Source: Chitinophagaceae bacterium (lineage in GTDB: Bacteria; Bacteroidota; Bacteroidia; Chitinophagales; Chitinophagaceae). Taken from it: a DNA stretch of 45,799 bases. The position numbers were made by a program, and so were the translations under genes. How positions within the stretch are numbered: position 1 is the stretch's first letter; every line of letters begins with the position of its first letter. The notes beneath the pieces are model-generated. The model was not told the DNA's origin, searched no databases, and saw only the letters and a program-made list of their open reading frames with translations. The stretch lies in the NCBI GenBank assembly GCA_025933775.1, contig JAICZH010000014.1, positions 1 through 45,799 on the forward strand, given 5' to 3'. Positions 1 through 45,799 of the stretch are shown in pieces.

Positions 1-241
1 ATCCGCAACTGCTGTTAAACTTTGCATCGCTTTTAAACAGTGGGTTTCCGCAAGCCGCACAGTAATACGTTCCCAACTCATCATGCTTATTATATTTTCC
101 AGTGAAAGGCCGCTCGGTTCCTTTTTCGCGTGCAATATGATACACATCTTTTGGTAAAATATTTTTCCATTCTTCATTAGGTATATTAACCGGAGTATTA
201 TCATTTTTAGAATATACATCATTTTTTTTATCAGTATTCAT
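1..241 (-). CDS. msrB: Peptide-methionine (R)-S-oxide reductase MsrB, 5' part only
   Basis: The first 80 codons of a gene that runs off the left edge of the window. MsrB reduces methionine-R-sulfoxide in oxidised proteins, using thioredoxin as donor. Reading the minus strand from the ATG at 241, after a polar 20-residue leader, gives a Trp-x-x-x-Leu-Pro stretch, then REKGTERPFTG, then GTYYCAACGNPLF and KFNSSCG. These are the family's conserved N-terminal blocks, including the first CxxC zinc pair. The catalytic cysteine lies beyond the edge, so activity cannot be judged. No signal peptide is visible, so the protein is probably cytoplasmic. The following 276 bases to the next gene hold only AT-rich sequence and a small TTGTA/TACAA stem near 446-460. 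Confidence 0.9.
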   Translation of the reverse strand, partial: MNTDKKNDVYSKNDNTPVNIPNEEWKNILPKDVYHIAREKGTERPFTGKYNKHDELGTYYCAACGNPLFKSDAKFNSSCG

Positions 242-517
242 AATTTATTTTTTAAAAATTTGTATAAAGTTACTCTGCATTCAACAATTTAAAACAACCA
301 AATGTTTTGGGCAATCTCAACAAAAACTTTACTTAGAATGGTAATTGTATTGACGCAATAACAATATAAAATGTATATTATTAAACAATTGGTTTTAAAT
401 ACAATTAATATTTGGAGCTATTGCATACAATACATAAATTAGCGTGTTGTACGTTATACAAACAGACCACACTAACAATTTAATCTTCAAAATTTATAAC
501 ATTAAAAAACTGTCATT

Positions 518-877
518 ATGGGTATCTTCTTAGGTTGGATTATTTTTAGTTTTGTTATTGGCTTTATTGGAAGTGGACGAAAAATTGGATTTGCGGGAGC
601 TTTTTTTCTATCACTTTTGCTATCGCCATTGATTGGACTTATTATTACGCTTGTTTCCAAAGACAAAGACGCTGAACAATATCAAAAGCAAGTTTTAGAA
701 ACACAGCAACAACAAGCTAAAGCACTAAAAAGTATTCAAGGACAACAATCTATAACTACGGGACAAAAATCCGTAACAGAACAATTAGAAAGTCTTCAAA
801 AGATGAAAGAAACAGGACATCTAACAGACGAAGAATATCAAAAAGCAAAAAACAAAGTCATTGCGTCTTTTGACTAA
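518..877 (+). CDS. Small two-helix membrane protein with C-terminal SHOCT domain
   Basis: A 119-residue protein. Residues about 3-20 and 24-47 are hydrophobic and form two membrane helices joined by a short Gly/Arg/Lys turn. Residues 50-80 are rich in Gln and Lys and look helical. Residues about 84-119 (EQLESLQKMKETGHLTDEEY and onward) match the SHOCT domain, a short C-terminal helix-turn-helix found at the end of many unrelated bacterial proteins and thought to mediate oligomerisation. The molecular function is unknown. The gene stands alone between AT-rich gaps and next to an inverted-repeat element, which together with the neighbouring PIN pair suggests accessory DNA. The domain call is secure; any role would be a guess. 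Confidence 0.75.
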   Translation: MGIFLGWIIFSFVIGFIGSGRKIGFAGAFFLSLLLSPLIGLIITLVSKDKDAEQYQKQVLETQQQQAKALKSIQGQQSITTGQKSVTEQLESLQKMKETGHLTDEEYQKAKNKVIASFD

Positions 878-1241
878 TTCGGTTGACAAACTTTTTTTAG
901 ACCAAATTTATCTTACAACTTTATAACACAAGTTGTGACAGCCCACACTGGCGCAGATATGCAGTTAAGGTAATGTGGCGTTAGCGTATCTGTGCCAAGC
1001 ATATTGAATGCTATTTTATAAAATCATTTCTTATATTTAGGAGTAGGAAATATAAATTTGCAAATAATGATAAGGTATTCAATGTCACAGATACGCCATG
1101 CGCAAAGCCACACTGCATATCTGCGCCAGCATGGAGGTAATTTTTTCTATAAAGATTCAAAAAATATTCCTTGATTTCCGAACCCCTTACGGTATGGTTC
1201 AAGACTAACATTCAATCGCTTTTTCGGTAACTTTATATTCT
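878..1241. other. Gap of 364 bases containing a large inverted-repeat element
   Basis: I see no convincing gene here. The open frame on the minus strand (1011-1211) is mostly made of one inverted-repeat arm and lacks any recognisable domain. The gap is dominated by the inverted repeat listed separately at 948-1129. A weak TAACTTTA box at 1228-1235 lies 6 bases before the PIN-domain gene and may be its promoter -7 element. Confidence 0.5.
948..1129. repeat. Imperfect inverted repeat, MITE-like or large stem-loop
   Basis: The outer 17 bases of each arm (948-964 and 1113-1129) are perfect reverse complements, with core GCGCAGATATGC. Inside them, GCGTATCTGTG (about 983-993) pairs with CACAGATACGC (1085-1095), and ATTGAAT at about 1002-1008 pairs with ATTCAAT at 1077-1083. 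The arms are each about 60 bases with small indels, around a spacer of roughly 60 AT-rich bases. It encodes no protein. It could be a miniature transposable element, a cassette recombination site or a structured RNA. Confidence 0.6.
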
Positions 1242-1703
1242 ATGAAGCAACGTATTTACATTGATACTTCCGTTATTGGGGGTTATTATGATGAAGAATT
1301 TGAAGAACCAACAAAACAATTATTTGAAAGAATAATTAATAAAGAATTCTTTGTTTATTTCTCAGAAGTAAATGAAACCGAACTTGAATTTGCACCTGAG
1401 CATATTAAAGAAGTAAAAAAACTTATACCAGTTGATTGTATTAGGCATATTGAAATTGACGATGAAGTTGAAACCTTAACCCAAACTTACATTAAAGAAA
1501 AAGCATTAGGGAAATCAAGTGAAAACGATGCTTATCATATCGCTTTAGCATCTATTAATCGGTTGGATTGTTTGATTAGCTGGAACTTTAAGCATATCGT
1601 AAATTTTGACAAAATAAAAATGTTTAACTCAATTAATATTCGATTGGGTTATCCAATTATTGACATTCGTTCACCATTAGAATTTTTAAAAAATGAAAAT
1701 TAA
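1242..1703 (+). CDS. PIN-domain protein, probable VapC-like ribonuclease toxin
   Basis: A 153-residue protein that opens with IYIDTSVIGG, the first beta-strand of a PIN domain with acidic metal ligand Asp8. A Glu near residue 47 and Asp96 in SENDAYHIALA supply the next acidic positions, followed by a hydrophobic strand and WNFKHIVN, where many PIN proteins carry an Asp or Asn. PIN proteins are Mg-dependent single-strand RNases and are the toxins of many type II toxin-antitoxin systems. The downstream 49-codon ORF overlaps the end of this gene by 11 bases in another frame, so the two are translationally coupled. That makes a toxin-first TA pair likely, though housekeeping PIN proteins exist. 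Whether it is toxic is inference. Confidence 0.75.
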   Translation: MKQRIYIDTSVIGGYYDEEFEEPTKQLFERIINKEFFVYFSEVNETELEFAPEHIKEVKKLIPVDCIRHIEIDDEVETLTQTYIKEKALGKSSENDAYHIALASINRLDCLISWNFKHIVNFDKIKMFNSINIRLGYPIIDIRSPLEFLKNEN

Positions 1704-1842
1704 AGAAGTAAAAACCTTTGACACTGTTACATTTTTCAGAGCCATAAAAGAGAAAATGGCAAAGATGATGGAGGGTATGACATTAGCTCAAAAAAAAGAA
1801 TTTATGCGTCAAATTAGAGAAGGAAAAATCAAAGTGGCTTAA
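1693..1842 (+). CDS. Small basic protein overlapping the PIN gene, candidate antitoxin
   Basis: A 49-codon ORF starting inside the last 11 bases of the PIN gene. The product begins MKIKEVKTFDTVTFFRAIKE and continues with a Met/Lys-rich helix (KEKMAKMMEGMTLAQKKEF) and a basic tail. The overlap with the PIN stop, the lack of any gap and the start ATG in an AT-rich context support real expression. Small helical partners encoded directly next to PIN toxins usually are antitoxins; here the order is toxin first. I see no DNA-binding fold that I can name. The alternative is a PIN accessory factor with no antitoxin role. Confidence 0.6.
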   Translation: MKIKEVKTFDTVTFFRAIKEKMAKMMEGMTLAQKKEFMRQIREGKIKVA

Positions 1843-1915
1843 CGAAAAACTGCCCACAACAAATGTATTGCCAAAGCAGGTCTGACGTACATTTCATCAG
1901 TTTTTTATTTGTCTC

Positions 1916-1955
1916 GTCCTTGAATAGGTTGACACAAAATCAACCAAAAAAGGAC
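1916..1955. repeat. Short hairpin, possible terminator or mobile-element scar
   Basis: GTCCTTGAATAGGTTGA (1916-1932) is followed by seven bases and then TCAACC, spacer As and AGGAC (1940-1955). The outer GTCCT/AGGAC and inner GGTTGA/TCAACC pairs form a stem with an internal bulge. It lies about 75 bases after the small PIN partner ORF. It may terminate that transcript, or be an end-to-end remnant of an insertion sequence; there is no transposase nearby. Confidence 0.35.
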
Positions 1956-2054
1956 ATAAAAAAACAATCAGTATTTTAGCTTTCAAGAAATAACCGTTCT
2001 CTGCTACAGGATTTGAAATTAAAAATTTTTCTTTACTTACTTTGTTCATCATAA

Positions 2055-2079
2055 ACTAACGGTGTGGCATAGACGCAGT
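2055..2079 (+). repeat. Dispersed 25-bp motif, copy a (variant right half)
   Basis: ACTAACGGT, GTG, then GCATAGACGCAGT. The left half is perfect and the right half ends CGCAGT instead of CGAAAA. It covers the last codons and stop of the MFS gene, which reads the opposite strand and so ends in Met-Pro-His-Arg-stop. Confidence 0.55.
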
Positions 2080-3237
2080 TTCTTTATTGCGAATAAAAGG
2101 GTTGCGCCATGCAGTATATGCCGATAATAAACTCATTACAATTAATAATGATAGTCCTTTTGATAGATTTGATTTTTCGGCAATAAAACCAATTACAGAA
2201 GGCCCGGTTAAAAAACCAATTAAACCTCCTGTGGTAATCATGGCATATCCTTTTACTGTGCTTACGCCGGGAATATTAGCAGACGCTCTGAACAAAACAG
2301 GAACAATACAACAGCTTCCAAAACCTATCAACACATAACCAACAATAGCAATTATTATTGAAGAAGTAGTAACAACCGTTAAAAAACCAGCAGCCGCTAA
2401 AAGCGCACCCGAAACCACTACCGTTTTACTACCGATCTTTGCAATCAACACATCTCCATTCAATCTTCCAACTGTCATAGCCACAGAAAAACCTGCATAA
2501 CCCAAGCTCATCAATGCTTTTGGCGATAACAGCACTTCTTTAAAATAAATAGCGCTCCAGTCGGCCACACAACCTTCGGCCATAAAGCTAACCATGCAAA
2601 TAAATGAAATACCCAATATAGATAATGAAGGTAATTTAAACGCCGACCTGCTATGAATAATATCGTTGTTTGCCAATAAATAATTTTTATTAAAAAAAAT
2701 AATTGTTACAATAATAATAGCCATCATCACAATTTGCCAGCCCGAAGAAATATGCAAAGTAAATAATAAAGCAGCAATTCCTGAACTTACTGCGCCACCC
2801 ATGCTATACATGCCATGGCAGGTGCTCATAAAAAGTTTTTTGTATTTTTTTTCCATAAGGTTTACGGTGGCATTTACAGAAACGCCATTTAAAAAACTAA
2901 TTCCACCAAAGCAATAGAGGCAAACCCAAAACATAATTCTGTTTACTGAATTTATCTGCAGCATCATAATACAGCATACAATTAAATATCCGGTAAACAT
3001 CCATTTGCCCACTGATATTTTCATAAATATTTTTGAAGATAATATCATTCCTGTAATAGCTCCTAACGGCGACAGTAAGAGGGAAAGCCCTAAACTCCCA
3101 TCTGAAAAGCCAAGCCTGGCCTTAATTCCAGGGATAGACCCAACCCAAATTCCAAAAAGCAGACTGGTAACTGCATACAAAAAACCCACTGAAAACAATG
3201 GCCGGTTATTTAAAAAGGAAATAAAATTTTTAAACAT
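2056..3237 (-). CDS. MFS transporter (sugar/fucose permease-like, 12 helices)
   Basis: A 393-residue membrane protein of the major facilitator superfamily, expected in the inner membrane. Hydrophobic segments are spread along the whole chain in two halves of six, separated by a loop near residues 185-205. The N-terminal part contains FGIWVGSIPGIKARLGFSDG and GLSLLLSPLGAITGM, typical of the YbjJ/fucose-permease branch of MFS. The substrate cannot be read from the sequence. The gene lies 36 bases downstream of the YdcF-like gene on the same strand, so the two are probably cotranscribed. Its stop codon and last four codons fall inside a copy of the dispersed 25-bp motif, which suggests the C-terminus has been remodelled by that sequence. 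Confidence 0.85.
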   Translation of the reverse strand: MFKNFISFLNNRPLFSVGFLYAVTSLLFGIWVGSIPGIKARLGFSDGSLGLSLLLSPLGAITGMILSSKIFMKISVGKWMFTGYLIVCCIMMLQINSVNRIMFWVCLYCFGGISFLNGVSVNATVNLMEKKYKKLFMSTCHGMYSMGGAVSSGIAALLFTLHISSGWQIVMMAIIIVTIIFFNKNYLLANNDIIHSRSAFKLPSLSILGISFICMVSFMAEGCVADWSAIYFKEVLLSPKALMSLGYAGFSVAMTVGRLNGDVLIAKIGSKTVVVSGALLAAAGFLTVVTTSSIIIAIVGYVLIGFGSCCIVPVLFRASANIPGVSTVKGYAMITTGGLIGFLTGPSVIGFIAEKSNLSKGLSLLIVMSLLSAYTAWRNPFIRNKETASMPHR

Positions 3238-3273
3238 AATTCAATTGGATGCGATACTTCAATTAAAAAAAAT

Positions 3274-3924
3274 TTAATTCATAACAAGATGTTTGTTGAA
3301 TCCTGCATCAATTAATTTTTCATACGCTTCCCACACTTGCTGTGGTATTTCCTGATAAATCTGAAATCCTTTTTGCGGATAAATTTTTATACGTTGCAGA
3401 TCGCCCACCATAATATTTATCACCCTTTCTATGGGAATGTTTTCATTGGCATATTTTTCAAATGGTATTTGCGGCGATGCGATTAATAATTTTTTTTCGG
3501 GCCAATGTTTTTTAAATGTCGCAAATGATCTTCGTTCCATATAAGGCTTTTGTACCACTATAAAAGAGGATGGATTTATTTCTTTTTGCGCCAGCAAATT
3601 TTGAGTGAATAAAATATTTTCACCCGTATTGGTTGATTTATTTTCAATTAAAATATTTTCAGCGGGAACGCCCTTCTTTACTGCAATTGCGGCGAATTGA
3701 TCGGCTTCCGGCTCACTCCATATTTCTTTTGTTAAGTTGCCAAGTCCGCCTGATAAAATCAATAAAGGCGCCCATCCTTCAAGGTACAATTCAGCAGCCC
3801 GTTCTGCAACTCTGAGATCATGACTTCCTAAGGCAAGTATGCAATCACTTTTTTCAAGCCGGTGATTCATGTGAAGATAATCCCATAAAATTTTGGCAAG
3901 TAAAAGTGTTTCAGAAGGTATCAT
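3274..3924 (-). CDS. YdcF family protein (DUF218)
   Basis: A 216-residue soluble protein of the DUF218/YdcF family. The core has a Rossmann-like strand CILALGSHD, then ERAAELYLEG, a Gly-rich ILSGGLGN turn, Glu-rich EPEADQFA, and the strongly conserved KSTNTGENILFT block at about residues 108-119. Family members with membrane anchors (SanA, ElyC) act in envelope polymer metabolism; soluble YdcF binds S-adenosylmethionine in vitro but its role is unclear. This protein lacks a membrane anchor. It is the first gene of a likely two-gene unit with the MFS transporter. The family call is firm, the function is not. Confidence 0.8.
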   Translation of the reverse strand: MIPSETLLLAKILWDYLHMNHRLEKSDCILALGSHDLRVAERAAELYLEGWAPLLILSGGLGNLTKEIWSEPEADQFAAIAVKKGVPAENILIENKSTNTGENILFTQNLLAQKEINPSSFIVVQKPYMERRSFATFKKHWPEKKLLIASPQIPFEKYANENIPIERVINIMVGDLQRIKIYPQKGFQIYQEIPQQVWEAYEKLIDAGFNKHLVMN

Positions 3925-3955
3925 ATAAAATTTTAAAAGAAAGGAAGCGTATAAA

Positions 3956-3980
3956 TTTTCGTTTATGCGTTACCGTTAGT
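3956..3980 (-). repeat. Dispersed 25-bp motif, copy b
   Basis: Read on the minus strand: ACTAACGGT, AAC, GCATAAACGAAAA, an essentially perfect copy. It begins 28 bases beyond the stop of the small lipoprotein gene at 4008 and in the same orientation, and lies upstream of the YdcF-like gene. Confidence 0.8.
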
Positions 3981-4007
3981 TTGCATAATTTTTTTGCAAA
4001 TAAAAAA

Positions 4008-4307
4008 TTATTGTATCCTGAAAACTTTTTTAAAATCATTTGAGATAGTTGCCGCTACAATACCGGTGGTATCTTTTTTATTAAACTGCATTTCCACATG
4101 AAATTGGCAGATATAATCTTTTTCTTTTTTTTCAGGATAATAAGTAACATCTTTGATAGTAAACTGAACGCCGGGCCGAAGCGTTTTATGCAGGTAATCT
4201 CCCATTGTTTTTATAAGTTGTTTCTGCAATGCAACTCCCGATAATTCTTTTGGCTTACATCCCGCTCCAAAAGTCAATAAAAGGGCAGCAATAAAAAAAT
4301 GTTTCAT
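4008..4307 (-). CDS. Small lipoprotein of unknown function
   Basis: A 99-residue protein with a signal peptide ending in the lipobox-like TFGAGC, so Cys17 is the likely lipidation site and the mature protein of about 83 residues is membrane anchored on the periplasmic side. The remainder has alternating hydrophobic and polar residues (VQFTIKDVTYYPE, YICQFHVEMQF), consistent with a small beta-sheet domain. I do not recognise the family. It is followed by a copy of the dispersed 25-bp motif and preceded by a 333-base gap with a nested inverted repeat, so it is probably a single-gene unit. Confidence 0.6.
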   Translation of the reverse strand: MKHFFIAALLLTFGAGCKPKELSGVALQKQLIKTMGDYLHKTLRPGVQFTIKDVTYYPEKKEKDYICQFHVEMQFNKKDTTGIVAATISNDFKKVFRIQ

Positions 4308-4440
4308 TGAATTTTTTCAATAAAATTAATAAACTTATAAATTGTTTCTATAAGAAACTTGTTGTAAAAAGATAAAAGAAATAATAAAACGAAACCCATT
4401 GTACGATTAAATTTTTGGTGAATAGTACTATAGTAATATC

Positions 4441-4562
4441 AACCTTAGTAGAAAAAATTAAATTAGAAGTTCTACCTTATTAACTTATTTTTTGAAACAC
4501 ACTTTTAAATAAATAATGTAATAAGGTTTAAATAATCTATGAAATGATTTTCTACTAAGGTT
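4441..4562. repeat. Nested inverted repeat in the 333-base gap at 4308-4640
   Basis: Outer arms AACCTTAGTAGAAAA (4441-4455) and its exact reverse complement (4548-4562) enclose inner arms ACCTTATTA (4484-4492) and TAATAAGGT (4519-4527). The element spans about 122 bases and contains no ORF. It lies upstream of the small lipoprotein gene and downstream of the alpha/beta hydrolase, both read on the minus strand. It may be a MITE, a structured RNA or a complex terminator. The rest of the gap is AT-rich with no visible gene. Confidence 0.6.
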
Positions 4563-4640
4563 AAAGACAAAAAAATAAAAAATATATCTCAATCACACAA
4601 CGGGTAAAACGAAATAAAAAAAATAATATTTGTAAAAACA

Positions 4641-5495
4641 TCAATTAAACCGGTCAAGCCCTTCTATTTTTTTATAAGGAGTTTTAAAAAAATGATCTAC
4701 TACTTCATTAAACTGATCTTTATAATAAACAGGAGTAGAATGCCCGGCGCCGGGTATTATCCATAAATAAGAAAGTGGAATAGACGCGGCGATAAGTAAA
4801 GTATGTTTTAAAAGAATTACATCATGATCGCCGCTGATAACTAAAACAGGACATTGAATTTTGTTTAATTGTTGCGGATTGATATGCGGCCCGAATGATA
4901 GTAAATGCGCCACTTTGCGATTGTTTTTAACTTCAGCTGTTTGCGTAAGCTTTTCAAATGATTCATTATATTTTAATGCCCAGTTATATGCAGTAGCATC
5001 TACAGCAGAGGTATCGGGTGATAATTTCGCTCCGGTTATAGCCAGCTTTTTTATTTTACCGGGATGATGTATCGCCAACAAAAGGCTCTCGATGGCGCCA
5101 TCGCCCCAACCGATTACATAACACGAATCCACATGAAGTGCATCCAACAAACTATTATAATCATCAGCCATCATCGCATAGCCTAGCGAATCGCCCGTAT
5201 CTGTTGATTTTCCCTGTGCCCTACTATCTGCCACAATCACTTTATAATTTTTTGCAAAATAGGGAACCTGGTACATGAAATTACTTATTGAACCTCCGTT
5301 ATCATGAATTAAAAGCAAGGGATAACCTGTTCCATACATTTCGTAATACATATTAAATCCCCTTATCTTAATATAATGGCCGGCTTTTTCATTGTCGCCG
5401 ATTTTTGTAGTATCTATCGAAGAAAATTGTGCTGAAACAAAAGAAGCAGTCATGATTGCTATAACTACAAGAAACAAGGCTTTTATGTTTTTCAT
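4641..5495 (-). CDS. Exported alpha/beta hydrolase-fold protein lacking the nucleophile serine (probable pseudoenzyme)
   Basis: A 284-residue protein with a signal peptide (MKNIKALFLVVIAIMTASF, cleavage near SAQ) and an alpha/beta hydrolase fold: strand LLLIHDNGG, VADSRAQGKST, nucleophile-elbow region YVIGWGDGAIES, Asp-loop VISGDHD and His-loop PGAGHS. In the intact paralogue at 44725-45537 the elbow reads GWSDGG and the oxyanion strand IHGNGG. Here Ser is Gly131 (codon GGC at 5103-5105, one base from AGC) and the oxyanion Gly is Asp. Acid and His positions remain. The protein should therefore lack normal hydrolase activity and may bind a ligand instead. It is closest to polA but 80 bases away, and has its own TAAATTTG box directly at the start codon. 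Confidence 0.8.
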   Translation of the reverse strand: MKNIKALFLVVIAIMTASFVSAQFSSIDTTKIGDNEKAGHYIKIRGFNMYYEMYGTGYPLLLIHDNGGSISNFMYQVPYFAKNYKVIVADSRAQGKSTDTGDSLGYAMMADDYNSLLDALHVDSCYVIGWGDGAIESLLLAIHHPGKIKKLAITGAKLSPDTSAVDATAYNWALKYNESFEKLTQTAEVKNNRKVAHLLSFGPHINPQQLNKIQCPVLVISGDHDVILLKHTLLIAASIPLSYLWIIPGAGHSTPVYYKDQFNEVVDHFFKTPYKKIEGLDRFN

Positions 5496-5499
5496 TCTG

Positions 5500-5507
5500 C
5501 AAATTTA
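5500..5507 (-). promoter_or_regulatory. Promoter -7 box TAAATTTG abutting the hydrolase start
   Basis: On the minus strand TAAATTTG matches the Bacteroidota -7 consensus TAnnTTTG exactly. It ends only 4 bases before the ATG at 5495, so the transcript would be leaderless or nearly so. No convincing -33 TTG was found, so this is a candidate only. Confidence 0.45.
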
Positions 5508-5582
5508 AAACACAAGCAAGAAAATGCTTTAAGCAAAAAATAATTTTATGAATATAAATGCACCAAAAAATTTGCTTACTTA

Positions 5583-8399
5583 TTAATGCGCTTCCAGCCA
5601 GTTATCACCGACGCCCACTTCTGCGTCTACGGGTACACCGTTAGGTAATGGCAAAGCATTTTGCATACATTCGATGATGATTGGTTTTATTTCTTCCACT
5701 TCACTTTTATGTGCATCAAAAACCAATTCATCATGTACCTGCATAATCATTTTCGATTTAAAATTTTGCTTTTTAAATTCATCATAAATTTTAATCATGG
5801 CAAGTTTTATCATATCTGCAGCTGTGCCTTGAATGGGTGAATTAATTGCATTTCGTTCTGCATACCCGCGAACCGTCCAGTTGGAAGAATTTATATCTTT
5901 CAACCATCGCTTACGTCCCATCAGCGTTTGTACGTAACCGTTAGTTTTGCAAAAAGAAATTGTTTCATCCATATATTTTTGAATATTGGCAAATTCTTTT
6001 TTATAAGCTTCGATGATTTCTTTTGCTTCAGTTCTGCTCACATTAATATTTTCTGCAAGCCCGAAAGCGCTTTGCCCGTAAATGATTCCAAAGTTTACGC
6101 TCTTGGCTTTATAACGCATTTCTTTAGTTACATCATCTTCGGCTACATTAAAAACTTTTGCAGCGGTTGCTGTATGAATATCTTTTTTTTCTTTGAAAGC
6201 ATTGCTCATGGCAGAATCGCCGCTAATTGCTGCAACAATTCTTAATTCAATTTGCGAATAATCTGCAGAAATAATTACGTGATCGCTGTTGCGCGGTATA
6301 AATGCTTTTCTTATTTCACGGCCTCTTTCAGTTCGTATGGGAATGTTTTGCAAATTAGGATTATTGCTGCTCAATCTACCTGTAACTGCAATCGCTTGTC
6401 CATAGCAGGTATGCACACGATTGGTTTTTTTATTTACAATTTGCGGCAATGCGTCAACATAAGTTGATTTTAATTTAGTAAGCTCACGAAAATTTAAAAT
6501 GTCTTCTACAATCGGATTTTCTTTTGCAAGTTTTAATAAAACATCTTCGCCGGTAGAATGCTGGCCGCCTTTTGTTTTTTTTCCTTTATCTAATTGCAAT
6601 TTTCCAAACAATACTTCACCCAATTGTTTTGGTGAAGCGAGATTAAATTTTATTCCGGCTTGTTCAAACACGCTCTGCTCGCATTTTGCAGCTTCTGTTT
6701 CTAATTCTTTTGAATAAACATTTAAAAAATTCATGTCCACTTTTACGCCTTCGTATTCCATATCCATCAACACTTTCACTAACGGCGACTCTACTTCATT
6801 AAAAACTTTTTCTACTTTTTTTTCTTTTAGTTGCGGAACAAAAATATTTTTTAACTGCCTTGTAATATCTGCATCTTCTACTGCATATTCTTTTGCTTTT
6901 TCTACTTCCACATCACGCATGTTGTTTTGCGCTTTTCCTTTCTTGCCAATTAATTCTGTAATAGAAACGGGTAAATAACCGAGATACTGAGCGCTGAGCA
7001 AATCCATATTGCGCCTGCCTTCGCTTTCAATTACATAATGTGCGAGCATGGTATCAAACACTTTTCCTTTCAATTCAAAGCCATACCATTTCAATACAAG
7101 CATATCATATTTTATATTTTGTCCAATCCATAAAATGGATTCATCAGCGAATAAATTTTTAAAATGATTTAAAATATGAACAACGCTTTCTTCATCATCC
7201 GGAAAAGGAATGTAATAACCTTCGCTATTTTTATATGAAAAACTTAAACCAACCAACTCCGCTTCATTGGCATCCACATGAGTGGTTTCTGTATCGAAAG
7301 AAATTTCTTTTTGGTCGCTTAATTTTTTTATCAAATCAATAATTGCTTCATCACCTTCTACTAAAAAATAATTATGTGGAGTATTGTTGATATTTTTTTC
7401 TGCAGCAAGTCCGGGTTTTTCTTCAACAAGCTTTTCTTCTTCAGGCTTTGGAATGGGCTGCTCCATTGCGTTTCCGAAGAGATCAGTTTGTATTACCTGT
7501 TTCTCTACCACAAACACATTATATTCATCTCCCAAAATTCTTTTGCCTAAAGTTTTAAATTCAAACTCTGCAAAAAGATCTTTCAAAACTTCAGTATTGT
7601 AGGCCTTCACTCTAAAATCTTCTTCATGAAATTTGCACGGAACTTTTTCGGTGATAATAGTTGCCAGCTTTTTACTCATGATGGCGGAATCTTTACCCAC
7701 TCTTATCTTTTCACCCAAGGCGCCTTTTATATTTTCAGCGTCCGCTAAAATATTTTCAATGGATTCATACTGCGCTAATAATTTAGCTGCAGTTTTTTCT
7801 CCAATGCCTGCAATGCCCGGAATGTTATCAGCGCTATCTCCCATCAATCCGAGGATATCTATAACCTGCTTTACATTTTTTATTCCCCATTTTTCACAAA
7901 CCTCTTTTATTCCCATAATTTCTACTTTGCCACCCTGGTAGCCGGGTTTATAAATTTTTATTTTATCAGTAACTAATTGCCCAAAATCTTTATCAGGCGT
8001 TACCATAAAAACTTCATAACCTTCTTTCTCCGCTTGCTGTGCGAGCGCTCCAATGATGTCATCGGCTTCGTAACCATCGCATTCAACAACGGGCAAATTA
8101 AATCCTTCAATTATTTTTTTTATATCAGGAATGGAAGTAATTAAATCTTCAGGCGCTTCTTGCCGGTTGGCTTTGTAAGCTTCAAAGTCAGTATGCCTTT
8201 CGGTAGGCGCCCACGTATCGAAAGCTACCGCAAGGTGTGTTGGTTTTTCTTTGCTCAATAAATCAAATAATGTATTGGTAAAACCAAATTGTGCATTGGT
8301 ATTTTTCCCTTTGGTAGTAATTATCGGGCTGCGAATTAAGGCATAATAAGCACGATAAATTAGCGCCATTGCATCGAGTAAAAATAATTTTTTATTCAT
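5583..8399 (-). CDS. polA: DNA polymerase I
   Basis: A full-length 938-residue family-A polymerase that fills gaps in repair and removes Okazaki primers. Residues 1-290 are the 5'-3' exonuclease domain (FDTWAPTERH, DGYEADDIIGALA, GLMGDSADNIPG). The 3'-5' exonuclease at about 350-520 is intact: SFDTET, GQNIKYD and YAVEDAD carry the acidic residues, so proofreading is expected. The polymerase has motif A (SADYSQIELR), motif B (RYKAKSVNFGIIYG) and motif C (MQVHDELVFD). The 310-340 linker is charged and variable, as usual. The start at 8399 is supported by a TACTTTTA box a few bases upstream. It is a stand-alone gene. Confidence 0.97.
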   Translation of the reverse strand: MNKKLFLLDAMALIYRAYYALIRSPIITTKGKNTNAQFGFTNTLFDLLSKEKPTHLAVAFDTWAPTERHTDFEAYKANRQEAPEDLITSIPDIKKIIEGFNLPVVECDGYEADDIIGALAQQAEKEGYEVFMVTPDKDFGQLVTDKIKIYKPGYQGGKVEIMGIKEVCEKWGIKNVKQVIDILGLMGDSADNIPGIAGIGEKTAAKLLAQYESIENILADAENIKGALGEKIRVGKDSAIMSKKLATIITEKVPCKFHEEDFRVKAYNTEVLKDLFAEFEFKTLGKRILGDEYNVFVVEKQVIQTDLFGNAMEQPIPKPEEEKLVEEKPGLAAEKNINNTPHNYFLVEGDEAIIDLIKKLSDQKEISFDTETTHVDANEAELVGLSFSYKNSEGYYIPFPDDEESVVHILNHFKNLFADESILWIGQNIKYDMLVLKWYGFELKGKVFDTMLAHYVIESEGRRNMDLLSAQYLGYLPVSITELIGKKGKAQNNMRDVEVEKAKEYAVEDADITRQLKNIFVPQLKEKKVEKVFNEVESPLVKVLMDMEYEGVKVDMNFLNVYSKELETEAAKCEQSVFEQAGIKFNLASPKQLGEVLFGKLQLDKGKKTKGGQHSTGEDVLLKLAKENPIVEDILNFRELTKLKSTYVDALPQIVNKKTNRVHTCYGQAIAVTGRLSSNNPNLQNIPIRTERGREIRKAFIPRNSDHVIISADYSQIELRIVAAISGDSAMSNAFKEKKDIHTATAAKVFNVAEDDVTKEMRYKAKSVNFGIIYGQSAFGLAENINVSRTEAKEIIEAYKKEFANIQKYMDETISFCKTNGYVQTLMGRKRWLKDINSSNWTVRGYAERNAINSPIQGTAADMIKLAMIKIYDEFKKQNFKSKMIMQVHDELVFDAHKSEVEEIKPIIIECMQNALPLPNGVPVDAEVGVGDNWLEAH

Positions 8400-8403
8400 T
8401 GGG

Positions 8404-8411
8404 TAAAAGTA
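8404..8411 (-). promoter_or_regulatory. Candidate -7 box TACTTTTA before polA
   Basis: Seven of eight positions match TAnnTTTG. It ends 4 bases before the polA ATG, the same arrangement as at the tetR and hydrolase genes. The candidate is weak on its own; the recurring position gives it some support. Confidence 0.3.
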
Positions 8412-8511
8412 ATAAATAAGAAAGAGGGAAGAATAAATGAATCTTAACTTTTAGAAAGTTTAAGAACTTTCAAAAGTTTTACAACCAATCAAATCTTTGT
8501 AACTTTAAAAT

Positions 8512-9099
8512 ATGGAAGTGAAAGAACCTGCTCCCGCTTATCAAAAAAAGTTTTATTCCATTCAGGAATATTTGGAAATGGAAAATGAAGCTTTTGAAAA
8601 GCATGAGTATTATAAAGGGGAAATATTTGCTATGTCGGGCGCCGGGCCAAGGCATAATATTATTTCCATTAATATTATTGCATCGCTTTACAATTCACTG
8701 AAAGGTAAAAGTTGCCAACCTTACGGCAGCGATATGAGAATTCATATTCCACAAAACACTTTATTTACTTATCCTGATATTTCAATTATTTGCGGTGATA
8801 TAATCAATCCTAAAGAAGATGAAAATACCGCTACAAATCCCAAAATTATTTTTGAAATACTTTCTCCTTCAACAAGAAACTATGATCGTGGTGTAAAATT
8901 TATGCTTTACCGTGCTATCGCCACTTTAAAAGAATATATACTCATAGAGGGGGAAACAATTCATATAGAACATTTCGCAATTAATAACGAAGGGTTTTGG
9001 CAATTGAAAGAATATTCTAATGTGGATGATAAAATAATTTTAGAATCACTTGAAATAACGTTGCTGCTGAAAGATGTTTATGACAGGTGCAAATTGTAA
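8512..9099 (+). CDS. Uma2 family protein (DUF820, restriction endonuclease-like fold)
   Basis: A 195-residue Uma2/DUF820 protein. It shows the typical YSIQEYLEME start, EYYKGEIFAMSGAGPRHN with the conserved Glu and His, the Asp of YPDISIICGD, the Glu of IIFEILSPSTRNYDRG, and KFMLYRAIATLKEYILI. These residues build the PD-(D/E)XK-like catalytic core that gave the family its endonuclease label, but the natural target is unknown. Such genes are frequent, often scattered singletons, in Bacteroidota and cyanobacteria. It is divergent from polA and convergent with the esterase gene, 33 bases apart. AATCTTTG at 8490-8497 is a possible -7 box, and a small GAAAGTT/AACTTTC stem lies at 8454-8471. Confidence 0.85.
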   Translation: MEVKEPAPAYQKKFYSIQEYLEMENEAFEKHEYYKGEIFAMSGAGPRHNIISINIIASLYNSLKGKSCQPYGSDMRIHIPQNTLFTYPDISIICGDIINPKEDENTATNPKIIFEILSPSTRNYDRGVKFMLYRAIATLKEYILIEGETIHIEHFAINNEGFWQLKEYSNVDDKIILESLEITLLLKDVYDRCKL

Positions 9100-9132
9100 A
9101 TTGGGAAGTTCTAATTTTTACAAAATTTTTGC

Positions 9133-9864
9133 TTAAAACCGCGAAGCAATATAATAGGGCAGCATAGCCCGCCACGTAGGCCAGTCGTGGGTCATATCTG
9201 TTCCCCAAATATCAAGTTCATAATTAATTCCTTTATCATACAAAACTTTTGCAAATCTTCCTGATGCTCCTGGATCTTCGTAAGCGCCACTGCCAGAAAG
9301 AATATGAATATGATTGCTCTTTCTTATGTTGCTTAAATACCATTCATCTGTAAGACCTGGCATGTAATCTTCAGGTGAATTAAAATAAACCTGGTCGTCA
9401 TTAAAACCTTTTGTGTATTCATGCAAATTATATACACCGCTCATTGCAATTACGCCATTAATAATATCAGGCCTTTTTAAAAATAAATTCATGCTATGCA
9501 ATGCGCCAAAACTGGCTCCTGAAATAATGATGGGTGTTTCATTTGATGTATTGCTTTTTATAAAAGGAATCACTTCATCAAAAACATATTTATTAAATTG
9601 GTTATGCCGAATGCCTTTGTGTTCGCCTAACATTTCGTTGTTCAGCCAGCTTTCATTATTAATGCTATTAATGGAAAACACTTTTATTTTTCCCGAATCA
9701 ATGTATGGAGCAAGGCTATCAATTAATTGAAAACGCTCATACTCCAGGTAATCCGCAGCAGCAGTGGGAACCAGTAAAAGCGCAAAACCATAATCTCCAT
9801 AAACCGCCAAGGGCATGTCTTTATCAAGTGAAGGGCTGTACCAGGAAGCGAATTCTCGTTTCAT
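9133..9864 (-). CDS. Esterase family protein (PF00756-like alpha/beta hydrolase)
   Basis: A 243-residue cytoplasmic hydrolase (no signal peptide). It has the nucleophile elbow SGASFGALHS (G-x-S-x-G, Ser near residue 118), followed by KRPDIINGVIAMSGVY, the loop typical of the putative esterase D family. A late Asp and the His of MTHDWPTWR complete a plausible triad. The N-terminal part (SWYSPSLDKDMPLAVYGDYG) also resembles this family's opening. The substrate is unknown. The gene sits alone between the Uma2 gene (convergent) and serC; a perfect 11-bp inverted repeat upstream probably separates it from serC transcription. Confidence 0.75.
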   Translation of the reverse strand: MKREFASWYSPSLDKDMPLAVYGDYGFALLLVPTAAADYLEYERFQLIDSLAPYIDSGKIKVFSINSINNESWLNNEMLGEHKGIRHNQFNKYVFDEVIPFIKSNTSNETPIIISGASFGALHSMNLFLKRPDIINGVIAMSGVYNLHEYTKGFNDDQVYFNSPEDYMPGLTDEWYLSNIRKSNHIHILSGSGAYEDPGASGRFAKVLYDKGINYELDIWGTDMTHDWPTWRAMLPYYIASRF

Positions 9865-9933
9865 TTTTAAAAAGTTTTTTACTCACACAAAATAAGAATT
9901 AATTGGAAAGAGAAATAGAAATAACATTTTAAA

Positions 9934-9966
9934 AAAATGATTTAAAAAATGAGAATAAATCATTTT
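9934..9966. repeat. Perfect 11-bp inverted repeat, possible serC terminator
   Basis: AAAATGATTTA (9934-9944) and TAAATCATTTT (9956-9966) are exact reverse complements around 11 bases. On the minus strand it lies about 100 bases downstream of the serC stop and 70 bases upstream of the esterase start. The stem is AT-only apart from one pair, so as a terminator it would be weak. An operator for the esterase gene is the alternative. Confidence 0.4.
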
Positions 9967-10016
9967 CCGGCAGCGAAAAAATCGTTACAAAAAATGCAGC
10001 TTTGCTAAAAAAATTA

Positions 10017-10041
10017 TTTTCGTATATGCGTTGCCGTTAGT
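10017..10041 (-). repeat. Dispersed 25-bp motif, copy c
   Basis: On the minus strand: ACTAACGGC, AAC, GCATATACGAAAA. It starts 21 bases downstream of the serC stop codon, in the orientation of serC. Confidence 0.8.
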
Positions 10042-10061
10042 TTAACTTACAATAAATTTTT

Positions 10062-11165
10062 TTAATGATTTTTTTCAAACTCTTTCATTACATCAATAAA
10101 ATATTCAACACTGCTTACCGGCAATGCATTATAAATAGATGCCCTGAAGCCGCCGACAGTTCTATGTCCTTTTATTCCGTAAATATTATTTTGTTCTGCA
10201 AAATTCAAAAACTTTTTTTCCAATGAAATATCTTTTATTATAAAACATACATTCATTTTGCTTCTGTCTTCTTTTACCGCTGTAGCTTTAAAGAGAGCGC
10301 TGTTGTCAATTGCCTGGTAAAGCATTTCAGCTTTTTGATTGTTTACTTTTTCAATTGCTTCTATGCCTTCCTGTTGTTTCAACCATTGAAGGGTGAGCAT
10401 ACAAACATACACCGCAAATACGGGCGGCGTATTCAGCATGCTTCCTTCTTTTATATGATTGCGATAATCCATTATAGTTGGCAAAGCGCGTTTTACTTTT
10501 CCCAAAATATTTTTTTTTACCACAACAAGATTTACGCCGGCAGGACCCATATTTTTTTGAGCGCCTGCATATATCAATGCAAAAGAATTAAAATCTCTTT
10601 GCCTGCTGAAAATATCGCTGCTCATATCAGCAACCAACGGAATGCTTACAGCAGGAATGCTTTGCCATTGTGTGCCATAAATGGTGTTGTTAGTAGTGAT
10701 ATGAAAATATTTTGAATCGTTAGGAACAGCAAAATTTTTTGGAATAAAATTATAATTTGATTCTTTTGAAGTGCACACCACATCTACGTTTCCAAAGAGT
10801 TTTGCTTCTTTAATTGCTTTAGCGCTCCACACGCCCGTATCAGCATAAGCTGCAGTTTCATTTTCGTTCAGCAAGTTCATGGGCACTTGCATAAATTGAG
10901 TAGATGCGCCGCCATGCAGGAATAAAACTTCATGTTCATCATCGAGGTTCATTAATTCTCTTACAAGCGCTCTTGCTTCCTCCATGATGGATTGAAAATC
11001 TTTGGTACGATGACCCATTTCAAGAATAGATAAACCGGTATTATTATAATTTAATACTGACCTGGAAGCTTGCTCAAAAACAGTTTTAGGCAATATAGAA
11101 GGTCCGCCATTAAAATTATGAACGAATTTTTTTTCAGTGATAACATCGTCATTAACTAAATTCAT
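10062..11165 (-). CDS. serC: Phosphoserine aminotransferase
   Basis: A 367-residue PLP enzyme that converts 3-phosphohydroxypyruvate and glutamate to phosphoserine and 2-oxoglutarate in serine synthesis, and often acts in pyridoxine synthesis as well. The N-terminus FNGGPSILPKTVFEQAS and ISILEMGHR-type block, the phosphate-binding FLHGGASTQF, and the Schiff-base Lys204 in YAGAQKNMGPAGV are diagnostic. The C-terminus shows GHRTVGGFRASIYNALP, also conserved. In many Bacteroidota serA is adjacent; here it is not within the window. A perfect TAAATTTG box 20 bases upstream of the ATG is a good promoter candidate. A copy of the 25-bp motif follows the stop. Confidence 0.96.
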   Translation of the reverse strand: MNLVNDDVITEKKFVHNFNGGPSILPKTVFEQASRSVLNYNNTGLSILEMGHRTKDFQSIMEEARALVRELMNLDDEHEVLFLHGGASTQFMQVPMNLLNENETAAYADTGVWSAKAIKEAKLFGNVDVVCTSKESNYNFIPKNFAVPNDSKYFHITTNNTIYGTQWQSIPAVSIPLVADMSSDIFSRQRDFNSFALIYAGAQKNMGPAGVNLVVVKKNILGKVKRALPTIMDYRNHIKEGSMLNTPPVFAVYVCMLTLQWLKQQEGIEAIEKVNNQKAEMLYQAIDNSALFKATAVKEDRSKMNVCFIIKDISLEKKFLNFAEQNNIYGIKGHRTVGGFRASIYNALPVSSVEYFIDVMKEFEKNH

Positions 11166-11184
11166 GTAATAAAAAATTAAGTTG

Positions 11185-11192
11185 CAAATTTA
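11185..11192 (-). promoter_or_regulatory. Promoter -7 box TAAATTTG for serC
   Basis: An exact match to TAnnTTTG on the minus strand, 20 bases before the serC ATG at 11165. I do not see a clear TTTG about 18 bases further upstream. Confidence 0.45.
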
Positions 11193-11322
11193 GGGGATTC
11201 GGGTTTCAGGTTTCTGGTATCAGGATAATTTTTTAAAGTTCTATTTTACCAATTGCTTATTTCAAAATTTTTAATTTTAAATTCTTAATTTTTAGTTATT
11301 GCATATTGCATATTATCCATTG

Positions 11323-12303
11323 CTACTCTTCTCTTCCTTTTATTTTTTCATTCTGCCATTGATTATTTAATTCTTCAAATTCTTTAAGATCATTTGCGGA
11401 AAATGTTTTGGTTGTTAATGCTGAAAGGTTGGGCTGGCCTGCATTTATCCATGCTGTGTACCAGAATGATGCTACTGCAAATATTGCCTGCCTCATTTTT
11501 CGTTCTACCATTCCATTTAATTTTTTATTGTAGGCAATGGTATAATCAGATGAATATTGACGAATAAGAATATTATTTTTTTCTTCAAAAGAATATTTTT
11601 TATCGCCGGGAAATTGTTTCGACAATTCTCTTTCAATTAATAAAACCGAGTCGGCTTCTCTTCCGCTTTCCAACACTCTTGCCCAGATAAATTCTGCAGG
11701 ATTTTTTATGTACGCAGCTTTGCCAATAAAAAAATCAAATTGCTTATCTGCTAATAATTCGGGCACACGGCTTTCCCAAAATGCATGAATGCCGATTTGA
11801 TTGGTGAATTGCCCGTTGTGATTGCTGCTTGCATGCAAAGGTACATGAGCATCGGCAATGTAGTGGCCTATTTCAGCGCTGTTGCGCATTATAGCAGAAA
11901 AATTTTTTTCTTTGAAAGCTTTTGTTAAACGTGTAAGCATTGTGAGTATATGCCAGGGCACAATTCCATTTGCCATGATGGTATCTTCACCAAATTTTGC
12001 AACAGCATCTTTATAATTATGCGGTAATTCTGCGTAAGGATATTTTCCATAATGATCAATATCAATGTAATGACGCGGCCCTTCGGCAGCTACTGCATAT
12101 CTTCTTTTATCAGGATCAACCGCGTGCTCCGTTAAAAATTCAATATTAGGTTTATATAAAATCAGCATTTGCGGGGGCAATAAAAAAACGGCGAGATAAT
12201 TTATTTTTTTATGTGCATAAAATCCCCAGCAGTAACTTTTATGGGTAATGCTGATAAGAAAAATAATAAGTAAAAATTTTTTCAACAATAATTTTTTATA
12301 CAA
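11323..12303 (-). CDS. Secreted zinc-dependent phospholipase C / S1-P1 nuclease-fold protein
   Basis: A 326-residue exported protein. A signal peptide (about 1-25) is followed directly by WGFYAHKKIN; in this fold the mature N-terminal Trp (here Trp26) and nearby His (His31) bind zinc. Further ligands are visible in EGPRHYIDIDHYG, NSAEIGHYIADAHVPLHAS and GIHAFWESRV, giving the His/Asp set for three zinc ions. Members hydrolyse phosphodiesters in lipids or nucleic acids; which applies here is not readable. It ends with a variable tail. The DUF502 gene lies only 3 bases upstream, so the pair is cotranscribed. The downstream gap to serC is AT-rich filler. Confidence 0.8.
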   Translation of the reverse strand: MYKKLLLKKFLLIIFLISITHKSYCWGFYAHKKINYLAVFLLPPQMLILYKPNIEFLTEHAVDPDKRRYAVAAEGPRHYIDIDHYGKYPYAELPHNYKDAVAKFGEDTIMANGIVPWHILTMLTRLTKAFKEKNFSAIMRNSAEIGHYIADAHVPLHASSNHNGQFTNQIGIHAFWESRVPELLADKQFDFFIGKAAYIKNPAEFIWARVLESGREADSVLLIERELSKQFPGDKKYSFEEKNNILIRQYSSDYTIAYNKKLNGMVERKMRQAIFAVASFWYTAWINAGQPNLSALTTKTFSANDLKEFEELNNQWQNEKIKGREE

Positions 12304-12306
12304 AAA

Positions 12307-12906
12307 TTAATCAGACAATGTATCGGTACTATGCTCGCTTACAGTTTCAGTAACTCCGCCACTTACGGCAAATTTCATAGATTGTGTAGCGCTGATGTTG
12401 GTTATTGGCTTTACTCTTTCTTTCGGAACAATATATACATTTCCTGCTACGGAATACGCCATCGGCAAATAAACGGCTACATAATTTTCCATTCCGAAAC
12501 TACTCATGTCATCCTGCGTAATAAAACCCACCCGCCAAACATCTGTATCATCCACACATGCCAATACACTTTTAGTAAATTTTTTTTTATTGCCGGCAAA
12601 GGCTTCAAAAAAATCTCTCACGAAAGAATAAAAAAGTTTAATGCCCGGAGTTCTTTCTAAAAATTTATCAAGAATCGATAAAATTCTTCCCATTACAAAA
12701 AAAGAGCTCAGATAACCGACAGTAATGATAAAACAAATGATAATGATAAAACCGATACCCGGTATATTTATTACGGGCCGCAGAATATTATCTATTTTAT
12801 CAAACACTTCATAAATAAAATAGATGGTGATGGAAACAGGGCCAAGAATAAGCAGCCCCTGCAAAAAGTATTGTATTAATCTTTGGTAACGTACAGATTT
12901 TGGCAT
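12307..12906 (-). CDS. DUF502 membrane protein
   Basis: A 199-residue protein of the DUF502 family. Two strong membrane helices lie at about residues 9-29 (FLQGLLILGPVSITIYFIY) and 47-72 (GIGFIIIICFIITVG). The conserved block around 85-110 (RTPGIKLFYSFVRDFFEAF) and the C-terminal soluble domain with VGFIT and YVAVYLPMAYSVAGNVYIVP are family hallmarks. The function is unknown; it is widespread in bacteria and plants. It is the first gene of a two-gene unit with the zinc phospholipase-like gene and is divergent from the tetR efflux operon, whose promoter lies in the intervening 122 bases. Confidence 0.85.
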   Translation of the reverse strand: MPKSVRYQRLIQYFLQGLLILGPVSITIYFIYEVFDKIDNILRPVINIPGIGFIIIICFIITVGYLSSFFVMGRILSILDKFLERTPGIKLFYSFVRDFFEAFAGNKKKFTKSVLACVDDTDVWRVGFITQDDMSSFGMENYVAVYLPMAYSVAGNVYIVPKERVKPITNISATQSMKFAVSGGVTETVSEHSTDTLSD

Positions 12907-12984
12907 AGTATAAAAAATTAAAACTAAAGATAAGTTTTACACCGCTCATCCCGAAAATTTCCCCATTGATAAAAAAATATCTCC

Positions 12985-13021
12985 GGAAACTTTTGCAACT
13001 AAAAAAGTTTCCATAGTTTTG
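12985..13021 (+). promoter_or_regulatory. tetR promoter with overlapping palindromic operator
   Basis: GGAAACTTTT (12985-12994) and its exact reverse complement AAAAGTTTCC (13003-13012) form a 10-bp-arm palindrome with an 8-base centre. A TTTG -33 element (12992-12995) and a perfect TAnnTTTG -7 element, TAGTTTTG (13014-13021), are 18 bases apart, and the palindrome covers the -33 box and spacer. The -7 box ends 7 bases before the tetR ATG at 13029, so the mRNA should be nearly leaderless. This is the arrangement expected for TetR autorepression of the efflux operon. Confidence 0.75.
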
Positions 13022-13028
13022 CCGCCCG

Positions 13029-13670
13029 ATGGAAATAAAAGAGAGAATAAAGCAAAAGGCTGATGAACTATACCGCCGTTACGGTATCAAATCGGTAACG
13101 ATGGATGAAATCGCCAGCCAGCTTGGTGTTTCTAAAAAAACAATTTATCAATCTTTTTCTGATAAAGATGAATTGGTAGATGCGGTAATCGGCGAAATCC
13201 TTTCATACAATAGAGACTGTTGCAAAAGCTACCGAACACAATCGGAAAATGCAGTGCATGAAGTTTTTTTAGCAATGGACATGATTCAAACCATGTTTGA
13301 TAATATGAACCCTGCTATTCTTCACGACATCGAAAGAAATCATCCGGCTACTTTCAAAAAATTCCGAGAATATAAATATAAATTTTTGTATGAGGTAATG
13401 AAAGAAAACATTGAAAGAGGAAAAAGAGAAGGTCTTTACAGGCCGGAAGTGAATGCGGAAGTAATTGCAAAAGTTCGCCTCGAAACCGTGATGCTGCCTT
13501 TTAATGAACAACTGTTTCCGAAAAATAAATTTTCAATGGTGCCGCTTCATCACGAGATCATTGAATATTTTTTATTTGGAGTTGCCAGTCTCAAAGGATA
13601 TAAATTAATATTAAAATATAAAAGAAAAAGAGCCGGTAACACCCGTAAGATTAAAACAGAAGTACAATGA
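13029..13670 (+). CDS. TetR/AcrR family regulator of the efflux operon
   Basis: A 213-residue TetR-type repressor. The N-terminal helix-turn-helix is clear: GIKSVTMDEIASQLGVSKKT, then IYQSFSDKDELVDAVI at about residues 21-57. The C-terminal 150 residues are the helical ligand-sensing domain and match nothing more specific; a basic tail closes the protein. It probably represses its own promoter through the palindrome at 12985-13012 and releases it when an efflux substrate binds. The gene overlaps the TolC-type gene by 4 bases (ATGA), placing all four efflux genes under the same promoter. Confidence 0.92.
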   Translation: MEIKERIKQKADELYRRYGIKSVTMDEIASQLGVSKKTIYQSFSDKDELVDAVIGEILSYNRDCCKSYRTQSENAVHEVFLAMDMIQTMFDNMNPAILHDIERNHPATFKKFREYKYKFLYEVMKENIERGKREGLYRPEVNAEVIAKVRLETVMLPFNEQLFPKNKFSMVPLHHEIIEYFLFGVASLKGYKLILKYKRKRAGNTRKIKTEVQ

Positions 13671-15082
13671 GTTCAAAAAAAATTTTTACAATTATTTTCA
13701 GCGCTTTGTTTTGTACAACAGGTTTTGCAGTACATGCACAGCAAAACAATGTTCCTGCAATTAATACATTCACAGCAAAGCAAGCCGTAGATTATGCCAT
13801 GAAAAATGCAGTGTTGGTAAAAAATGCATTGATAGATATTGAGCTGCAAAGGCAAACCAACAAAGAAGTAACTGCTGCGGCTTTGCCTCAAATAACGGGA
13901 AGCGGCGCCTTAAATTATAATCCTAATGTAGCGGTGCAATCTTTCCCAAATTTTATTGCAGCTGGTACTTACGGCGTTCTTGTTCAAAATAATGTAAAAA
14001 ATGGAAATGGCGATCCCATTGTGGCTCCTTCTGATTTTGGATTTATAAATGCAGCCTTCGGCTCAAAATATTCCTGGAGCGGTGGTATAGACCTGAAGCA
14101 GCTTTTATTTGACGGTCAGGTTTTCGTTGGCCTGATGGCGCGTAATGAAACGATCCATAATGCTGAGCTTGCTGCCGATGTTACTAAAGAACAAATTAAA
14201 GCAAACGTTTATAAAATTTATTATCAGTTGGTAGTTGGGCAAAGGCAAATAGGAACCATTAATGCCAATATTGATACTTATGAAAAATTGCTTCACGATA
14301 CAAAAGAAATTTATAAAAACGGCTTCGCCGAAAAATTAGACGTTGATAAAGTGCAAGTGCAATTGAATAATTTAAGTACACAAAAATTAAAATCGCAAAA
14401 TCAAATTGATGCAGGAATGGCCGGATTAAAATTTTTAATGAATATGCCGCAGCAGGATAGTCTTGTGTTGGCGGATACTTTATCAGATGAAGAATTAAAA
14501 TCAAATATCCTGGATGAAAATTATAATTATGAAGACCGGAAAGAATTTCAACAACTGCAATCTCTAATAAAATTGGATGAATACAATGTAAGAAGATATA
14601 AGCTGAGCAAAATTCCTACATTATCTTTCTCTGCCAATTACAGCAAGAGCGCACAGCGGCAAGAGTTCGATTTTTTTAAAGGCCCATATTTCACTTCTTC
14701 ATTTGTAGCGCTGCATTTAGACGTTCCTATTTTTTTAGGAGGTGCTACCAATGCAAAAATTGCAGAAGCAAAATTGAATCTTCTAAAAACAAATAATAAT
14801 CTTGATCAATTAAAATCTTCTATTGATAATGATGTGGCGCAATCAAGAATTAATATGAAATCAGCCATGATAACAATGGACAGCCAAAAGAAAAATATTG
14901 AGCTTGCTGAAAATGTTTATAACACAACCAAATTAAAATATGAACAGGGACTCGGCAGCAACCAGGAAATAAGCCAGGCTCAGGCCGATTTGGTAACCGC
15001 TCAAAATAATTATTACAGCTCACTGTATGATGCAATCATTGCAAAAATTAATTTCTTACAGGCAGCAGGTAAACTTCAATAA
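13667..15082 (+). CDS. TolC family outer-membrane channel of an RND efflux system
   Basis: A 471-residue exported protein. The signal peptide ends near HAQ at about residue 25. Two internally similar halves contain long amphipathic helices rich in Gln, Asn and Ala with OEP-family patterns (AVDYAMKNAVLVKNA, ALPQITGSGAL; later LNLLKTNNNLDQLKSSIDND, YEQGLGSNQEISQAQ and DLVTAQNNYYSSLYDAIIAK). Three copies of such a protein form a beta-barrel and periplasmic tunnel through which the RND pump expels its substrates. It overlaps the regulator upstream and is 36 bases ahead of the adaptor gene. It is the normal length for the family. Confidence 0.93.
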   Translation: MSSKKIFTIIFSALFCTTGFAVHAQQNNVPAINTFTAKQAVDYAMKNAVLVKNALIDIELQRQTNKEVTAAALPQITGSGALNYNPNVAVQSFPNFIAAGTYGVLVQNNVKNGNGDPIVAPSDFGFINAAFGSKYSWSGGIDLKQLLFDGQVFVGLMARNETIHNAELAADVTKEQIKANVYKIYYQLVVGQRQIGTINANIDTYEKLLHDTKEIYKNGFAEKLDVDKVQVQLNNLSTQKLKSQNQIDAGMAGLKFLMNMPQQDSLVLADTLSDEELKSNILDENYNYEDRKEFQQLQSLIKLDEYNVRRYKLSKIPTLSFSANYSKSAQRQEFDFFKGPYFTSSFVALHLDVPIFLGGATNAKIAEAKLNLLKTNNNLDQLKSSIDNDVAQSRINMKSAMITMDSQKKNIELAENVYNTTKLKYEQGLGSNQEISQAQADLVTAQNNYYSSLYDAIIAKINFLQAAGKLQ

Positions 15083-15118
15083 AAATAAAATTTATAACTA
15101 ACTATCAAATTATAAACA

Positions 15119-16345
15119 ATGCAAAAAATATTAAAATTAAGTATGCTCATTGTGTTTCTTGCTTTCGTTATTTCCTGCGGTGATACTGAAAAGAAAGAAA
15201 AAACTGCCAACACATTAAGCGATAAAAAAACTGAGCTTGCAAAACTTAAGGCCGATCAATCAAAGCTGAATGATAAAATAAATGCATTAGAAAAAGATAT
15301 TGCCAAACTTGATACCAGCGCTGCTTCTCAGCAAAAGGCAAAGCTGGTAGCGCTTGCGCCCATTGCGTTACAGGAGTTTAATCATTATCTCGATTTGCAG
15401 GGAACCGTTGATAACAAAAATGTTTCTTACATAACGCCAAGCGGGCAAGGCGGACAAATAAAAGCGATTTACGTAAAACAGGGAGATCACGTAAGAAAAG
15501 GTCAGCTTGTTTTAAAATTGGATGATGCCGTTGCTGCGCAAAATGTTCTTGCAGTGAAGCAACAATTAGGAAGTGTAAAAGCGCAACTTGATTTGGCTAA
15601 ATCAGTTTATCAACGTCAGAAAAATCTTTGGGACCAACACATCGGCACCGAAGTGCAATTGCTGCAGGATAAAACAAATGTTGAGTCTTTGGAAAATCAA
15701 TTAAAAACAATTCAGGCGAATATAGCGGCAGCGCAAGCACAGGCCAATCAAAGTAACGTGTATAGCAATGTGAATGGAACTGTGGATGAAGTTACCGCTC
15801 ATGTGGGTGAATCATTTAATGGCAATCCATTAACCGGCGGTTACATAAAAATTGTGAATAATGCCGATATGAAAATTACGGTAACTATTCCTGAAAATTA
15901 TGCAAGCAAAGTGAGCAAAGGTTCAAAAGTGCAAGTGCAAATTCCTGATGTAAATAAATCTTTTAACGGAACTATTTCTTTCATAAGCCAAACCATTGGC
16001 ACTAACTCACGCGGATTCACTGCAGAAATAAAAGTGCCATCTTCATTAAACTTAAAACCCAACCAGGTGGCCATTGTAAAAATTCTGGATTATTCAGTTC
16101 CGAGCACAGTGGTTATTAATGTAAACACATTGCAAACAGATGAGCAGGGAAAATTTGTATTGGTAGCTGCAAAAGAAGGCGATAAGATGATTGCCAGAAA
16201 AAGGCAGGTAGAAACAGGCGAATTATCAGGCGACCAAATTGAAATAAAAAGTGGTTTAAAACCCGGCGATGAATTAATCACCGAAGGGTATCAATCTATT
16301 TATGACGGGCAGTTGATAACAACTACTGCTCAATCCGCAAACTAA
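15119..16345 (+). CDS. RND efflux periplasmic adaptor (membrane fusion lipoprotein)
   Basis: A 408-residue adaptor linking pump and channel. A signal peptide with lipobox VISC (Cys20) anchors it to the membrane. A charged coiled-coil follows at about 33-70, then a lipoyl-like half (GGQIKAIYVKQGDHVRKGQL at about 110-130), a helical hairpin (about 140-205), the second lipoyl half (NVNGTVDEVTAHVGESF), a beta-barrel domain, and a membrane-proximal end with GDQIEIKSGLKPGDELITEG. The extra N-terminal coiled coil is common in Bacteroidota adaptors. Its stop codon TAA lies within the first of two tandem copies of the dispersed 25-bp motif, which fill the 52-base gap to the pump gene. Confidence 0.93.
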   Translation: MQKILKLSMLIVFLAFVISCGDTEKKEKTANTLSDKKTELAKLKADQSKLNDKINALEKDIAKLDTSAASQQKAKLVALAPIALQEFNHYLDLQGTVDNKNVSYITPSGQGGQIKAIYVKQGDHVRKGQLVLKLDDAVAAQNVLAVKQQLGSVKAQLDLAKSVYQRQKNLWDQHIGTEVQLLQDKTNVESLENQLKTIQANIAAAQAQANQSNVYSNVNGTVDEVTAHVGESFNGNPLTGGYIKIVNNADMKITVTIPENYASKVSKGSKVQVQIPDVNKSFNGTISFISQTIGTNSRGFTAEIKVPSSLNLKPNQVAIVKILDYSVPSTVVINVNTLQTDEQGKFVLVAAKEGDKMIARKRQVETGELSGDQIEIKSGLKPGDELITEGYQSIYDGQLITTTAQSAN

Positions 16346-16365
16346 CGGTAAAGCATACACGAAAA
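16341..16365 (+). repeat. Dispersed 25-bp motif, copy d1 (tandem)
   Basis: ACTAACGGT, AAA, GCATACACGAAAA: a perfect copy that includes the stop codon of the adaptor gene (16343-16345). It shares its last A with copy d2, so the two are head-to-tail at a 24-base period. Confidence 0.85.
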
Positions 16366-16389
16366 CTAACAGTCAAGCATACACGAAAA
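16365..16389 (+). repeat. Dispersed 25-bp motif, copy d2 (tandem)
   Basis: ACTAACAGT, CAA, GCATACACGAAAA. One change from consensus in the left half. It ends 8 bases before the ATG of the pump gene, so the entire adaptor-pump spacer is built from copies d1 and d2. Confidence 0.85.
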
Positions 16390-16397
16390 TATATTTT

Positions 16398-19300
16398 ATG
16401 AGCGTAAAGGAAAATATAAAAGAAAGATTCAAACAATTTAAACCAACGAGTTGGGCAATCGGTAATAAAACTACCATTTATCTCGCGATTGTTTTTATTT
16501 CTATAATAGGCATTTTCCAGTTTCTTACTTTGCCAAAAGAACAATTTCCCGATATTGTTATTCCTACCATTTTTGTGCAAACAACTTATGTGGGCAACTC
16601 GCCGCGGGATATTGAAAACCTGGTAACACGCCCGATAGAAAAGCAATTGAAAGGAATTACCGGCGCTAAAATAAATAAGATAACCAGTACTTCTTACCAG
16701 GATTTTTCTGCGATAACAGTTGAATATAATACTGATGTAAAAACAGAAGTGGCGCTGCAAAAAACAAAAGATGCGGTTGATAAAGCAAAAATTGATTTAC
16801 CCACCGATCTTACTTCCGAACCTAATGTGCAGGAAGTAAGCTTCAGTGAATTTCCTATCATGTTTGTAAATTTTAGTGGTGATTATAATATGATAAGCCT
16901 GAAGAAATTTGCTGATGATGCTAAAGATAAATTAGAAGAGCTTAGCCAAATTTCAAGAGTAGATATAGTGGGCGCTCCCGAAAGAGAATTTCAAATTAAT
17001 GTGGACAATTATAAAATGCAAAGCGCCAATGTTACATTCGACGATATTGCCAATGCGGTGCAAAGAGAAAATGTAGATATATCCGGCGGTTTGCTTGAAG
17101 TAGGCAATATGAAACGGACTTTGCAAATAAGAGGTCAGTTTAAAAATGCTTTTGATATTTCAAAAATAATTATTCGCAATACTTATGGAGAGCCTATTTA
17201 TTTAAAAGATATTGCAACAATAAAAGACACAGTAAAAACCAGCGAAAGCTATGCAAGATTAAATGGGAAAAATGTTGTTACATTAAACATCATTAAGCGT
17301 GCCGGCGAAAATTTAATTGAAACTTCTGATGATGTAAAGAAAGCCGTTGCGGGAATGAAAGGCAACATTTTACCTTCCAATTTAAATGTAGTGATTACAG
17401 GCGATCAAAGTCAATCCACCAGAACTTCTTTTAATGATTTGGTAAACTCTATTGTTATCGGCTTTGTGCTCGTGCTTTTGATTCTGATGTTTTTTATGGG
17501 AGTAACCAATGCATTTTTCGTTGCACTGTCAGTTCCATTGTCCATGTTTGTTGCATTTTTATTTTTGCCTGGTGCAGATATTATTGTTGGCTCTCACGTT
17601 ACTTTAAATTTTATTGTTCTGTTTGCACTGCTCTTTGGCTTGGGCATTATTGTAGATGACGCCATTGTGGTGATTGAAAATACGCACCGCATTTTTACAG
17701 AAAATAAAGGAAGGCTTTCGCCTGCGCGATCGGCAAAGATGGCTGCCGGTGAGGTTTTCGTGCCGGTGCTTGCAGGAACACTTACCACATTGGCCCCGTT
17801 TTTTCCATTGCTTTTCTGGCCCGGAATTATTGGTAAGTTCATGATTTATTTGCCTACGATGCTCATCTTTACATTAACCGCATCGCTGATAGTTGCTTTT
17901 ATTATGAACCCGGTTTTTGCAGTTGATTTTATGAGCCATACTGATGATGAAACGGTGCAAAGAAAATCAACTGTTTTCAGAAGCCCTGCATTTTGGGTTC
18001 CTTTGGGCGTGGGTATTTTTTTCGATTTAATTCACGTAACTTTTTTAGGAAACCTGCTCATCTTTTTTTCATTCCTGGTTATTTTAAATCGCTATGTTTT
18101 TGACGGGTTGATTCATAAATTTCAAAATAAAGCATTGCCGGCAATCATGCGCCGTTATGAACAATTATTAAGATGGGCGCTAAATGGATGGAAGCCTGTA
18201 TGGTTGTTGCTGGGAACTTTTGCGTTACTCATTTTTTCATTTGTATTATTTAGTGTAAGAAACGTTCCTGTGGTTTTCTTTCCCAAAGGCGATCCTAATT
18301 TTATTTATGTTTATTTAAAATTGCCTGTTGGTACCAATGTTGATTACACTGATTCCATTACAAATGATATAGAAAAAAAAGTCACCCGTGTGCTTGATGG
18401 TCCTCAGGGAAAACCTAATCCAATTGTGGAAAGTATTATTTCCAATGTTGCAGTTGGGGCATCCGATCCTAACAGTGGCGATCGCAGCACCCAGCCAAAC
18501 CTTGGCCGGGTGCAGGTTTCATTTGTAGAATATGAAAAACGTCATGGCGTTTCCACATCGCCTTATCTGGATTCAATACGAAGTACATTAAAAGGAATTC
18601 CCGGCGCAGAAATTTCCGTTGCGCAGGAACAGGACGGCCCGCCAACGGAACCGCCAATCAATATTGAAGTAGCAAGTGAAGATTTTGACAAATTAACTTC
18701 CACTGCAAAAAACTTAAAAAATTATTTAGATAGTTTACAAATACCGGGCATTGAAGAATTAAAGTTGGATGTTGATCTTACCAATCCTGAAATTACTCTT
18801 AAAATAAATCGGGAACGTGCGCAAATAGAAGGTGTTTCCACTGCACAAATTGGGCAGCAAATTCGTACCGCTTTGTTTGGAAGAGAAGCTTCTAAAATAA
18901 AAATCGGTGAAGATGAATATAAAATTCAAATAAGAAATGATGAGCTGCAGCGTAAAAGTCTTTCTGAATTATTGAATATGAAAATTGTTTTCAGAGACCA
19001 GAATGCAGGCGGCGCTGTAAAGCAAGTTCCGATTACTTCGCTTGTGGATGTAGATTATACCAGCACTTACGGAAGTATTAAACGAAAAAATGTAAAGCGG
19101 GTTATTACATTAGTTTCAAATGTGCTCAATGGATATACGCCTACGGGAGTGAATGAAAAAATAAAAACTGCCATTGATAATTTTAATCAAAAACCAGTCG
19201 GCGTTACCATTACACAAACTGGCGAAGGAGCACAACAGGCAGAGACCGCATCATTTCTCGGAAAAGCATTAATGATTGCTTTGATGCTTATTTTATTCAT

Positions 19301-20411
19301 ACTCGTGTTGCAATTTAATTCGGTGAGTAAATCAGTTATTATTCTTACTGAAATTATTTTTAGTGTGATTGGCGTTTTGTTAGGCTTTGCCATTACGGGA
19401 ATGGAAGTATCTACCGTAATGACGGGTATTGGAATTGTAGGCCTGGCGGGCATTGTAGTGAAGAACGGAATATTGGTAATTGAATTTGCCGATGAATTGC
19501 GTGCACGCGGAATGAAAACGCGGGAAGCCGTTATCAAAGCCGGTAAAACAAGAATTATTCCGGTAATGCTTACTGCATTGGCGGCCATACTTGCATTGCT
19601 TCCTTTGGCAATCGGTTTCAATATTAATTTCGTTACCATGTTTGCCGATCTCAATCCGCATATTTTCTTTGGCGGGGATAGCGTTGTTTTCTGGAAGCCG
19701 CTTTCATGGACGATTATATTTGGACTTGCCTTTGCATTTTTTATGACGCTGATAATTGTGCCCAGCATGTATTTGATTGCAGAAAGATTAAGACGCCCCA
19801 TGCGCAGGCAATTCGGTGGCACATGGATTTCCATGTTGGGCATTCCGCCATTAACGATAATATTTATGCCGTTGATGTTGATTACCATGTTTATTCATCG
19901 TGCAAAGGTTAAACGAAAAAGAAAAGTTGTTGGATATAATAAAAGCACAATTGAAAGGATGTCTCAAACTGAAAAACCTGCAAGCGTTGTTGCTGCTATA
20001 ACTCTTTTGAAAATTGCATTGGGAATAAACGTCATTAACGTAATCATAGGATTAATAACAAATTCTTACAGCAACCAAATGTTTATTAGTTCTTTACTGG
20101 TTGGTATACTTTCTTTTATCATAACAATACTATTCATTTATTGGTTAAACAATGGGAAAAACTGGGCAAGAACAATTTTTTTAATAATAGAAATAATCGG
20201 GAGTTTAATTTTTATATTTAGTTTGCAATTAGTATTTAAATTAAATTTTATAACTGGATTTATTTCTATTGCAATTACTGTTATTCAATTGATAGCCTTA
20301 TTTAAACTTTATTCAAAAGAAAGTAATAGTTGGTTTAAAGCGAGAAAAATTAGCAACGTCGCAATTAAAAGTGACAAAGTGAATGAAGCTTTTATTGGTA
20401 GCTGGTTTTAA
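16398..20411 (+). CDS. RND efflux permease with an extra C-terminal four-helix membrane domain
   Basis: A 1337-residue proton-driven pump of the AcrB/HAE1 type, inner-membrane part of the tripartite exporter. The opening TTIYLAIVFISIIGIFQFLT and PKEQFPDIVIPTIFV, the porter loops, the TM4 acidic pair in GLGIIVDDAIVVIENT and the TM10 Lys-Asn of GIVVKNGILVIEFADELR are all present, so proton relay residues look intact. The family normally ends near residue 1180. Here the frame continues from Met1188 into about 150 residues with four hydrophobic helices and the motif NGKNWAR, resembling a free-standing small membrane-protein family. The last residues (KVNEAFIGSWF) may be the original pump tail. 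A strong terminator follows. The drug or lipid substrate is unknown. Confidence 0.93.
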   Translation: MSVKENIKERFKQFKPTSWAIGNKTTIYLAIVFISIIGIFQFLTLPKEQFPDIVIPTIFVQTTYVGNSPRDIENLVTRPIEKQLKGITGAKINKITSTSYQDFSAITVEYNTDVKTEVALQKTKDAVDKAKIDLPTDLTSEPNVQEVSFSEFPIMFVNFSGDYNMISLKKFADDAKDKLEELSQISRVDIVGAPEREFQINVDNYKMQSANVTFDDIANAVQRENVDISGGLLEVGNMKRTLQIRGQFKNAFDISKIIIRNTYGEPIYLKDIATIKDTVKTSESYARLNGKNVVTLNIIKRAGENLIETSDDVKKAVAGMKGNILPSNLNVVITGDQSQSTRTSFNDLVNSIVIGFVLVLLILMFFMGVTNAFFVALSVPLSMFVAFLFLPGADIIVGSHVTLNFIVLFALLFGLGIIVDDAIVVIENTHRIFTENKGRLSPARSAKMAAGEVFVPVLAGTLTTLAPFFPLLFWPGIIGKFMIYLPTMLIFTLTASLIVAFIMNPVFAVDFMSHTDDETVQRKSTVFRSPAFWVPLGVGIFFDLIHVTFLGNLLIFFSFLVILNRYVFDGLIHKFQNKALPAIMRRYEQLLRWALNGWKPVWLLLGTFALLIFSFVLFSVRNVPVVFFPKGDPNFIYVYLKLPVGTNVDYTDSITNDIEKKVTRVLDGPQGKPNPIVESIISNVAVGASDPNSGDRSTQPNLGRVQVSFVEYEKRHGVSTSPYLDSIRSTLKGIPGAEISVAQEQDGPPTEPPINIEVASEDFDKLTSTAKNLKNYLDSLQIPGIEELKLDVDLTNPEITLKINRERAQIEGVSTAQIGQQIRTALFGREASKIKIGEDEYKIQIRNDELQRKSLSELLNMKIVFRDQNAGGAVKQVPITSLVDVDYTSTYGSIKRKNVKRVITLVSNVLNGYTPTGVNEKIKTAIDNFNQKPVGVTITQTGEGAQQAETASFLGKALMIALMLILFILVLQFNSVSKSVIILTEIIFSVIGVLLGFAITGMEVSTVMTGIGIVGLAGIVVKNGILVIEFADELRARGMKTREAVIKAGKTRIIPVMLTALAAILALLPLAIGFNINFVTMFADLNPHIFFGGDSVVFWKPLSWTIIFGLAFAFFMTLIIVPSMYLIAERLRRPMRRQFGGTWISMLGIPPLTIIFMPLMLITMFIHRAKVKRKRKVVGYNKSTIERMSQTEKPASVVAAITLLKIALGINVINVIIGLITNSYSNQMFISSLLVGILSFIITILFIYWLNNGKNWARTIFLIIEIIGSLIFIFSLQLVFKLNFITGFISIAITVIQLIALFKLYSKESNSWFKARKISNVAIKSDKVNEAFIGSWF

Positions 20412-20433
20412 AATTCTTCTGATAATTTTTTAT

Positions 20434-20470
20434 AAACCTGCAAGAAAATTTTCTTTGCAGGTTTTTTTTT
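20434..20470 (+). terminator. Rho-independent terminator of the efflux operon
   Basis: AAACCTGCAAGAAAA pairs with TTTTCTTTGCAGGTTT (one bulged base) and the stem is followed by a run of nine or more Ts. It starts 22 bases after the permease stop codon and is the clearest terminator in the window. Confidence 0.9.
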
Positions 20471-20484
20471 ATTTCAAACATGAA

Positions 20485-20509
20485 TATAACGGTGATGGAT
20501 ATACGCAGA
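20485..20509 (+). repeat. Dispersed 25-bp motif, copy e (variant)
   Basis: TATAACGGT, GAT, GGATATACGCAGA. The core positions are kept and the tail is CGCAGA as in copy a. It lies just beyond the efflux-operon terminator, in the same orientation. Confidence 0.6.
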
Positions 20510-20588
20510 TAATTATTTTTTATGTAAGCTGAAATATATTTTTTACAAATTATATTTTAAAAAAATTCTTACATTTAATAGAAATATA

Positions 20589-20660
20589 AGCCCGCAGGGC
20601 TGACATGATTATAGTTAAGTTATTAATTGCAAAACAAAACTCCGAAGGAGTGACATTTTT
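20589..20660 (+). repeat. Two mini-hairpin repeats with matching tails
   Basis: AGCCC-GCA-GGGCT-GACAT (20589-20606) and ACTCC-GAA-GGAGT-GACAT (20639-20656) are each a perfect 5-bp stem with a 3-base loop followed by GACAT and an AT-rich tail. The two stems differ at several positions but stay complementary. They lie in the gap before the Gfo/Idh/MocA gene and resemble short intergenic hairpin repeats common in Bacteroidota genomes. Confidence 0.55.
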
Positions 20661-20707
20661 TAAATGTAATAACACCCTTTCTTTCTTTTATTCTTTAAAA
20701 TTATTTT

Positions 20708-22114
20708 ATGCAAAAAAAACCCTCCTCCCGCAGAAACTTTTTAAAACAAATCACCGGTACTACATTGGCGCTTGGCGCAGGTTCTCTCGCTGCTTTTGCA
20801 ACAGAAGAAAAAGCAGAAGAATTTATTATCAATTATCAAAAACATTTTTCTTCTAACGATAAAATAAATGTGGCAGTAATCGGCATGGGCATTATGGGAA
20901 ACAATAATGCAGCCACTGCCGTAAAAGTTCCCGGCGTACAATTAGTGGCTGCATGTGATTTATATAAAGGAAGGCTGGAACATGCAAAAGAAATTTATGG
21001 CAACAATATTTTTACAACCAATGATTATCGAAAAATTTTAGACCGAAAAGATATTGATGCGGTAATTATTGCCACCTGCGATCAATGGCATGCACGCATT
21101 ACCAAAGCTGCTTTGCTAAGCGGCAAAAATGTGTATTGCGAGAAACCAATGGTGCATTATATAAATGAAGGCCACGATGTAATTAATGCGCGAAAAGCAA
21201 GCGGCAAAGTAATGCAGGTGGGCAGCCAGTATGTAAGCAATATTGTTTTTCAAAAAGCGCATGAATTATATAAGTCAGGCGAAATAGGAAAACTCAATAT
21301 GGTAAATGCAGTGTACGACCGGCAGGATGCGTTGGGCGCATGGGAATATACCATGCCCACCGATGCATCACCTGAAACGGTTGATTGGGACAGGTACATT
21401 GCAGGAATGCCGCATATTCCGTATGATGCAAAAAAATTTTTTTGGTGGAGAAATTATAAAGAATTTGGCACTGGCGTGGCTGGTGATTTATTCGTTCATC
21501 TTCTTTCGGGCACCCATGTAATTACCGATTCCAAAGGCCCGGAAAAAATATATGCATCAGGCCAATTGTGTTATTGGAAAGATGGCCGCAATGTGCCCGA
21601 TGTGATGACTGGAATTATGCAATATCCTGAAACGCCGGAGCATTCTCCTTTTCAATTAACCTTGCAGGTAAATTTTGTAAGCGGAACCGGCGGCTCAGAA
21701 ACTACACGCTTTGTAGGCAGCGAAGGAACTATAAATATTAATGGAGAAGGTCTTACCGTGCATCACAGCATCATGCCCGAAGCGCCTGGGATTGGCGGTT
21801 GGGATGCATTGGAAACATATCCTGAAAAGATGCAGGAAACTTTAAAAAAACAATACAACGAAAAATATACTCCCGAACAACAGAGGCGCAAAACCAAGCC
21901 AGATATAACTTACAAAGCTCCTGAAAATTTTGATTCACATCTGCAGCACCACATTAATTTTTTTGATGGCGTGCGAAAGGGTACACCAATTGTGGAAGAT
22001 GCTGTATTTGGCTTCAGGGCTGCGGCGCCGGCGCTTGCCTGCAACGAAAGTTATTTTAAGAATAAAATAATTTATTGGGATCCTGTGCAAATGAAAATAA
22101 AAGAACATGCATAA
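20708..22114 (+). CDS. Exported Gfo/Idh/MocA family oxidoreductase (Tat signal)
   Basis: A 468-residue NAD(P)-dependent sugar/polyol dehydrogenase-type protein. It begins with a twin-arginine signal (RRNFLK at residues 8-13 followed by a hydrophobic Ala/Gly-rich stretch), so it is exported folded, probably with its cofactor. The Rossmann domain follows: INVAVIGMGIMGNN, then VAACDLYKGRLEHA, and the conserved VYCEKPMVHY block, whose Lys takes part in catalysis in this family. The C-terminal half shows KEFGTGVAGDLFVHLLSG, the typical metal/substrate region of the exported subfamily. The substrate is unknown. A nitrilase-like gene follows after 27 bases, suggesting a two-gene operon. Confidence 0.9.
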   Translation: MQKKPSSRRNFLKQITGTTLALGAGSLAAFATEEKAEEFIINYQKHFSSNDKINVAVIGMGIMGNNNAATAVKVPGVQLVAACDLYKGRLEHAKEIYGNNIFTTNDYRKILDRKDIDAVIIATCDQWHARITKAALLSGKNVYCEKPMVHYINEGHDVINARKASGKVMQVGSQYVSNIVFQKAHELYKSGEIGKLNMVNAVYDRQDALGAWEYTMPTDASPETVDWDRYIAGMPHIPYDAKKFFWWRNYKEFGTGVAGDLFVHLLSGTHVITDSKGPEKIYASGQLCYWKDGRNVPDVMTGIMQYPETPEHSPFQLTLQVNFVSGTGGSETTRFVGSEGTININGEGLTVHHSIMPEAPGIGGWDALETYPEKMQETLKKQYNEKYTPEQQRRKTKPDITYKAPENFDSHLQHHINFFDGVRKGTPIVEDAVFGFRAAAPALACNESYFKNKIIYWDPVQMKIKEHA

Positions 22115-22141
22115 CCCTAAACCTTCAACTTTCATCCCTAA

Positions 22142-23101
22142 ATGGATAATATTAAAATTGCAACCGCACAGTTTGAACATAAAAGCGGCGATAAAAATTA
22201 TAATTTAAAAATAATTGAAAGCCTTTCTCAGGCTGCTTCTCAGCAAGGAGCATGTGCCGTTGCTTTTCATGAATGTTCTATAACCGGTTATACTTTTGCC
22301 CGGCATCTTTCCGAAGATCAATTGCTGCAACTATCAGAATATATTCCCGGCGGTGAAAGCATTACAAGGCTTACAGAAATTGCTGCAAAAAATAATATTG
22401 CTGTTTTAGCAGGGCTTTTTGAAAGAGATAATGATAAAATTTATAAAGCTTATGTATGTGTTGATAAAAACGGATTAGTAGCGAAGCATAGAAAATTGCA
22501 TCCGTTTATTCATCCTGCCATTACTAACGGTGATGCATACACGATTTTTAATTTGCATGGATGGACTTGTGGCATTCTTATTTGTTACGACAATAATATT
22601 ATTGAAAATGTAAGAGCAACAAACCTGCTCGGCGCTGATGTTATTTTTATGCCACATGTTACTATGTGCACCCCATCACCCAGGCCGGGCGCAGGTTTCG
22701 TGGATCCGGAATTATGGATAAATAAAGAAAATGATCCCGAATCTTTGCGCCGAGAATTTAATGGCCCTAAAGGCCGGGAATGGCTGATGAAATGGCTGCC
22801 TGCAAGAGCATTTGATAATGGATTGTATGCAATATTTTCAAATGCAATCGGCATGGACGATGACCAGCTTAAAAATGGTTGCTCTATGATCATTGATCCG
22901 TTTGGAGATATAATTGCTGAATGTACCAAACTCGGCAATGATGTAGTAACCGCAAACATTGCAAAAGAAAAATTACTAAATGCCGGAGGGTATCGTTATA
23001 AAAAAGCGCGAAGGCCGGAATTATATAAAGATATTTTAGGACAACCGCATCATGCAGAACAAAAAGTGGCGTGGCTTAATCTTCAAAGTAATAATGATTG
23101 A
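22142..23101 (+). CDS. Carbon-nitrogen hydrolase (nitrilase superfamily)
   Basis: A 319-residue amidase-type enzyme. The Glu-Lys-Cys triad is visible: Glu44 in AFHECSITGY, the Lys of AKHRKLHPF and the Cys of GILICYDNN. The elements around them (KIATAQFEHKSGDKNYNL at the start; GADVIFMPHVT after the Cys) are standard for the superfamily. It has no signal peptide and should be cytoplasmic. It probably hydrolyses a C-N bond of a small amide; the pairing with an exported sugar dehydrogenase hints at breakdown of an N-containing carbohydrate, but this is inference. A match to the dispersed 25-bp motif lies inside the coding sequence at 22523-22547. Confidence 0.88.
   Translation: MDNIKIATAQFEHKSGDKNYNLKIIESLSQAASQQGACAVAFHECSITGYTFARHLSEDQLLQLSEYIPGGESITRLTEIAAKNNIAVLAGLFERDNDKIYKAYVCVDKNGLVAKHRKLHPFIHPAITNGDAYTIFNLHGWTCGILICYDNNIIENVRATNLLGADVIFMPHVTMCTPSPRPGAGFVDPELWINKENDPESLRREFNGPKGREWLMKWLPARAFDNGLYAIFSNAIGMDDDQLKNGCSMIIDPFGDIIAECTKLGNDVVTANIAKEKLLNAGGYRYKKARRPELYKDILGQPHHAEQKVAWLNLQSNND
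22523..22547 (+). repeat. In-gene match to the dispersed 25-bp motif (q)
   Basis: ACTAACGGT, GAT, GCATACACGATTT: 22 consecutive positions fit the motif and only the A-tail differs. It encodes TNGDAYTI in the nitrilase-family protein, a region that looks like ordinary family sequence. Confidence 0.45.
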
Positions 23102-23476
23102 ATAAATTTTATTTACACATTTTATTTTTACAACACAATTAAAATTTTTTAATAAAGCGCATAATAAAATTATCACGCAGTCGTTTTTCTTCAATAACTT
23201 TTAAAAAAAATCCTAACCTATGATCGTAAAAGAAATCGTATGCGAACTACTGCTGGCCACTCATATCATTCTATTTCTTCAGTCAAAATTAGAAAAGCTT
23301 AAGTTGTAACTTTATAAAGTTTTTCTCTTTAATTTTCTACTTCCTTTTTTGAAAGAGTATTTCTTATTGTATTACAAAGGAATTTTTTATCCTTTTATTT
23401 TTTGGCAGCAGTGAATTAGTTATCGGTTTGCTTTCTTATAAACTTTTTCGTAATTTAAAAATGAAAAATTATAATT
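23102..23476. other. Gap of 375 bases, at most a tiny ORF
   Basis: AT-rich. A 29-codon ORF at 23220-23309 (MIVKEIVCELLLATHIILFL start, hydrophobic) is possible but has no supporting signal. Immediately after it, AACTTTATAAAGTT (23308-23321) is a perfect palindrome followed by TTTTCTCTTT and may terminate the upstream operon. Nothing else is recognisable. Confidence 0.4.
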
Positions 23477-24174
23477 ATGAAAGCAATTTCAATTTGGGCT
23501 CATCAACATACAATTTTCGCCCGTTCATTTATCATTTGTATTTATATTTTTTTAAATATTATCGGGTTGTTTTTGGGCGATCTTATTCACTCAATGAATG
23601 TTGTTTTAAGTGCGCCGTTTTATCTTTTTGCTTTATCATTAACGCTTGTCGGGTTATTCATCTATCCTTCAAAAAAAGTTGAGAAAAAATATAAAAATTA
23701 TTATGAACGGCATAAATCGGCTGATTGTTTTTTGGTGATAGCCACTTTTCTATTTATAATATATTCAGGAAATTCATTCAATGAAAAAATTGAAACAGGT
23801 GTTATCTCTTCTTATGCAAATACACCGGGACTAAGAAACATCAAAGCTTATCACGCAACGGAAAAAACTTCTTTTGTTGCCAAAAAATCATTTGCAAAAC
23901 AATTGCGTGCCAAACTAAAACAATTGCGAAAAGCATATAAAACCTCAACTAAAACCGAAAAAACTGTTTATATTATTTTGACTTTGCTTGCTGCTGCGGT
24001 CTTATAATTTTGTTGGGCGGATTATCCTGCAGTATAGCCTGCTCAGGCTCTGAAGCGCTCGCATATATTGTTTTCTTTGTTGGGCTGGGCGGAATTATTT
24101 ATGGAGCTATAAAATTAATTCAACATATTACAGGTCGAAAAAATAAAAAGACTTCTGTATTACCAACAAATTAA
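23477..24174 (+). pseudogene. Frameshifted small membrane protein gene
   Basis: The frame starting at 23477 encodes 176 residues: two or three hydrophobic segments (RSFIICIYIFLNIIGLFLGD; SAPFYLFALSLTLVGLFIY; DCFLVIATFLFIIYS), a Lys-rich middle, and the start of a helix KTVYIILTLLAAAVL before a stop at 24005-24007. The -1 frame continues that helix without a break as LIILLGGLSCSIACSGSEAL, then YIVFFVGLGGIIYGAIKLI and a basic tail, ending at 24174. The second half looks like the natural C-terminus (membrane helix, Cys-rich SCSxxCSGSE turn, second helix). One base appears to be missing near 24000. No slippery heptamer is seen. The alternatives are a recent mutation or a sequencing error. Function unknown. 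Confidence 0.6.
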
Positions 24175-24198
24175 TCTCGTATAGGCGTTACCGTTATA
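24174..24198 (-). repeat. Dispersed 25-bp motif, copy f
   Basis: On the minus strand: TATAACGGT, AAC, GCCTATACGAGAT. It fills the 27-base gap between the convergent ends of the frameshifted gene (stop ends at 24174) and the glycosylase gene (stop begins at 24202). Confidence 0.7.
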
Positions 24199-24201
24199 CT
24201 T

Positions 24202-24873
24202 TTATTTTTTATCAGAAAACGCAAAAAGGTACTTGTTAATATATTCTTCTTTCTTTTTCAATTTGTATTGCATAATAAATCTCGGATGTGGTAAGGCAAT
24301 AATTTTATTAAAAAATTTTTGTTCATCATTTAATTTAGCCAAATACAAATAATTTTTTCCTTCACCAAAACAAAATGCCATTTCATGATGAATGCCAAAT
24401 TGCATTTGTTTTTGTATGCAATCAATTGCAAAATTTTTTATACTGTTTTGCAAGAACTTATCGTCGTAATAATTTAAATTTTTATTGTGCTTCGTAAAGC
24501 CAAGCGGGCTGGTGGAAGAAATATAAAATTGATTATAAAAATTTTCAGCTCCCCCGAAAGCATGTATCATTTCATAAATAAAAACAGAGCTTAATTCCTG
24601 CTTCTTCGGGAAAATATTTTCAATATTGCAAACCATTTGCAACCGAATCGGATCGGTGAATGGAATACCGGTAAGACCTGCACCAAATCTGCCAGGATTG
24701 ATACCGAATATGATGTATCGTGGATTATTATCATTATAATATTTTGTATAAAATTTTTGGCAGATGCTAAAAGTATTGGCATTGTTGAAAGGATTCATTA
24801 CTCCAATTTCTCCAGGAAGATTTATGGTAAGCTTCAGGTTTTTTAGAAAAGAAAGAATTTTTTCAGATAACAA
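24202..24873 (-). CDS. SMUG2-type uracil-DNA glycosylase family protein (DUF4918)
   Basis: A 223-residue protein of the uracil-DNA glycosylase superfamily. Motif A is GINPGRFGAGLTGIPFTD at about residues 57-74, and the C-terminal motif is LPHPRFIMQYK near residue 197, the signature of the SMUG2/DUF4918 branch. The middle region, with SSVFIYEMIHAFGG and YISSTSPLGF, also fits. Such enzymes remove uracil or oxidised/alkylated pyrimidines from DNA to start base excision repair; the base specificity here is not known. It is a cytoplasmic single-gene unit, convergent with the frameshifted gene. Confidence 0.85.
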   Translation of the reverse strand: MLSEKILSFLKNLKLTINLPGEIGVMNPFNNANTFSICQKFYTKYYNDNNPRYIIFGINPGRFGAGLTGIPFTDPIRLQMVCNIENIFPKKQELSSVFIYEMIHAFGGAENFYNQFYISSTSPLGFTKHNKNLNYYDDKFLQNSIKNFAIDCIQKQMQFGIHHEMAFCFGEGKNYLYLAKLNDEQKFFNKIIALPHPRFIMQYKLKKKEEYINKYLFAFSDKK

Positions 24874-24919
24874 TTTTTGATTGTTTTATTTTATAAAAAT
24901 ACTAAAAGAAGATGCGTTA

Positions 24920-26305
24920 TTATTGAATGCTTTCTATAATATTTTTTAAAAATGCATTTTCATCAAACGAATGATCAAGCGTTAATCCCAATCTTACCAC
25001 CACTAATTTTTTTGAAGGAATAATATAAATATTTTCATAAGCAAATCCATCGCAATAAAACATATCTGAAGGCACATCTGGAAACGCTTTTTGTGAAGGG
25101 TTTTTTTTATCAAAACCATTTAACCAAAACTGGTAACCATAATTTTTTAACGTATTTGCAGAAGAAGATGTTTGCGTTTGCTTTATCCAATTAACAGGTA
25201 ATATTCTTTCTCCATTCCATATTCCATCATTATAATATAATAATCCAAAGCGTGCATAATCTCTTGCGGTTGCATTAATGTAAGACGAGCCTACATAAGT
25301 TGCTGATGCATCCGGTTCGAATGAAGTATGGTACATTCCTATTTTATAAAACAAAGAAGTGAATGGAAAGGATGCATATTCTTTTTCACCAACAACTTGC
25401 CGTATAATGTGCGAAAGAATATTGCTGTTGCCGCTTGAATAATTAAATTGAGTTCCTGGTTCATGTGCTAATGAATGCGATGCTGCATAAGCAGCCATAT
25501 CATCTTTTTTATAGAGCATGTTAGTTACATCACTGGCTTTTGTATAATCTTCTTTAAAATCGAGTCCGCTGGTTTGCTGTAATAAATTTTCAACAGTAAT
25601 AGAATGTCGCGGATCTTTTAAATTGCTCCATTCAGCCACCGGCGCGGGTTGCATCACATTCAGTTTTCCTTGCTGAACCAAAACACCAATTAAAGCGGCG
25701 GTAAAACTTTTAGCCATAGACCATCCATACATTTTTGTATTCTTGTTCAAACCCGGAGCATATTTTTCTGCAATAATTTGCCCACTGTATAAAATAATTA
25801 CCGCTCTTGTTCTTTGTTTTTTGCCGGGATAAGGTTCAGTAAAAGCATTTGAAACGGCAGCATCTAATTTATTTTTATTAATAGTTGATGGAAATGTATC
25901 TACAATTTTATCGCCCGCAGGCCATCCAATTGTATCACTATTTTGATGAGGCGGCTCCGGAATTTCAAAAGATTGTAATCGCAATTGTTTTTCATTTATA
26001 TCATTGATTAAGGTGCAGCCTATTCGTTTTCGATAAACAGCTTTTTTTGTGGCAAAGCCCCATACAGCGCTGGTTACAGACGAATCCTGAAAGTTTACTT
26101 TATTGGTTGCTATGTTTAATGGAAACCATCCAAGATCGCTTGTATCAATATCTTTTGGGTCTCTTCCCGAAACAAAAACACAGGTACACATTTGTTTGGC
26201 ATTGTAGCCGCTTATTATGGGAAATGAAATCCATGCATAATGAATTACCCAAAGCAATACAATGAATATAACGGTAAGGCATACACGAAAAAAATATTTT
26301 CTCAT
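24920..26305 (-). CDS. Membrane-anchored serine hydrolase, beta-lactamase/NylB-like family
   Basis: A 461-residue protein with an N-terminal hydrophobic anchor (residues about 10-27) and a class C beta-lactamase-like domain. The SxxK motif is GWSMAKSFTAAL (about residues 195-206), the YxN-type motif appears as NYSSGNS, and the fold continues to YIIPSKKLVVVRLG. Overall it resembles 6-aminohexanoate-dimer hydrolase-like esterases more than true beta-lactamases. The active domain should face the periplasm. Residues 6-13 (FRVCLTVI) are encoded by a copy of the dispersed 25-bp motif read in reverse, so the start of the anchor derives from, or coincides with, that sequence. The start at 26305 is the only Met before the anchor. 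Confidence 0.85.
   Translation of the reverse strand: MRKYFFRVCLTVIFIVLLWVIHYAWISFPIISGYNAKQMCTCVFVSGRDPKDIDTSDLGWFPLNIATNKVNFQDSSVTSAVWGFATKKAVYRKRIGCTLINDINEKQLRLQSFEIPEPPHQNSDTIGWPAGDKIVDTFPSTINKNKLDAAVSNAFTEPYPGKKQRTRAVIILYSGQIIAEKYAPGLNKNTKMYGWSMAKSFTAALIGVLVQQGKLNVMQPAPVAEWSNLKDPRHSITVENLLQQTSGLDFKEDYTKASDVTNMLYKKDDMAAYAASHSLAHEPGTQFNYSSGNSNILSHIIRQVVGEKEYASFPFTSLFYKIGMYHTSFEPDASATYVGSSYINATARDYARFGLLYYNDGIWNGERILPVNWIKQTQTSSSANTLKNYGYQFWLNGFDKKNPSQKAFPDVPSDMFYCDGFAYENIYIIPSKKLVVVRLGLTLDHSFDENAFLKNIIESIQ
26267..26291 (+). repeat. Dispersed 25-bp motif, copy g, inside a signal-anchor coding region
   Basis: TATAACGGT, AAG, GCATACACGAAAA: a near-perfect copy. It lies within codons 5-13 of the serine hydrolase gene, on the opposite strand to transcription. 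Confidence 0.8.
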
Positions 26306-26345
26306 AATTCACATTGTTTCTTAAACATTATAGCCCATTATTTCT

Positions 26346-26783
26346 TTATAAATTTAATTTAAACCCCAAAGAAACAAGTTGGGAATTTTTTATACCAGGT
26401 ACAATCCTCACATTTTGTTCTTTTATATACAGCGCTGCTTTTTTATTTTTTCTTGATTCAAGAGAAAAAGGAATAGCAGCAAATATTAATGCTAAACCGC
26501 CGCCGGCAAGTATTTCCGAAGCGTTACCAGAGTTAGGAGAATTCCTTTCAAACAAACCCTGCTTAAACTCACTTAAAGCCATAACAACACCGGTAATAGC
26601 AGTGGCGCCTCCAACACATCCTAAAATTATAGCTGTAGTTTGTTGTTTATGACTTTTTTCAAGAAGGTTGTTATAATCCAAAGTTTGTAATTTGTAACGT
26701 TGGGTGCTATCGTTATTGCGTTGAGCGCTAATATTGGCAGGTGTAATCACATGCCAAATACATAAAATAATTATTAGTTTCAT
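26346..26783 (-). CDS. Small exported membrane protein of unknown function
   Basis: I place the start at 26783 (145 residues), because the signal peptide MKLIIILCIWHVITPANISA begins there; the longer frame starting at 26819 would begin inside a hairpin. After cleavage near SAQ comes a polar stretch, then one clear membrane helix (TAIILGCVGGATAITGVVMAL), a polar loop, and a second Gly/Ala-rich helix (ILAGGGLALIFAAIPFSL) followed by basic residues. Two-helix proteins of this pattern are common in Bacteroidota with no known function. It is downstream of two other exported-protein genes on the same strand, separated from the nearer by a terminator-like hairpin. Confidence 0.55.
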   Translation of the reverse strand: MKLIIILCIWHVITPANISAQRNNDSTQRYKLQTLDYNNLLEKSHKQQTTAIILGCVGGATAITGVVMALSEFKQGLFERNSPNSGNASEILAGGGLALIFAAIPFSLESRKNKKAALYIKEQNVRIVPGIKNSQLVSLGFKLNL

Positions 26784-26800
26784 GTTAATTTTTTTTTTGA

Positions 26801-26830
26801 AAACCAGGAAGGTTTTCACCTCCCTGGTTT
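26801..26830 (-). terminator. Hairpin between two exported-protein genes
   Basis: AAACCAGGAAGGT (26801-26813) and ACCTCCCTGGTTT (26818-26830) pair with one mismatch around a 4-base loop. On the minus strand it follows the stop of the 26839-27624 gene by 8 bases, and the stem's 3' strand ends with GGTTTT. The T-run is short, so it may be a partial terminator or an mRNA-stabilising stem. Confidence 0.6.
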
Positions 26831-26838
26831 GTAGTAAT

Positions 26839-27624
26839 TTATTTTTCTTTCATGCCAATCATTATTGCGAAGAGCGCGGCAATGGCATCCTGCAAAGAGT
26901 TGTCAATATCTTTTCGCGCCCAAATAATAAATGGTTTTTTTCTAAATTTAACTGCTGCAAAATGATCGCCGTTGGTATTTACAAGTACTGCATCCGCATT
27001 GAATGATGAAGGTTGAAAAAATAAAGAATCTTTTCCGTCTTTTATAAATCCTGAAACGGGAATCTTAAGAATAAACGGCAATCCCTGATTCGCCTGAGCA
27101 TTATTTAAATTATCCAATGCGAATTGCCATTTTGAAATATTATTATTTCGCCAAATAATGCCAGAGATTGTGGTTGTGTTGCTTAATACTTCATCCTTTC
27201 CTTCATCATTTTTGCTTATCATTTTTCCTAAGAATGTTTGTCTTTTTTCTTTAGATTCAGCATCCGCTGAAAATACAGCCTGGGTTGAATTTTCATCATT
27301 TCCCGATTGCAATTTGTAAAAGCGTTTCTTTGTAATGGTCATATATTTACTTTGATCCAAACCTTCGGAGCCGGAAAATTCAATGTCGGCGCTGTCTTTC
27401 TTTTTATGTTTGGCAAAGCCTGAATCTATCTTAATAAGATTCATGGTAAATGTTTGTGCGTTTCCCGGTTGCGAAAGCGTAAAGATTCCTTTCTTATAAT
27501 TAATATTCCACTTTTCACTATTTGCAATCATTACAGAATCTTTGGCAGATTGGCAATAGCTATTTAGAAAAAGAAGGTTGAATAGCAGAATATAAGTTGC
27601 CTGAATGAGAATTTTCTTTTTCAT
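26839..27624 (-). CDS. Exported protein of unknown function
   Basis: The start is set at 27624 (261 residues), where the signal peptide MKKKILIQATYILLFNLLFL ending in SYCQ begins; the longer frame would overlap the upstream gene. The mature protein is largely beta-strand in character, with charged and Ser/Thr-rich segments and no motif that I recognise. It contains a short stretch (GLPFILKIPVSGFIKDGKDS) that looks structured. A 37-base gap to the beta-barrel gene upstream suggests cotranscription. A hairpin lies directly after the stop. Periplasmic or surface location is inferred from the signal peptide only. Confidence 0.55.
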   Translation of the reverse strand: MKKKILIQATYILLFNLLFLNSYCQSAKDSVMIANSEKWNINYKKGIFTLSQPGNAQTFTMNLIKIDSGFAKHKKKDSADIEFSGSEGLDQSKYMTITKKRFYKLQSGNDENSTQAVFSADAESKEKRQTFLGKMISKNDEGKDEVLSNTTTISGIIWRNNNISKWQFALDNLNNAQANQGLPFILKIPVSGFIKDGKDSLFFQPSSFNADAVLVNTNGDHFAAVKFRKKPFIIWARKDIDNSLQDAIAALFAIMIGMKEK

Positions 27625-27661
27625 AATTAATTTTTTAAAAAAATTAATTTTAAATGATTGA

Positions 27662-28315
27662 TTAACGATGTTTATTTCCGCCAAACATATATCCGATTTT
27701 TATAGAAAAATATTTATTCTTAATCGTTCCGCTTTCATCGCCGCTTCCATCATCGTTATTAATTTTGCTTAATCCTAAATTATAATTTCCCGAAACTATA
27801 AACCCGCCTTTCAACCGGTAACCAACTACTGCATTTGCGCCGAAATCAAATGGCTTTACTTCATCTGCAGAAGAACCAAATTTTATTTTTTCATTATCGT
27901 CTGGCATTCCTTCTTGTTTAAGTTTGTCCATCCCGGAAATTCCATAAGCAATAGAAGGCCCGGCGCCGATAAAAAAACCTTCTTCTTTTTGTGTGCTGTA
28001 CACAAAATTTAAAGGAACTTCGAGATAATTAAAATTTACTGTTTCAGAGCTGCCGTTGTCTTTTATTTTATAACCTTTTTGTACAAAATTTAAAGCAGGT
28101 TGAAAATTAAAATTTTTGCCTAATGATGCGTCTATCATAATTCCGGCAGTAATTCCTGTTTTTAAGTTTGGCGAAACGGCAATCCCGCTTGCTTTAATAG
28201 TAACATTGGCAAATGTTGCGCCGGCAGTGAGGCCAATGCTCGTTTGTGCCGATAAAGAAAATGCTGTTAAGAGAATCATTAACGTCATTACAATTGTAAT
28301 TGATTTCATGTTCAT
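27662..28315 (-). CDS. Outer-membrane beta-barrel (porin/PorT-like) protein
   Basis: About 217 residues with the start at 28315 or 28309, where a signal peptide (MKSITIVMTLMILLTAFSL, cleavage near SAQ) begins. The mature part has the alternating pattern and aromatic-ended strands of a small 8-stranded barrel: IGLTAGATFANV, NFNFQPALNFVQKGYKI, NFNYLEVPLNFVY, GFFIGAGPSIAYG, PFDFGANAVVGYRL, FIVSGNYNLGLSKI and YFSIKIGYMFG at the end. This is typical of the PF13568 porin-family barrels of Bacteroidota. The cargo or role is unknown. It heads a run of three exported-protein genes and is divergent from the BetR-type regulator. Confidence 0.8.
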   Translation of the reverse strand: MNMKSITIVMTLMILLTAFSLSAQTSIGLTAGATFANVTIKASGIAVSPNLKTGITAGIMIDASLGKNFNFQPALNFVQKGYKIKDNGSSETVNFNYLEVPLNFVYSTQKEEGFFIGAGPSIAYGISGMDKLKQEGMPDDNEKIKFGSSADEVKPFDFGANAVVGYRLKGGFIVSGNYNLGLSKINNDDGSGDESGTIKNKYFSIKIGYMFGGNKHR

Positions 28316-28642
28316 TTTGTTTTTTGAGTTTTTGAAAATTGATTGTTTTATTTTTTTATAATGAATACGGGTTATCATAAAAGTTTTTTTTTAAATTATT
28401 TTAAATCCGGCGATGTATCAATATTGATTTAGCATTTATACATCCTGATTTAATAGTTGTTTATTTATAAATTTTTCAAGACAAAATTCTACATGCATAG
28501 CGCTGTTTCCTAATTGATGTTATCTTAACGGCCAATTATTTTTTGCATTTTTAACTAACCGGCGATTTTCCGAAATAAAAATTTGTAATTCTTGCAAAAA
28601 CTGTTTCCGGTTATTATATTTAATAATTAATTTTTTTAAAAG
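28316..28642. other. Divergent promoter region, about 327 bases
   Basis: This gap separates the beta-barrel gene (minus) from the regulator gene (plus). It is AT-rich. TAACCGG (28556-28562) and CCGGTTA (28607-28613) are perfect inverted arms 44 bases apart upstream of the regulator and could be operator half-sites. No gene or RNA is recognisable. Confidence 0.35.
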
Positions 28643-29638
28643 ATGGAAGCTGCCGAACTGCAAACAGCTTTTTTGAAGCAAATAAAAAATCAATTGCCTT
28701 CAAATCTTGCATTGGTTGATGCTATTGCAGATCAGCTGAACCTTAGCAACGACAGCGCTTACAGGCGCATAAGAGGCGAAAAACATCTTACGTTTGATGA
28801 AATACAAATTCTTTCGGCACATTATAAAATTTCACTCGATAGCTTTCTGCATTTGCAAAATGATTCATTAATTTTCTGGGGGAAAAATATCAACCGAAAT
28901 GAATTTGATTTTGAAAATTATTTATCAGGTATTGTACGCCAACTGGAATATTTTTTAAATGCAGATAAAACACAAATGTATTATCTCAATAAAGACATTC
29001 CAATTTTTCATCATTTCATGTTTCCGGAACTTGCTGCATTTAAATGTTATTTCTGGAGCCGTTATGATTTGGATTATCCTAAATTTAATAAAGGACAATT
29101 TTTAATTGAAGATTTTATTGACATTTTTAATAATACAGGTAAAAAAATTTCTGATTTATATCTTCAAATTCCTTCTGTAGAAATATGGAATCTTGATTGT
29201 ATTAATACCACCATCCGGCAAATAGATTATTACCGGGAAACGCGAATTTTTAAATCTCAAAAAGATATTGAAACTGTTTATTCGTGCCTGGAAAAATTAA
29301 TTGATCATATAGAGCTTCAGGTGGAGTGTGGATATAAATTTTCGCCCGGTAAACCGCAGCCAGAGAAAAAAATAAAATACGATGTTTACATTAATGAATT
29401 TATTTTGGGAGATAATACCATTGCCGTAGAAATGGATGAAGAAAAAATGGTTTTTCTCAATCATAATGTTATAAATTATATTATGACTAATAATAAAGAC
29501 TTTATTAATTATACCTTTGAAACTTTAAAAATATTATTAAAAAAATCAATGCTTATAAGCGAGATAGGCGAAAAAGAACGGCAGCTTTTTTTCTATAACT
29601 TACGGGAACGCATACACGAAAAAAGAAAATCAGCCTGA
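28643..29638 (+). CDS. BetR-like helix-turn-helix regulator
   Basis: A 331-residue cytoplasmic protein of a Bacteroidota-specific regulator type. The N-terminal DNA-binding part (about 20-75) reads LVDAIADQLNLSNDSAYRRI then RGEKHLTFDEIQILSAHYKI, an XRE-like helix-turn-helix related to the BetR domain. The remaining 250 residues are helical and aromatic-rich with no enzymatic motif, and presumably form a sensing or dimerisation domain. It is divergent from the exported-protein cluster at 26.3-28.3 kb and may regulate it. The last codons (NLRERIHEKR) are encoded by a good copy of the dispersed 25-bp motif. Confidence 0.75.
   Translation: MEAAELQTAFLKQIKNQLPSNLALVDAIADQLNLSNDSAYRRIRGEKHLTFDEIQILSAHYKISLDSFLHLQNDSLIFWGKNINRNEFDFENYLSGIVRQLEYFLNADKTQMYYLNKDIPIFHHFMFPELAAFKCYFWSRYDLDYPKFNKGQFLIEDFIDIFNNTGKKISDLYLQIPSVEIWNLDCINTTIRQIDYYRETRIFKSQKDIETVYSCLEKLIDHIELQVECGYKFSPGKPQPEKKIKYDVYINEFILGDNTIAVEMDEEKMVFLNHNVINYIMTNNKDFINYTFETLKILLKKSMLISEIGEKERQLFFYNLRERIHEKRKSA
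29598..29622 (+). repeat. Dispersed 25-bp motif, copy h, in the 3' end of the regulator gene
   Basis: ACTTACGGG, AAC, GCATACACGAAAA: two changes from the consensus, both in the left half. It ends 16 bases before the gene's last base, in the gene's orientation. Confidence 0.75.
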
Positions 29639-29764
29639 TAATAGTCATGCTCCCATGATACAATTACAGCGTCTCAATTTCATTAAGAATGGTATTAAAA
29701 ATTACACATGAGGTATTTTTTATGTAAAATTTAATGACAATTCTGTATTTTAATTTGCCTTAGT

Positions 29765-30694
29765 ATGTTAAATCCAAGCTCTTTCAAATTGCTTTTATTA
29801 ATTCTCCTTTTTTTACCCCTGCTGACTAAAGCTCAAACTTTTTCCGGACAGAAATGTGGAGTAAACATAGGGCTTCTTATTGCAACAGGAACACACTTTG
29901 ACAGATTAGGAATTTCAAGTGTTGGTTATTATGCAGACAAGTCTTATCAAATTAATCCAGGACTTAGGCTTTATTACAATTTTAAAAACATTGGACCTTT
30001 AAAAAAATATTTTGAATTTGCCTTATCTATTGGAACAGTGATTGCTTTTGGTACAAATGATTCTTCAAAAGATTTATTTATTAGCCCGGTAGGAAATCAA
30101 AGCATAAAAAGAAATAGTGTTGGCTATTCATTTAATTATTATCTAAATCATATTAAAACTTCGCAGGCTACCGGAACTATCTCGCTGCAATTGGACAAAT
30201 TTCAAATTGTTGGTGAAGATGATCTCTTTGCAGGTGGAATTCGTGACGAATTCAGAACAGGCAGTATTCTTATTCAATATAGAGAGAAGAATTTTCAATA
30301 TGGAATTAATTTATTTACCGGATGGACGGGAAAAAGAGGAAAACACACTTATGATCCAGGATATCCATCGCGTAATGGATATATGGATATGAGCCGTTCA
30401 TTGTATGGTAATGTATCCGCCGGATTATTCTCTGCACAAATTCAATATTCCAGCCCTTTTGGTCAAATTGTGCAGGGTAATGTTGGAATTGATGCTGAAC
30501 AAGTGAGAAATTTGGTTCAAAACAGGCTTGTTCATCGATTATTTTTTTCTCCAAAAGATGGACAATGGAGGGGCGGCGCGGATCTTCCAATGATTGATTC
30601 AGAAGGAAAAATGTATTTGTACAAAAGCAATCAAAAAATCCGACCCGTTAAACCTTATCTTAATCTATTTGTAAACCCAAATCTATTTTATTAA
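29765..30694 (+). CDS. Secreted protein with polymorphic toxin type 23 (Ntox23)-like domain
   Basis: A 309-residue protein with a clear signal peptide (LLLLILLFLPLLTKAQ, residues 9-24) and no other membrane helix. From about residue 30 to the end it matches the Bacteroidota proteins annotated as polymorphic toxin type 23: RLGISSVGYYADKSYQINPG, RLYYNFKNIGP, RNSVGYSFNYYLNH, GTISLQLDKFQIVGEDDLF, YGNVSAGLFSAQIQYSSPFG and VRNLVQNRLVHRLFF. In this subgroup the domain makes up the whole mature protein, with no delivery modules. The alternating pattern would also suit a beta-barrel, so the toxin name may mislead. No immunity-like gene is adjacent. It is flanked by the regulator and an FMN oxidase gene. 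Confidence 0.7.
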   Translation: MLNPSSFKLLLLILLFLPLLTKAQTFSGQKCGVNIGLLIATGTHFDRLGISSVGYYADKSYQINPGLRLYYNFKNIGPLKKYFEFALSIGTVIAFGTNDSSKDLFISPVGNQSIKRNSVGYSFNYYLNHIKTSQATGTISLQLDKFQIVGEDDLFAGGIRDEFRTGSILIQYREKNFQYGINLFTGWTGKRGKHTYDPGYPSRNGYMDMSRSLYGNVSAGLFSAQIQYSSPFGQIVQGNVGIDAEQVRNLVQNRLVHRLFFSPKDGQWRGGADLPMIDSEGKMYLYKSNQKIRPVKPYLNLFVNPNLFY

Positions 30695-30726
30695 ATATCG
30701 ATATTCACGCTGTAAATCACACTTTA

Positions 30727-31911
30727 ATGGACACAACAATATTTCGCCAATTATCCGGTTCAATGCAATACCAGTTACAAATTTATTTTGACGGGACGCA
30801 AAATATAAAACCTCAATTACCAGTATCATTTGAAGAACTGGAACAAAAAGCGTCTGAGATAATGAAGCCGGAGGCCTTTGGCTATATAGCAGGAAGCGCC
30901 GGCTCTGAAATAACTACTTCAAATAATAAAGAAGCTTTTAATCACTGGCAGATTGTTCCCAGGATGATGGGCGATGTTTCAAAGCGAAGTATTGCGATTG
31001 AATTATTTGGAATGCAATTACCCACTCCTGTTTTACTGGCGCCTGTAGGCGTTTTATCTCTTGCACATCCCGAAGCTGAATTGGCTGTTGCCCGTGCCGC
31101 AAAAAATTTTCGTGTACCCCACACCGTTAGTACTGTATCTTCTAAAACAATTGAAGAAATTGCTGCTATACATGGCGATCATCCGCATTGGTTTCAATTG
31201 TATTGGGGCCGTGATAATGATTTTACCAGAAGCATTATAAACCGCGCAGAAAATGCAGGATACAGCGCCATTGTAGTTACACTCGATACAAGATTATTTG
31301 CATGGCGGGAAAGAGATATTCAAAATGCTTATTTGCCTTTTTTATATAATGAAGGATTGGCTAATTATTTTTCTGATCCTGTTTTTCTTTCTAAAGTTGG
31401 CGATCCTGCAAAAGATAAAATGAAAACGATGATGCAATTTGCTAATTGTTTTTCCAATCCTTCATCTACGTGGAATGATCTTTCTGTAATAAGAGATAGT
31501 ACAAAACTTCCTGTAATTGTAAAAGGAATTCAACATCCTGACGATGCAAAAAAAGCCATTGACTATGGTGCAGATGGCATTATTGTTTCCAATCATGGGG
31601 GTCGTCAATTGGATGGAGCCATCGGAGCGATTGATACACTTGAAAGTATTGCTGATGCGGTTGCAAATAAAACAACTATTTTGTTTGATAGCGGAATTCG
31701 CCGCGGCGCTGATGTATTTAAAGCAATGGCTTTAGGCGCAAAGGCTGTATTGCTTGGCAGGCCTTATGTGTATGGGTTGGCGCTTGCAGGCGAACAAGGC
31801 GTTGCAGAAGTAATTGGTAATTTACTTGCCGATATTGATTTAACAATGGGGCTTGCAGGTTGTACTTCATGGAGCGAAGTAACAAAAGACAGATTACATT
31901 TTCAGCAATAA
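30727..31911 (+). CDS. FMN-dependent alpha-hydroxy-acid oxidase (lactate oxidase/monooxygenase type)
   Basis: A 394-residue TIM-barrel flavoenzyme. The N-terminal segment around 35-75 contains EAFGYIAGSAGSE; the barrel follows with PTPVLLAPVGVLSLAHPEAE, HTVSTVSSKTIEEIA and VVTLDTRLFAWRERD. Catalytic and FMN-binding blocks at the end are textbook: VKGIQHPDDAKKAIDYGADG, IVSNHGGRQLDGA (active-site His and Arg) and DSGIRRGADVFKAMALGA with GRP. It oxidises an L-2-hydroxy acid such as lactate; length and features are closest to lactate 2-monooxygenase-like members. It is cytoplasmic and begins 32 bases after the Ntox23-like gene. A match to the 25-bp motif lies in the coding sequence at 31107-31131. 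Confidence 0.9.
   Translation: MDTTIFRQLSGSMQYQLQIYFDGTQNIKPQLPVSFEELEQKASEIMKPEAFGYIAGSAGSEITTSNNKEAFNHWQIVPRMMGDVSKRSIAIELFGMQLPTPVLLAPVGVLSLAHPEAELAVARAAKNFRVPHTVSTVSSKTIEEIAAIHGDHPHWFQLYWGRDNDFTRSIINRAENAGYSAIVVTLDTRLFAWRERDIQNAYLPFLYNEGLANYFSDPVFLSKVGDPAKDKMKTMMQFANCFSNPSSTWNDLSVIRDSTKLPVIVKGIQHPDDAKKAIDYGADGIIVSNHGGRQLDGAIGAIDTLESIADAVANKTTILFDSGIRRGADVFKAMALGAKAVLLGRPYVYGLALAGEQGVAEVIGNLLADIDLTMGLAGCTSWSEVTKDRLHFQQ
31107..31131 (-). repeat. In-gene match to the dispersed 25-bp motif (r)
   Basis: On the minus strand: ACTAACGGT, GTG, GGGTACACGAAAA. Both outer arms are perfect; the centre differs. It encodes FRVPHTVS in the oxidase, just before the conserved STVSS block. Confidence 0.4.
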
Positions 31912-32024
31912 AATTTCAGCAAAATTGCTTCATCTTATATTTATAGAATAAACAAATCTTTTTGTTTTTTATTTTTTTAATACAATCACGATCCTTCTTT
32001 ATAATTTTTCTACCTTCGGTTACA

Positions 32025-33164
32025 ATGAAAAAATTGCTTACTCTTTTTTTTATTTTTTGTTTTTTGAATGCTTTTTCGCAAAAAAATTTTCAGAATTCAT
32101 TTTATGTACGAACTGCCGACTCACTTCCCTTTTTAAAATATGGGCTTGGCGAAGACAGGCTGGGCGGGGCTAAAATGACTTTTCTTGACAGCAATGTTCT
32201 GTTGAAAGTTGTGGATAGTTTTAAAACTGATTATAAAGTGCAACTTTCGCAAAATCATTCCGCTTTTATTGATAAAAAAAATGTAATCAAAACAAATGCA
32301 ACAGAAAAAATCGAACATTTAACCAATAGCTGGAAAGTGTATGGCGATTCCCTTTTTGATTATGTTACCATCCAGCTCGATGAAAAACTTCCTTACAGAA
32401 GTATGATGGAAATTCATCCTTCAAGAATTGTTGTAGATATTTTCGGAGCCGTGAGCAATACCAACTGGATTACACAATTAGGCTCAACTAAAGAAATAAA
32501 AAATGCATGGTATGAACAACCCGAAGATGATGTGATGCGTGTATTTATTGAACTAAAACATCCGCAGCATTGGGGATACACCATTTTTTATACCGATAAA
32601 AATAAACTAACGGTGAAGGTTAAACGCCAACCCAAAATTTTAAATTTAAGCAAGCTAACAATTGCAATAGATGCCGGGCATGGAGGTTCTAACATTGGCG
32701 CAACCGGCGCTACTTCTCACATTGAGGAAAAAAATTATACCCTTCTTATTGCAAAAGAATTATCGAAAGCGCTGATTCAAAAAAAAGCAAAAGTAGTATT
32801 AACAAGAGTAAAAGATACCACCCTGAGCATGTATGAAAGAATTAATTTTTTGAATCAGCAAAATCCTGATTTGCTTATCAGCATTCATTTAAATTCTTCG
32901 GATAATGATTCTGTAAATGGAGTAAGTACCTATTATCGTTACATTGGTTTTCGCCCATTAAGCCACGCGATTTTAAAAAGTATGTTATCCATAAGAGGCT
33001 TGCATGAATTTGGAAATGTAGGTAGCTTTAATTTTTCTTTAAACGGCCCAACCGATTATCCGAATTGTTTGGTAGAAGTTGCATTTCTTAGCAACAAGGC
33101 CGATGAGAAAAAAATATTAAATTCTAAATTTCGACAGTTAGTTGCGAAAAAAATTGTGGCATGA
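32025..33164 (+). CDS. N-acetylmuramoyl-L-alanine amidase with AMIN domain
   Basis: The start is set at 32025 (379 residues), where a signal peptide MKKLLTLFFIFCFLNAFSQ begins. Residues about 95-200 look like an AMIN-type beta domain (SMMEIHPSRIVVDIFGAVSN; VMRVFIELKHPQHWGY). The C-terminal Amidase_3 catalytic domain has its zinc and catalytic residues: IAIDAGHGGSNIGATG (His), EEKNYTL (Glu), LLISIHLNSS (His) and NCLVEVAFLSN (Glu). It cleaves the bond between muramic acid and the stem peptide in the periplasm during cell separation or wall turnover. A TACCTTCG sequence 8 bases before the ATG may be its -7 box. A weak match to the 25-bp motif occurs at 32606-32630. Confidence 0.92.
   Translation: MKKLLTLFFIFCFLNAFSQKNFQNSFYVRTADSLPFLKYGLGEDRLGGAKMTFLDSNVLLKVVDSFKTDYKVQLSQNHSAFIDKKNVIKTNATEKIEHLTNSWKVYGDSLFDYVTIQLDEKLPYRSMMEIHPSRIVVDIFGAVSNTNWITQLGSTKEIKNAWYEQPEDDVMRVFIELKHPQHWGYTIFYTDKNKLTVKVKRQPKILNLSKLTIAIDAGHGGSNIGATGATSHIEEKNYTLLIAKELSKALIQKKAKVVLTRVKDTTLSMYERINFLNQQNPDLLISIHLNSSDNDSVNGVSTYYRYIGFRPLSHAILKSMLSIRGLHEFGNVGSFNFSLNGPTDYPNCLVEVAFLSNKADEKKILNSKFRQLVAKKIVA
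32606..32630 (+). repeat. Weak in-gene match to the dispersed 25-bp motif (i)
   Basis: ACTAACGGT, GAA, GGTTAAACGCCAA. The left half is perfect and the TA-A-ACG core is kept; the tail is lost. It encodes LTVKVKRQ at the end of the AMIN domain. It could be chance. Confidence 0.25.
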
Positions 33165-33239
33165 ATAGAAGATTTTTTAAAAAATTTATAAGTATATTTA
33201 AGCTAATCAAAAAATCATTTTATCAATTTACATAATACC

Positions 33240-34508
33240 ATACAAAAAACTTTTGGCAGATTAAGTCGTCTCGCTGAAACGCTGATTGGCTCTGAGATTG
33301 TAAAGCTCGGCGCCGATATAAAAGAAAAAATGAAAAGTGGTGAAACCATTTATAATTTTACCATCGGCGATTTTGATTCATCTATTTTTCCCATTCCACA
33401 AAAATTAGAACAAGAAATTATTGAAGCGTATAAAAATAAATTTACTACGTATCCGCCGGCTGATGGCATTCTTGCTTTGCGGGAATCCGTTTCAAAATTT
33501 ATTAAAGAAAGAGAAGGGCTTGAATTTAATACCAATGAAATTTTAATTGGCGCAGGCGGTCGGCCGCTCATTTATGCATTGTACCGGGCCTTGGTTGATG
33601 CGGGCGACAAAGTAATTTATTCAGTTCCCAGCTGGAACAATAATCATTATGTACATTTTACAGATGGCGTTCATGAAGTAATAGAAACCACTGCTGAGAA
33701 TAATTTTATGCCAACAGCAGAAGATATAAAACCACACATACAAGATGCAGTTCTTATTGCTTTATGCTCGCCGTTAAATCCTACAGGAACTATTTTTAAA
33801 AAAGAAGAGTTGGAAAAAATTTGCGATATGGTGCTTGAAGAAAATTTGCAAAGAGATGATGAAGATAAAAAATTGTATGTGATGTACGATCAAATGTATT
33901 GGACACTTACCTATGGCGATTCGAAACATTATAATCCGGTAAGCTTGCGACCTGCAATGAAAGATTATACCATTTTTATTGATGGCATCAGCAAAGCATT
34001 TGCAGCAACGGGAGTCCGCGTGGGATGGGCGCTGGGGCCCCAGCATGTGTTAGCAAAAATGAAAGCAATCAACAGCCACATCGGCGCATGGAGCCCGATG
34101 GCAGAAGAACATGCCACAGCAAAATTTTTATTGCAAACCGAAGCGATAGATGAATACATGAATCATTTTAAAAAAGAATTAGAAGAAAGGCTGCGGCTAA
34201 TTTATAATGGATTTCAAAAATTAAAAGCAGAAGGTTTTTCTGTAAGCGCCTGTGCGCCGCAGGCTGCTATTTATCTTACTATACAAATCAATCTTATTGG
34301 TAAAAAATATAATGATACAACATTAGCAACGCAAGCAGATGTTACTGATTATATTTTAAATGAAGCCAAGCTGGCAGTAGTTCCTTTTTATGCATTTGGC
34401 GCCGCTAAAAACTCAAGCTGGTACAGGCTTAGCGTTGGTACATGTAAGAAAGAAGAAATACCGGCAATGCTGGAAAAGCTTACAAGTGCCTTGGAGAAAT
34501 TATCGTGA
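33240..34508 (+). CDS. PLP-dependent class I/II aminotransferase, apparent ATA start
   Basis: A fold-type I aminotransferase. The first ATG is at 33330 (392 residues), but the upstream in-frame codons read LSRLAETLIGSEIVK then LGADIKEK, which I recognise as this family's conserved N-terminus. No ATG, GTG or TTG lies between the upstream stop and 33330; the codon where a start is expected is ATA at 33240, giving 422 residues. The remainder is intact: YNFTIGDFD, ILIGAGGRPLIYALYR, CSPLNPTGT, and the Schiff-base Lys in IDGISKAFAATGVRVGWALG. The substrate is unknown; the neighbours asd and amidase point to amino-acid metabolism. It is convergent with asd across an inverted repeat. Confidence 0.85.
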   Translation: MQKTFGRLSRLAETLIGSEIVKLGADIKEKMKSGETIYNFTIGDFDSSIFPIPQKLEQEIIEAYKNKFTTYPPADGILALRESVSKFIKEREGLEFNTNEILIGAGGRPLIYALYRALVDAGDKVIYSVPSWNNNHYVHFTDGVHEVIETTAENNFMPTAEDIKPHIQDAVLIALCSPLNPTGTIFKKEELEKICDMVLEENLQRDDEDKKLYVMYDQMYWTLTYGDSKHYNPVSLRPAMKDYTIFIDGISKAFAATGVRVGWALGPQHVLAKMKAINSHIGAWSPMAEEHATAKFLLQTEAIDEYMNHFKKELEERLRLIYNGFQKLKAEGFSVSACAPQAAIYLTIQINLIGKKYNDTTLATQADVTDYILNEAKLAVVPFYAFGAAKNSSWYRLSVGTCKKEEIPAMLEKLTSALEKLS

Positions 34509-34515
34509 GAATAAG

Positions 34516-34602
34516 TTTCACGCAAAGACGCGAAAGTTAAAGAAACAAATTTTTTTATTTCTTCTTATGCGTCTTATCTTCTCTTTACTTCTTTGTGTGA
34601 AA
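34516..34602. repeat. Imperfect inverted repeat between convergent genes
   Basis: TTTCACGCAAAGACGCGAAAG (34516 onward, about 29 bases per arm) pairs imperfectly with the segment ending CTTTGTGTGAAA near 34602. It occupies almost the whole 106-base gap between the convergent aminotransferase and asd genes. CGCAAAGACGC-type inverted repeats are widespread in bacterial intergenic DNA. Here it may serve as a bidirectional terminator. Confidence 0.5.
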
Positions 34603-34614
34603 AATTTTTTTTTA

Positions 34615-35607
34615 TTAACCCAAGAATCCTTTTCTCAAAAGTTCTTCGGCAATCTGTACAGCATTGGTGGCAGCGCCTTTACGAAGGTTATCACTTACAA
34701 TCCAGCAATTAAGCGTGTTAGGTTGCGATTCATCTCTGCGAATTCTTCCCACAAACGTTTCATCTTTTTCATGCGCATCTAACGGCATCGGATATACGAA
34801 GTTTGCGATGTCATCTTTTACTACAACACCCGGCGCAAGCGTAAGCACACGGCGTACTTCATCCGGATCAAAATCATTTTCAAATTCAATATTTACACTC
34901 TCGCTATGACCGCCAACAACAGGAATGCGTACACACGTGGCCGTTAGTTGAATAGAATCATCTCTCATAATTTTTCTTGTTTCATTCACCATTTTCATTT
35001 CTTCTTTGGTATAACCATTATCCATAAAAACATCTATTTGCGGAATAGCATTTTTATCAATTGGATATTTATACGCCATTTCTCCCTGCACATTATTTCT
35101 TTCATTCGTCATTTGTTGTACAGCTTTCACGCCGGTGCCTGTTACACTTTGATAAGTAGAAACCACCACTCTTTTAATTTTATATTTTTTATGAAGCGGG
35201 GTTAATACCAGTACCATTTGAATAGTAGAGCAATTAGGATTGGCAATTATTCTATCATCTTTGGCTAATACATCTGCATTTACTTCGGGCACTACCAATT
35301 TTTTTGTTGGGTCCATACGCCATGCTGAAGAATTATCAATAACAATAATTCCTGCTTCTGCAAATTTCGGAGCCAATGCTAATGAAGTTCCGCCACCTGC
35401 TGAAAATATAGCAACGACGGGCTTTGCAGCAATAGCATCTTCTGCAGAAACTACTTTATATTTTTTTTCCTTAAAAATAATTTCCTTACCAATTGATTTT
35501 TCTGATGCTACAGGAATAATTTCTGTAACCGGGAAATTTCTTTCTTCCAACACCTGCAACATTTTGCTTCCTACCAGCCCTGTGGCTCCTACAACGGCAA
35601 CTTTCAT
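34615..35607 (-). CDS. asd: Aspartate-semialdehyde dehydrogenase
   Basis: A 330-residue NADP-dependent enzyme that reduces aspartyl phosphate to aspartate semialdehyde, the branch point to lysine/diaminopimelate, threonine and methionine. The N-terminal Rossmann motif is VAVVGATGLVGSKMLQVLEE; the catalytic Cys126 is in IANPNCSTIQMV; the substrate-binding Arg and His are in RIPVVGGHSESV; the C-terminus has VYPMPLDAHEKDE and FVGRIRRDE. Length and order are normal. A TAAATTTG box lies 19 bases before the ATG. A match to the dispersed 25-bp motif coincides with the conserved YPMP region at 34778-34802. Confidence 0.97.
   Translation of the reverse strand: MKVAVVGATGLVGSKMLQVLEERNFPVTEIIPVASEKSIGKEIIFKEKKYKVVSAEDAIAAKPVVAIFSAGGGTSLALAPKFAEAGIIVIDNSSAWRMDPTKKLVVPEVNADVLAKDDRIIANPNCSTIQMVLVLTPLHKKYKIKRVVVSTYQSVTGTGVKAVQQMTNERNNVQGEMAYKYPIDKNAIPQIDVFMDNGYTKEEMKMVNETRKIMRDDSIQLTATCVRIPVVGGHSESVNIEFENDFDPDEVRRVLTLAPGVVVKDDIANFVYPMPLDAHEKDETFVGRIRRDESQPNTLNCWIVSDNLRKGAATNAVQIAEELLRKGFLG
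34778..34802 (+). repeat. In-gene match to the dispersed 25-bp motif (m)
   Basis: TCTAACGGC, ATC, GGATATACGAAGT. All core positions are kept. On the coding strand it encodes FVYPMPLD of asd, a conserved family segment, so it cannot be a simple insertion. Confidence 0.4.
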
Positions 35608-35626
35608 TTTTTAATTTTTTAGGGTG

Positions 35627-35634
35627 CAAATTTA
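35627..35634 (-). promoter_or_regulatory. Promoter -7 box TAAATTTG for asd
   Basis: An exact TAnnTTTG match on the minus strand, 19 bases before the asd ATG. A clear -33 element is not seen. Confidence 0.45.
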
Positions 35635-35873
35635 TTCATTCCTTTTTTATCACAGAATAAATATTCTTTAAATGAAAAGCTAATTTGACAGTAAACGAAG
35701 AAATAATTGTAATTCTTTTTTTCAAAAAAAAATTATTGCTAATGGAAACGGAAAATGACTTTTATAAATATTCTTCTTGGAGATATGATTCCTAACCATT
35801 AGATTCGTTATTAATAATTCTTAAAGTATCCACAACTCCATAGTGAGATAATAACAACATTTAAACCAAATAA

Positions 35874-36893
35874 ATGAAAGTCATTATTGTTTTTTTTATT
35901 GCTCCGGCAATTATCTCTTGTTTATTTTCTTCATGCGGCAAAACTCCTGATAATCCAAATCCTCCTAAATTGGATTCAGCGACGATTATGGGTTTTAAAG
36001 ATTCTACTCTTTTAATCAAGAGCATTTCAGGAGTAGATTATGATAGTAAGGGAAATCAAACGAATATAGAATCTACATATTACTTTTATTATGATACCCT
36101 GCACAAAAAAGTGTATATGACTTTGCAGCCGGTATCTTCGCTTCCAGCATCGAATTATGTTTTTGTAACTAGTTATAATAATGCCGGATTAATTTCTAAT
36201 TTAACAGCGAACGCACTTGATTCAAATATCAATTTAGGTGGTTCTACAGATTACTCTTACGATGCAAAAGGAATTCTTGAAAGTCAAATTTCAACTTTTC
36301 CTGACGGTAGTATTGAAACAGATTACATTACAAAGACTGATTTACCTTCCGGCGGTTATAGTTTAAGTGAAAAAAGTTTTGAGTTTACAGATAGCACACT
36401 CAGTACACAAAATTTTGATGTCAATGGAAAAATGATTTCAAAAAGTGACCTTCTTCTTCCTTTGCTAAACAGCGGGCGCAAAGATTCAATTGTGTACGAT
36501 GCAAGTGGTAATGTGAATAAAGTTATTGAAACGTATTTATCGATTGGAGCTCCTTCTGAAACCCATAATAAATTTGAATTTATTTCCAGGGATACCAAGG
36601 GTGACCAGTTTTTTAATTTCAACGAGATTTTATTTAATGGTATTGCACATTTACCCGGTAATGAATACATTAGTCTGGGAAGTCCATTTGGCGGTTTTGA
36701 TAACTGGTATCTATACCAGTACACAAAATATCCGTCGTTGAGTACAAAGGTGTATGATGAAGATTCTAATTCATATATAACCTTTAATCCAAATCCTGAA
36801 TACGATAATAAAGGCCGTTTGATAAAATACAAAATGTATAATGGAGATGGAAATTTTTTTTATCTGGAGCTTAATTTTACTTATTATAAATAA
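35874..36893 (+). CDS. Lipoprotein with YD-like repeats, function unknown
   Basis: A 339-residue exported protein. A hydrophobic signal peptide leads to CLFSSC, so Cys21 (or Cys16) is the probable lipid attachment site, followed by a Pro/Asn-rich linker. Four short segments share a YD-x-x-G-x pattern (DYDSKGNQTN, YDAKGILESQ, YDASGNVNKV, YDNKGRLIKY), like isolated Rhs/YD repeats, spaced 50-110 residues apart, with beta-rich sequence between. I do not recognise the family. The LTD protein gene lies 69 bases downstream on the same strand. Surface or periplasmic location is inferred. Confidence 0.65.
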   Translation: MKVIIVFFIAPAIISCLFSSCGKTPDNPNPPKLDSATIMGFKDSTLLIKSISGVDYDSKGNQTNIESTYYFYYDTLHKKVYMTLQPVSSLPASNYVFVTSYNNAGLISNLTANALDSNINLGGSTDYSYDAKGILESQISTFPDGSIETDYITKTDLPSGGYSLSEKSFEFTDSTLSTQNFDVNGKMISKSDLLLPLLNSGRKDSIVYDASGNVNKVIETYLSIGAPSETHNKFEFISRDTKGDQFFNFNEILFNGIAHLPGNEYISLGSPFGGFDNWYLYQYTKYPSLSTKVYDEDSNSYITFNPNPEYDNKGRLIKYKMYNGDGNFFYLELNFTYYK

Positions 36894-36962
36894 GAGGTAC
36901 TGCTACCATTTGTCTTGCCGAAAATAAAGTGGTTTATTTTTTTATCCAAAATCTGCCTTTGC

Positions 36963-38666
36963 ATGAAAGAAAAAATGGTCATTTTCTTTTGTTTATTACT
37001 ACCTCAAACTTTTACTTATGCGCAGCAATATGATGTAGTGATTGACGAAATAATGGCTGATCCTACGCCACAGGTTGCATTACCCAACAACGAATGGATT
37101 GAATTAAAAAACACATCTTCTTTTCCAATTAATTTGCAAGGATGGAGATTAGCTGATGCAATCGGCAAAACAGGCGCTATGCCCAATTTTATTTTGCCGC
37201 CTGATAGTTTTGTAATTGTTTGTACAGGCAGCGCTGTTGCGGCTCTTGCGCCTTATGGAAATGTTATCAGTGTTACTAATTTTCCTTCGCTTGATAATGA
37301 TGGCGATATTATTTCATTGTACGATGCGAATGGAAAAACGATTCATGCAATTCAATATTCATCATCATGGTATCAAAATGAATTGAAAAAAAATGGAGGC
37401 TGGTCGTTGGAAATGATTGATATCAAAAATCCATGCGGCGGCATGAGCAACTGGAAAGCGAGCACTGATGCAAGCGGAGGAACTCCTGGTAAAAAAAATT
37501 CTGTTGATGGAATCAATAAAGATGAAACTGCTCCGAAACTTTTAAGGGCCTACCCGATTAATTCTTCAAATATTATTTTCGTATATGCGGAACCGTTAGA
37601 TAGCGCGAATGCATCCAATGTTGCTAATTATTCTTTTGATAATGGACTTTCTGCAATTAGTGCATCAGCAATTCCGCCGTTGTTTAATGAAGTGAATATT
37701 GTTTTAAACACACCAATTACTGCAGGAACTATTTATACTATTACTGCAAAAAATATTACTGATTGTGCAGGAAATATTATTGGAAAAAAAAATACTGCAC
37801 GCTTTGGAATGACTGATAATGCTGATACTTTCGATATTGTTATTAATGAAATATTGTATAACCCCAAACCGGGTGGAGTAGATTATGTTGAAGTTTATAA
37901 CCGCTCTGAAAAAATAATTGACCTGAGTAAAATTTATATTGCCAACCGCAACAGCAGTAATGTTATCAGCAGCATTGAGCAATTATCGCAGGAAAGTATT
38001 TTATTGTTTCCAAAAGATTTTATGGTGATTACGGAAGACGCTGATGTTGTAAAAAATCAATATGTAACAACTAATTCCGATGCATTTATAACGGTAAGCA
38101 ACATGCCTTCTTTTAATGATGATGCGGGCGATGTAATTATTTTAAACAACCAGGGAGCTATTATTGATGAAGTGGATTATACTGATAAATGGCAATTCCC
38201 TTTAATTACCAACAGCGAAGGCGTCGCTTTGGAAAGGATAGATTACAATGCACCATCTGTGCAAAATAATTTTCATTCTGCTGCTACTTCTGTTGGCTAT
38301 GGAACGCCGGGATATAAAAACTCACAGTACCGCATAGACGAAAATATAACAGGCGAAATAAAAGTTACTCCCAATATTTTTTCTCCCGACAATGATGGCA
38401 TTGATGATTTCGCAACAATAGATTATAGTTTTCCATCGCCGGGTTATGTAACCAACATCAGTATATTCGATGCTTCCGGCAGAGTTGTTCGTTATCTTGA
38501 AAAAAATTCTTTAAGCGGCACAAAAGGATATTACCGCTGGGATGGGCTTGATGATAAAAATAAAAAACTACCGCAAGGCATTTATATTATTTATACCGAA
38601 ATTTTTAATACAGCCGGAAAGGAAAAACAATTTAAAAATACGATTGTACTGGCGAGAAGATATTAA
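36963..38666 (+). CDS. Secreted lamin-tail-domain (LTD) protein with C-terminal Ig/FlgD-like module
   Basis: The start is set at 36963 (567 residues), where the signal peptide MKEKMVIFFCLLLPQTFTY begins; TGCCTTTG just before it may be the -7 box. Domains in order: a first LTD (about 24-135, YDVVIDEIMADPTPQ, WIELKNTSSFPINLQGWRL), an Ig-like SbsA-type domain (about 185-285, VYAEPLDSANASNVANYSF), a second LTD (about 292-420, VINEILYNPKPGG), and a FlgD-like Ig module (about 460-567, PNIFSPDNDGIDD, ISIFDASGRVVRYLE, YYRWDGLDDKNKKLPQGIY). Such proteins are secreted and cell-surface, often via the gliding/type 9 route. Two matches to the 25-bp motif lie in the coding sequence. Confidence 0.85.
   Translation: MKEKMVIFFCLLLPQTFTYAQQYDVVIDEIMADPTPQVALPNNEWIELKNTSSFPINLQGWRLADAIGKTGAMPNFILPPDSFVIVCTGSAVAALAPYGNVISVTNFPSLDNDGDIISLYDANGKTIHAIQYSSSWYQNELKKNGGWSLEMIDIKNPCGGMSNWKASTDASGGTPGKKNSVDGINKDETAPKLLRAYPINSSNIIFVYAEPLDSANASNVANYSFDNGLSAISASAIPPLFNEVNIVLNTPITAGTIYTITAKNITDCAGNIIGKKNTARFGMTDNADTFDIVINEILYNPKPGGVDYVEVYNRSEKIIDLSKIYIANRNSSNVISSIEQLSQESILLFPKDFMVITEDADVVKNQYVTTNSDAFITVSNMPSFNDDAGDVIILNNQGAIIDEVDYTDKWQFPLITNSEGVALERIDYNAPSVQNNFHSAATSVGYGTPGYKNSQYRIDENITGEIKVTPNIFSPDNDGIDDFATIDYSFPSPGYVTNISIFDASGRVVRYLEKNSLSGTKGYYRWDGLDDKNKKLPQGIYIIYTEIFNTAGKEKQFKNTIVLARRY
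37576..37600 (-). repeat. In-gene match to the dispersed 25-bp motif (k)
   Basis: On the minus strand: TCTAACGGT, TCC, GCATATACGAAAA: essentially perfect. It encodes FVYAEPLD, a conserved strand of the Ig-like domain in the LTD protein. Confidence 0.55.
38320..38344 (+). repeat. In-gene match to the dispersed 25-bp motif (l)
   Basis: ACTCACAGT, ACC, GCATAGACGAAAA. The right half fits fully and the left half has two changes. It encodes NSQYRIDE in a linker of the LTD protein. Confidence 0.4.
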
Positions 38667-38748
38667 TAAAATATTTTGGTAGATGCCATCTCTTAATTTG
38701 AGAAATGAACTCCTAAGAATGTTTTACTCTTCGTTTCGCTAAAAAAAG

Positions 38749-39021
38749 CTATTGCGCAGCGCTCAGTCCTTTGGTAATATTCATGTGAATAACACGGGCG
38801 CTGTTTTCATCGTTAGTTTGCAAATTGGCAAATAAGTTTTGCCTGATCTCTTTTTCCCAAACTGCGGCTATTTCGCAGGCGCGGTTAAAGTCGGTATGCA
38901 TGCCATAGCTCTCCAATACGCCCGGCACATCTTTATACTCGGGGAATGTAATATATTTTTTTACGAAATAGAAAGTTGTATCCTGTACAACTTTTGTGTA
39001 GGCGGTGTAAAAATTTTCCAT
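38749..39021 (-). CDS. Small conserved-looking cytoplasmic protein, function unknown
   Basis: A 90-residue, mostly helical protein without signal peptide or membrane segment. It is rich in aromatic and charged residues (FYTAYTKVVQDTTFYFVKKY, DFNRACEIAAVWEKEI). No motif is recognised. The clean codon usage like its neighbours and the lack of overlap with another gene support it as real. It is convergent with the LTD gene, 82 bases away, and has a 472-base gap upstream. Confidence 0.55.
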   Translation of the reverse strand: MENFYTAYTKVVQDTTFYFVKKYITFPEYKDVPGVLESYGMHTDFNRACEIAAVWEKEIRQNLFANLQTNDENSARVIHMNITKGLSAAQ

Positions 39022-39493
39022 ACGTTTTTTTTATTTAGGTAAAGCCTTTAATGTTTTATATTTTTTAAACACTAAATTGATGCCAATTGTGCAACGGCTT
39101 TTAAAAGGATAGAAGAAGCAGCTTATAAAGCTTTTAAAAAAGTATGGTTTACCAGGGAAGGGATTACAATTCTTAACAGATATTAAAACAGAACATCTTA
39201 TAAGAACAAGTGGAATTCAAAAAGGAATTGAATTGTATTAAAAAAAATTTAAGTCAGGATAAAAGTTAAGAAAAGGTAATTTGAATTTCAAGGGATGAGG
39301 AAAGGGGGAAGATTTGCTGTGTAATTTGAATGTAAAAATAGTGTTTGATTTTAATTAATGCAAGTGATTTTTCATAAAATTTTGTAAGTGTGGAAAAGTT
39401 TACCAGCTTTTTACAAATTGCTTACAATTAGCCTTTATAGTAAGAAAAAGCACACTTCATTAAAACTTCTTACTTATTTATGTTTGTTCCATA
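39022..39493. other. Gap of 472 bases, possible decayed coding remnant
   Basis: No intact gene. A start-less in-frame stretch at about 39078-39184 translates to FKRIEEAAYKAFKKVWF and TREGITILNRY before a stop, and looks like a fragment of a helical protein rather than random DNA. The rest is AT-rich, with no repeat that I recognise. Confidence 0.3.
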
Positions 39494-40336
39494 TTAAAAT
39501 ATTTTTTTAAAAAAAACTTTCATATCATTCCATGAAGCGGTATCGGCAGCGGCATTGTATCGTATAGGCATATTAAATTTTTTTCCATTTTCATCAGATG
39601 CGGGATTGGTAAAAGCATGGGTAGCATTGGGATAACTTTTAAAAGTATAACCTACTCCTGCAGAATCCATCGCTTTTTTAAAACCGGCAACCTGGGGATT
39701 TACAAAACTATCTGAATCGCCGTGGCACACCAGTATTTTTGCTTTTATCATTTTTTTATCAGGAACCACTCCTGAAAGATCACCATGAAAACTAACAACA
39801 CCTTTTAAATCGGCTCCCAGCTTTGCTGCATTTAAAACAATATAACCGCCATAACAATAGCCTATCGCAGCTATTTTTGCGGTATCTGTTTGGGGAAAAG
39901 TTTTTAATTTATTAATAGCAACATCTATCATTTTTTTTGCAAGTGTTGGGTCTTTGTAATAAGGAGTGGCTAACTCTTCGGCTGTTTTAGGATTATCAGC
40001 AATTTTACCATCACCATACATATCAACTGCCATAGCAATGTAACCCAGGTCGGCCAATTGTTTTGCACGGTTTCGAGGATAATCGGTTAAGCCCCACCAT
40101 TCAGGAATTACAAGCACTCCGGGCCTTTTATCCGCCTGGCTTGAATCGTAAGCAACATAACCATTATAATTTTTTCCATCAACAGTGTAAGAAACGGGTT
40201 CTTCTTTTATCAATTTCTGTTTCGCAATTGTAGAATCTTTGTTCGAAGTAATTTGGTTATTGCTGTTGCTTTGATTGCATGAAATAACCAGCGCCGTAAT
40301 TATTATTAAACTTAATGACAATAATTTATTTTTCAT
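39494..40336 (-). CDS. Exported dienelactone hydrolase family lipoprotein
   Basis: A 280-residue protein with a lipoprotein signal peptide (lipobox VISC, Cys20) and an Asn/Ser-rich linker. The alpha/beta hydrolase domain starts near residue 45. Cys161 in IGYCYGGYIVL is the nucleophile typical of dienelactone hydrolases; HGDSDSF supplies the Asp and NATHAF the His, and VVIPEWWGL-type sequence (LVIPEWWGLTDYPRNRA) precedes them. The natural substrate is unknown; homologues cleave lactones and esters. It should be anchored on the periplasmic face. A perfect TATTTTTG box lies 20 bases before the ATG. The GYF_2 gene starts 154 bases away in the opposite direction. Confidence 0.88.
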   Translation of the reverse strand: MKNKLLSLSLIIITALVISCNQSNSNNQITSNKDSTIAKQKLIKEEPVSYTVDGKNYNGYVAYDSSQADKRPGVLVIPEWWGLTDYPRNRAKQLADLGYIAMAVDMYGDGKIADNPKTAEELATPYYKDPTLAKKMIDVAINKLKTFPQTDTAKIAAIGYCYGGYIVLNAAKLGADLKGVVSFHGDLSGVVPDKKMIKAKILVCHGDSDSFVNPQVAGFKKAMDSAGVGYTFKSYPNATHAFTNPASDENGKKFNMPIRYNAAADTASWNDMKVFFKKIF

Positions 40337-40355
40337 TCCGTAAATTTTTATAATA

Positions 40356-40363
40356 CAAAAATA
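40356..40363 (-). promoter_or_regulatory. Promoter -7 box TATTTTTG for the dienelactone hydrolase gene
   Basis: An exact TAnnTTTG match on the minus strand, 20 bases before the ATG at 40336. The -33 element is not clear. Confidence 0.4.
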
Positions 40364-40489
40364 AAAAGAAATTACTCTGATGTATCATAAAAAATTGCGC
40401 CCGTTTTTGTGAATATTTAAAAGCGGTAAAAAATAATTCATGCATTAATTTCGTTACATAGCAAACCTTTAATACCACCAGTAACTTTT

Positions 40490-40744
40490 ATGAACACTTA
40501 TTTTATTAAAGATGAAAATAATGAATGTGGGCCGTTCACCATTGAGCAATTAAAATTGAAAGGAATAAATAAAACAACTCCCGTGTGGCATGCGGCGTTT
40601 AAAGATTGGCGCCGGGCCGAAAATATTTTTGAACTGAAAGAATTGTTTGAAACAAGATCACCATCTTTTTCTTTTGCAAAAAATAAACTGAAAAAAATTT
40701 GGGAAAGTAATTTTCTGAAACAACAAAACAAAAAAGCTTCTTAA
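40490..40744 (+). CDS. GYF_2 domain protein
   Basis: An 84-residue protein consisting of one GYF_2 (DUF4339) domain: YFIKDENNECGPFTIEQLKL, then WHAAFKDWRRAENIFEL (about residues 4-65), and a basic tail. The family pattern is Y-x-x-x-G-x-x-x-GPF/Y...W...W. Eukaryotic GYF domains bind proline-rich peptides; the bacterial version usually sits next to small membrane proteins and may act as an adaptor. It is single-domain here and cytoplasmic. The small acidic gene at 40756-40929 is convergent, 11 bases away. Confidence 0.8.
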   Translation: MNTYFIKDENNECGPFTIEQLKLKGINKTTPVWHAAFKDWRRAENIFELKELFETRSPSFSFAKNKLKKIWESNFLKQQNKKAS

Positions 40745-40755
40745 CCGAAAAATAA

Positions 40756-40929
40756 TTAATCTTCTGCTTCAAATTTTGCCAGCTCTCCTTCATCAAGATC
40801 ATCGGCGGGTTTGGGTTCTAAATTGAGTTCCGAATCTTTTTCAATATCTTTTTCCGCTTGTGTGTGTGCTTCATTTACTGCATCTTTTGAAGCATCTTTT
40901 TTTTCGGAAGAAATATTTTTTTTATCCAT
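40756..40929 (-). CDS. Small acidic protein
   Basis: A 57-residue ORF, very rich in Asp, Glu and Lys: MDKKNISSEKKDASKDAVNE at the start and DDLDEGELAKFEAED at the end. Proteins of about this size ending in a DLDEGELA-type motif occur in many Chitinophagaceae, so it is probably real. It has no hydrophobic core and is likely disordered. Role unknown. It lies 68 bases downstream of the small membrane-protein gene on the same strand and may share its transcript. Confidence 0.55.
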   Translation of the reverse strand: MDKKNISSEKKDASKDAVNEAHTQAEKDIEKDSELNLEPKPADDLDEGELAKFEAED

Positions 40930-40997
40930 AAATTTAAAGAATTATATGCTCGATTAAAAAATCGTTGAGTTAAAAAATAAATTTTTAATGAAAAAAC

Positions 40998-41189
40998 CTA
41001 CACGGGCCTTGGCTGGTATATGGCAGATGATATGCTTGAATTTTTTTGCGGAACCGTTTGTACAGGATGGGAGTTGCATGTACCTAATGCATAATAAATA
41101 ATTATAAAAACAATAATTGTTGTTATGCATCCGCCGCCAATTTTTTTAGCTGTCCATCCGGCAATTAGGGCTCTTACTAATCTATTCAT
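40998..41189 (-). CDS. Small single-helix membrane protein
   Basis: I set the start at 41189 (63 residues), since MNRLVRALIAGWTAKKIGG is a typical beginning and the longer frame's first 21 residues lack support. A basic, Gly-rich segment is followed by one strong membrane helix (CITTIIVFIIIYYALG) and a polar tail. Families beginning MNRL-x-R-x-L-x-AGW with a GGGC-TTIIVF helix recur in this group with no known role. It is 68 bases downstream of the four-helix membrane-protein gene and probably in one operon with it. Confidence 0.6.
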   Translation of the reverse strand: MNRLVRALIAGWTAKKIGGGCITTIIVFIIIYYALGTCNSHPVQTVPQKNSSISSAIYQPRPV

Positions 41190-41257
41190 GTTAAAAAAAT
41201 TTAATTGTAATGTAGTTAAGTTTACTGGTTTTGAAAACCGAAAATTATTCAACCTGG

Positions 41258-41752
41258 TTATTCATCAACAGGAAATTCGTTTGATGGAAGTTTTTTTTCT
41301 TCATTCTTACTTTTGGCAATAACGGCTGAAAAAGTACCTGCTGCAAAATTGATAATAATTGCATCGGCAAGCATCATAAATAAAATACCATGATTGCCTG
41401 AAGTTGTTATTGCAGGCGGAGTTTGATGAAGCACATCATTGGCCGATCCGATGCCATATACATCCGGGGCTAATATCAATGTTAATATCAAAATTAAAAC
41501 AACAGAAAAAATAACACCAATAATAGTTACTGTAAAACCATTATATTTTTTTTGGGGATTATCTTTATTTTTAGAACCAAATATAATTCCGAAAACAAAA
41601 GAAAGGAACAGGAATATAGCGCTGCCAAGATATAATAACCACACATCTGAAAACCTTCGGTCTTTTAAAAAGAAAATTACCGGAATAGTATAAGCGATAG
41701 CTAATACAATACCAAACCGGCTTAAATACAGGGTGGATGGTTTGAGGGACAT
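41258..41752 (-). CDS. Four-helix membrane protein, function unknown
   Basis: A 164-residue inner-membrane protein with hydrophobic segments at about 11-29, 38-60, 73-94 and 122-143. A polar loop between helices 2 and 3 contains GSKNKDNPQKK and the C-terminal tail is charged. No family motif is recognised. It is in a run of minus-strand genes of similar character (40.7-43.4 kb), 44 bases downstream of the exported-protein gene at 41797. Confidence 0.6.
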   Translation of the reverse strand: MSLKPSTLYLSRFGIVLAIAYTIPVIFFLKDRRFSDVWLLYLGSAIFLFLSFVFGIIFGSKNKDNPQKKYNGFTVTIIGVIFSVVLILILTLILAPDVYGIGSANDVLHQTPPAITTSGNHGILFMMLADAIIINFAAGTFSAVIAKSKNEEKKLPSNEFPVDE

Positions 41753-41796
41753 AATGTAAATCTTGCAACTAAAATCATTCCAATTTCAAAATACAA

Positions 41797-42420
41797 TTAC
41801 ATAAATCCATAATCCAGCACCCTGCGCAAATATTTTTTATCCTGCACAATCCAGGTTACTTCGTAGCTGCCCGTATTGTCTTTACAAAAAACATACAGGT
41901 AAATTCTATGTCCGTCTTTTGATTTATAAATTGCATTGCGCGATCGCAAAGTGCCTCTGTCGTTGTAAGTTAAATTTAGATTATATATGTCGGCATACGC
42001 AGCCGGCGGAATAAAAACAGTATCATTATCCACAATTAAAGTAATGTGCCTGATATCAGTTTGCGGAATGGTTCCATAATTTCCATAATAAGTTTTTCGA
42101 TCTATTCTTATTAAATATTTATCGTCATAATCAAGCCGGTGCTTGCTTTTATCGAATGGAGCCAGCTGAATAGATGCCTTAATACTATCTCCCTCAAAAT
42201 TCATAAAGTTGTCGCCAAAAGAAGTAAATGAAATTTTTTGCAATTCATTTTTTCCAACTGCATCAATTATTCCTGCTAAAGTAAAGGTGGCAAGGTCGGC
42301 ACGTATTTCGGTTCGCGGTAATTTTGCAAACGATTCATTTTTTTTTCTTGTATCCTGAAAGTCTTGTGCAACGCAGCAATAACCGTTTGCAACTAATAAT
42401 GAAATAAAAATAATTTTCAT
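41797..42420 (-). CDS. Exported protein of unknown function
   Basis: A 207-residue protein with a short signal peptide (MKIIFISLLVANGYCCVAQ). The mature protein is beta-rich with alternating charged and aromatic residues (SFGDNFMNFEGDSIKASIQL, LIRIDRKTYYGNYGTIPQTD, YLYVFCKDNTGSYEVTWIVQ). I do not recognise a domain. It has no further membrane helix. The 198-base upstream gap contains nothing recognisable. The annotation rests on the signal peptide and on codon usage similar to neighbours. Confidence 0.6.
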   Translation of the reverse strand: MKIIFISLLVANGYCCVAQDFQDTRKKNESFAKLPRTEIRADLATFTLAGIIDAVGKNELQKISFTSFGDNFMNFEGDSIKASIQLAPFDKSKHRLDYDDKYLIRIDRKTYYGNYGTIPQTDIRHITLIVDNDTVFIPPAAYADIYNLNLTYNDRGTLRSRNAIYKSKDGHRIYLYVFCKDNTGSYEVTWIVQDKKYLRRVLDYGFM

Positions 42421-42618
42421 GAATTTATTTTCAATAAAAATTAAAAGTAAAAAAAGGAAGGTTAAGAAAAATAAAAATGTACAAAACAGTTTGGGCTGTT
42501 ATATTTTTTTAAATTAAAATACAGTCATCAAAAATTTTAAAATTAATCTATCGGTTTTCAAAAAGGAATTAAATTACCCGAAGAGTGTAAAAATTTTCAT
42601 ATCAAAAAAAAAGAAAAA

Positions 42619-43404
42619 TTATTTTTTCAATCGTTCATAAAACTCTACGCTCTTCGATCCATCGGGATAGCTGATGGTTTGTTTATATTTATCCGCGCCA
42701 TCCATTTCAATATACACATCAAAAGTATTTCCTGCAATTATTGCAAAAGTTGAGTTGAGATCGGTTTCTTTAATTTGTTTGTCTCCATTCATTACAAAAG
42801 TTCCAAAGCCAATGCCCGCCCGGGTTTTGCCCGAAGAATCTTTTGATGTTTGGCCAAACATAAAATATCCGTCGTAAAAAGCTTTGTATTGAGTTCTGTT
42901 ATTTTTGGAAGTATCGGTGCCTTTAAATGTATAAGAATTGATTTCTTTCCATACCCCATCCAATGGGCTTTTTTGTGTTTTGCCTACCGATTGGTATTCT
43001 TCCGTAAGTTTCGATTTCTGAGAATCAATAACCATATCAGGAATTAATTGTTCATAACCATCGGGGGTTTTAGTAATATGCAATGTAAAAGATGCAGGCG
43101 ATGCAGTGAATGTAGAATCATGTGCGCTGTATATAACATTTTCTGTTACTGTTCCGGTATCGGCTGTATAAGAACCCACACCAAATCCGGAAATAGAATC
43201 GGTTGGATTTACTTGCGTGTACATCATAAAGCTGTCGGTATAAATTTTCAACTGCTTAAGATCGGTGTACTTTGTATTTGTTTTACCGTTATTAATTGTT
43301 TGCGATAACATAAAATAAGCGCCCGGCATTTGGGGAGCTGGTTTTTTAGTTGAAGTGCAACTGAATGCAGTGAGTGCAATACAACCGAGAATTAAATTTT
43401 TCAT
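42619..43404 (-). CDS. Lipoprotein with two related lipocalin-like halves
   Basis: The start is set at 43404 (261 residues), at MKNLILGCIALTAFSC, a lipoprotein signal with Cys16. The mature part looks like a tandem duplication. The first half has YTDLKQLKIYTDSFMMYTQV and SGFGVGSYTADTGTVTE; the second has YKAFYDGYFMFGQTSKDSSG and IGFGTFVMNGDKQIKE, each with the order strand, aromatic FM-x-x-Q strand, GxGxG-strand. This resembles small beta-barrel (lipocalin-like) domains of Bacteroidota. A link between halves contains QSVGKTQKSPLDGVWKE. Ligand unknown. It is divergent from the gene at 43626. Confidence 0.65.
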   Translation of the reverse strand: MKNLILGCIALTAFSCTSTKKPAPQMPGAYFMLSQTINNGKTNTKYTDLKQLKIYTDSFMMYTQVNPTDSISGFGVGSYTADTGTVTENVIYSAHDSTFTASPASFTLHITKTPDGYEQLIPDMVIDSQKSKLTEEYQSVGKTQKSPLDGVWKEINSYTFKGTDTSKNNRTQYKAFYDGYFMFGQTSKDSSGKTRAGIGFGTFVMNGDKQIKETDLNSTFAIIAGNTFDVYIEMDGADKYKQTISYPDGSKSVEFYERLKK

Positions 43405-43625
43405 GATATCAAGCTTTTGTGTAAAATCAATATAAAAAAAATTATTGTTAACAGCAATTCTCACAGAGAAAATTTTATAAATAAATCTTTTTTAATGCAG
43501 CAAAAATCCTTCCAAGTCAAATGCAGAAAAGATATTAACACTTGTGGATTATTTCTTTGCATTGCGATATAAATATTCTTTTATCATCGTGTTTTATTAA
43601 ACAAAAAAATCCAACATTTACTCTT

Positions 43626-44210
43626 ATGAAAAAATTATTTACTTTCTTTTTTATTTTTTTAAATCTTCATCTTCTTGCTCAAAAAAAATTAATTGCTCTA
43701 AATTCTTCCGGCTCTATTAAGCCCGATATTGAAAAAGTAGTAAGAGATTATTATGATCACTTTTACAATATTAAAGGTGCAGAAATATATGAAACAGCAA
43801 ATACCATTGAATATGAAAGTAAAATAAAACCACGCGGTGCTACCCAAAGTACGATTACAGAAATAAAGGGACTGCAAGGTGCGTATAGCTGGCAAGCTAC
43901 TTTGCTTATGACTGAAGATTATGAAGAAGCCATTGAAAAATATAAGCAAATTTATCATCAGCTTAATGATGCCAATTTTGCAATGCCTGAAAATAAAATA
44001 TGGAAATTTAAAGGCCCCTATGATGCGCCAAACGAAGGCCGATCCTTTGCCTCAAGCATCTTGCAGCCCGATGTGAATGAAAAATTTTTGCAACGATTAA
44101 AAATTGAAGTGGCAATAAATTATAACATGAATGAATGGACGGTAAAAGTTTTGGTTTATGAAAAAGAAAATGATGCTGATATACGTCCTTCAGAAAATAC
44201 TTTACAATAA
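43626..44210 (+). CDS. Exported protein of unknown function
   Basis: The start is set at 43626 (194 residues), where a signal peptide MKKLFTFFFIFLNLHLLAQ begins; the longer frame adds 28 unsupported residues. The mature protein has a conserved-looking acidic segment (NTIEYESKIKPRGATQSTIT) and a late VAINYNMNEWTVKVLVYEKE strand pair. No family is recognised. It ends 3 bases before the stop of the rhodanese-like gene on the other strand, a very tight convergent pair. Confidence 0.6.
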   Translation: MKKLFTFFFIFLNLHLLAQKKLIALNSSGSIKPDIEKVVRDYYDHFYNIKGAEIYETANTIEYESKIKPRGATQSTITEIKGLQGAYSWQATLLMTEDYEEAIEKYKQIYHQLNDANFAMPENKIWKFKGPYDAPNEGRSFASSILQPDVNEKFLQRLKIEVAINYNMNEWTVKVLVYEKENDADIRPSENTLQ

Positions 44211-44213
44211 TTT

Positions 44214-44669
44214 TTATTTAGCGGTATTAATTTTATTTATGGGGTATCCTTTATCAATCCAATCTGTTTTAATATTGTGTGGCAGATCGAGTAAATGATA
44301 ATTGGTAAAATGCATGTTTTGTAAAGCCGCAATAGCAGGGCGCACATCAGGGCAATGTGCAAACGGGCAGCATCCGCAATAAATTAAAATGTTGGTTGAT
44401 TTGGGCAGCTTGCTTATATGTTCTTTAAACTTATCCAAATTTTTTTCATCTTTTACCATTCCGATATCAATAGAGTTTGGAATAATTGCTGCGGGCCCAA
44501 TGCTAAAAATTACAGGCACATCTTTATTCGATTTCATAATGGCTGCCAATTGCGAAGGTTCTGTAAGCTGGCTACTAGTCCAGTTTTCAGGGTTTTGAGC
44601 TAACGAATTTTGGGAGATAATAATTATTAAAAAAAGAAAACAACGGGTAGGAATGCGGCATTTTTTCAT
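44214..44669 (-). CDS. Exported rhodanese-like protein with a Cys-rich active loop
   Basis: The start is set at 44669 (151 residues), where MKKCRIPTRCFLFLIIIISQ opens a signal peptide; the longer frame would overlap the upstream hydrolase gene. A rhodanese-like fold follows: PVIFSIGPAAIIPNSIDIG at the start, and the active strand ILIYCGCCPFAHCPD, then VRPAIAALQNMHFTNYHLLD and WIDKGYPI at the end. The usual rhodanese loop has one catalytic Cys in a CxxGxR-type turn; here it is CGCCPF-x-HCP with four cysteines, suggesting metal binding or a thiol redox role. It should act in the periplasm. It lies 55 bases downstream of the hydrolase, probably cotranscribed. Confidence 0.75.
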   Translation of the reverse strand: MKKCRIPTRCFLFLIIIISQNSLAQNPENWTSSQLTEPSQLAAIMKSNKDVPVIFSIGPAAIIPNSIDIGMVKDEKNLDKFKEHISKLPKSTNILIYCGCCPFAHCPDVRPAIAALQNMHFTNYHLLDLPHNIKTDWIDKGYPINKINTAK

Positions 44670-44724
44670 AAAAAATTTTATTGGCAAAAGTAGATAATGC
44701 GAGCAAACTATTTTCATAAAATTT

Positions 44725-45537
44725 TTATCTTTTATGAAAAGGGTTGGTAAAAAAATCATCAACAATTTTATTGAATTCATCTTTATGCTCTATTAAAGTA
44801 GCATGTCCCGAATTGGGAACTATCCATAAATATGCTGACGGAATATTTTGGTAAATTAAAACCGTGTGCTCAATTTTTATAAGATCGTGATCGCCGCCAA
44901 TAATTAATGAAGGGCATTTTATTTCGTGCAAAGCATCTAATGAAATATTGGGTTGAAACCAATCGAGCAAAAATAATTTCCAATCATTTTTTGCTGCAGC
45001 TGACGTAAAATGGTTATCTTTTAAAGAATCATAATTTGCTTTGTCTTCCTTCCACAGCGATGGAATAATGGCAGTGGAATCGGGCCACAAATTAGCGCCG
45101 GTAGAAACGAGTTTGATTACTTTCTCAGGATGCCGCATGGCAAGCAGCAGCGCATTGATGCCTCCATCGCTCCAGCCCAAAACATAGGCGGAGTCAATGT
45201 TTAGCGCATCCAGCAAAGCGGCTTCATCATCAGCCATCATTTCAAAACTTAATGAATCGTTTTCATCTTTCGATTTGCCTTGCGAGCGGCTGTCGGCTAC
45301 AATTACCTTATATTTTTTGGAGAAATAAGGAATATTATTTTTAAACGCTGCAATGCTTCCGCCATTGCCATGAATCATCAACAAAGGTTTGCCGCTGCCA
45401 TAAATTTCGCAGTATATTTTAATGCCGCGTATGCTATAATATTTCCCTGCTGCTGAATTGTTGCCGTACGGAATAGTTTGTGAAAAGGAAACGATTGCAA
45501 ATAATTGAAATATCAGGAAGCAAAAAATATTTTTCAT
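44725..45537 (-). CDS. Exported alpha/beta hydrolase, catalytically complete
   Basis: A 270-residue hydrolase with signal peptide (MKNIFCFLIFQLFAIVSFSQ). The oxyanion strand LLMIHGNGGSIAAF, the order VADSRSQGKSKD, the nucleophile elbow LGWSDGGINAL (Ser123), the acid loop IIGGDHDLI and the His in VPNSGHATLI form a complete triad. It is a paralogue of the protein at 4641-5495: the same motif order, spacing and flanking words (YFAKNYKVIVADSRAQGKS there, YFSKKYKVIVADSRSQGKS here), yet that copy has lost the Ser. Substrate unknown; it should act in the periplasm. The rhodanese-like gene follows on the same strand. Confidence 0.9.
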   Translation of the reverse strand: MKNIFCFLIFQLFAIVSFSQTIPYGNNSAAGKYYSIRGIKIYCEIYGSGKPLLMIHGNGGSIAAFKNNIPYFSKKYKVIVADSRSQGKSKDENDSLSFEMMADDEAALLDALNIDSAYVLGWSDGGINALLLAMRHPEKVIKLVSTGANLWPDSTAIIPSLWKEDKANYDSLKDNHFTSAAAKNDWKLFLLDWFQPNISLDALHEIKCPSLIIGGDHDLIKIEHTVLIYQNIPSAYLWIVPNSGHATLIEHKDEFNKIVDDFFTNPFHKR

Positions 45538-45585
45538 TAATTAAAATTATAAAACTAAAGGCTTTTTGCGATTAAAAAACAATTT

Positions 45586-45799
45586 TTACAACCCAATCAC
45601 TTTTGCAATCGCATTTTGAAAAATATCAATGGCTGCATTCGCTGCTTTTTGTGCAATAGATTTGGTAATGATGGCTATGGAATGCAATTCCGATTCCAAA
45701 ATTTTTTCTTCATCGGCCACGCGATTCAAAAAAAATTGCTGGTCAATTTCATTGTTCAGTCTTAAGCTTGCCAATAATTCAAGCCTCGATTTATGATCC
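45586..45799 (-). CDS. C-terminal fragment of an unknown protein, cut by the window edge
   Basis: The frame is open from the right edge of the window to the stop at 45586, giving 70 residues, mainly helical: HKSRLELLASLRLNNEIDQQ, then VADEEKILESELHSI and QKAANAAIDIFQNAIAKVIG. No domain is recognised. The only start-like codon inside is a TTG at 45774, so the true start almost certainly lies outside the window. The gene is 48 bases upstream of the hydrolase on the same strand and could be in one transcript. Confidence 0.5.
   Translation of the reverse strand, partial: DHKSRLELLASLRLNNEIDQQFFLNRVADEEKILESELHSIAIITKSIAQKAANAAIDIFQNAIAKVIGL

Follow-up and report, generated by a model that had tools for sequence, protein, structure and literature searches.

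A dispersed two-part DNA motif in a Chitinophagaceae genome resembles the DNA-uptake tags of other bacteria

Genes and motif copies in the window

The window, i.e., the whole stretch of 45,799 nucleotides that we analyzed (contig JAICZH010000014.1 of the Chitinophagaceae bacterium assembly GCA_025933775.1), contains, among others, an MFS gene, polA, an aminotransferase gene, an HlyD-type gene, an AcrB-type gene, and a gene of the UDG family. Copies of a non-palindromic motif, whose core is CTAACGGTNNNGCATANACGMARWT, lie within and between the genes. The original prediction listed nine copies with a fixed spacing, and all nine are present where it placed them. They belong to a set of 16 matches at up to two mismatches, of which seven are further copies, while 100 dinucleotide shuffles averaged 0.08 matches and never exceeded 1. 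A weight-matrix scan of the window retrieved 20 sites, including three weak ones of 12-14 bits:

2056..2077, plus strand, 32.6 bits: copy in the MFS gene 2056-3237 (minus strand), at its 3' end
3958..3979, minus strand, 38.1 bits: intergenic copy
5923..5944, minus strand, 28.2 bits: copy within polA; the aligned place in polA of the relative G016 is also a site
6442..6463, minus strand, 13.6 bits: weak copy within polA; not a site in G016
10019..10040, minus strand, 37.0 bits: intergenic copy, 21 b downstream of the aminotransferase gene 10062-11165
10356..10377, minus strand, 14.3 bits: weak copy within the aminotransferase gene 10062-11165
16342..16363, plus strand, 34.6 bits: copy whose TAA supplies the stop codon of the HlyD-type gene 15119-16345
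16366..16387, plus strand, 33.2 bits: second copy, 24 b past the 16342 copy and in the same orientation, preceding the AcrB-type gene 16398-20411
20486..20507, plus strand, 34.3 bits: intergenic copy
22524..22545, plus strand, 33.3 bits: copy within gene 22142-23101
24176..24197, minus strand, 29.3 bits: copy 4 b downstream of the UDG-family gene 24202-24873
26268..26289, plus strand, 32.8 bits: copy in gene 24920-26305 (minus strand), at its 5' end
29599..29620, plus strand, 32.2 bits: copy near the 3' end of gene 28643-29638; its G016 counterpart is degenerate (12.7)
31109..31130, minus strand, 31.8 bits: copy within gene 30727-31911, matched by a site at the aligned place in G016
32607..32628, plus strand, 26.0 bits: copy within gene 32064-33164
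34779..34800, plus strand, 30.6 bits: copy within the minus-strand gene 34615-35607
34926..34947, minus strand, 23.6 bits: copy within the same minus-strand gene 34615-35607
37578..37599, minus strand, 33.1 bits: copy within the plus-strand gene 36963-38666
38321..38342, plus strand, 27.9 bits: copy within the same plus-strand gene 36963-38666
43271..43292, minus strand, 12.3 bits: weak copy within gene 42619-43464

The motif is over-represented across the whole genome. Exact matches to TAACGGTNNNGVATANACG number 138 in the 3.25 Mb genome against 0 for the reversed pattern, the one-mismatch pattern TAACGGTNNNGSATANACG gives 421 matches against 3, and a degenerate pattern 635 against 8. With counts far above the shuffles in the window and far above the reversed-pattern controls in the genome, the motif is confirmed as real, and it is bigger than first described. 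The weight matrix identified 124 sites in 445 kb, around one per 3.6 kb, with a two-peaked score distribution and a site information of 26 bits. The three-base centre, initially described as variable, is not free, since position 8 is A in 81% of the sites and position 9 is C in 53%; beyond around 25 bp there is little conservation in this set. AT-rich flanks are phased around the sites, a suggestive observation that is confounded by intergenic composition. Contiguous k-mers compared with Markov expectation reveal the motif only partly: ACGGTAAC is second among the 8-mers of genome G000 and is missing from the 8-mer list of G016. When pairs of words were compared with independence, pieces of the motif ranked first in both genomes.

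Placement, origin and distribution of the sites

The original prediction had placed most copies near stop codons, in the orientation of the gene that ends there. The first part is true of the nine copies it listed but not of the full set: among the 124 sites, 83 are within predicted coding regions, where they occupy all six frames, 36 are intergenic, and 5 lie across a gene end (gene calls are from a home-made predictor, not a standard one). As for orientation, the tendency is weak: of 24 sites flanked by co-directional genes, 17 are oriented along with them (two-sided P 0.06). Intergenic DNA holds 0.68 sites per kb and coding DNA 0.21 per kb, a roughly threefold difference, and sites are densest between convergent genes and sparsest before divergent ones. 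The two strands carry near-equal numbers (66 and 58). We also looked for strand polarity linked to replication in 1.12 Mb of G016 and saw none: 181 sites are on the plus strand and 185 on the minus strand, in a region where the GC skew is negative in 13 of 14 bins. Orientation did not follow the direction of replication, as it would in polar sites of the KOPS or Chi type, and a polar segregation signal is disfavored. The spacing of the sites in G016 is random.

To assess how sites arise, we used the 30 that lie in DNA alignable with the nearest relative, G016. The alignment is ungapped for 22 of them, 14 are also sites in G016, and the core columns (60 mismatches in 330 positions) are more conserved than the same words elsewhere (0.268 for control words). 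The remaining eight alignments are gapped and not decisive, two of them having gaps long enough to fit an insertion. These ungapped alignments, shared sites, and conserved core columns indicate that the sites mostly originate by substitution and are then inherited and maintained.

The same motif is found in G016, G147, and G306, with differences in sharpness. Relatives have it at places both shared and not shared with the window genome. Its presence is patchy across the family and within the genus, where one supported clade of four genomes lacks it. In the genus of the window, G007, G009, G010, and G015 have no motif, and G019, their neighbor on the PolA tree, has it. Chitinophaga costaii (strain A37T2), which is in culture and is not known to be a pathogen, is a carrier, and the motif recurs in a few genomes of other families. 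Taken as a whole, the original interpretation is partly supported: a non-palindromic, genome-wide motif that looks like a protein-recognised site was right, and the DNA-uptake or recombination signal that it named remains a candidate.

A candidate DNA-exchange tag and its alternatives

The motif, scattered through this genome and those of some relatives, most resembles the tags of self-recognition in DNA uptake of some other bacteria. We tentatively favor, with a confidence slightly short of even, a sequence-specific DNA-exchange tag that would work as the Neisseria and Haemophilus uptake sequences do. A putative protein of the recipient cell would bind double-stranded DNA at the two-part site CTAACGG-N4-G-N2-TA-N2-CG, favoring the uptake of fragments that bear it, and homologous recombination would then write the tagged alleles into the chromosome. 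Under such biased exchange, point mutations would give rise to further copies at any place that tolerates the sequence, irrespective of strand and frame; copies would be commoner between genes, and existing ones would be retained.

The alternative that survives best, unlikely as we consider it, is a site kept by selection to which a protein of the nucleoid or of chromosome organisation binds, for compaction, the loading of condensin, or nucleoid occlusion. Such a protein could well have a site that is rich in information, genome-wide, strand-neutral, maintained, and randomly spaced, and the depletion before divergent genes is also in its favor. However, counts and sharpness differ strongly within the genus and a supported clade of four has no motif, which one would not normally expect of a core function of the chromosome. 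It is less probable that the motif is a site of recombination or repair, or an over-represented site tied to methylation, like Chi or HIP1. Over-representation across the genome and conservation would fit this, but known Chi sites are short and act in an orientation-dependent manner, whereas the motif is non-palindromic, holds 26 bits, and is evenly distributed between the strands of 1.12 Mb. Rather improbable is a bias on the donor side, where the tag would mark DNA for packaging or export (vesicles or gene transfer agents) and recombination in the recipients would spread it. One would expect from it the same genomic footprint as from biased uptake, but a virus collection yielded only nine stretches that match exactly, which is not a direct test. 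Finally, the tiny mobile repeat and the RNA signal at 3' ends that the original prediction named are very improbable: 27 of the 36 intergenic sites have the 3' end of a gene within 100 b and an insertion would fit into two of the eight gapped alignments, but 22 of the 30 sites match G016 base for base, little is conserved beyond around 25 bp, and sites that mostly arise by substitution and are inherited and maintained make a mobile repeat unlikely, while the near-equal strands and the 83 intragenic sites in all six frames speak against the RNA signal. Sites of a REP- or MITE-like repeat would be insertions relative to orthologous DNA, which the 22 ungapped alignments do not show.

Candidate uptake machinery and comparison with known systems

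A DNA-exchange tag raises the question of its machinery, which we searched for in 33 hand-picked carriers (all but G070, 58 vs. 20, of the 34 genomes that reach 50 matches) and in 33 hand-picked non-carriers, each from a different genus (32 are below the reversed control and G137 is above it, 10 vs. 5). Among the 25 top-ranking candidates of each genome, a full-length match to the T4P/T2SS ATPase (PF00437) was missing in 31 of the 33 carriers; it was found in two carriers and one non-carrier, and the pilus ATPase was rejected as uptake machinery. Ten genomes of the same genus were added in the searches for DUF5689, a Riemerella-type surface gene, and for ComEC. Strong DUF5689 matches are rarer in carriers (3/33) than in non-carriers (20/33), and its barrel partner was found in 7 of 40 hand-picked genomes, only where DUF5689 is strong; this pair of DUF5689 and TonB barrel was rejected as the receptor. 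In G108, which has DUF5689 and lacks the motif, a blind search for another uptake-type motif returned a longer dispersed repeat and, once this was masked, nothing comparable.

ComEC is nearly universal (32/33 carriers and 32/33 non-carriers, as well as the same-genus non-carriers G003, G007, G009, G015, and G017) and was rejected as a family-wide correlate. It is suggestive inside genus g58 only, where the motif is present in both ComEC-bearing genomes (43 vs. 11 and 27 vs. 16) and absent from three of the four genomes without ComEC. A second ComEC search covered 13 hand-picked genomes, of which G058 proved to be outside g58. Neither search found ComEC in the carrier G303 (83 vs. 10), and in the carrier G251 the gene is interrupted by a stop. 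We infer that the bias may act at the step of DNA uptake, with ComEC as the candidate inward carrier of DNA and the site read by a putative receptor other than a type IV pilin.

If this is true, self-recognition in DNA uptake has evolved again, with another receptor, in Bacteroidota without a visible pilus. The motif could then be used as DNA bait to search this phylum for such a receptor, and perhaps as a route to transforming these bacteria. If the sites organise the chromosome instead, they form a large and fast-evolving class for which there is no known protein. Either reading is testable in cultured Chitinophaga costaii.

Compared by eye, the motif consensus shares neither the known DUS core GCCGTCTGAA nor the known USS core AAGTGCGGT. 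The DUS of Neisseriaceae are 10-12-mers and, like the motif, are short, strongly over-represented, and both genic and intergenic, whereas the motif is a 24-bp two-part site without a common core. Variants at the species level, described for DUS as dialects (PMC3630211), are common to both. The DUS receptor ComP is reported to be part of the pilus (PMC3868556), whereas most motif carriers have no match to the pilus ATPase. Type IV pilus machinery, scored by its ATPase, is a feature of DUS and USS systems that we did not find in most carriers, while copy number, presence on both strands, genic sites with denser intergenic ones, origin by substitution with conservation, and variants in relatives were all found.

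The USS of Pasteurellaceae have an AT-rich flank. They resemble our motif in being long with such a flank and in occurring in hundreds of copies on both strands, and differ from it in core and phylum; their receptor is predicted to be a minor pilin (PMC12616744). Natural transformation in Riemerella (Flavobacteriaceae) shares its phylum with the motif carriers. It is described as proceeding without known pilus parts, its essential genes being dissimilar to known uptake machinery (PMC8459023), and the Riemerella-type gene DUF5689 is strong in only three of the 33 carriers. R. columbina is reported to prefer its own DNA (PMC7965970); that work established no uptake motif, its counts of k-mers up to 10 bp having given A/T-rich words. 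HIP1 of cyanobacteria is over-represented genome-wide and uneven among genomes (PMC4390886), as is our motif. HIP1 is an 8-bp palindrome tied to methyltransferases, whereas the motif is gapped and non-palindromic over 24 bp.

The literature at hand sets uptake sequences in Neisseriaceae and Pasteurellaceae, with receptors that are known or predicted parts of the pilus. With a little less confidence than in the tag itself, we propose that the motif may belong to an uptake-sequence system of Bacteroidota outside these two families. Its two-part tag of 24 bp would differ in sharpness from species to species, have been lost repeatedly, and be read by a receptor that is not related to type IV pilins, and the recurrence in other families would suggest transfer or great age of the system.

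Abundance, consensus and placement of the sites

The pattern TAACGGTNNNGVATANACG matches the window 16 times at up to two mismatches (shuffled sequences: mean 0.08, maximum 1). The whole assembly of the genome holding it, G000 (3.25 Mb, of which the window is one of 197 contigs), carries 138 exact matches (65 and 73 on the two strands) and none to the reversed pattern that we used as a control. We refined a weight matrix on the window and 20 stretches of 19-20 kb of the same genome (444.8 kb in total), and it identified 124 sites, or one every 3.6 kb on average; a third-order Markov simulation yielded about 2-3. Scores form two peaks: 131 sites exceed 8 bits and 105 still exceed 20 bits, compared with 9 and 0 in the simulation. 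The consensus, (C/A)TAACGGT-N-A-c-G-C-a-T-A-N-A-C-G-(A/C)-A-(A/G)-(A/T)-T, spans about 24 bp and holds 26.3 bits; outside it there is little conservation, AT-rich flanks excepted. A word-pair count blind to the motif ranked its pieces first both in G000 and in its nearest relative, G016.

Genes were called with a home-made hexamer model, in which 88% of the DNA is coding. Sites are denser in non-coding DNA (0.68 per kb) than in coding DNA (0.21 per kb); gaps between convergent genes are the densest (8 per 5,996 bp) and those between divergent genes the poorest (3 per 16,140 bp). Hence, sites gather where DNA is least constrained, which explains the link to stop codons in the original prediction. 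This link stands for intergenic sites, 27 of 36 being at most 100 b from a gene 3' end, and does not extend to the 83 of 124 sites that lie within predicted genes, in all six frames (the other five cross a gene end). The spacing is near-random, with a coefficient of variation of the gaps of 0.94 in G000 and 0.97 in G016, and a variance/mean ratio of counts per 10 kb of 0.87 and 0.99. We also followed a single G016 contig over 1.12 Mb. Its GC skew is negative in 13 of the 14 80-kb bins and close to zero in the other, yet its 366 sites are split almost evenly between the strands (181 plus, 185 minus), so this stretch shows no replication polarity. In the window, a tandem pair in the same orientation, 24 b apart, occupies 16342-16387, its first copy supplying the stop codon of the gene at 15119-16345. 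An Uma2-family gene (8512-9099; PF05685, putative restriction endonuclease) adjoins polA.

Origin and distribution of the motif

By PolA, the closest to G000 of the other 19 genus members is G016 (90% identity). We compared the two over around 112,000 aligned columns from sampled parts of both, which include 30 G000 sites. Of these, 22 align without gaps over 33 columns, and 14 of the 22 score as sites by G016's own matrix. The eight gapped alignments are not decisive, and two of them (contigs 1 and 17) contain gaps that could accommodate an insertion. In the reverse comparison, 14 of 33 G016 sites are common to G000 and two are gapped. At the gapless sites, 60 of 330 cells in high-information columns differ (0.18), compared with 0.268 for motif words outside sites and 0.19-0.23 for shifted flanks; in low-information columns, 57 of 198 differ (0.29). 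Core conservation relative to the word control has a binomial P of 1.6e-4, with columns treated as independent. Gapless alignment, sharing with G016, and conserved core columns thus show that sites were mostly made by substitution, then inherited and maintained.

Across the 20 genomes of the genus, matches with one mismatch number 421, 63, 40, 37, 33, 28, 24, 18, 14, then 0-7 (reversed 0-3). G016 has few close matches, yet a matrix refined there finds 102 sites above 16 bits (0.75 simulated); its motif is that of G000 in a more degenerate form (18.2 bits). On a PolA tree built from 12 genomes of the genus, the motif state must change three times, and four genomes lacking the motif form a supported clade. 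In the family (294 genomes, MTAACGGNNNVGNNTANACGMARW, two mismatches), 34 genomes have at least 50 matches, with a patchy distribution among genera, many of which are at or under the reversed control. Many non-carriers have fewer forward than reversed matches (e.g., G104, 5 vs 25; G125, 5 vs 24), and the control may therefore overstate chance there. Matrices refined in other genera gave 21 sites in 140 kb (G147), 39 in 120 kb (G306), and only 7 in 140 kb (G251). In the non-carrier G108, refinement yielded one match and no matrix. Contig 3 of G108 (stretches L165-L180) carries another kind of dispersed repeat, TTGCGTCGCACTCTTGTACT, and the similarity between copies continues past it; GCGTCGCA has 36 copies in 320 kb, and this looks like a longer repeat family, not a point-mutation tag.

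Among 396 genomes of the class, G706, of another family, is a clear outsider (117 vs 4), followed by G703 (38 vs 7) and G678 (18 vs 5); beyond these, no outside-family genome was seen with more than 16 matches. A scan of named-species genomes returned 18 exact-match stretches in 14 genomes (17 stretches Bacteroidota by record title, one archaeon). Whole-genome counts make nine of the 14 carriers, including Chitinophaga sp. CP_BE_BS_R2_1 (374 vs 14) and C. costaii A37T2 (139 vs 14), the lowest being a Chitinophagia MAG (32 vs 1). The remaining five comprise four non-carriers, namely the archaeon (3 vs 3), Spirosoma (13 vs 8), and two Saprospiraceae (3 vs 9, 9 vs 11), and one Bacteroidota MAG of doubtful status (15 vs 7). 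Judged by these names, the family to which the window belongs is probably Chitinophagaceae.

Candidate uptake machinery in carriers and non-carriers

Transformation of Riemerella requires ComEC, DprA, ComF, and RecA, as well as four proteins without known counterparts; two of the four, a surface protein with DUF5689 and a protein resembling TonB receptors, are predicted to be encoded in one operon (PMC8459023). Impaired transformation of tonB mutants is described in PMC8383284. PMC7965970 reports that R. columbina prefers self-DNA, and that the top words in k-mer counts up to 10 bp are A/T-rich; such counts could miss a gapped 24-bp motif. The relevant passages of PMC8443641 and PMC10257627 name Chitinophagaceae solely in other contexts. 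Among the matches listed in open-access PMC literature on uptake or over-represented motifs and natural transformation, including Chitinophaga and Chitinophagaceae, no such motif is described in Bacteroidota.

We searched 33 carriers and 33 non-carriers of the family. Full-length PF00437 (pilus/T2SS ATPase) occurs in two carriers (G163, G329) and one non-carrier (G069); five further genomes exceed the cut-off solely through short matches within other frames. DUF5689 at E < 1e-39 is present in three carriers, all of genus g57, and 20 non-carriers, or 1 of 15 carrier genera vs 20 of 33 non-carrier genera. A further six carriers and one non-carrier have weaker matches that still pass the cut-off, and ten additional same-genus genomes have none. 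Of 40 genomes searched for the TonB-type barrel partner, seven have it, and strong DUF5689 occurs in exactly these seven. The two genes adjoin in four family genomes:

L161, 3037-7095: TonB-type barrel gene directly 5' of DUF5689 lipoprotein gene
L162, 3197-7125: same arrangement
L163, 5057-9657: same arrangement
L164, 2988-7064: same arrangement

The pair is rare in carriers and common in genomes without the motif. Immediately downstream of it in G108 lies a gene resembling that of a secreted DNA/RNA endonuclease (DRGH motif).

ComEC was found in 74 of 76 genomes. In genus g58 it is present in G331 (motif 43 vs 11) and G267 (27 vs 16), and was not found in G303 (83 vs 10), G077 (10 vs 10), G164 (8 vs 10), and G222 (10 vs 9); these four are near-complete genomes, as is G060, which also has no ComEC match. 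It is otherwise nearly universal in the family. G303 speaks against a simple dependence of the motif on ComEC, unless the loss is recent or the gene falls in an assembly gap. Three genomes of the window's genus (G007, G009, G015) keep a full-length ComEC frame and have no motif. In the carrier G251, the frame is in two pieces with an internal stop (contig 1, 2160398-2162022; L269, L273), and sites are few and degenerate in the sampled stretch.

Possible biased DNA exchange and comparison with known uptake sequences

The anatomy of the motif is as expected from biased DNA exchange: sites arise without gaps, show no preference for strand or frame, and lie where they are tolerated, and there is conservation, species-level sharpening, and decay. 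We regard a putative uptake-type function as the leading reading, at slightly below even odds, because two machinery tests were negative and both the receptor and uptake itself are hypothetical. The same anatomy is also compatible with the site of a putative chromosome-organising protein, to which whole clades without the motif and its variable sharpness are a poorer fit. The motif may function like DUS or USS, a question separate from that of membership. Membership was rejected on two of the features tested: the core sequence of DUS/USS is not that of the motif, and a full-length match to their pilus ATPase (PF00437) was found in 2 of 33 carriers.
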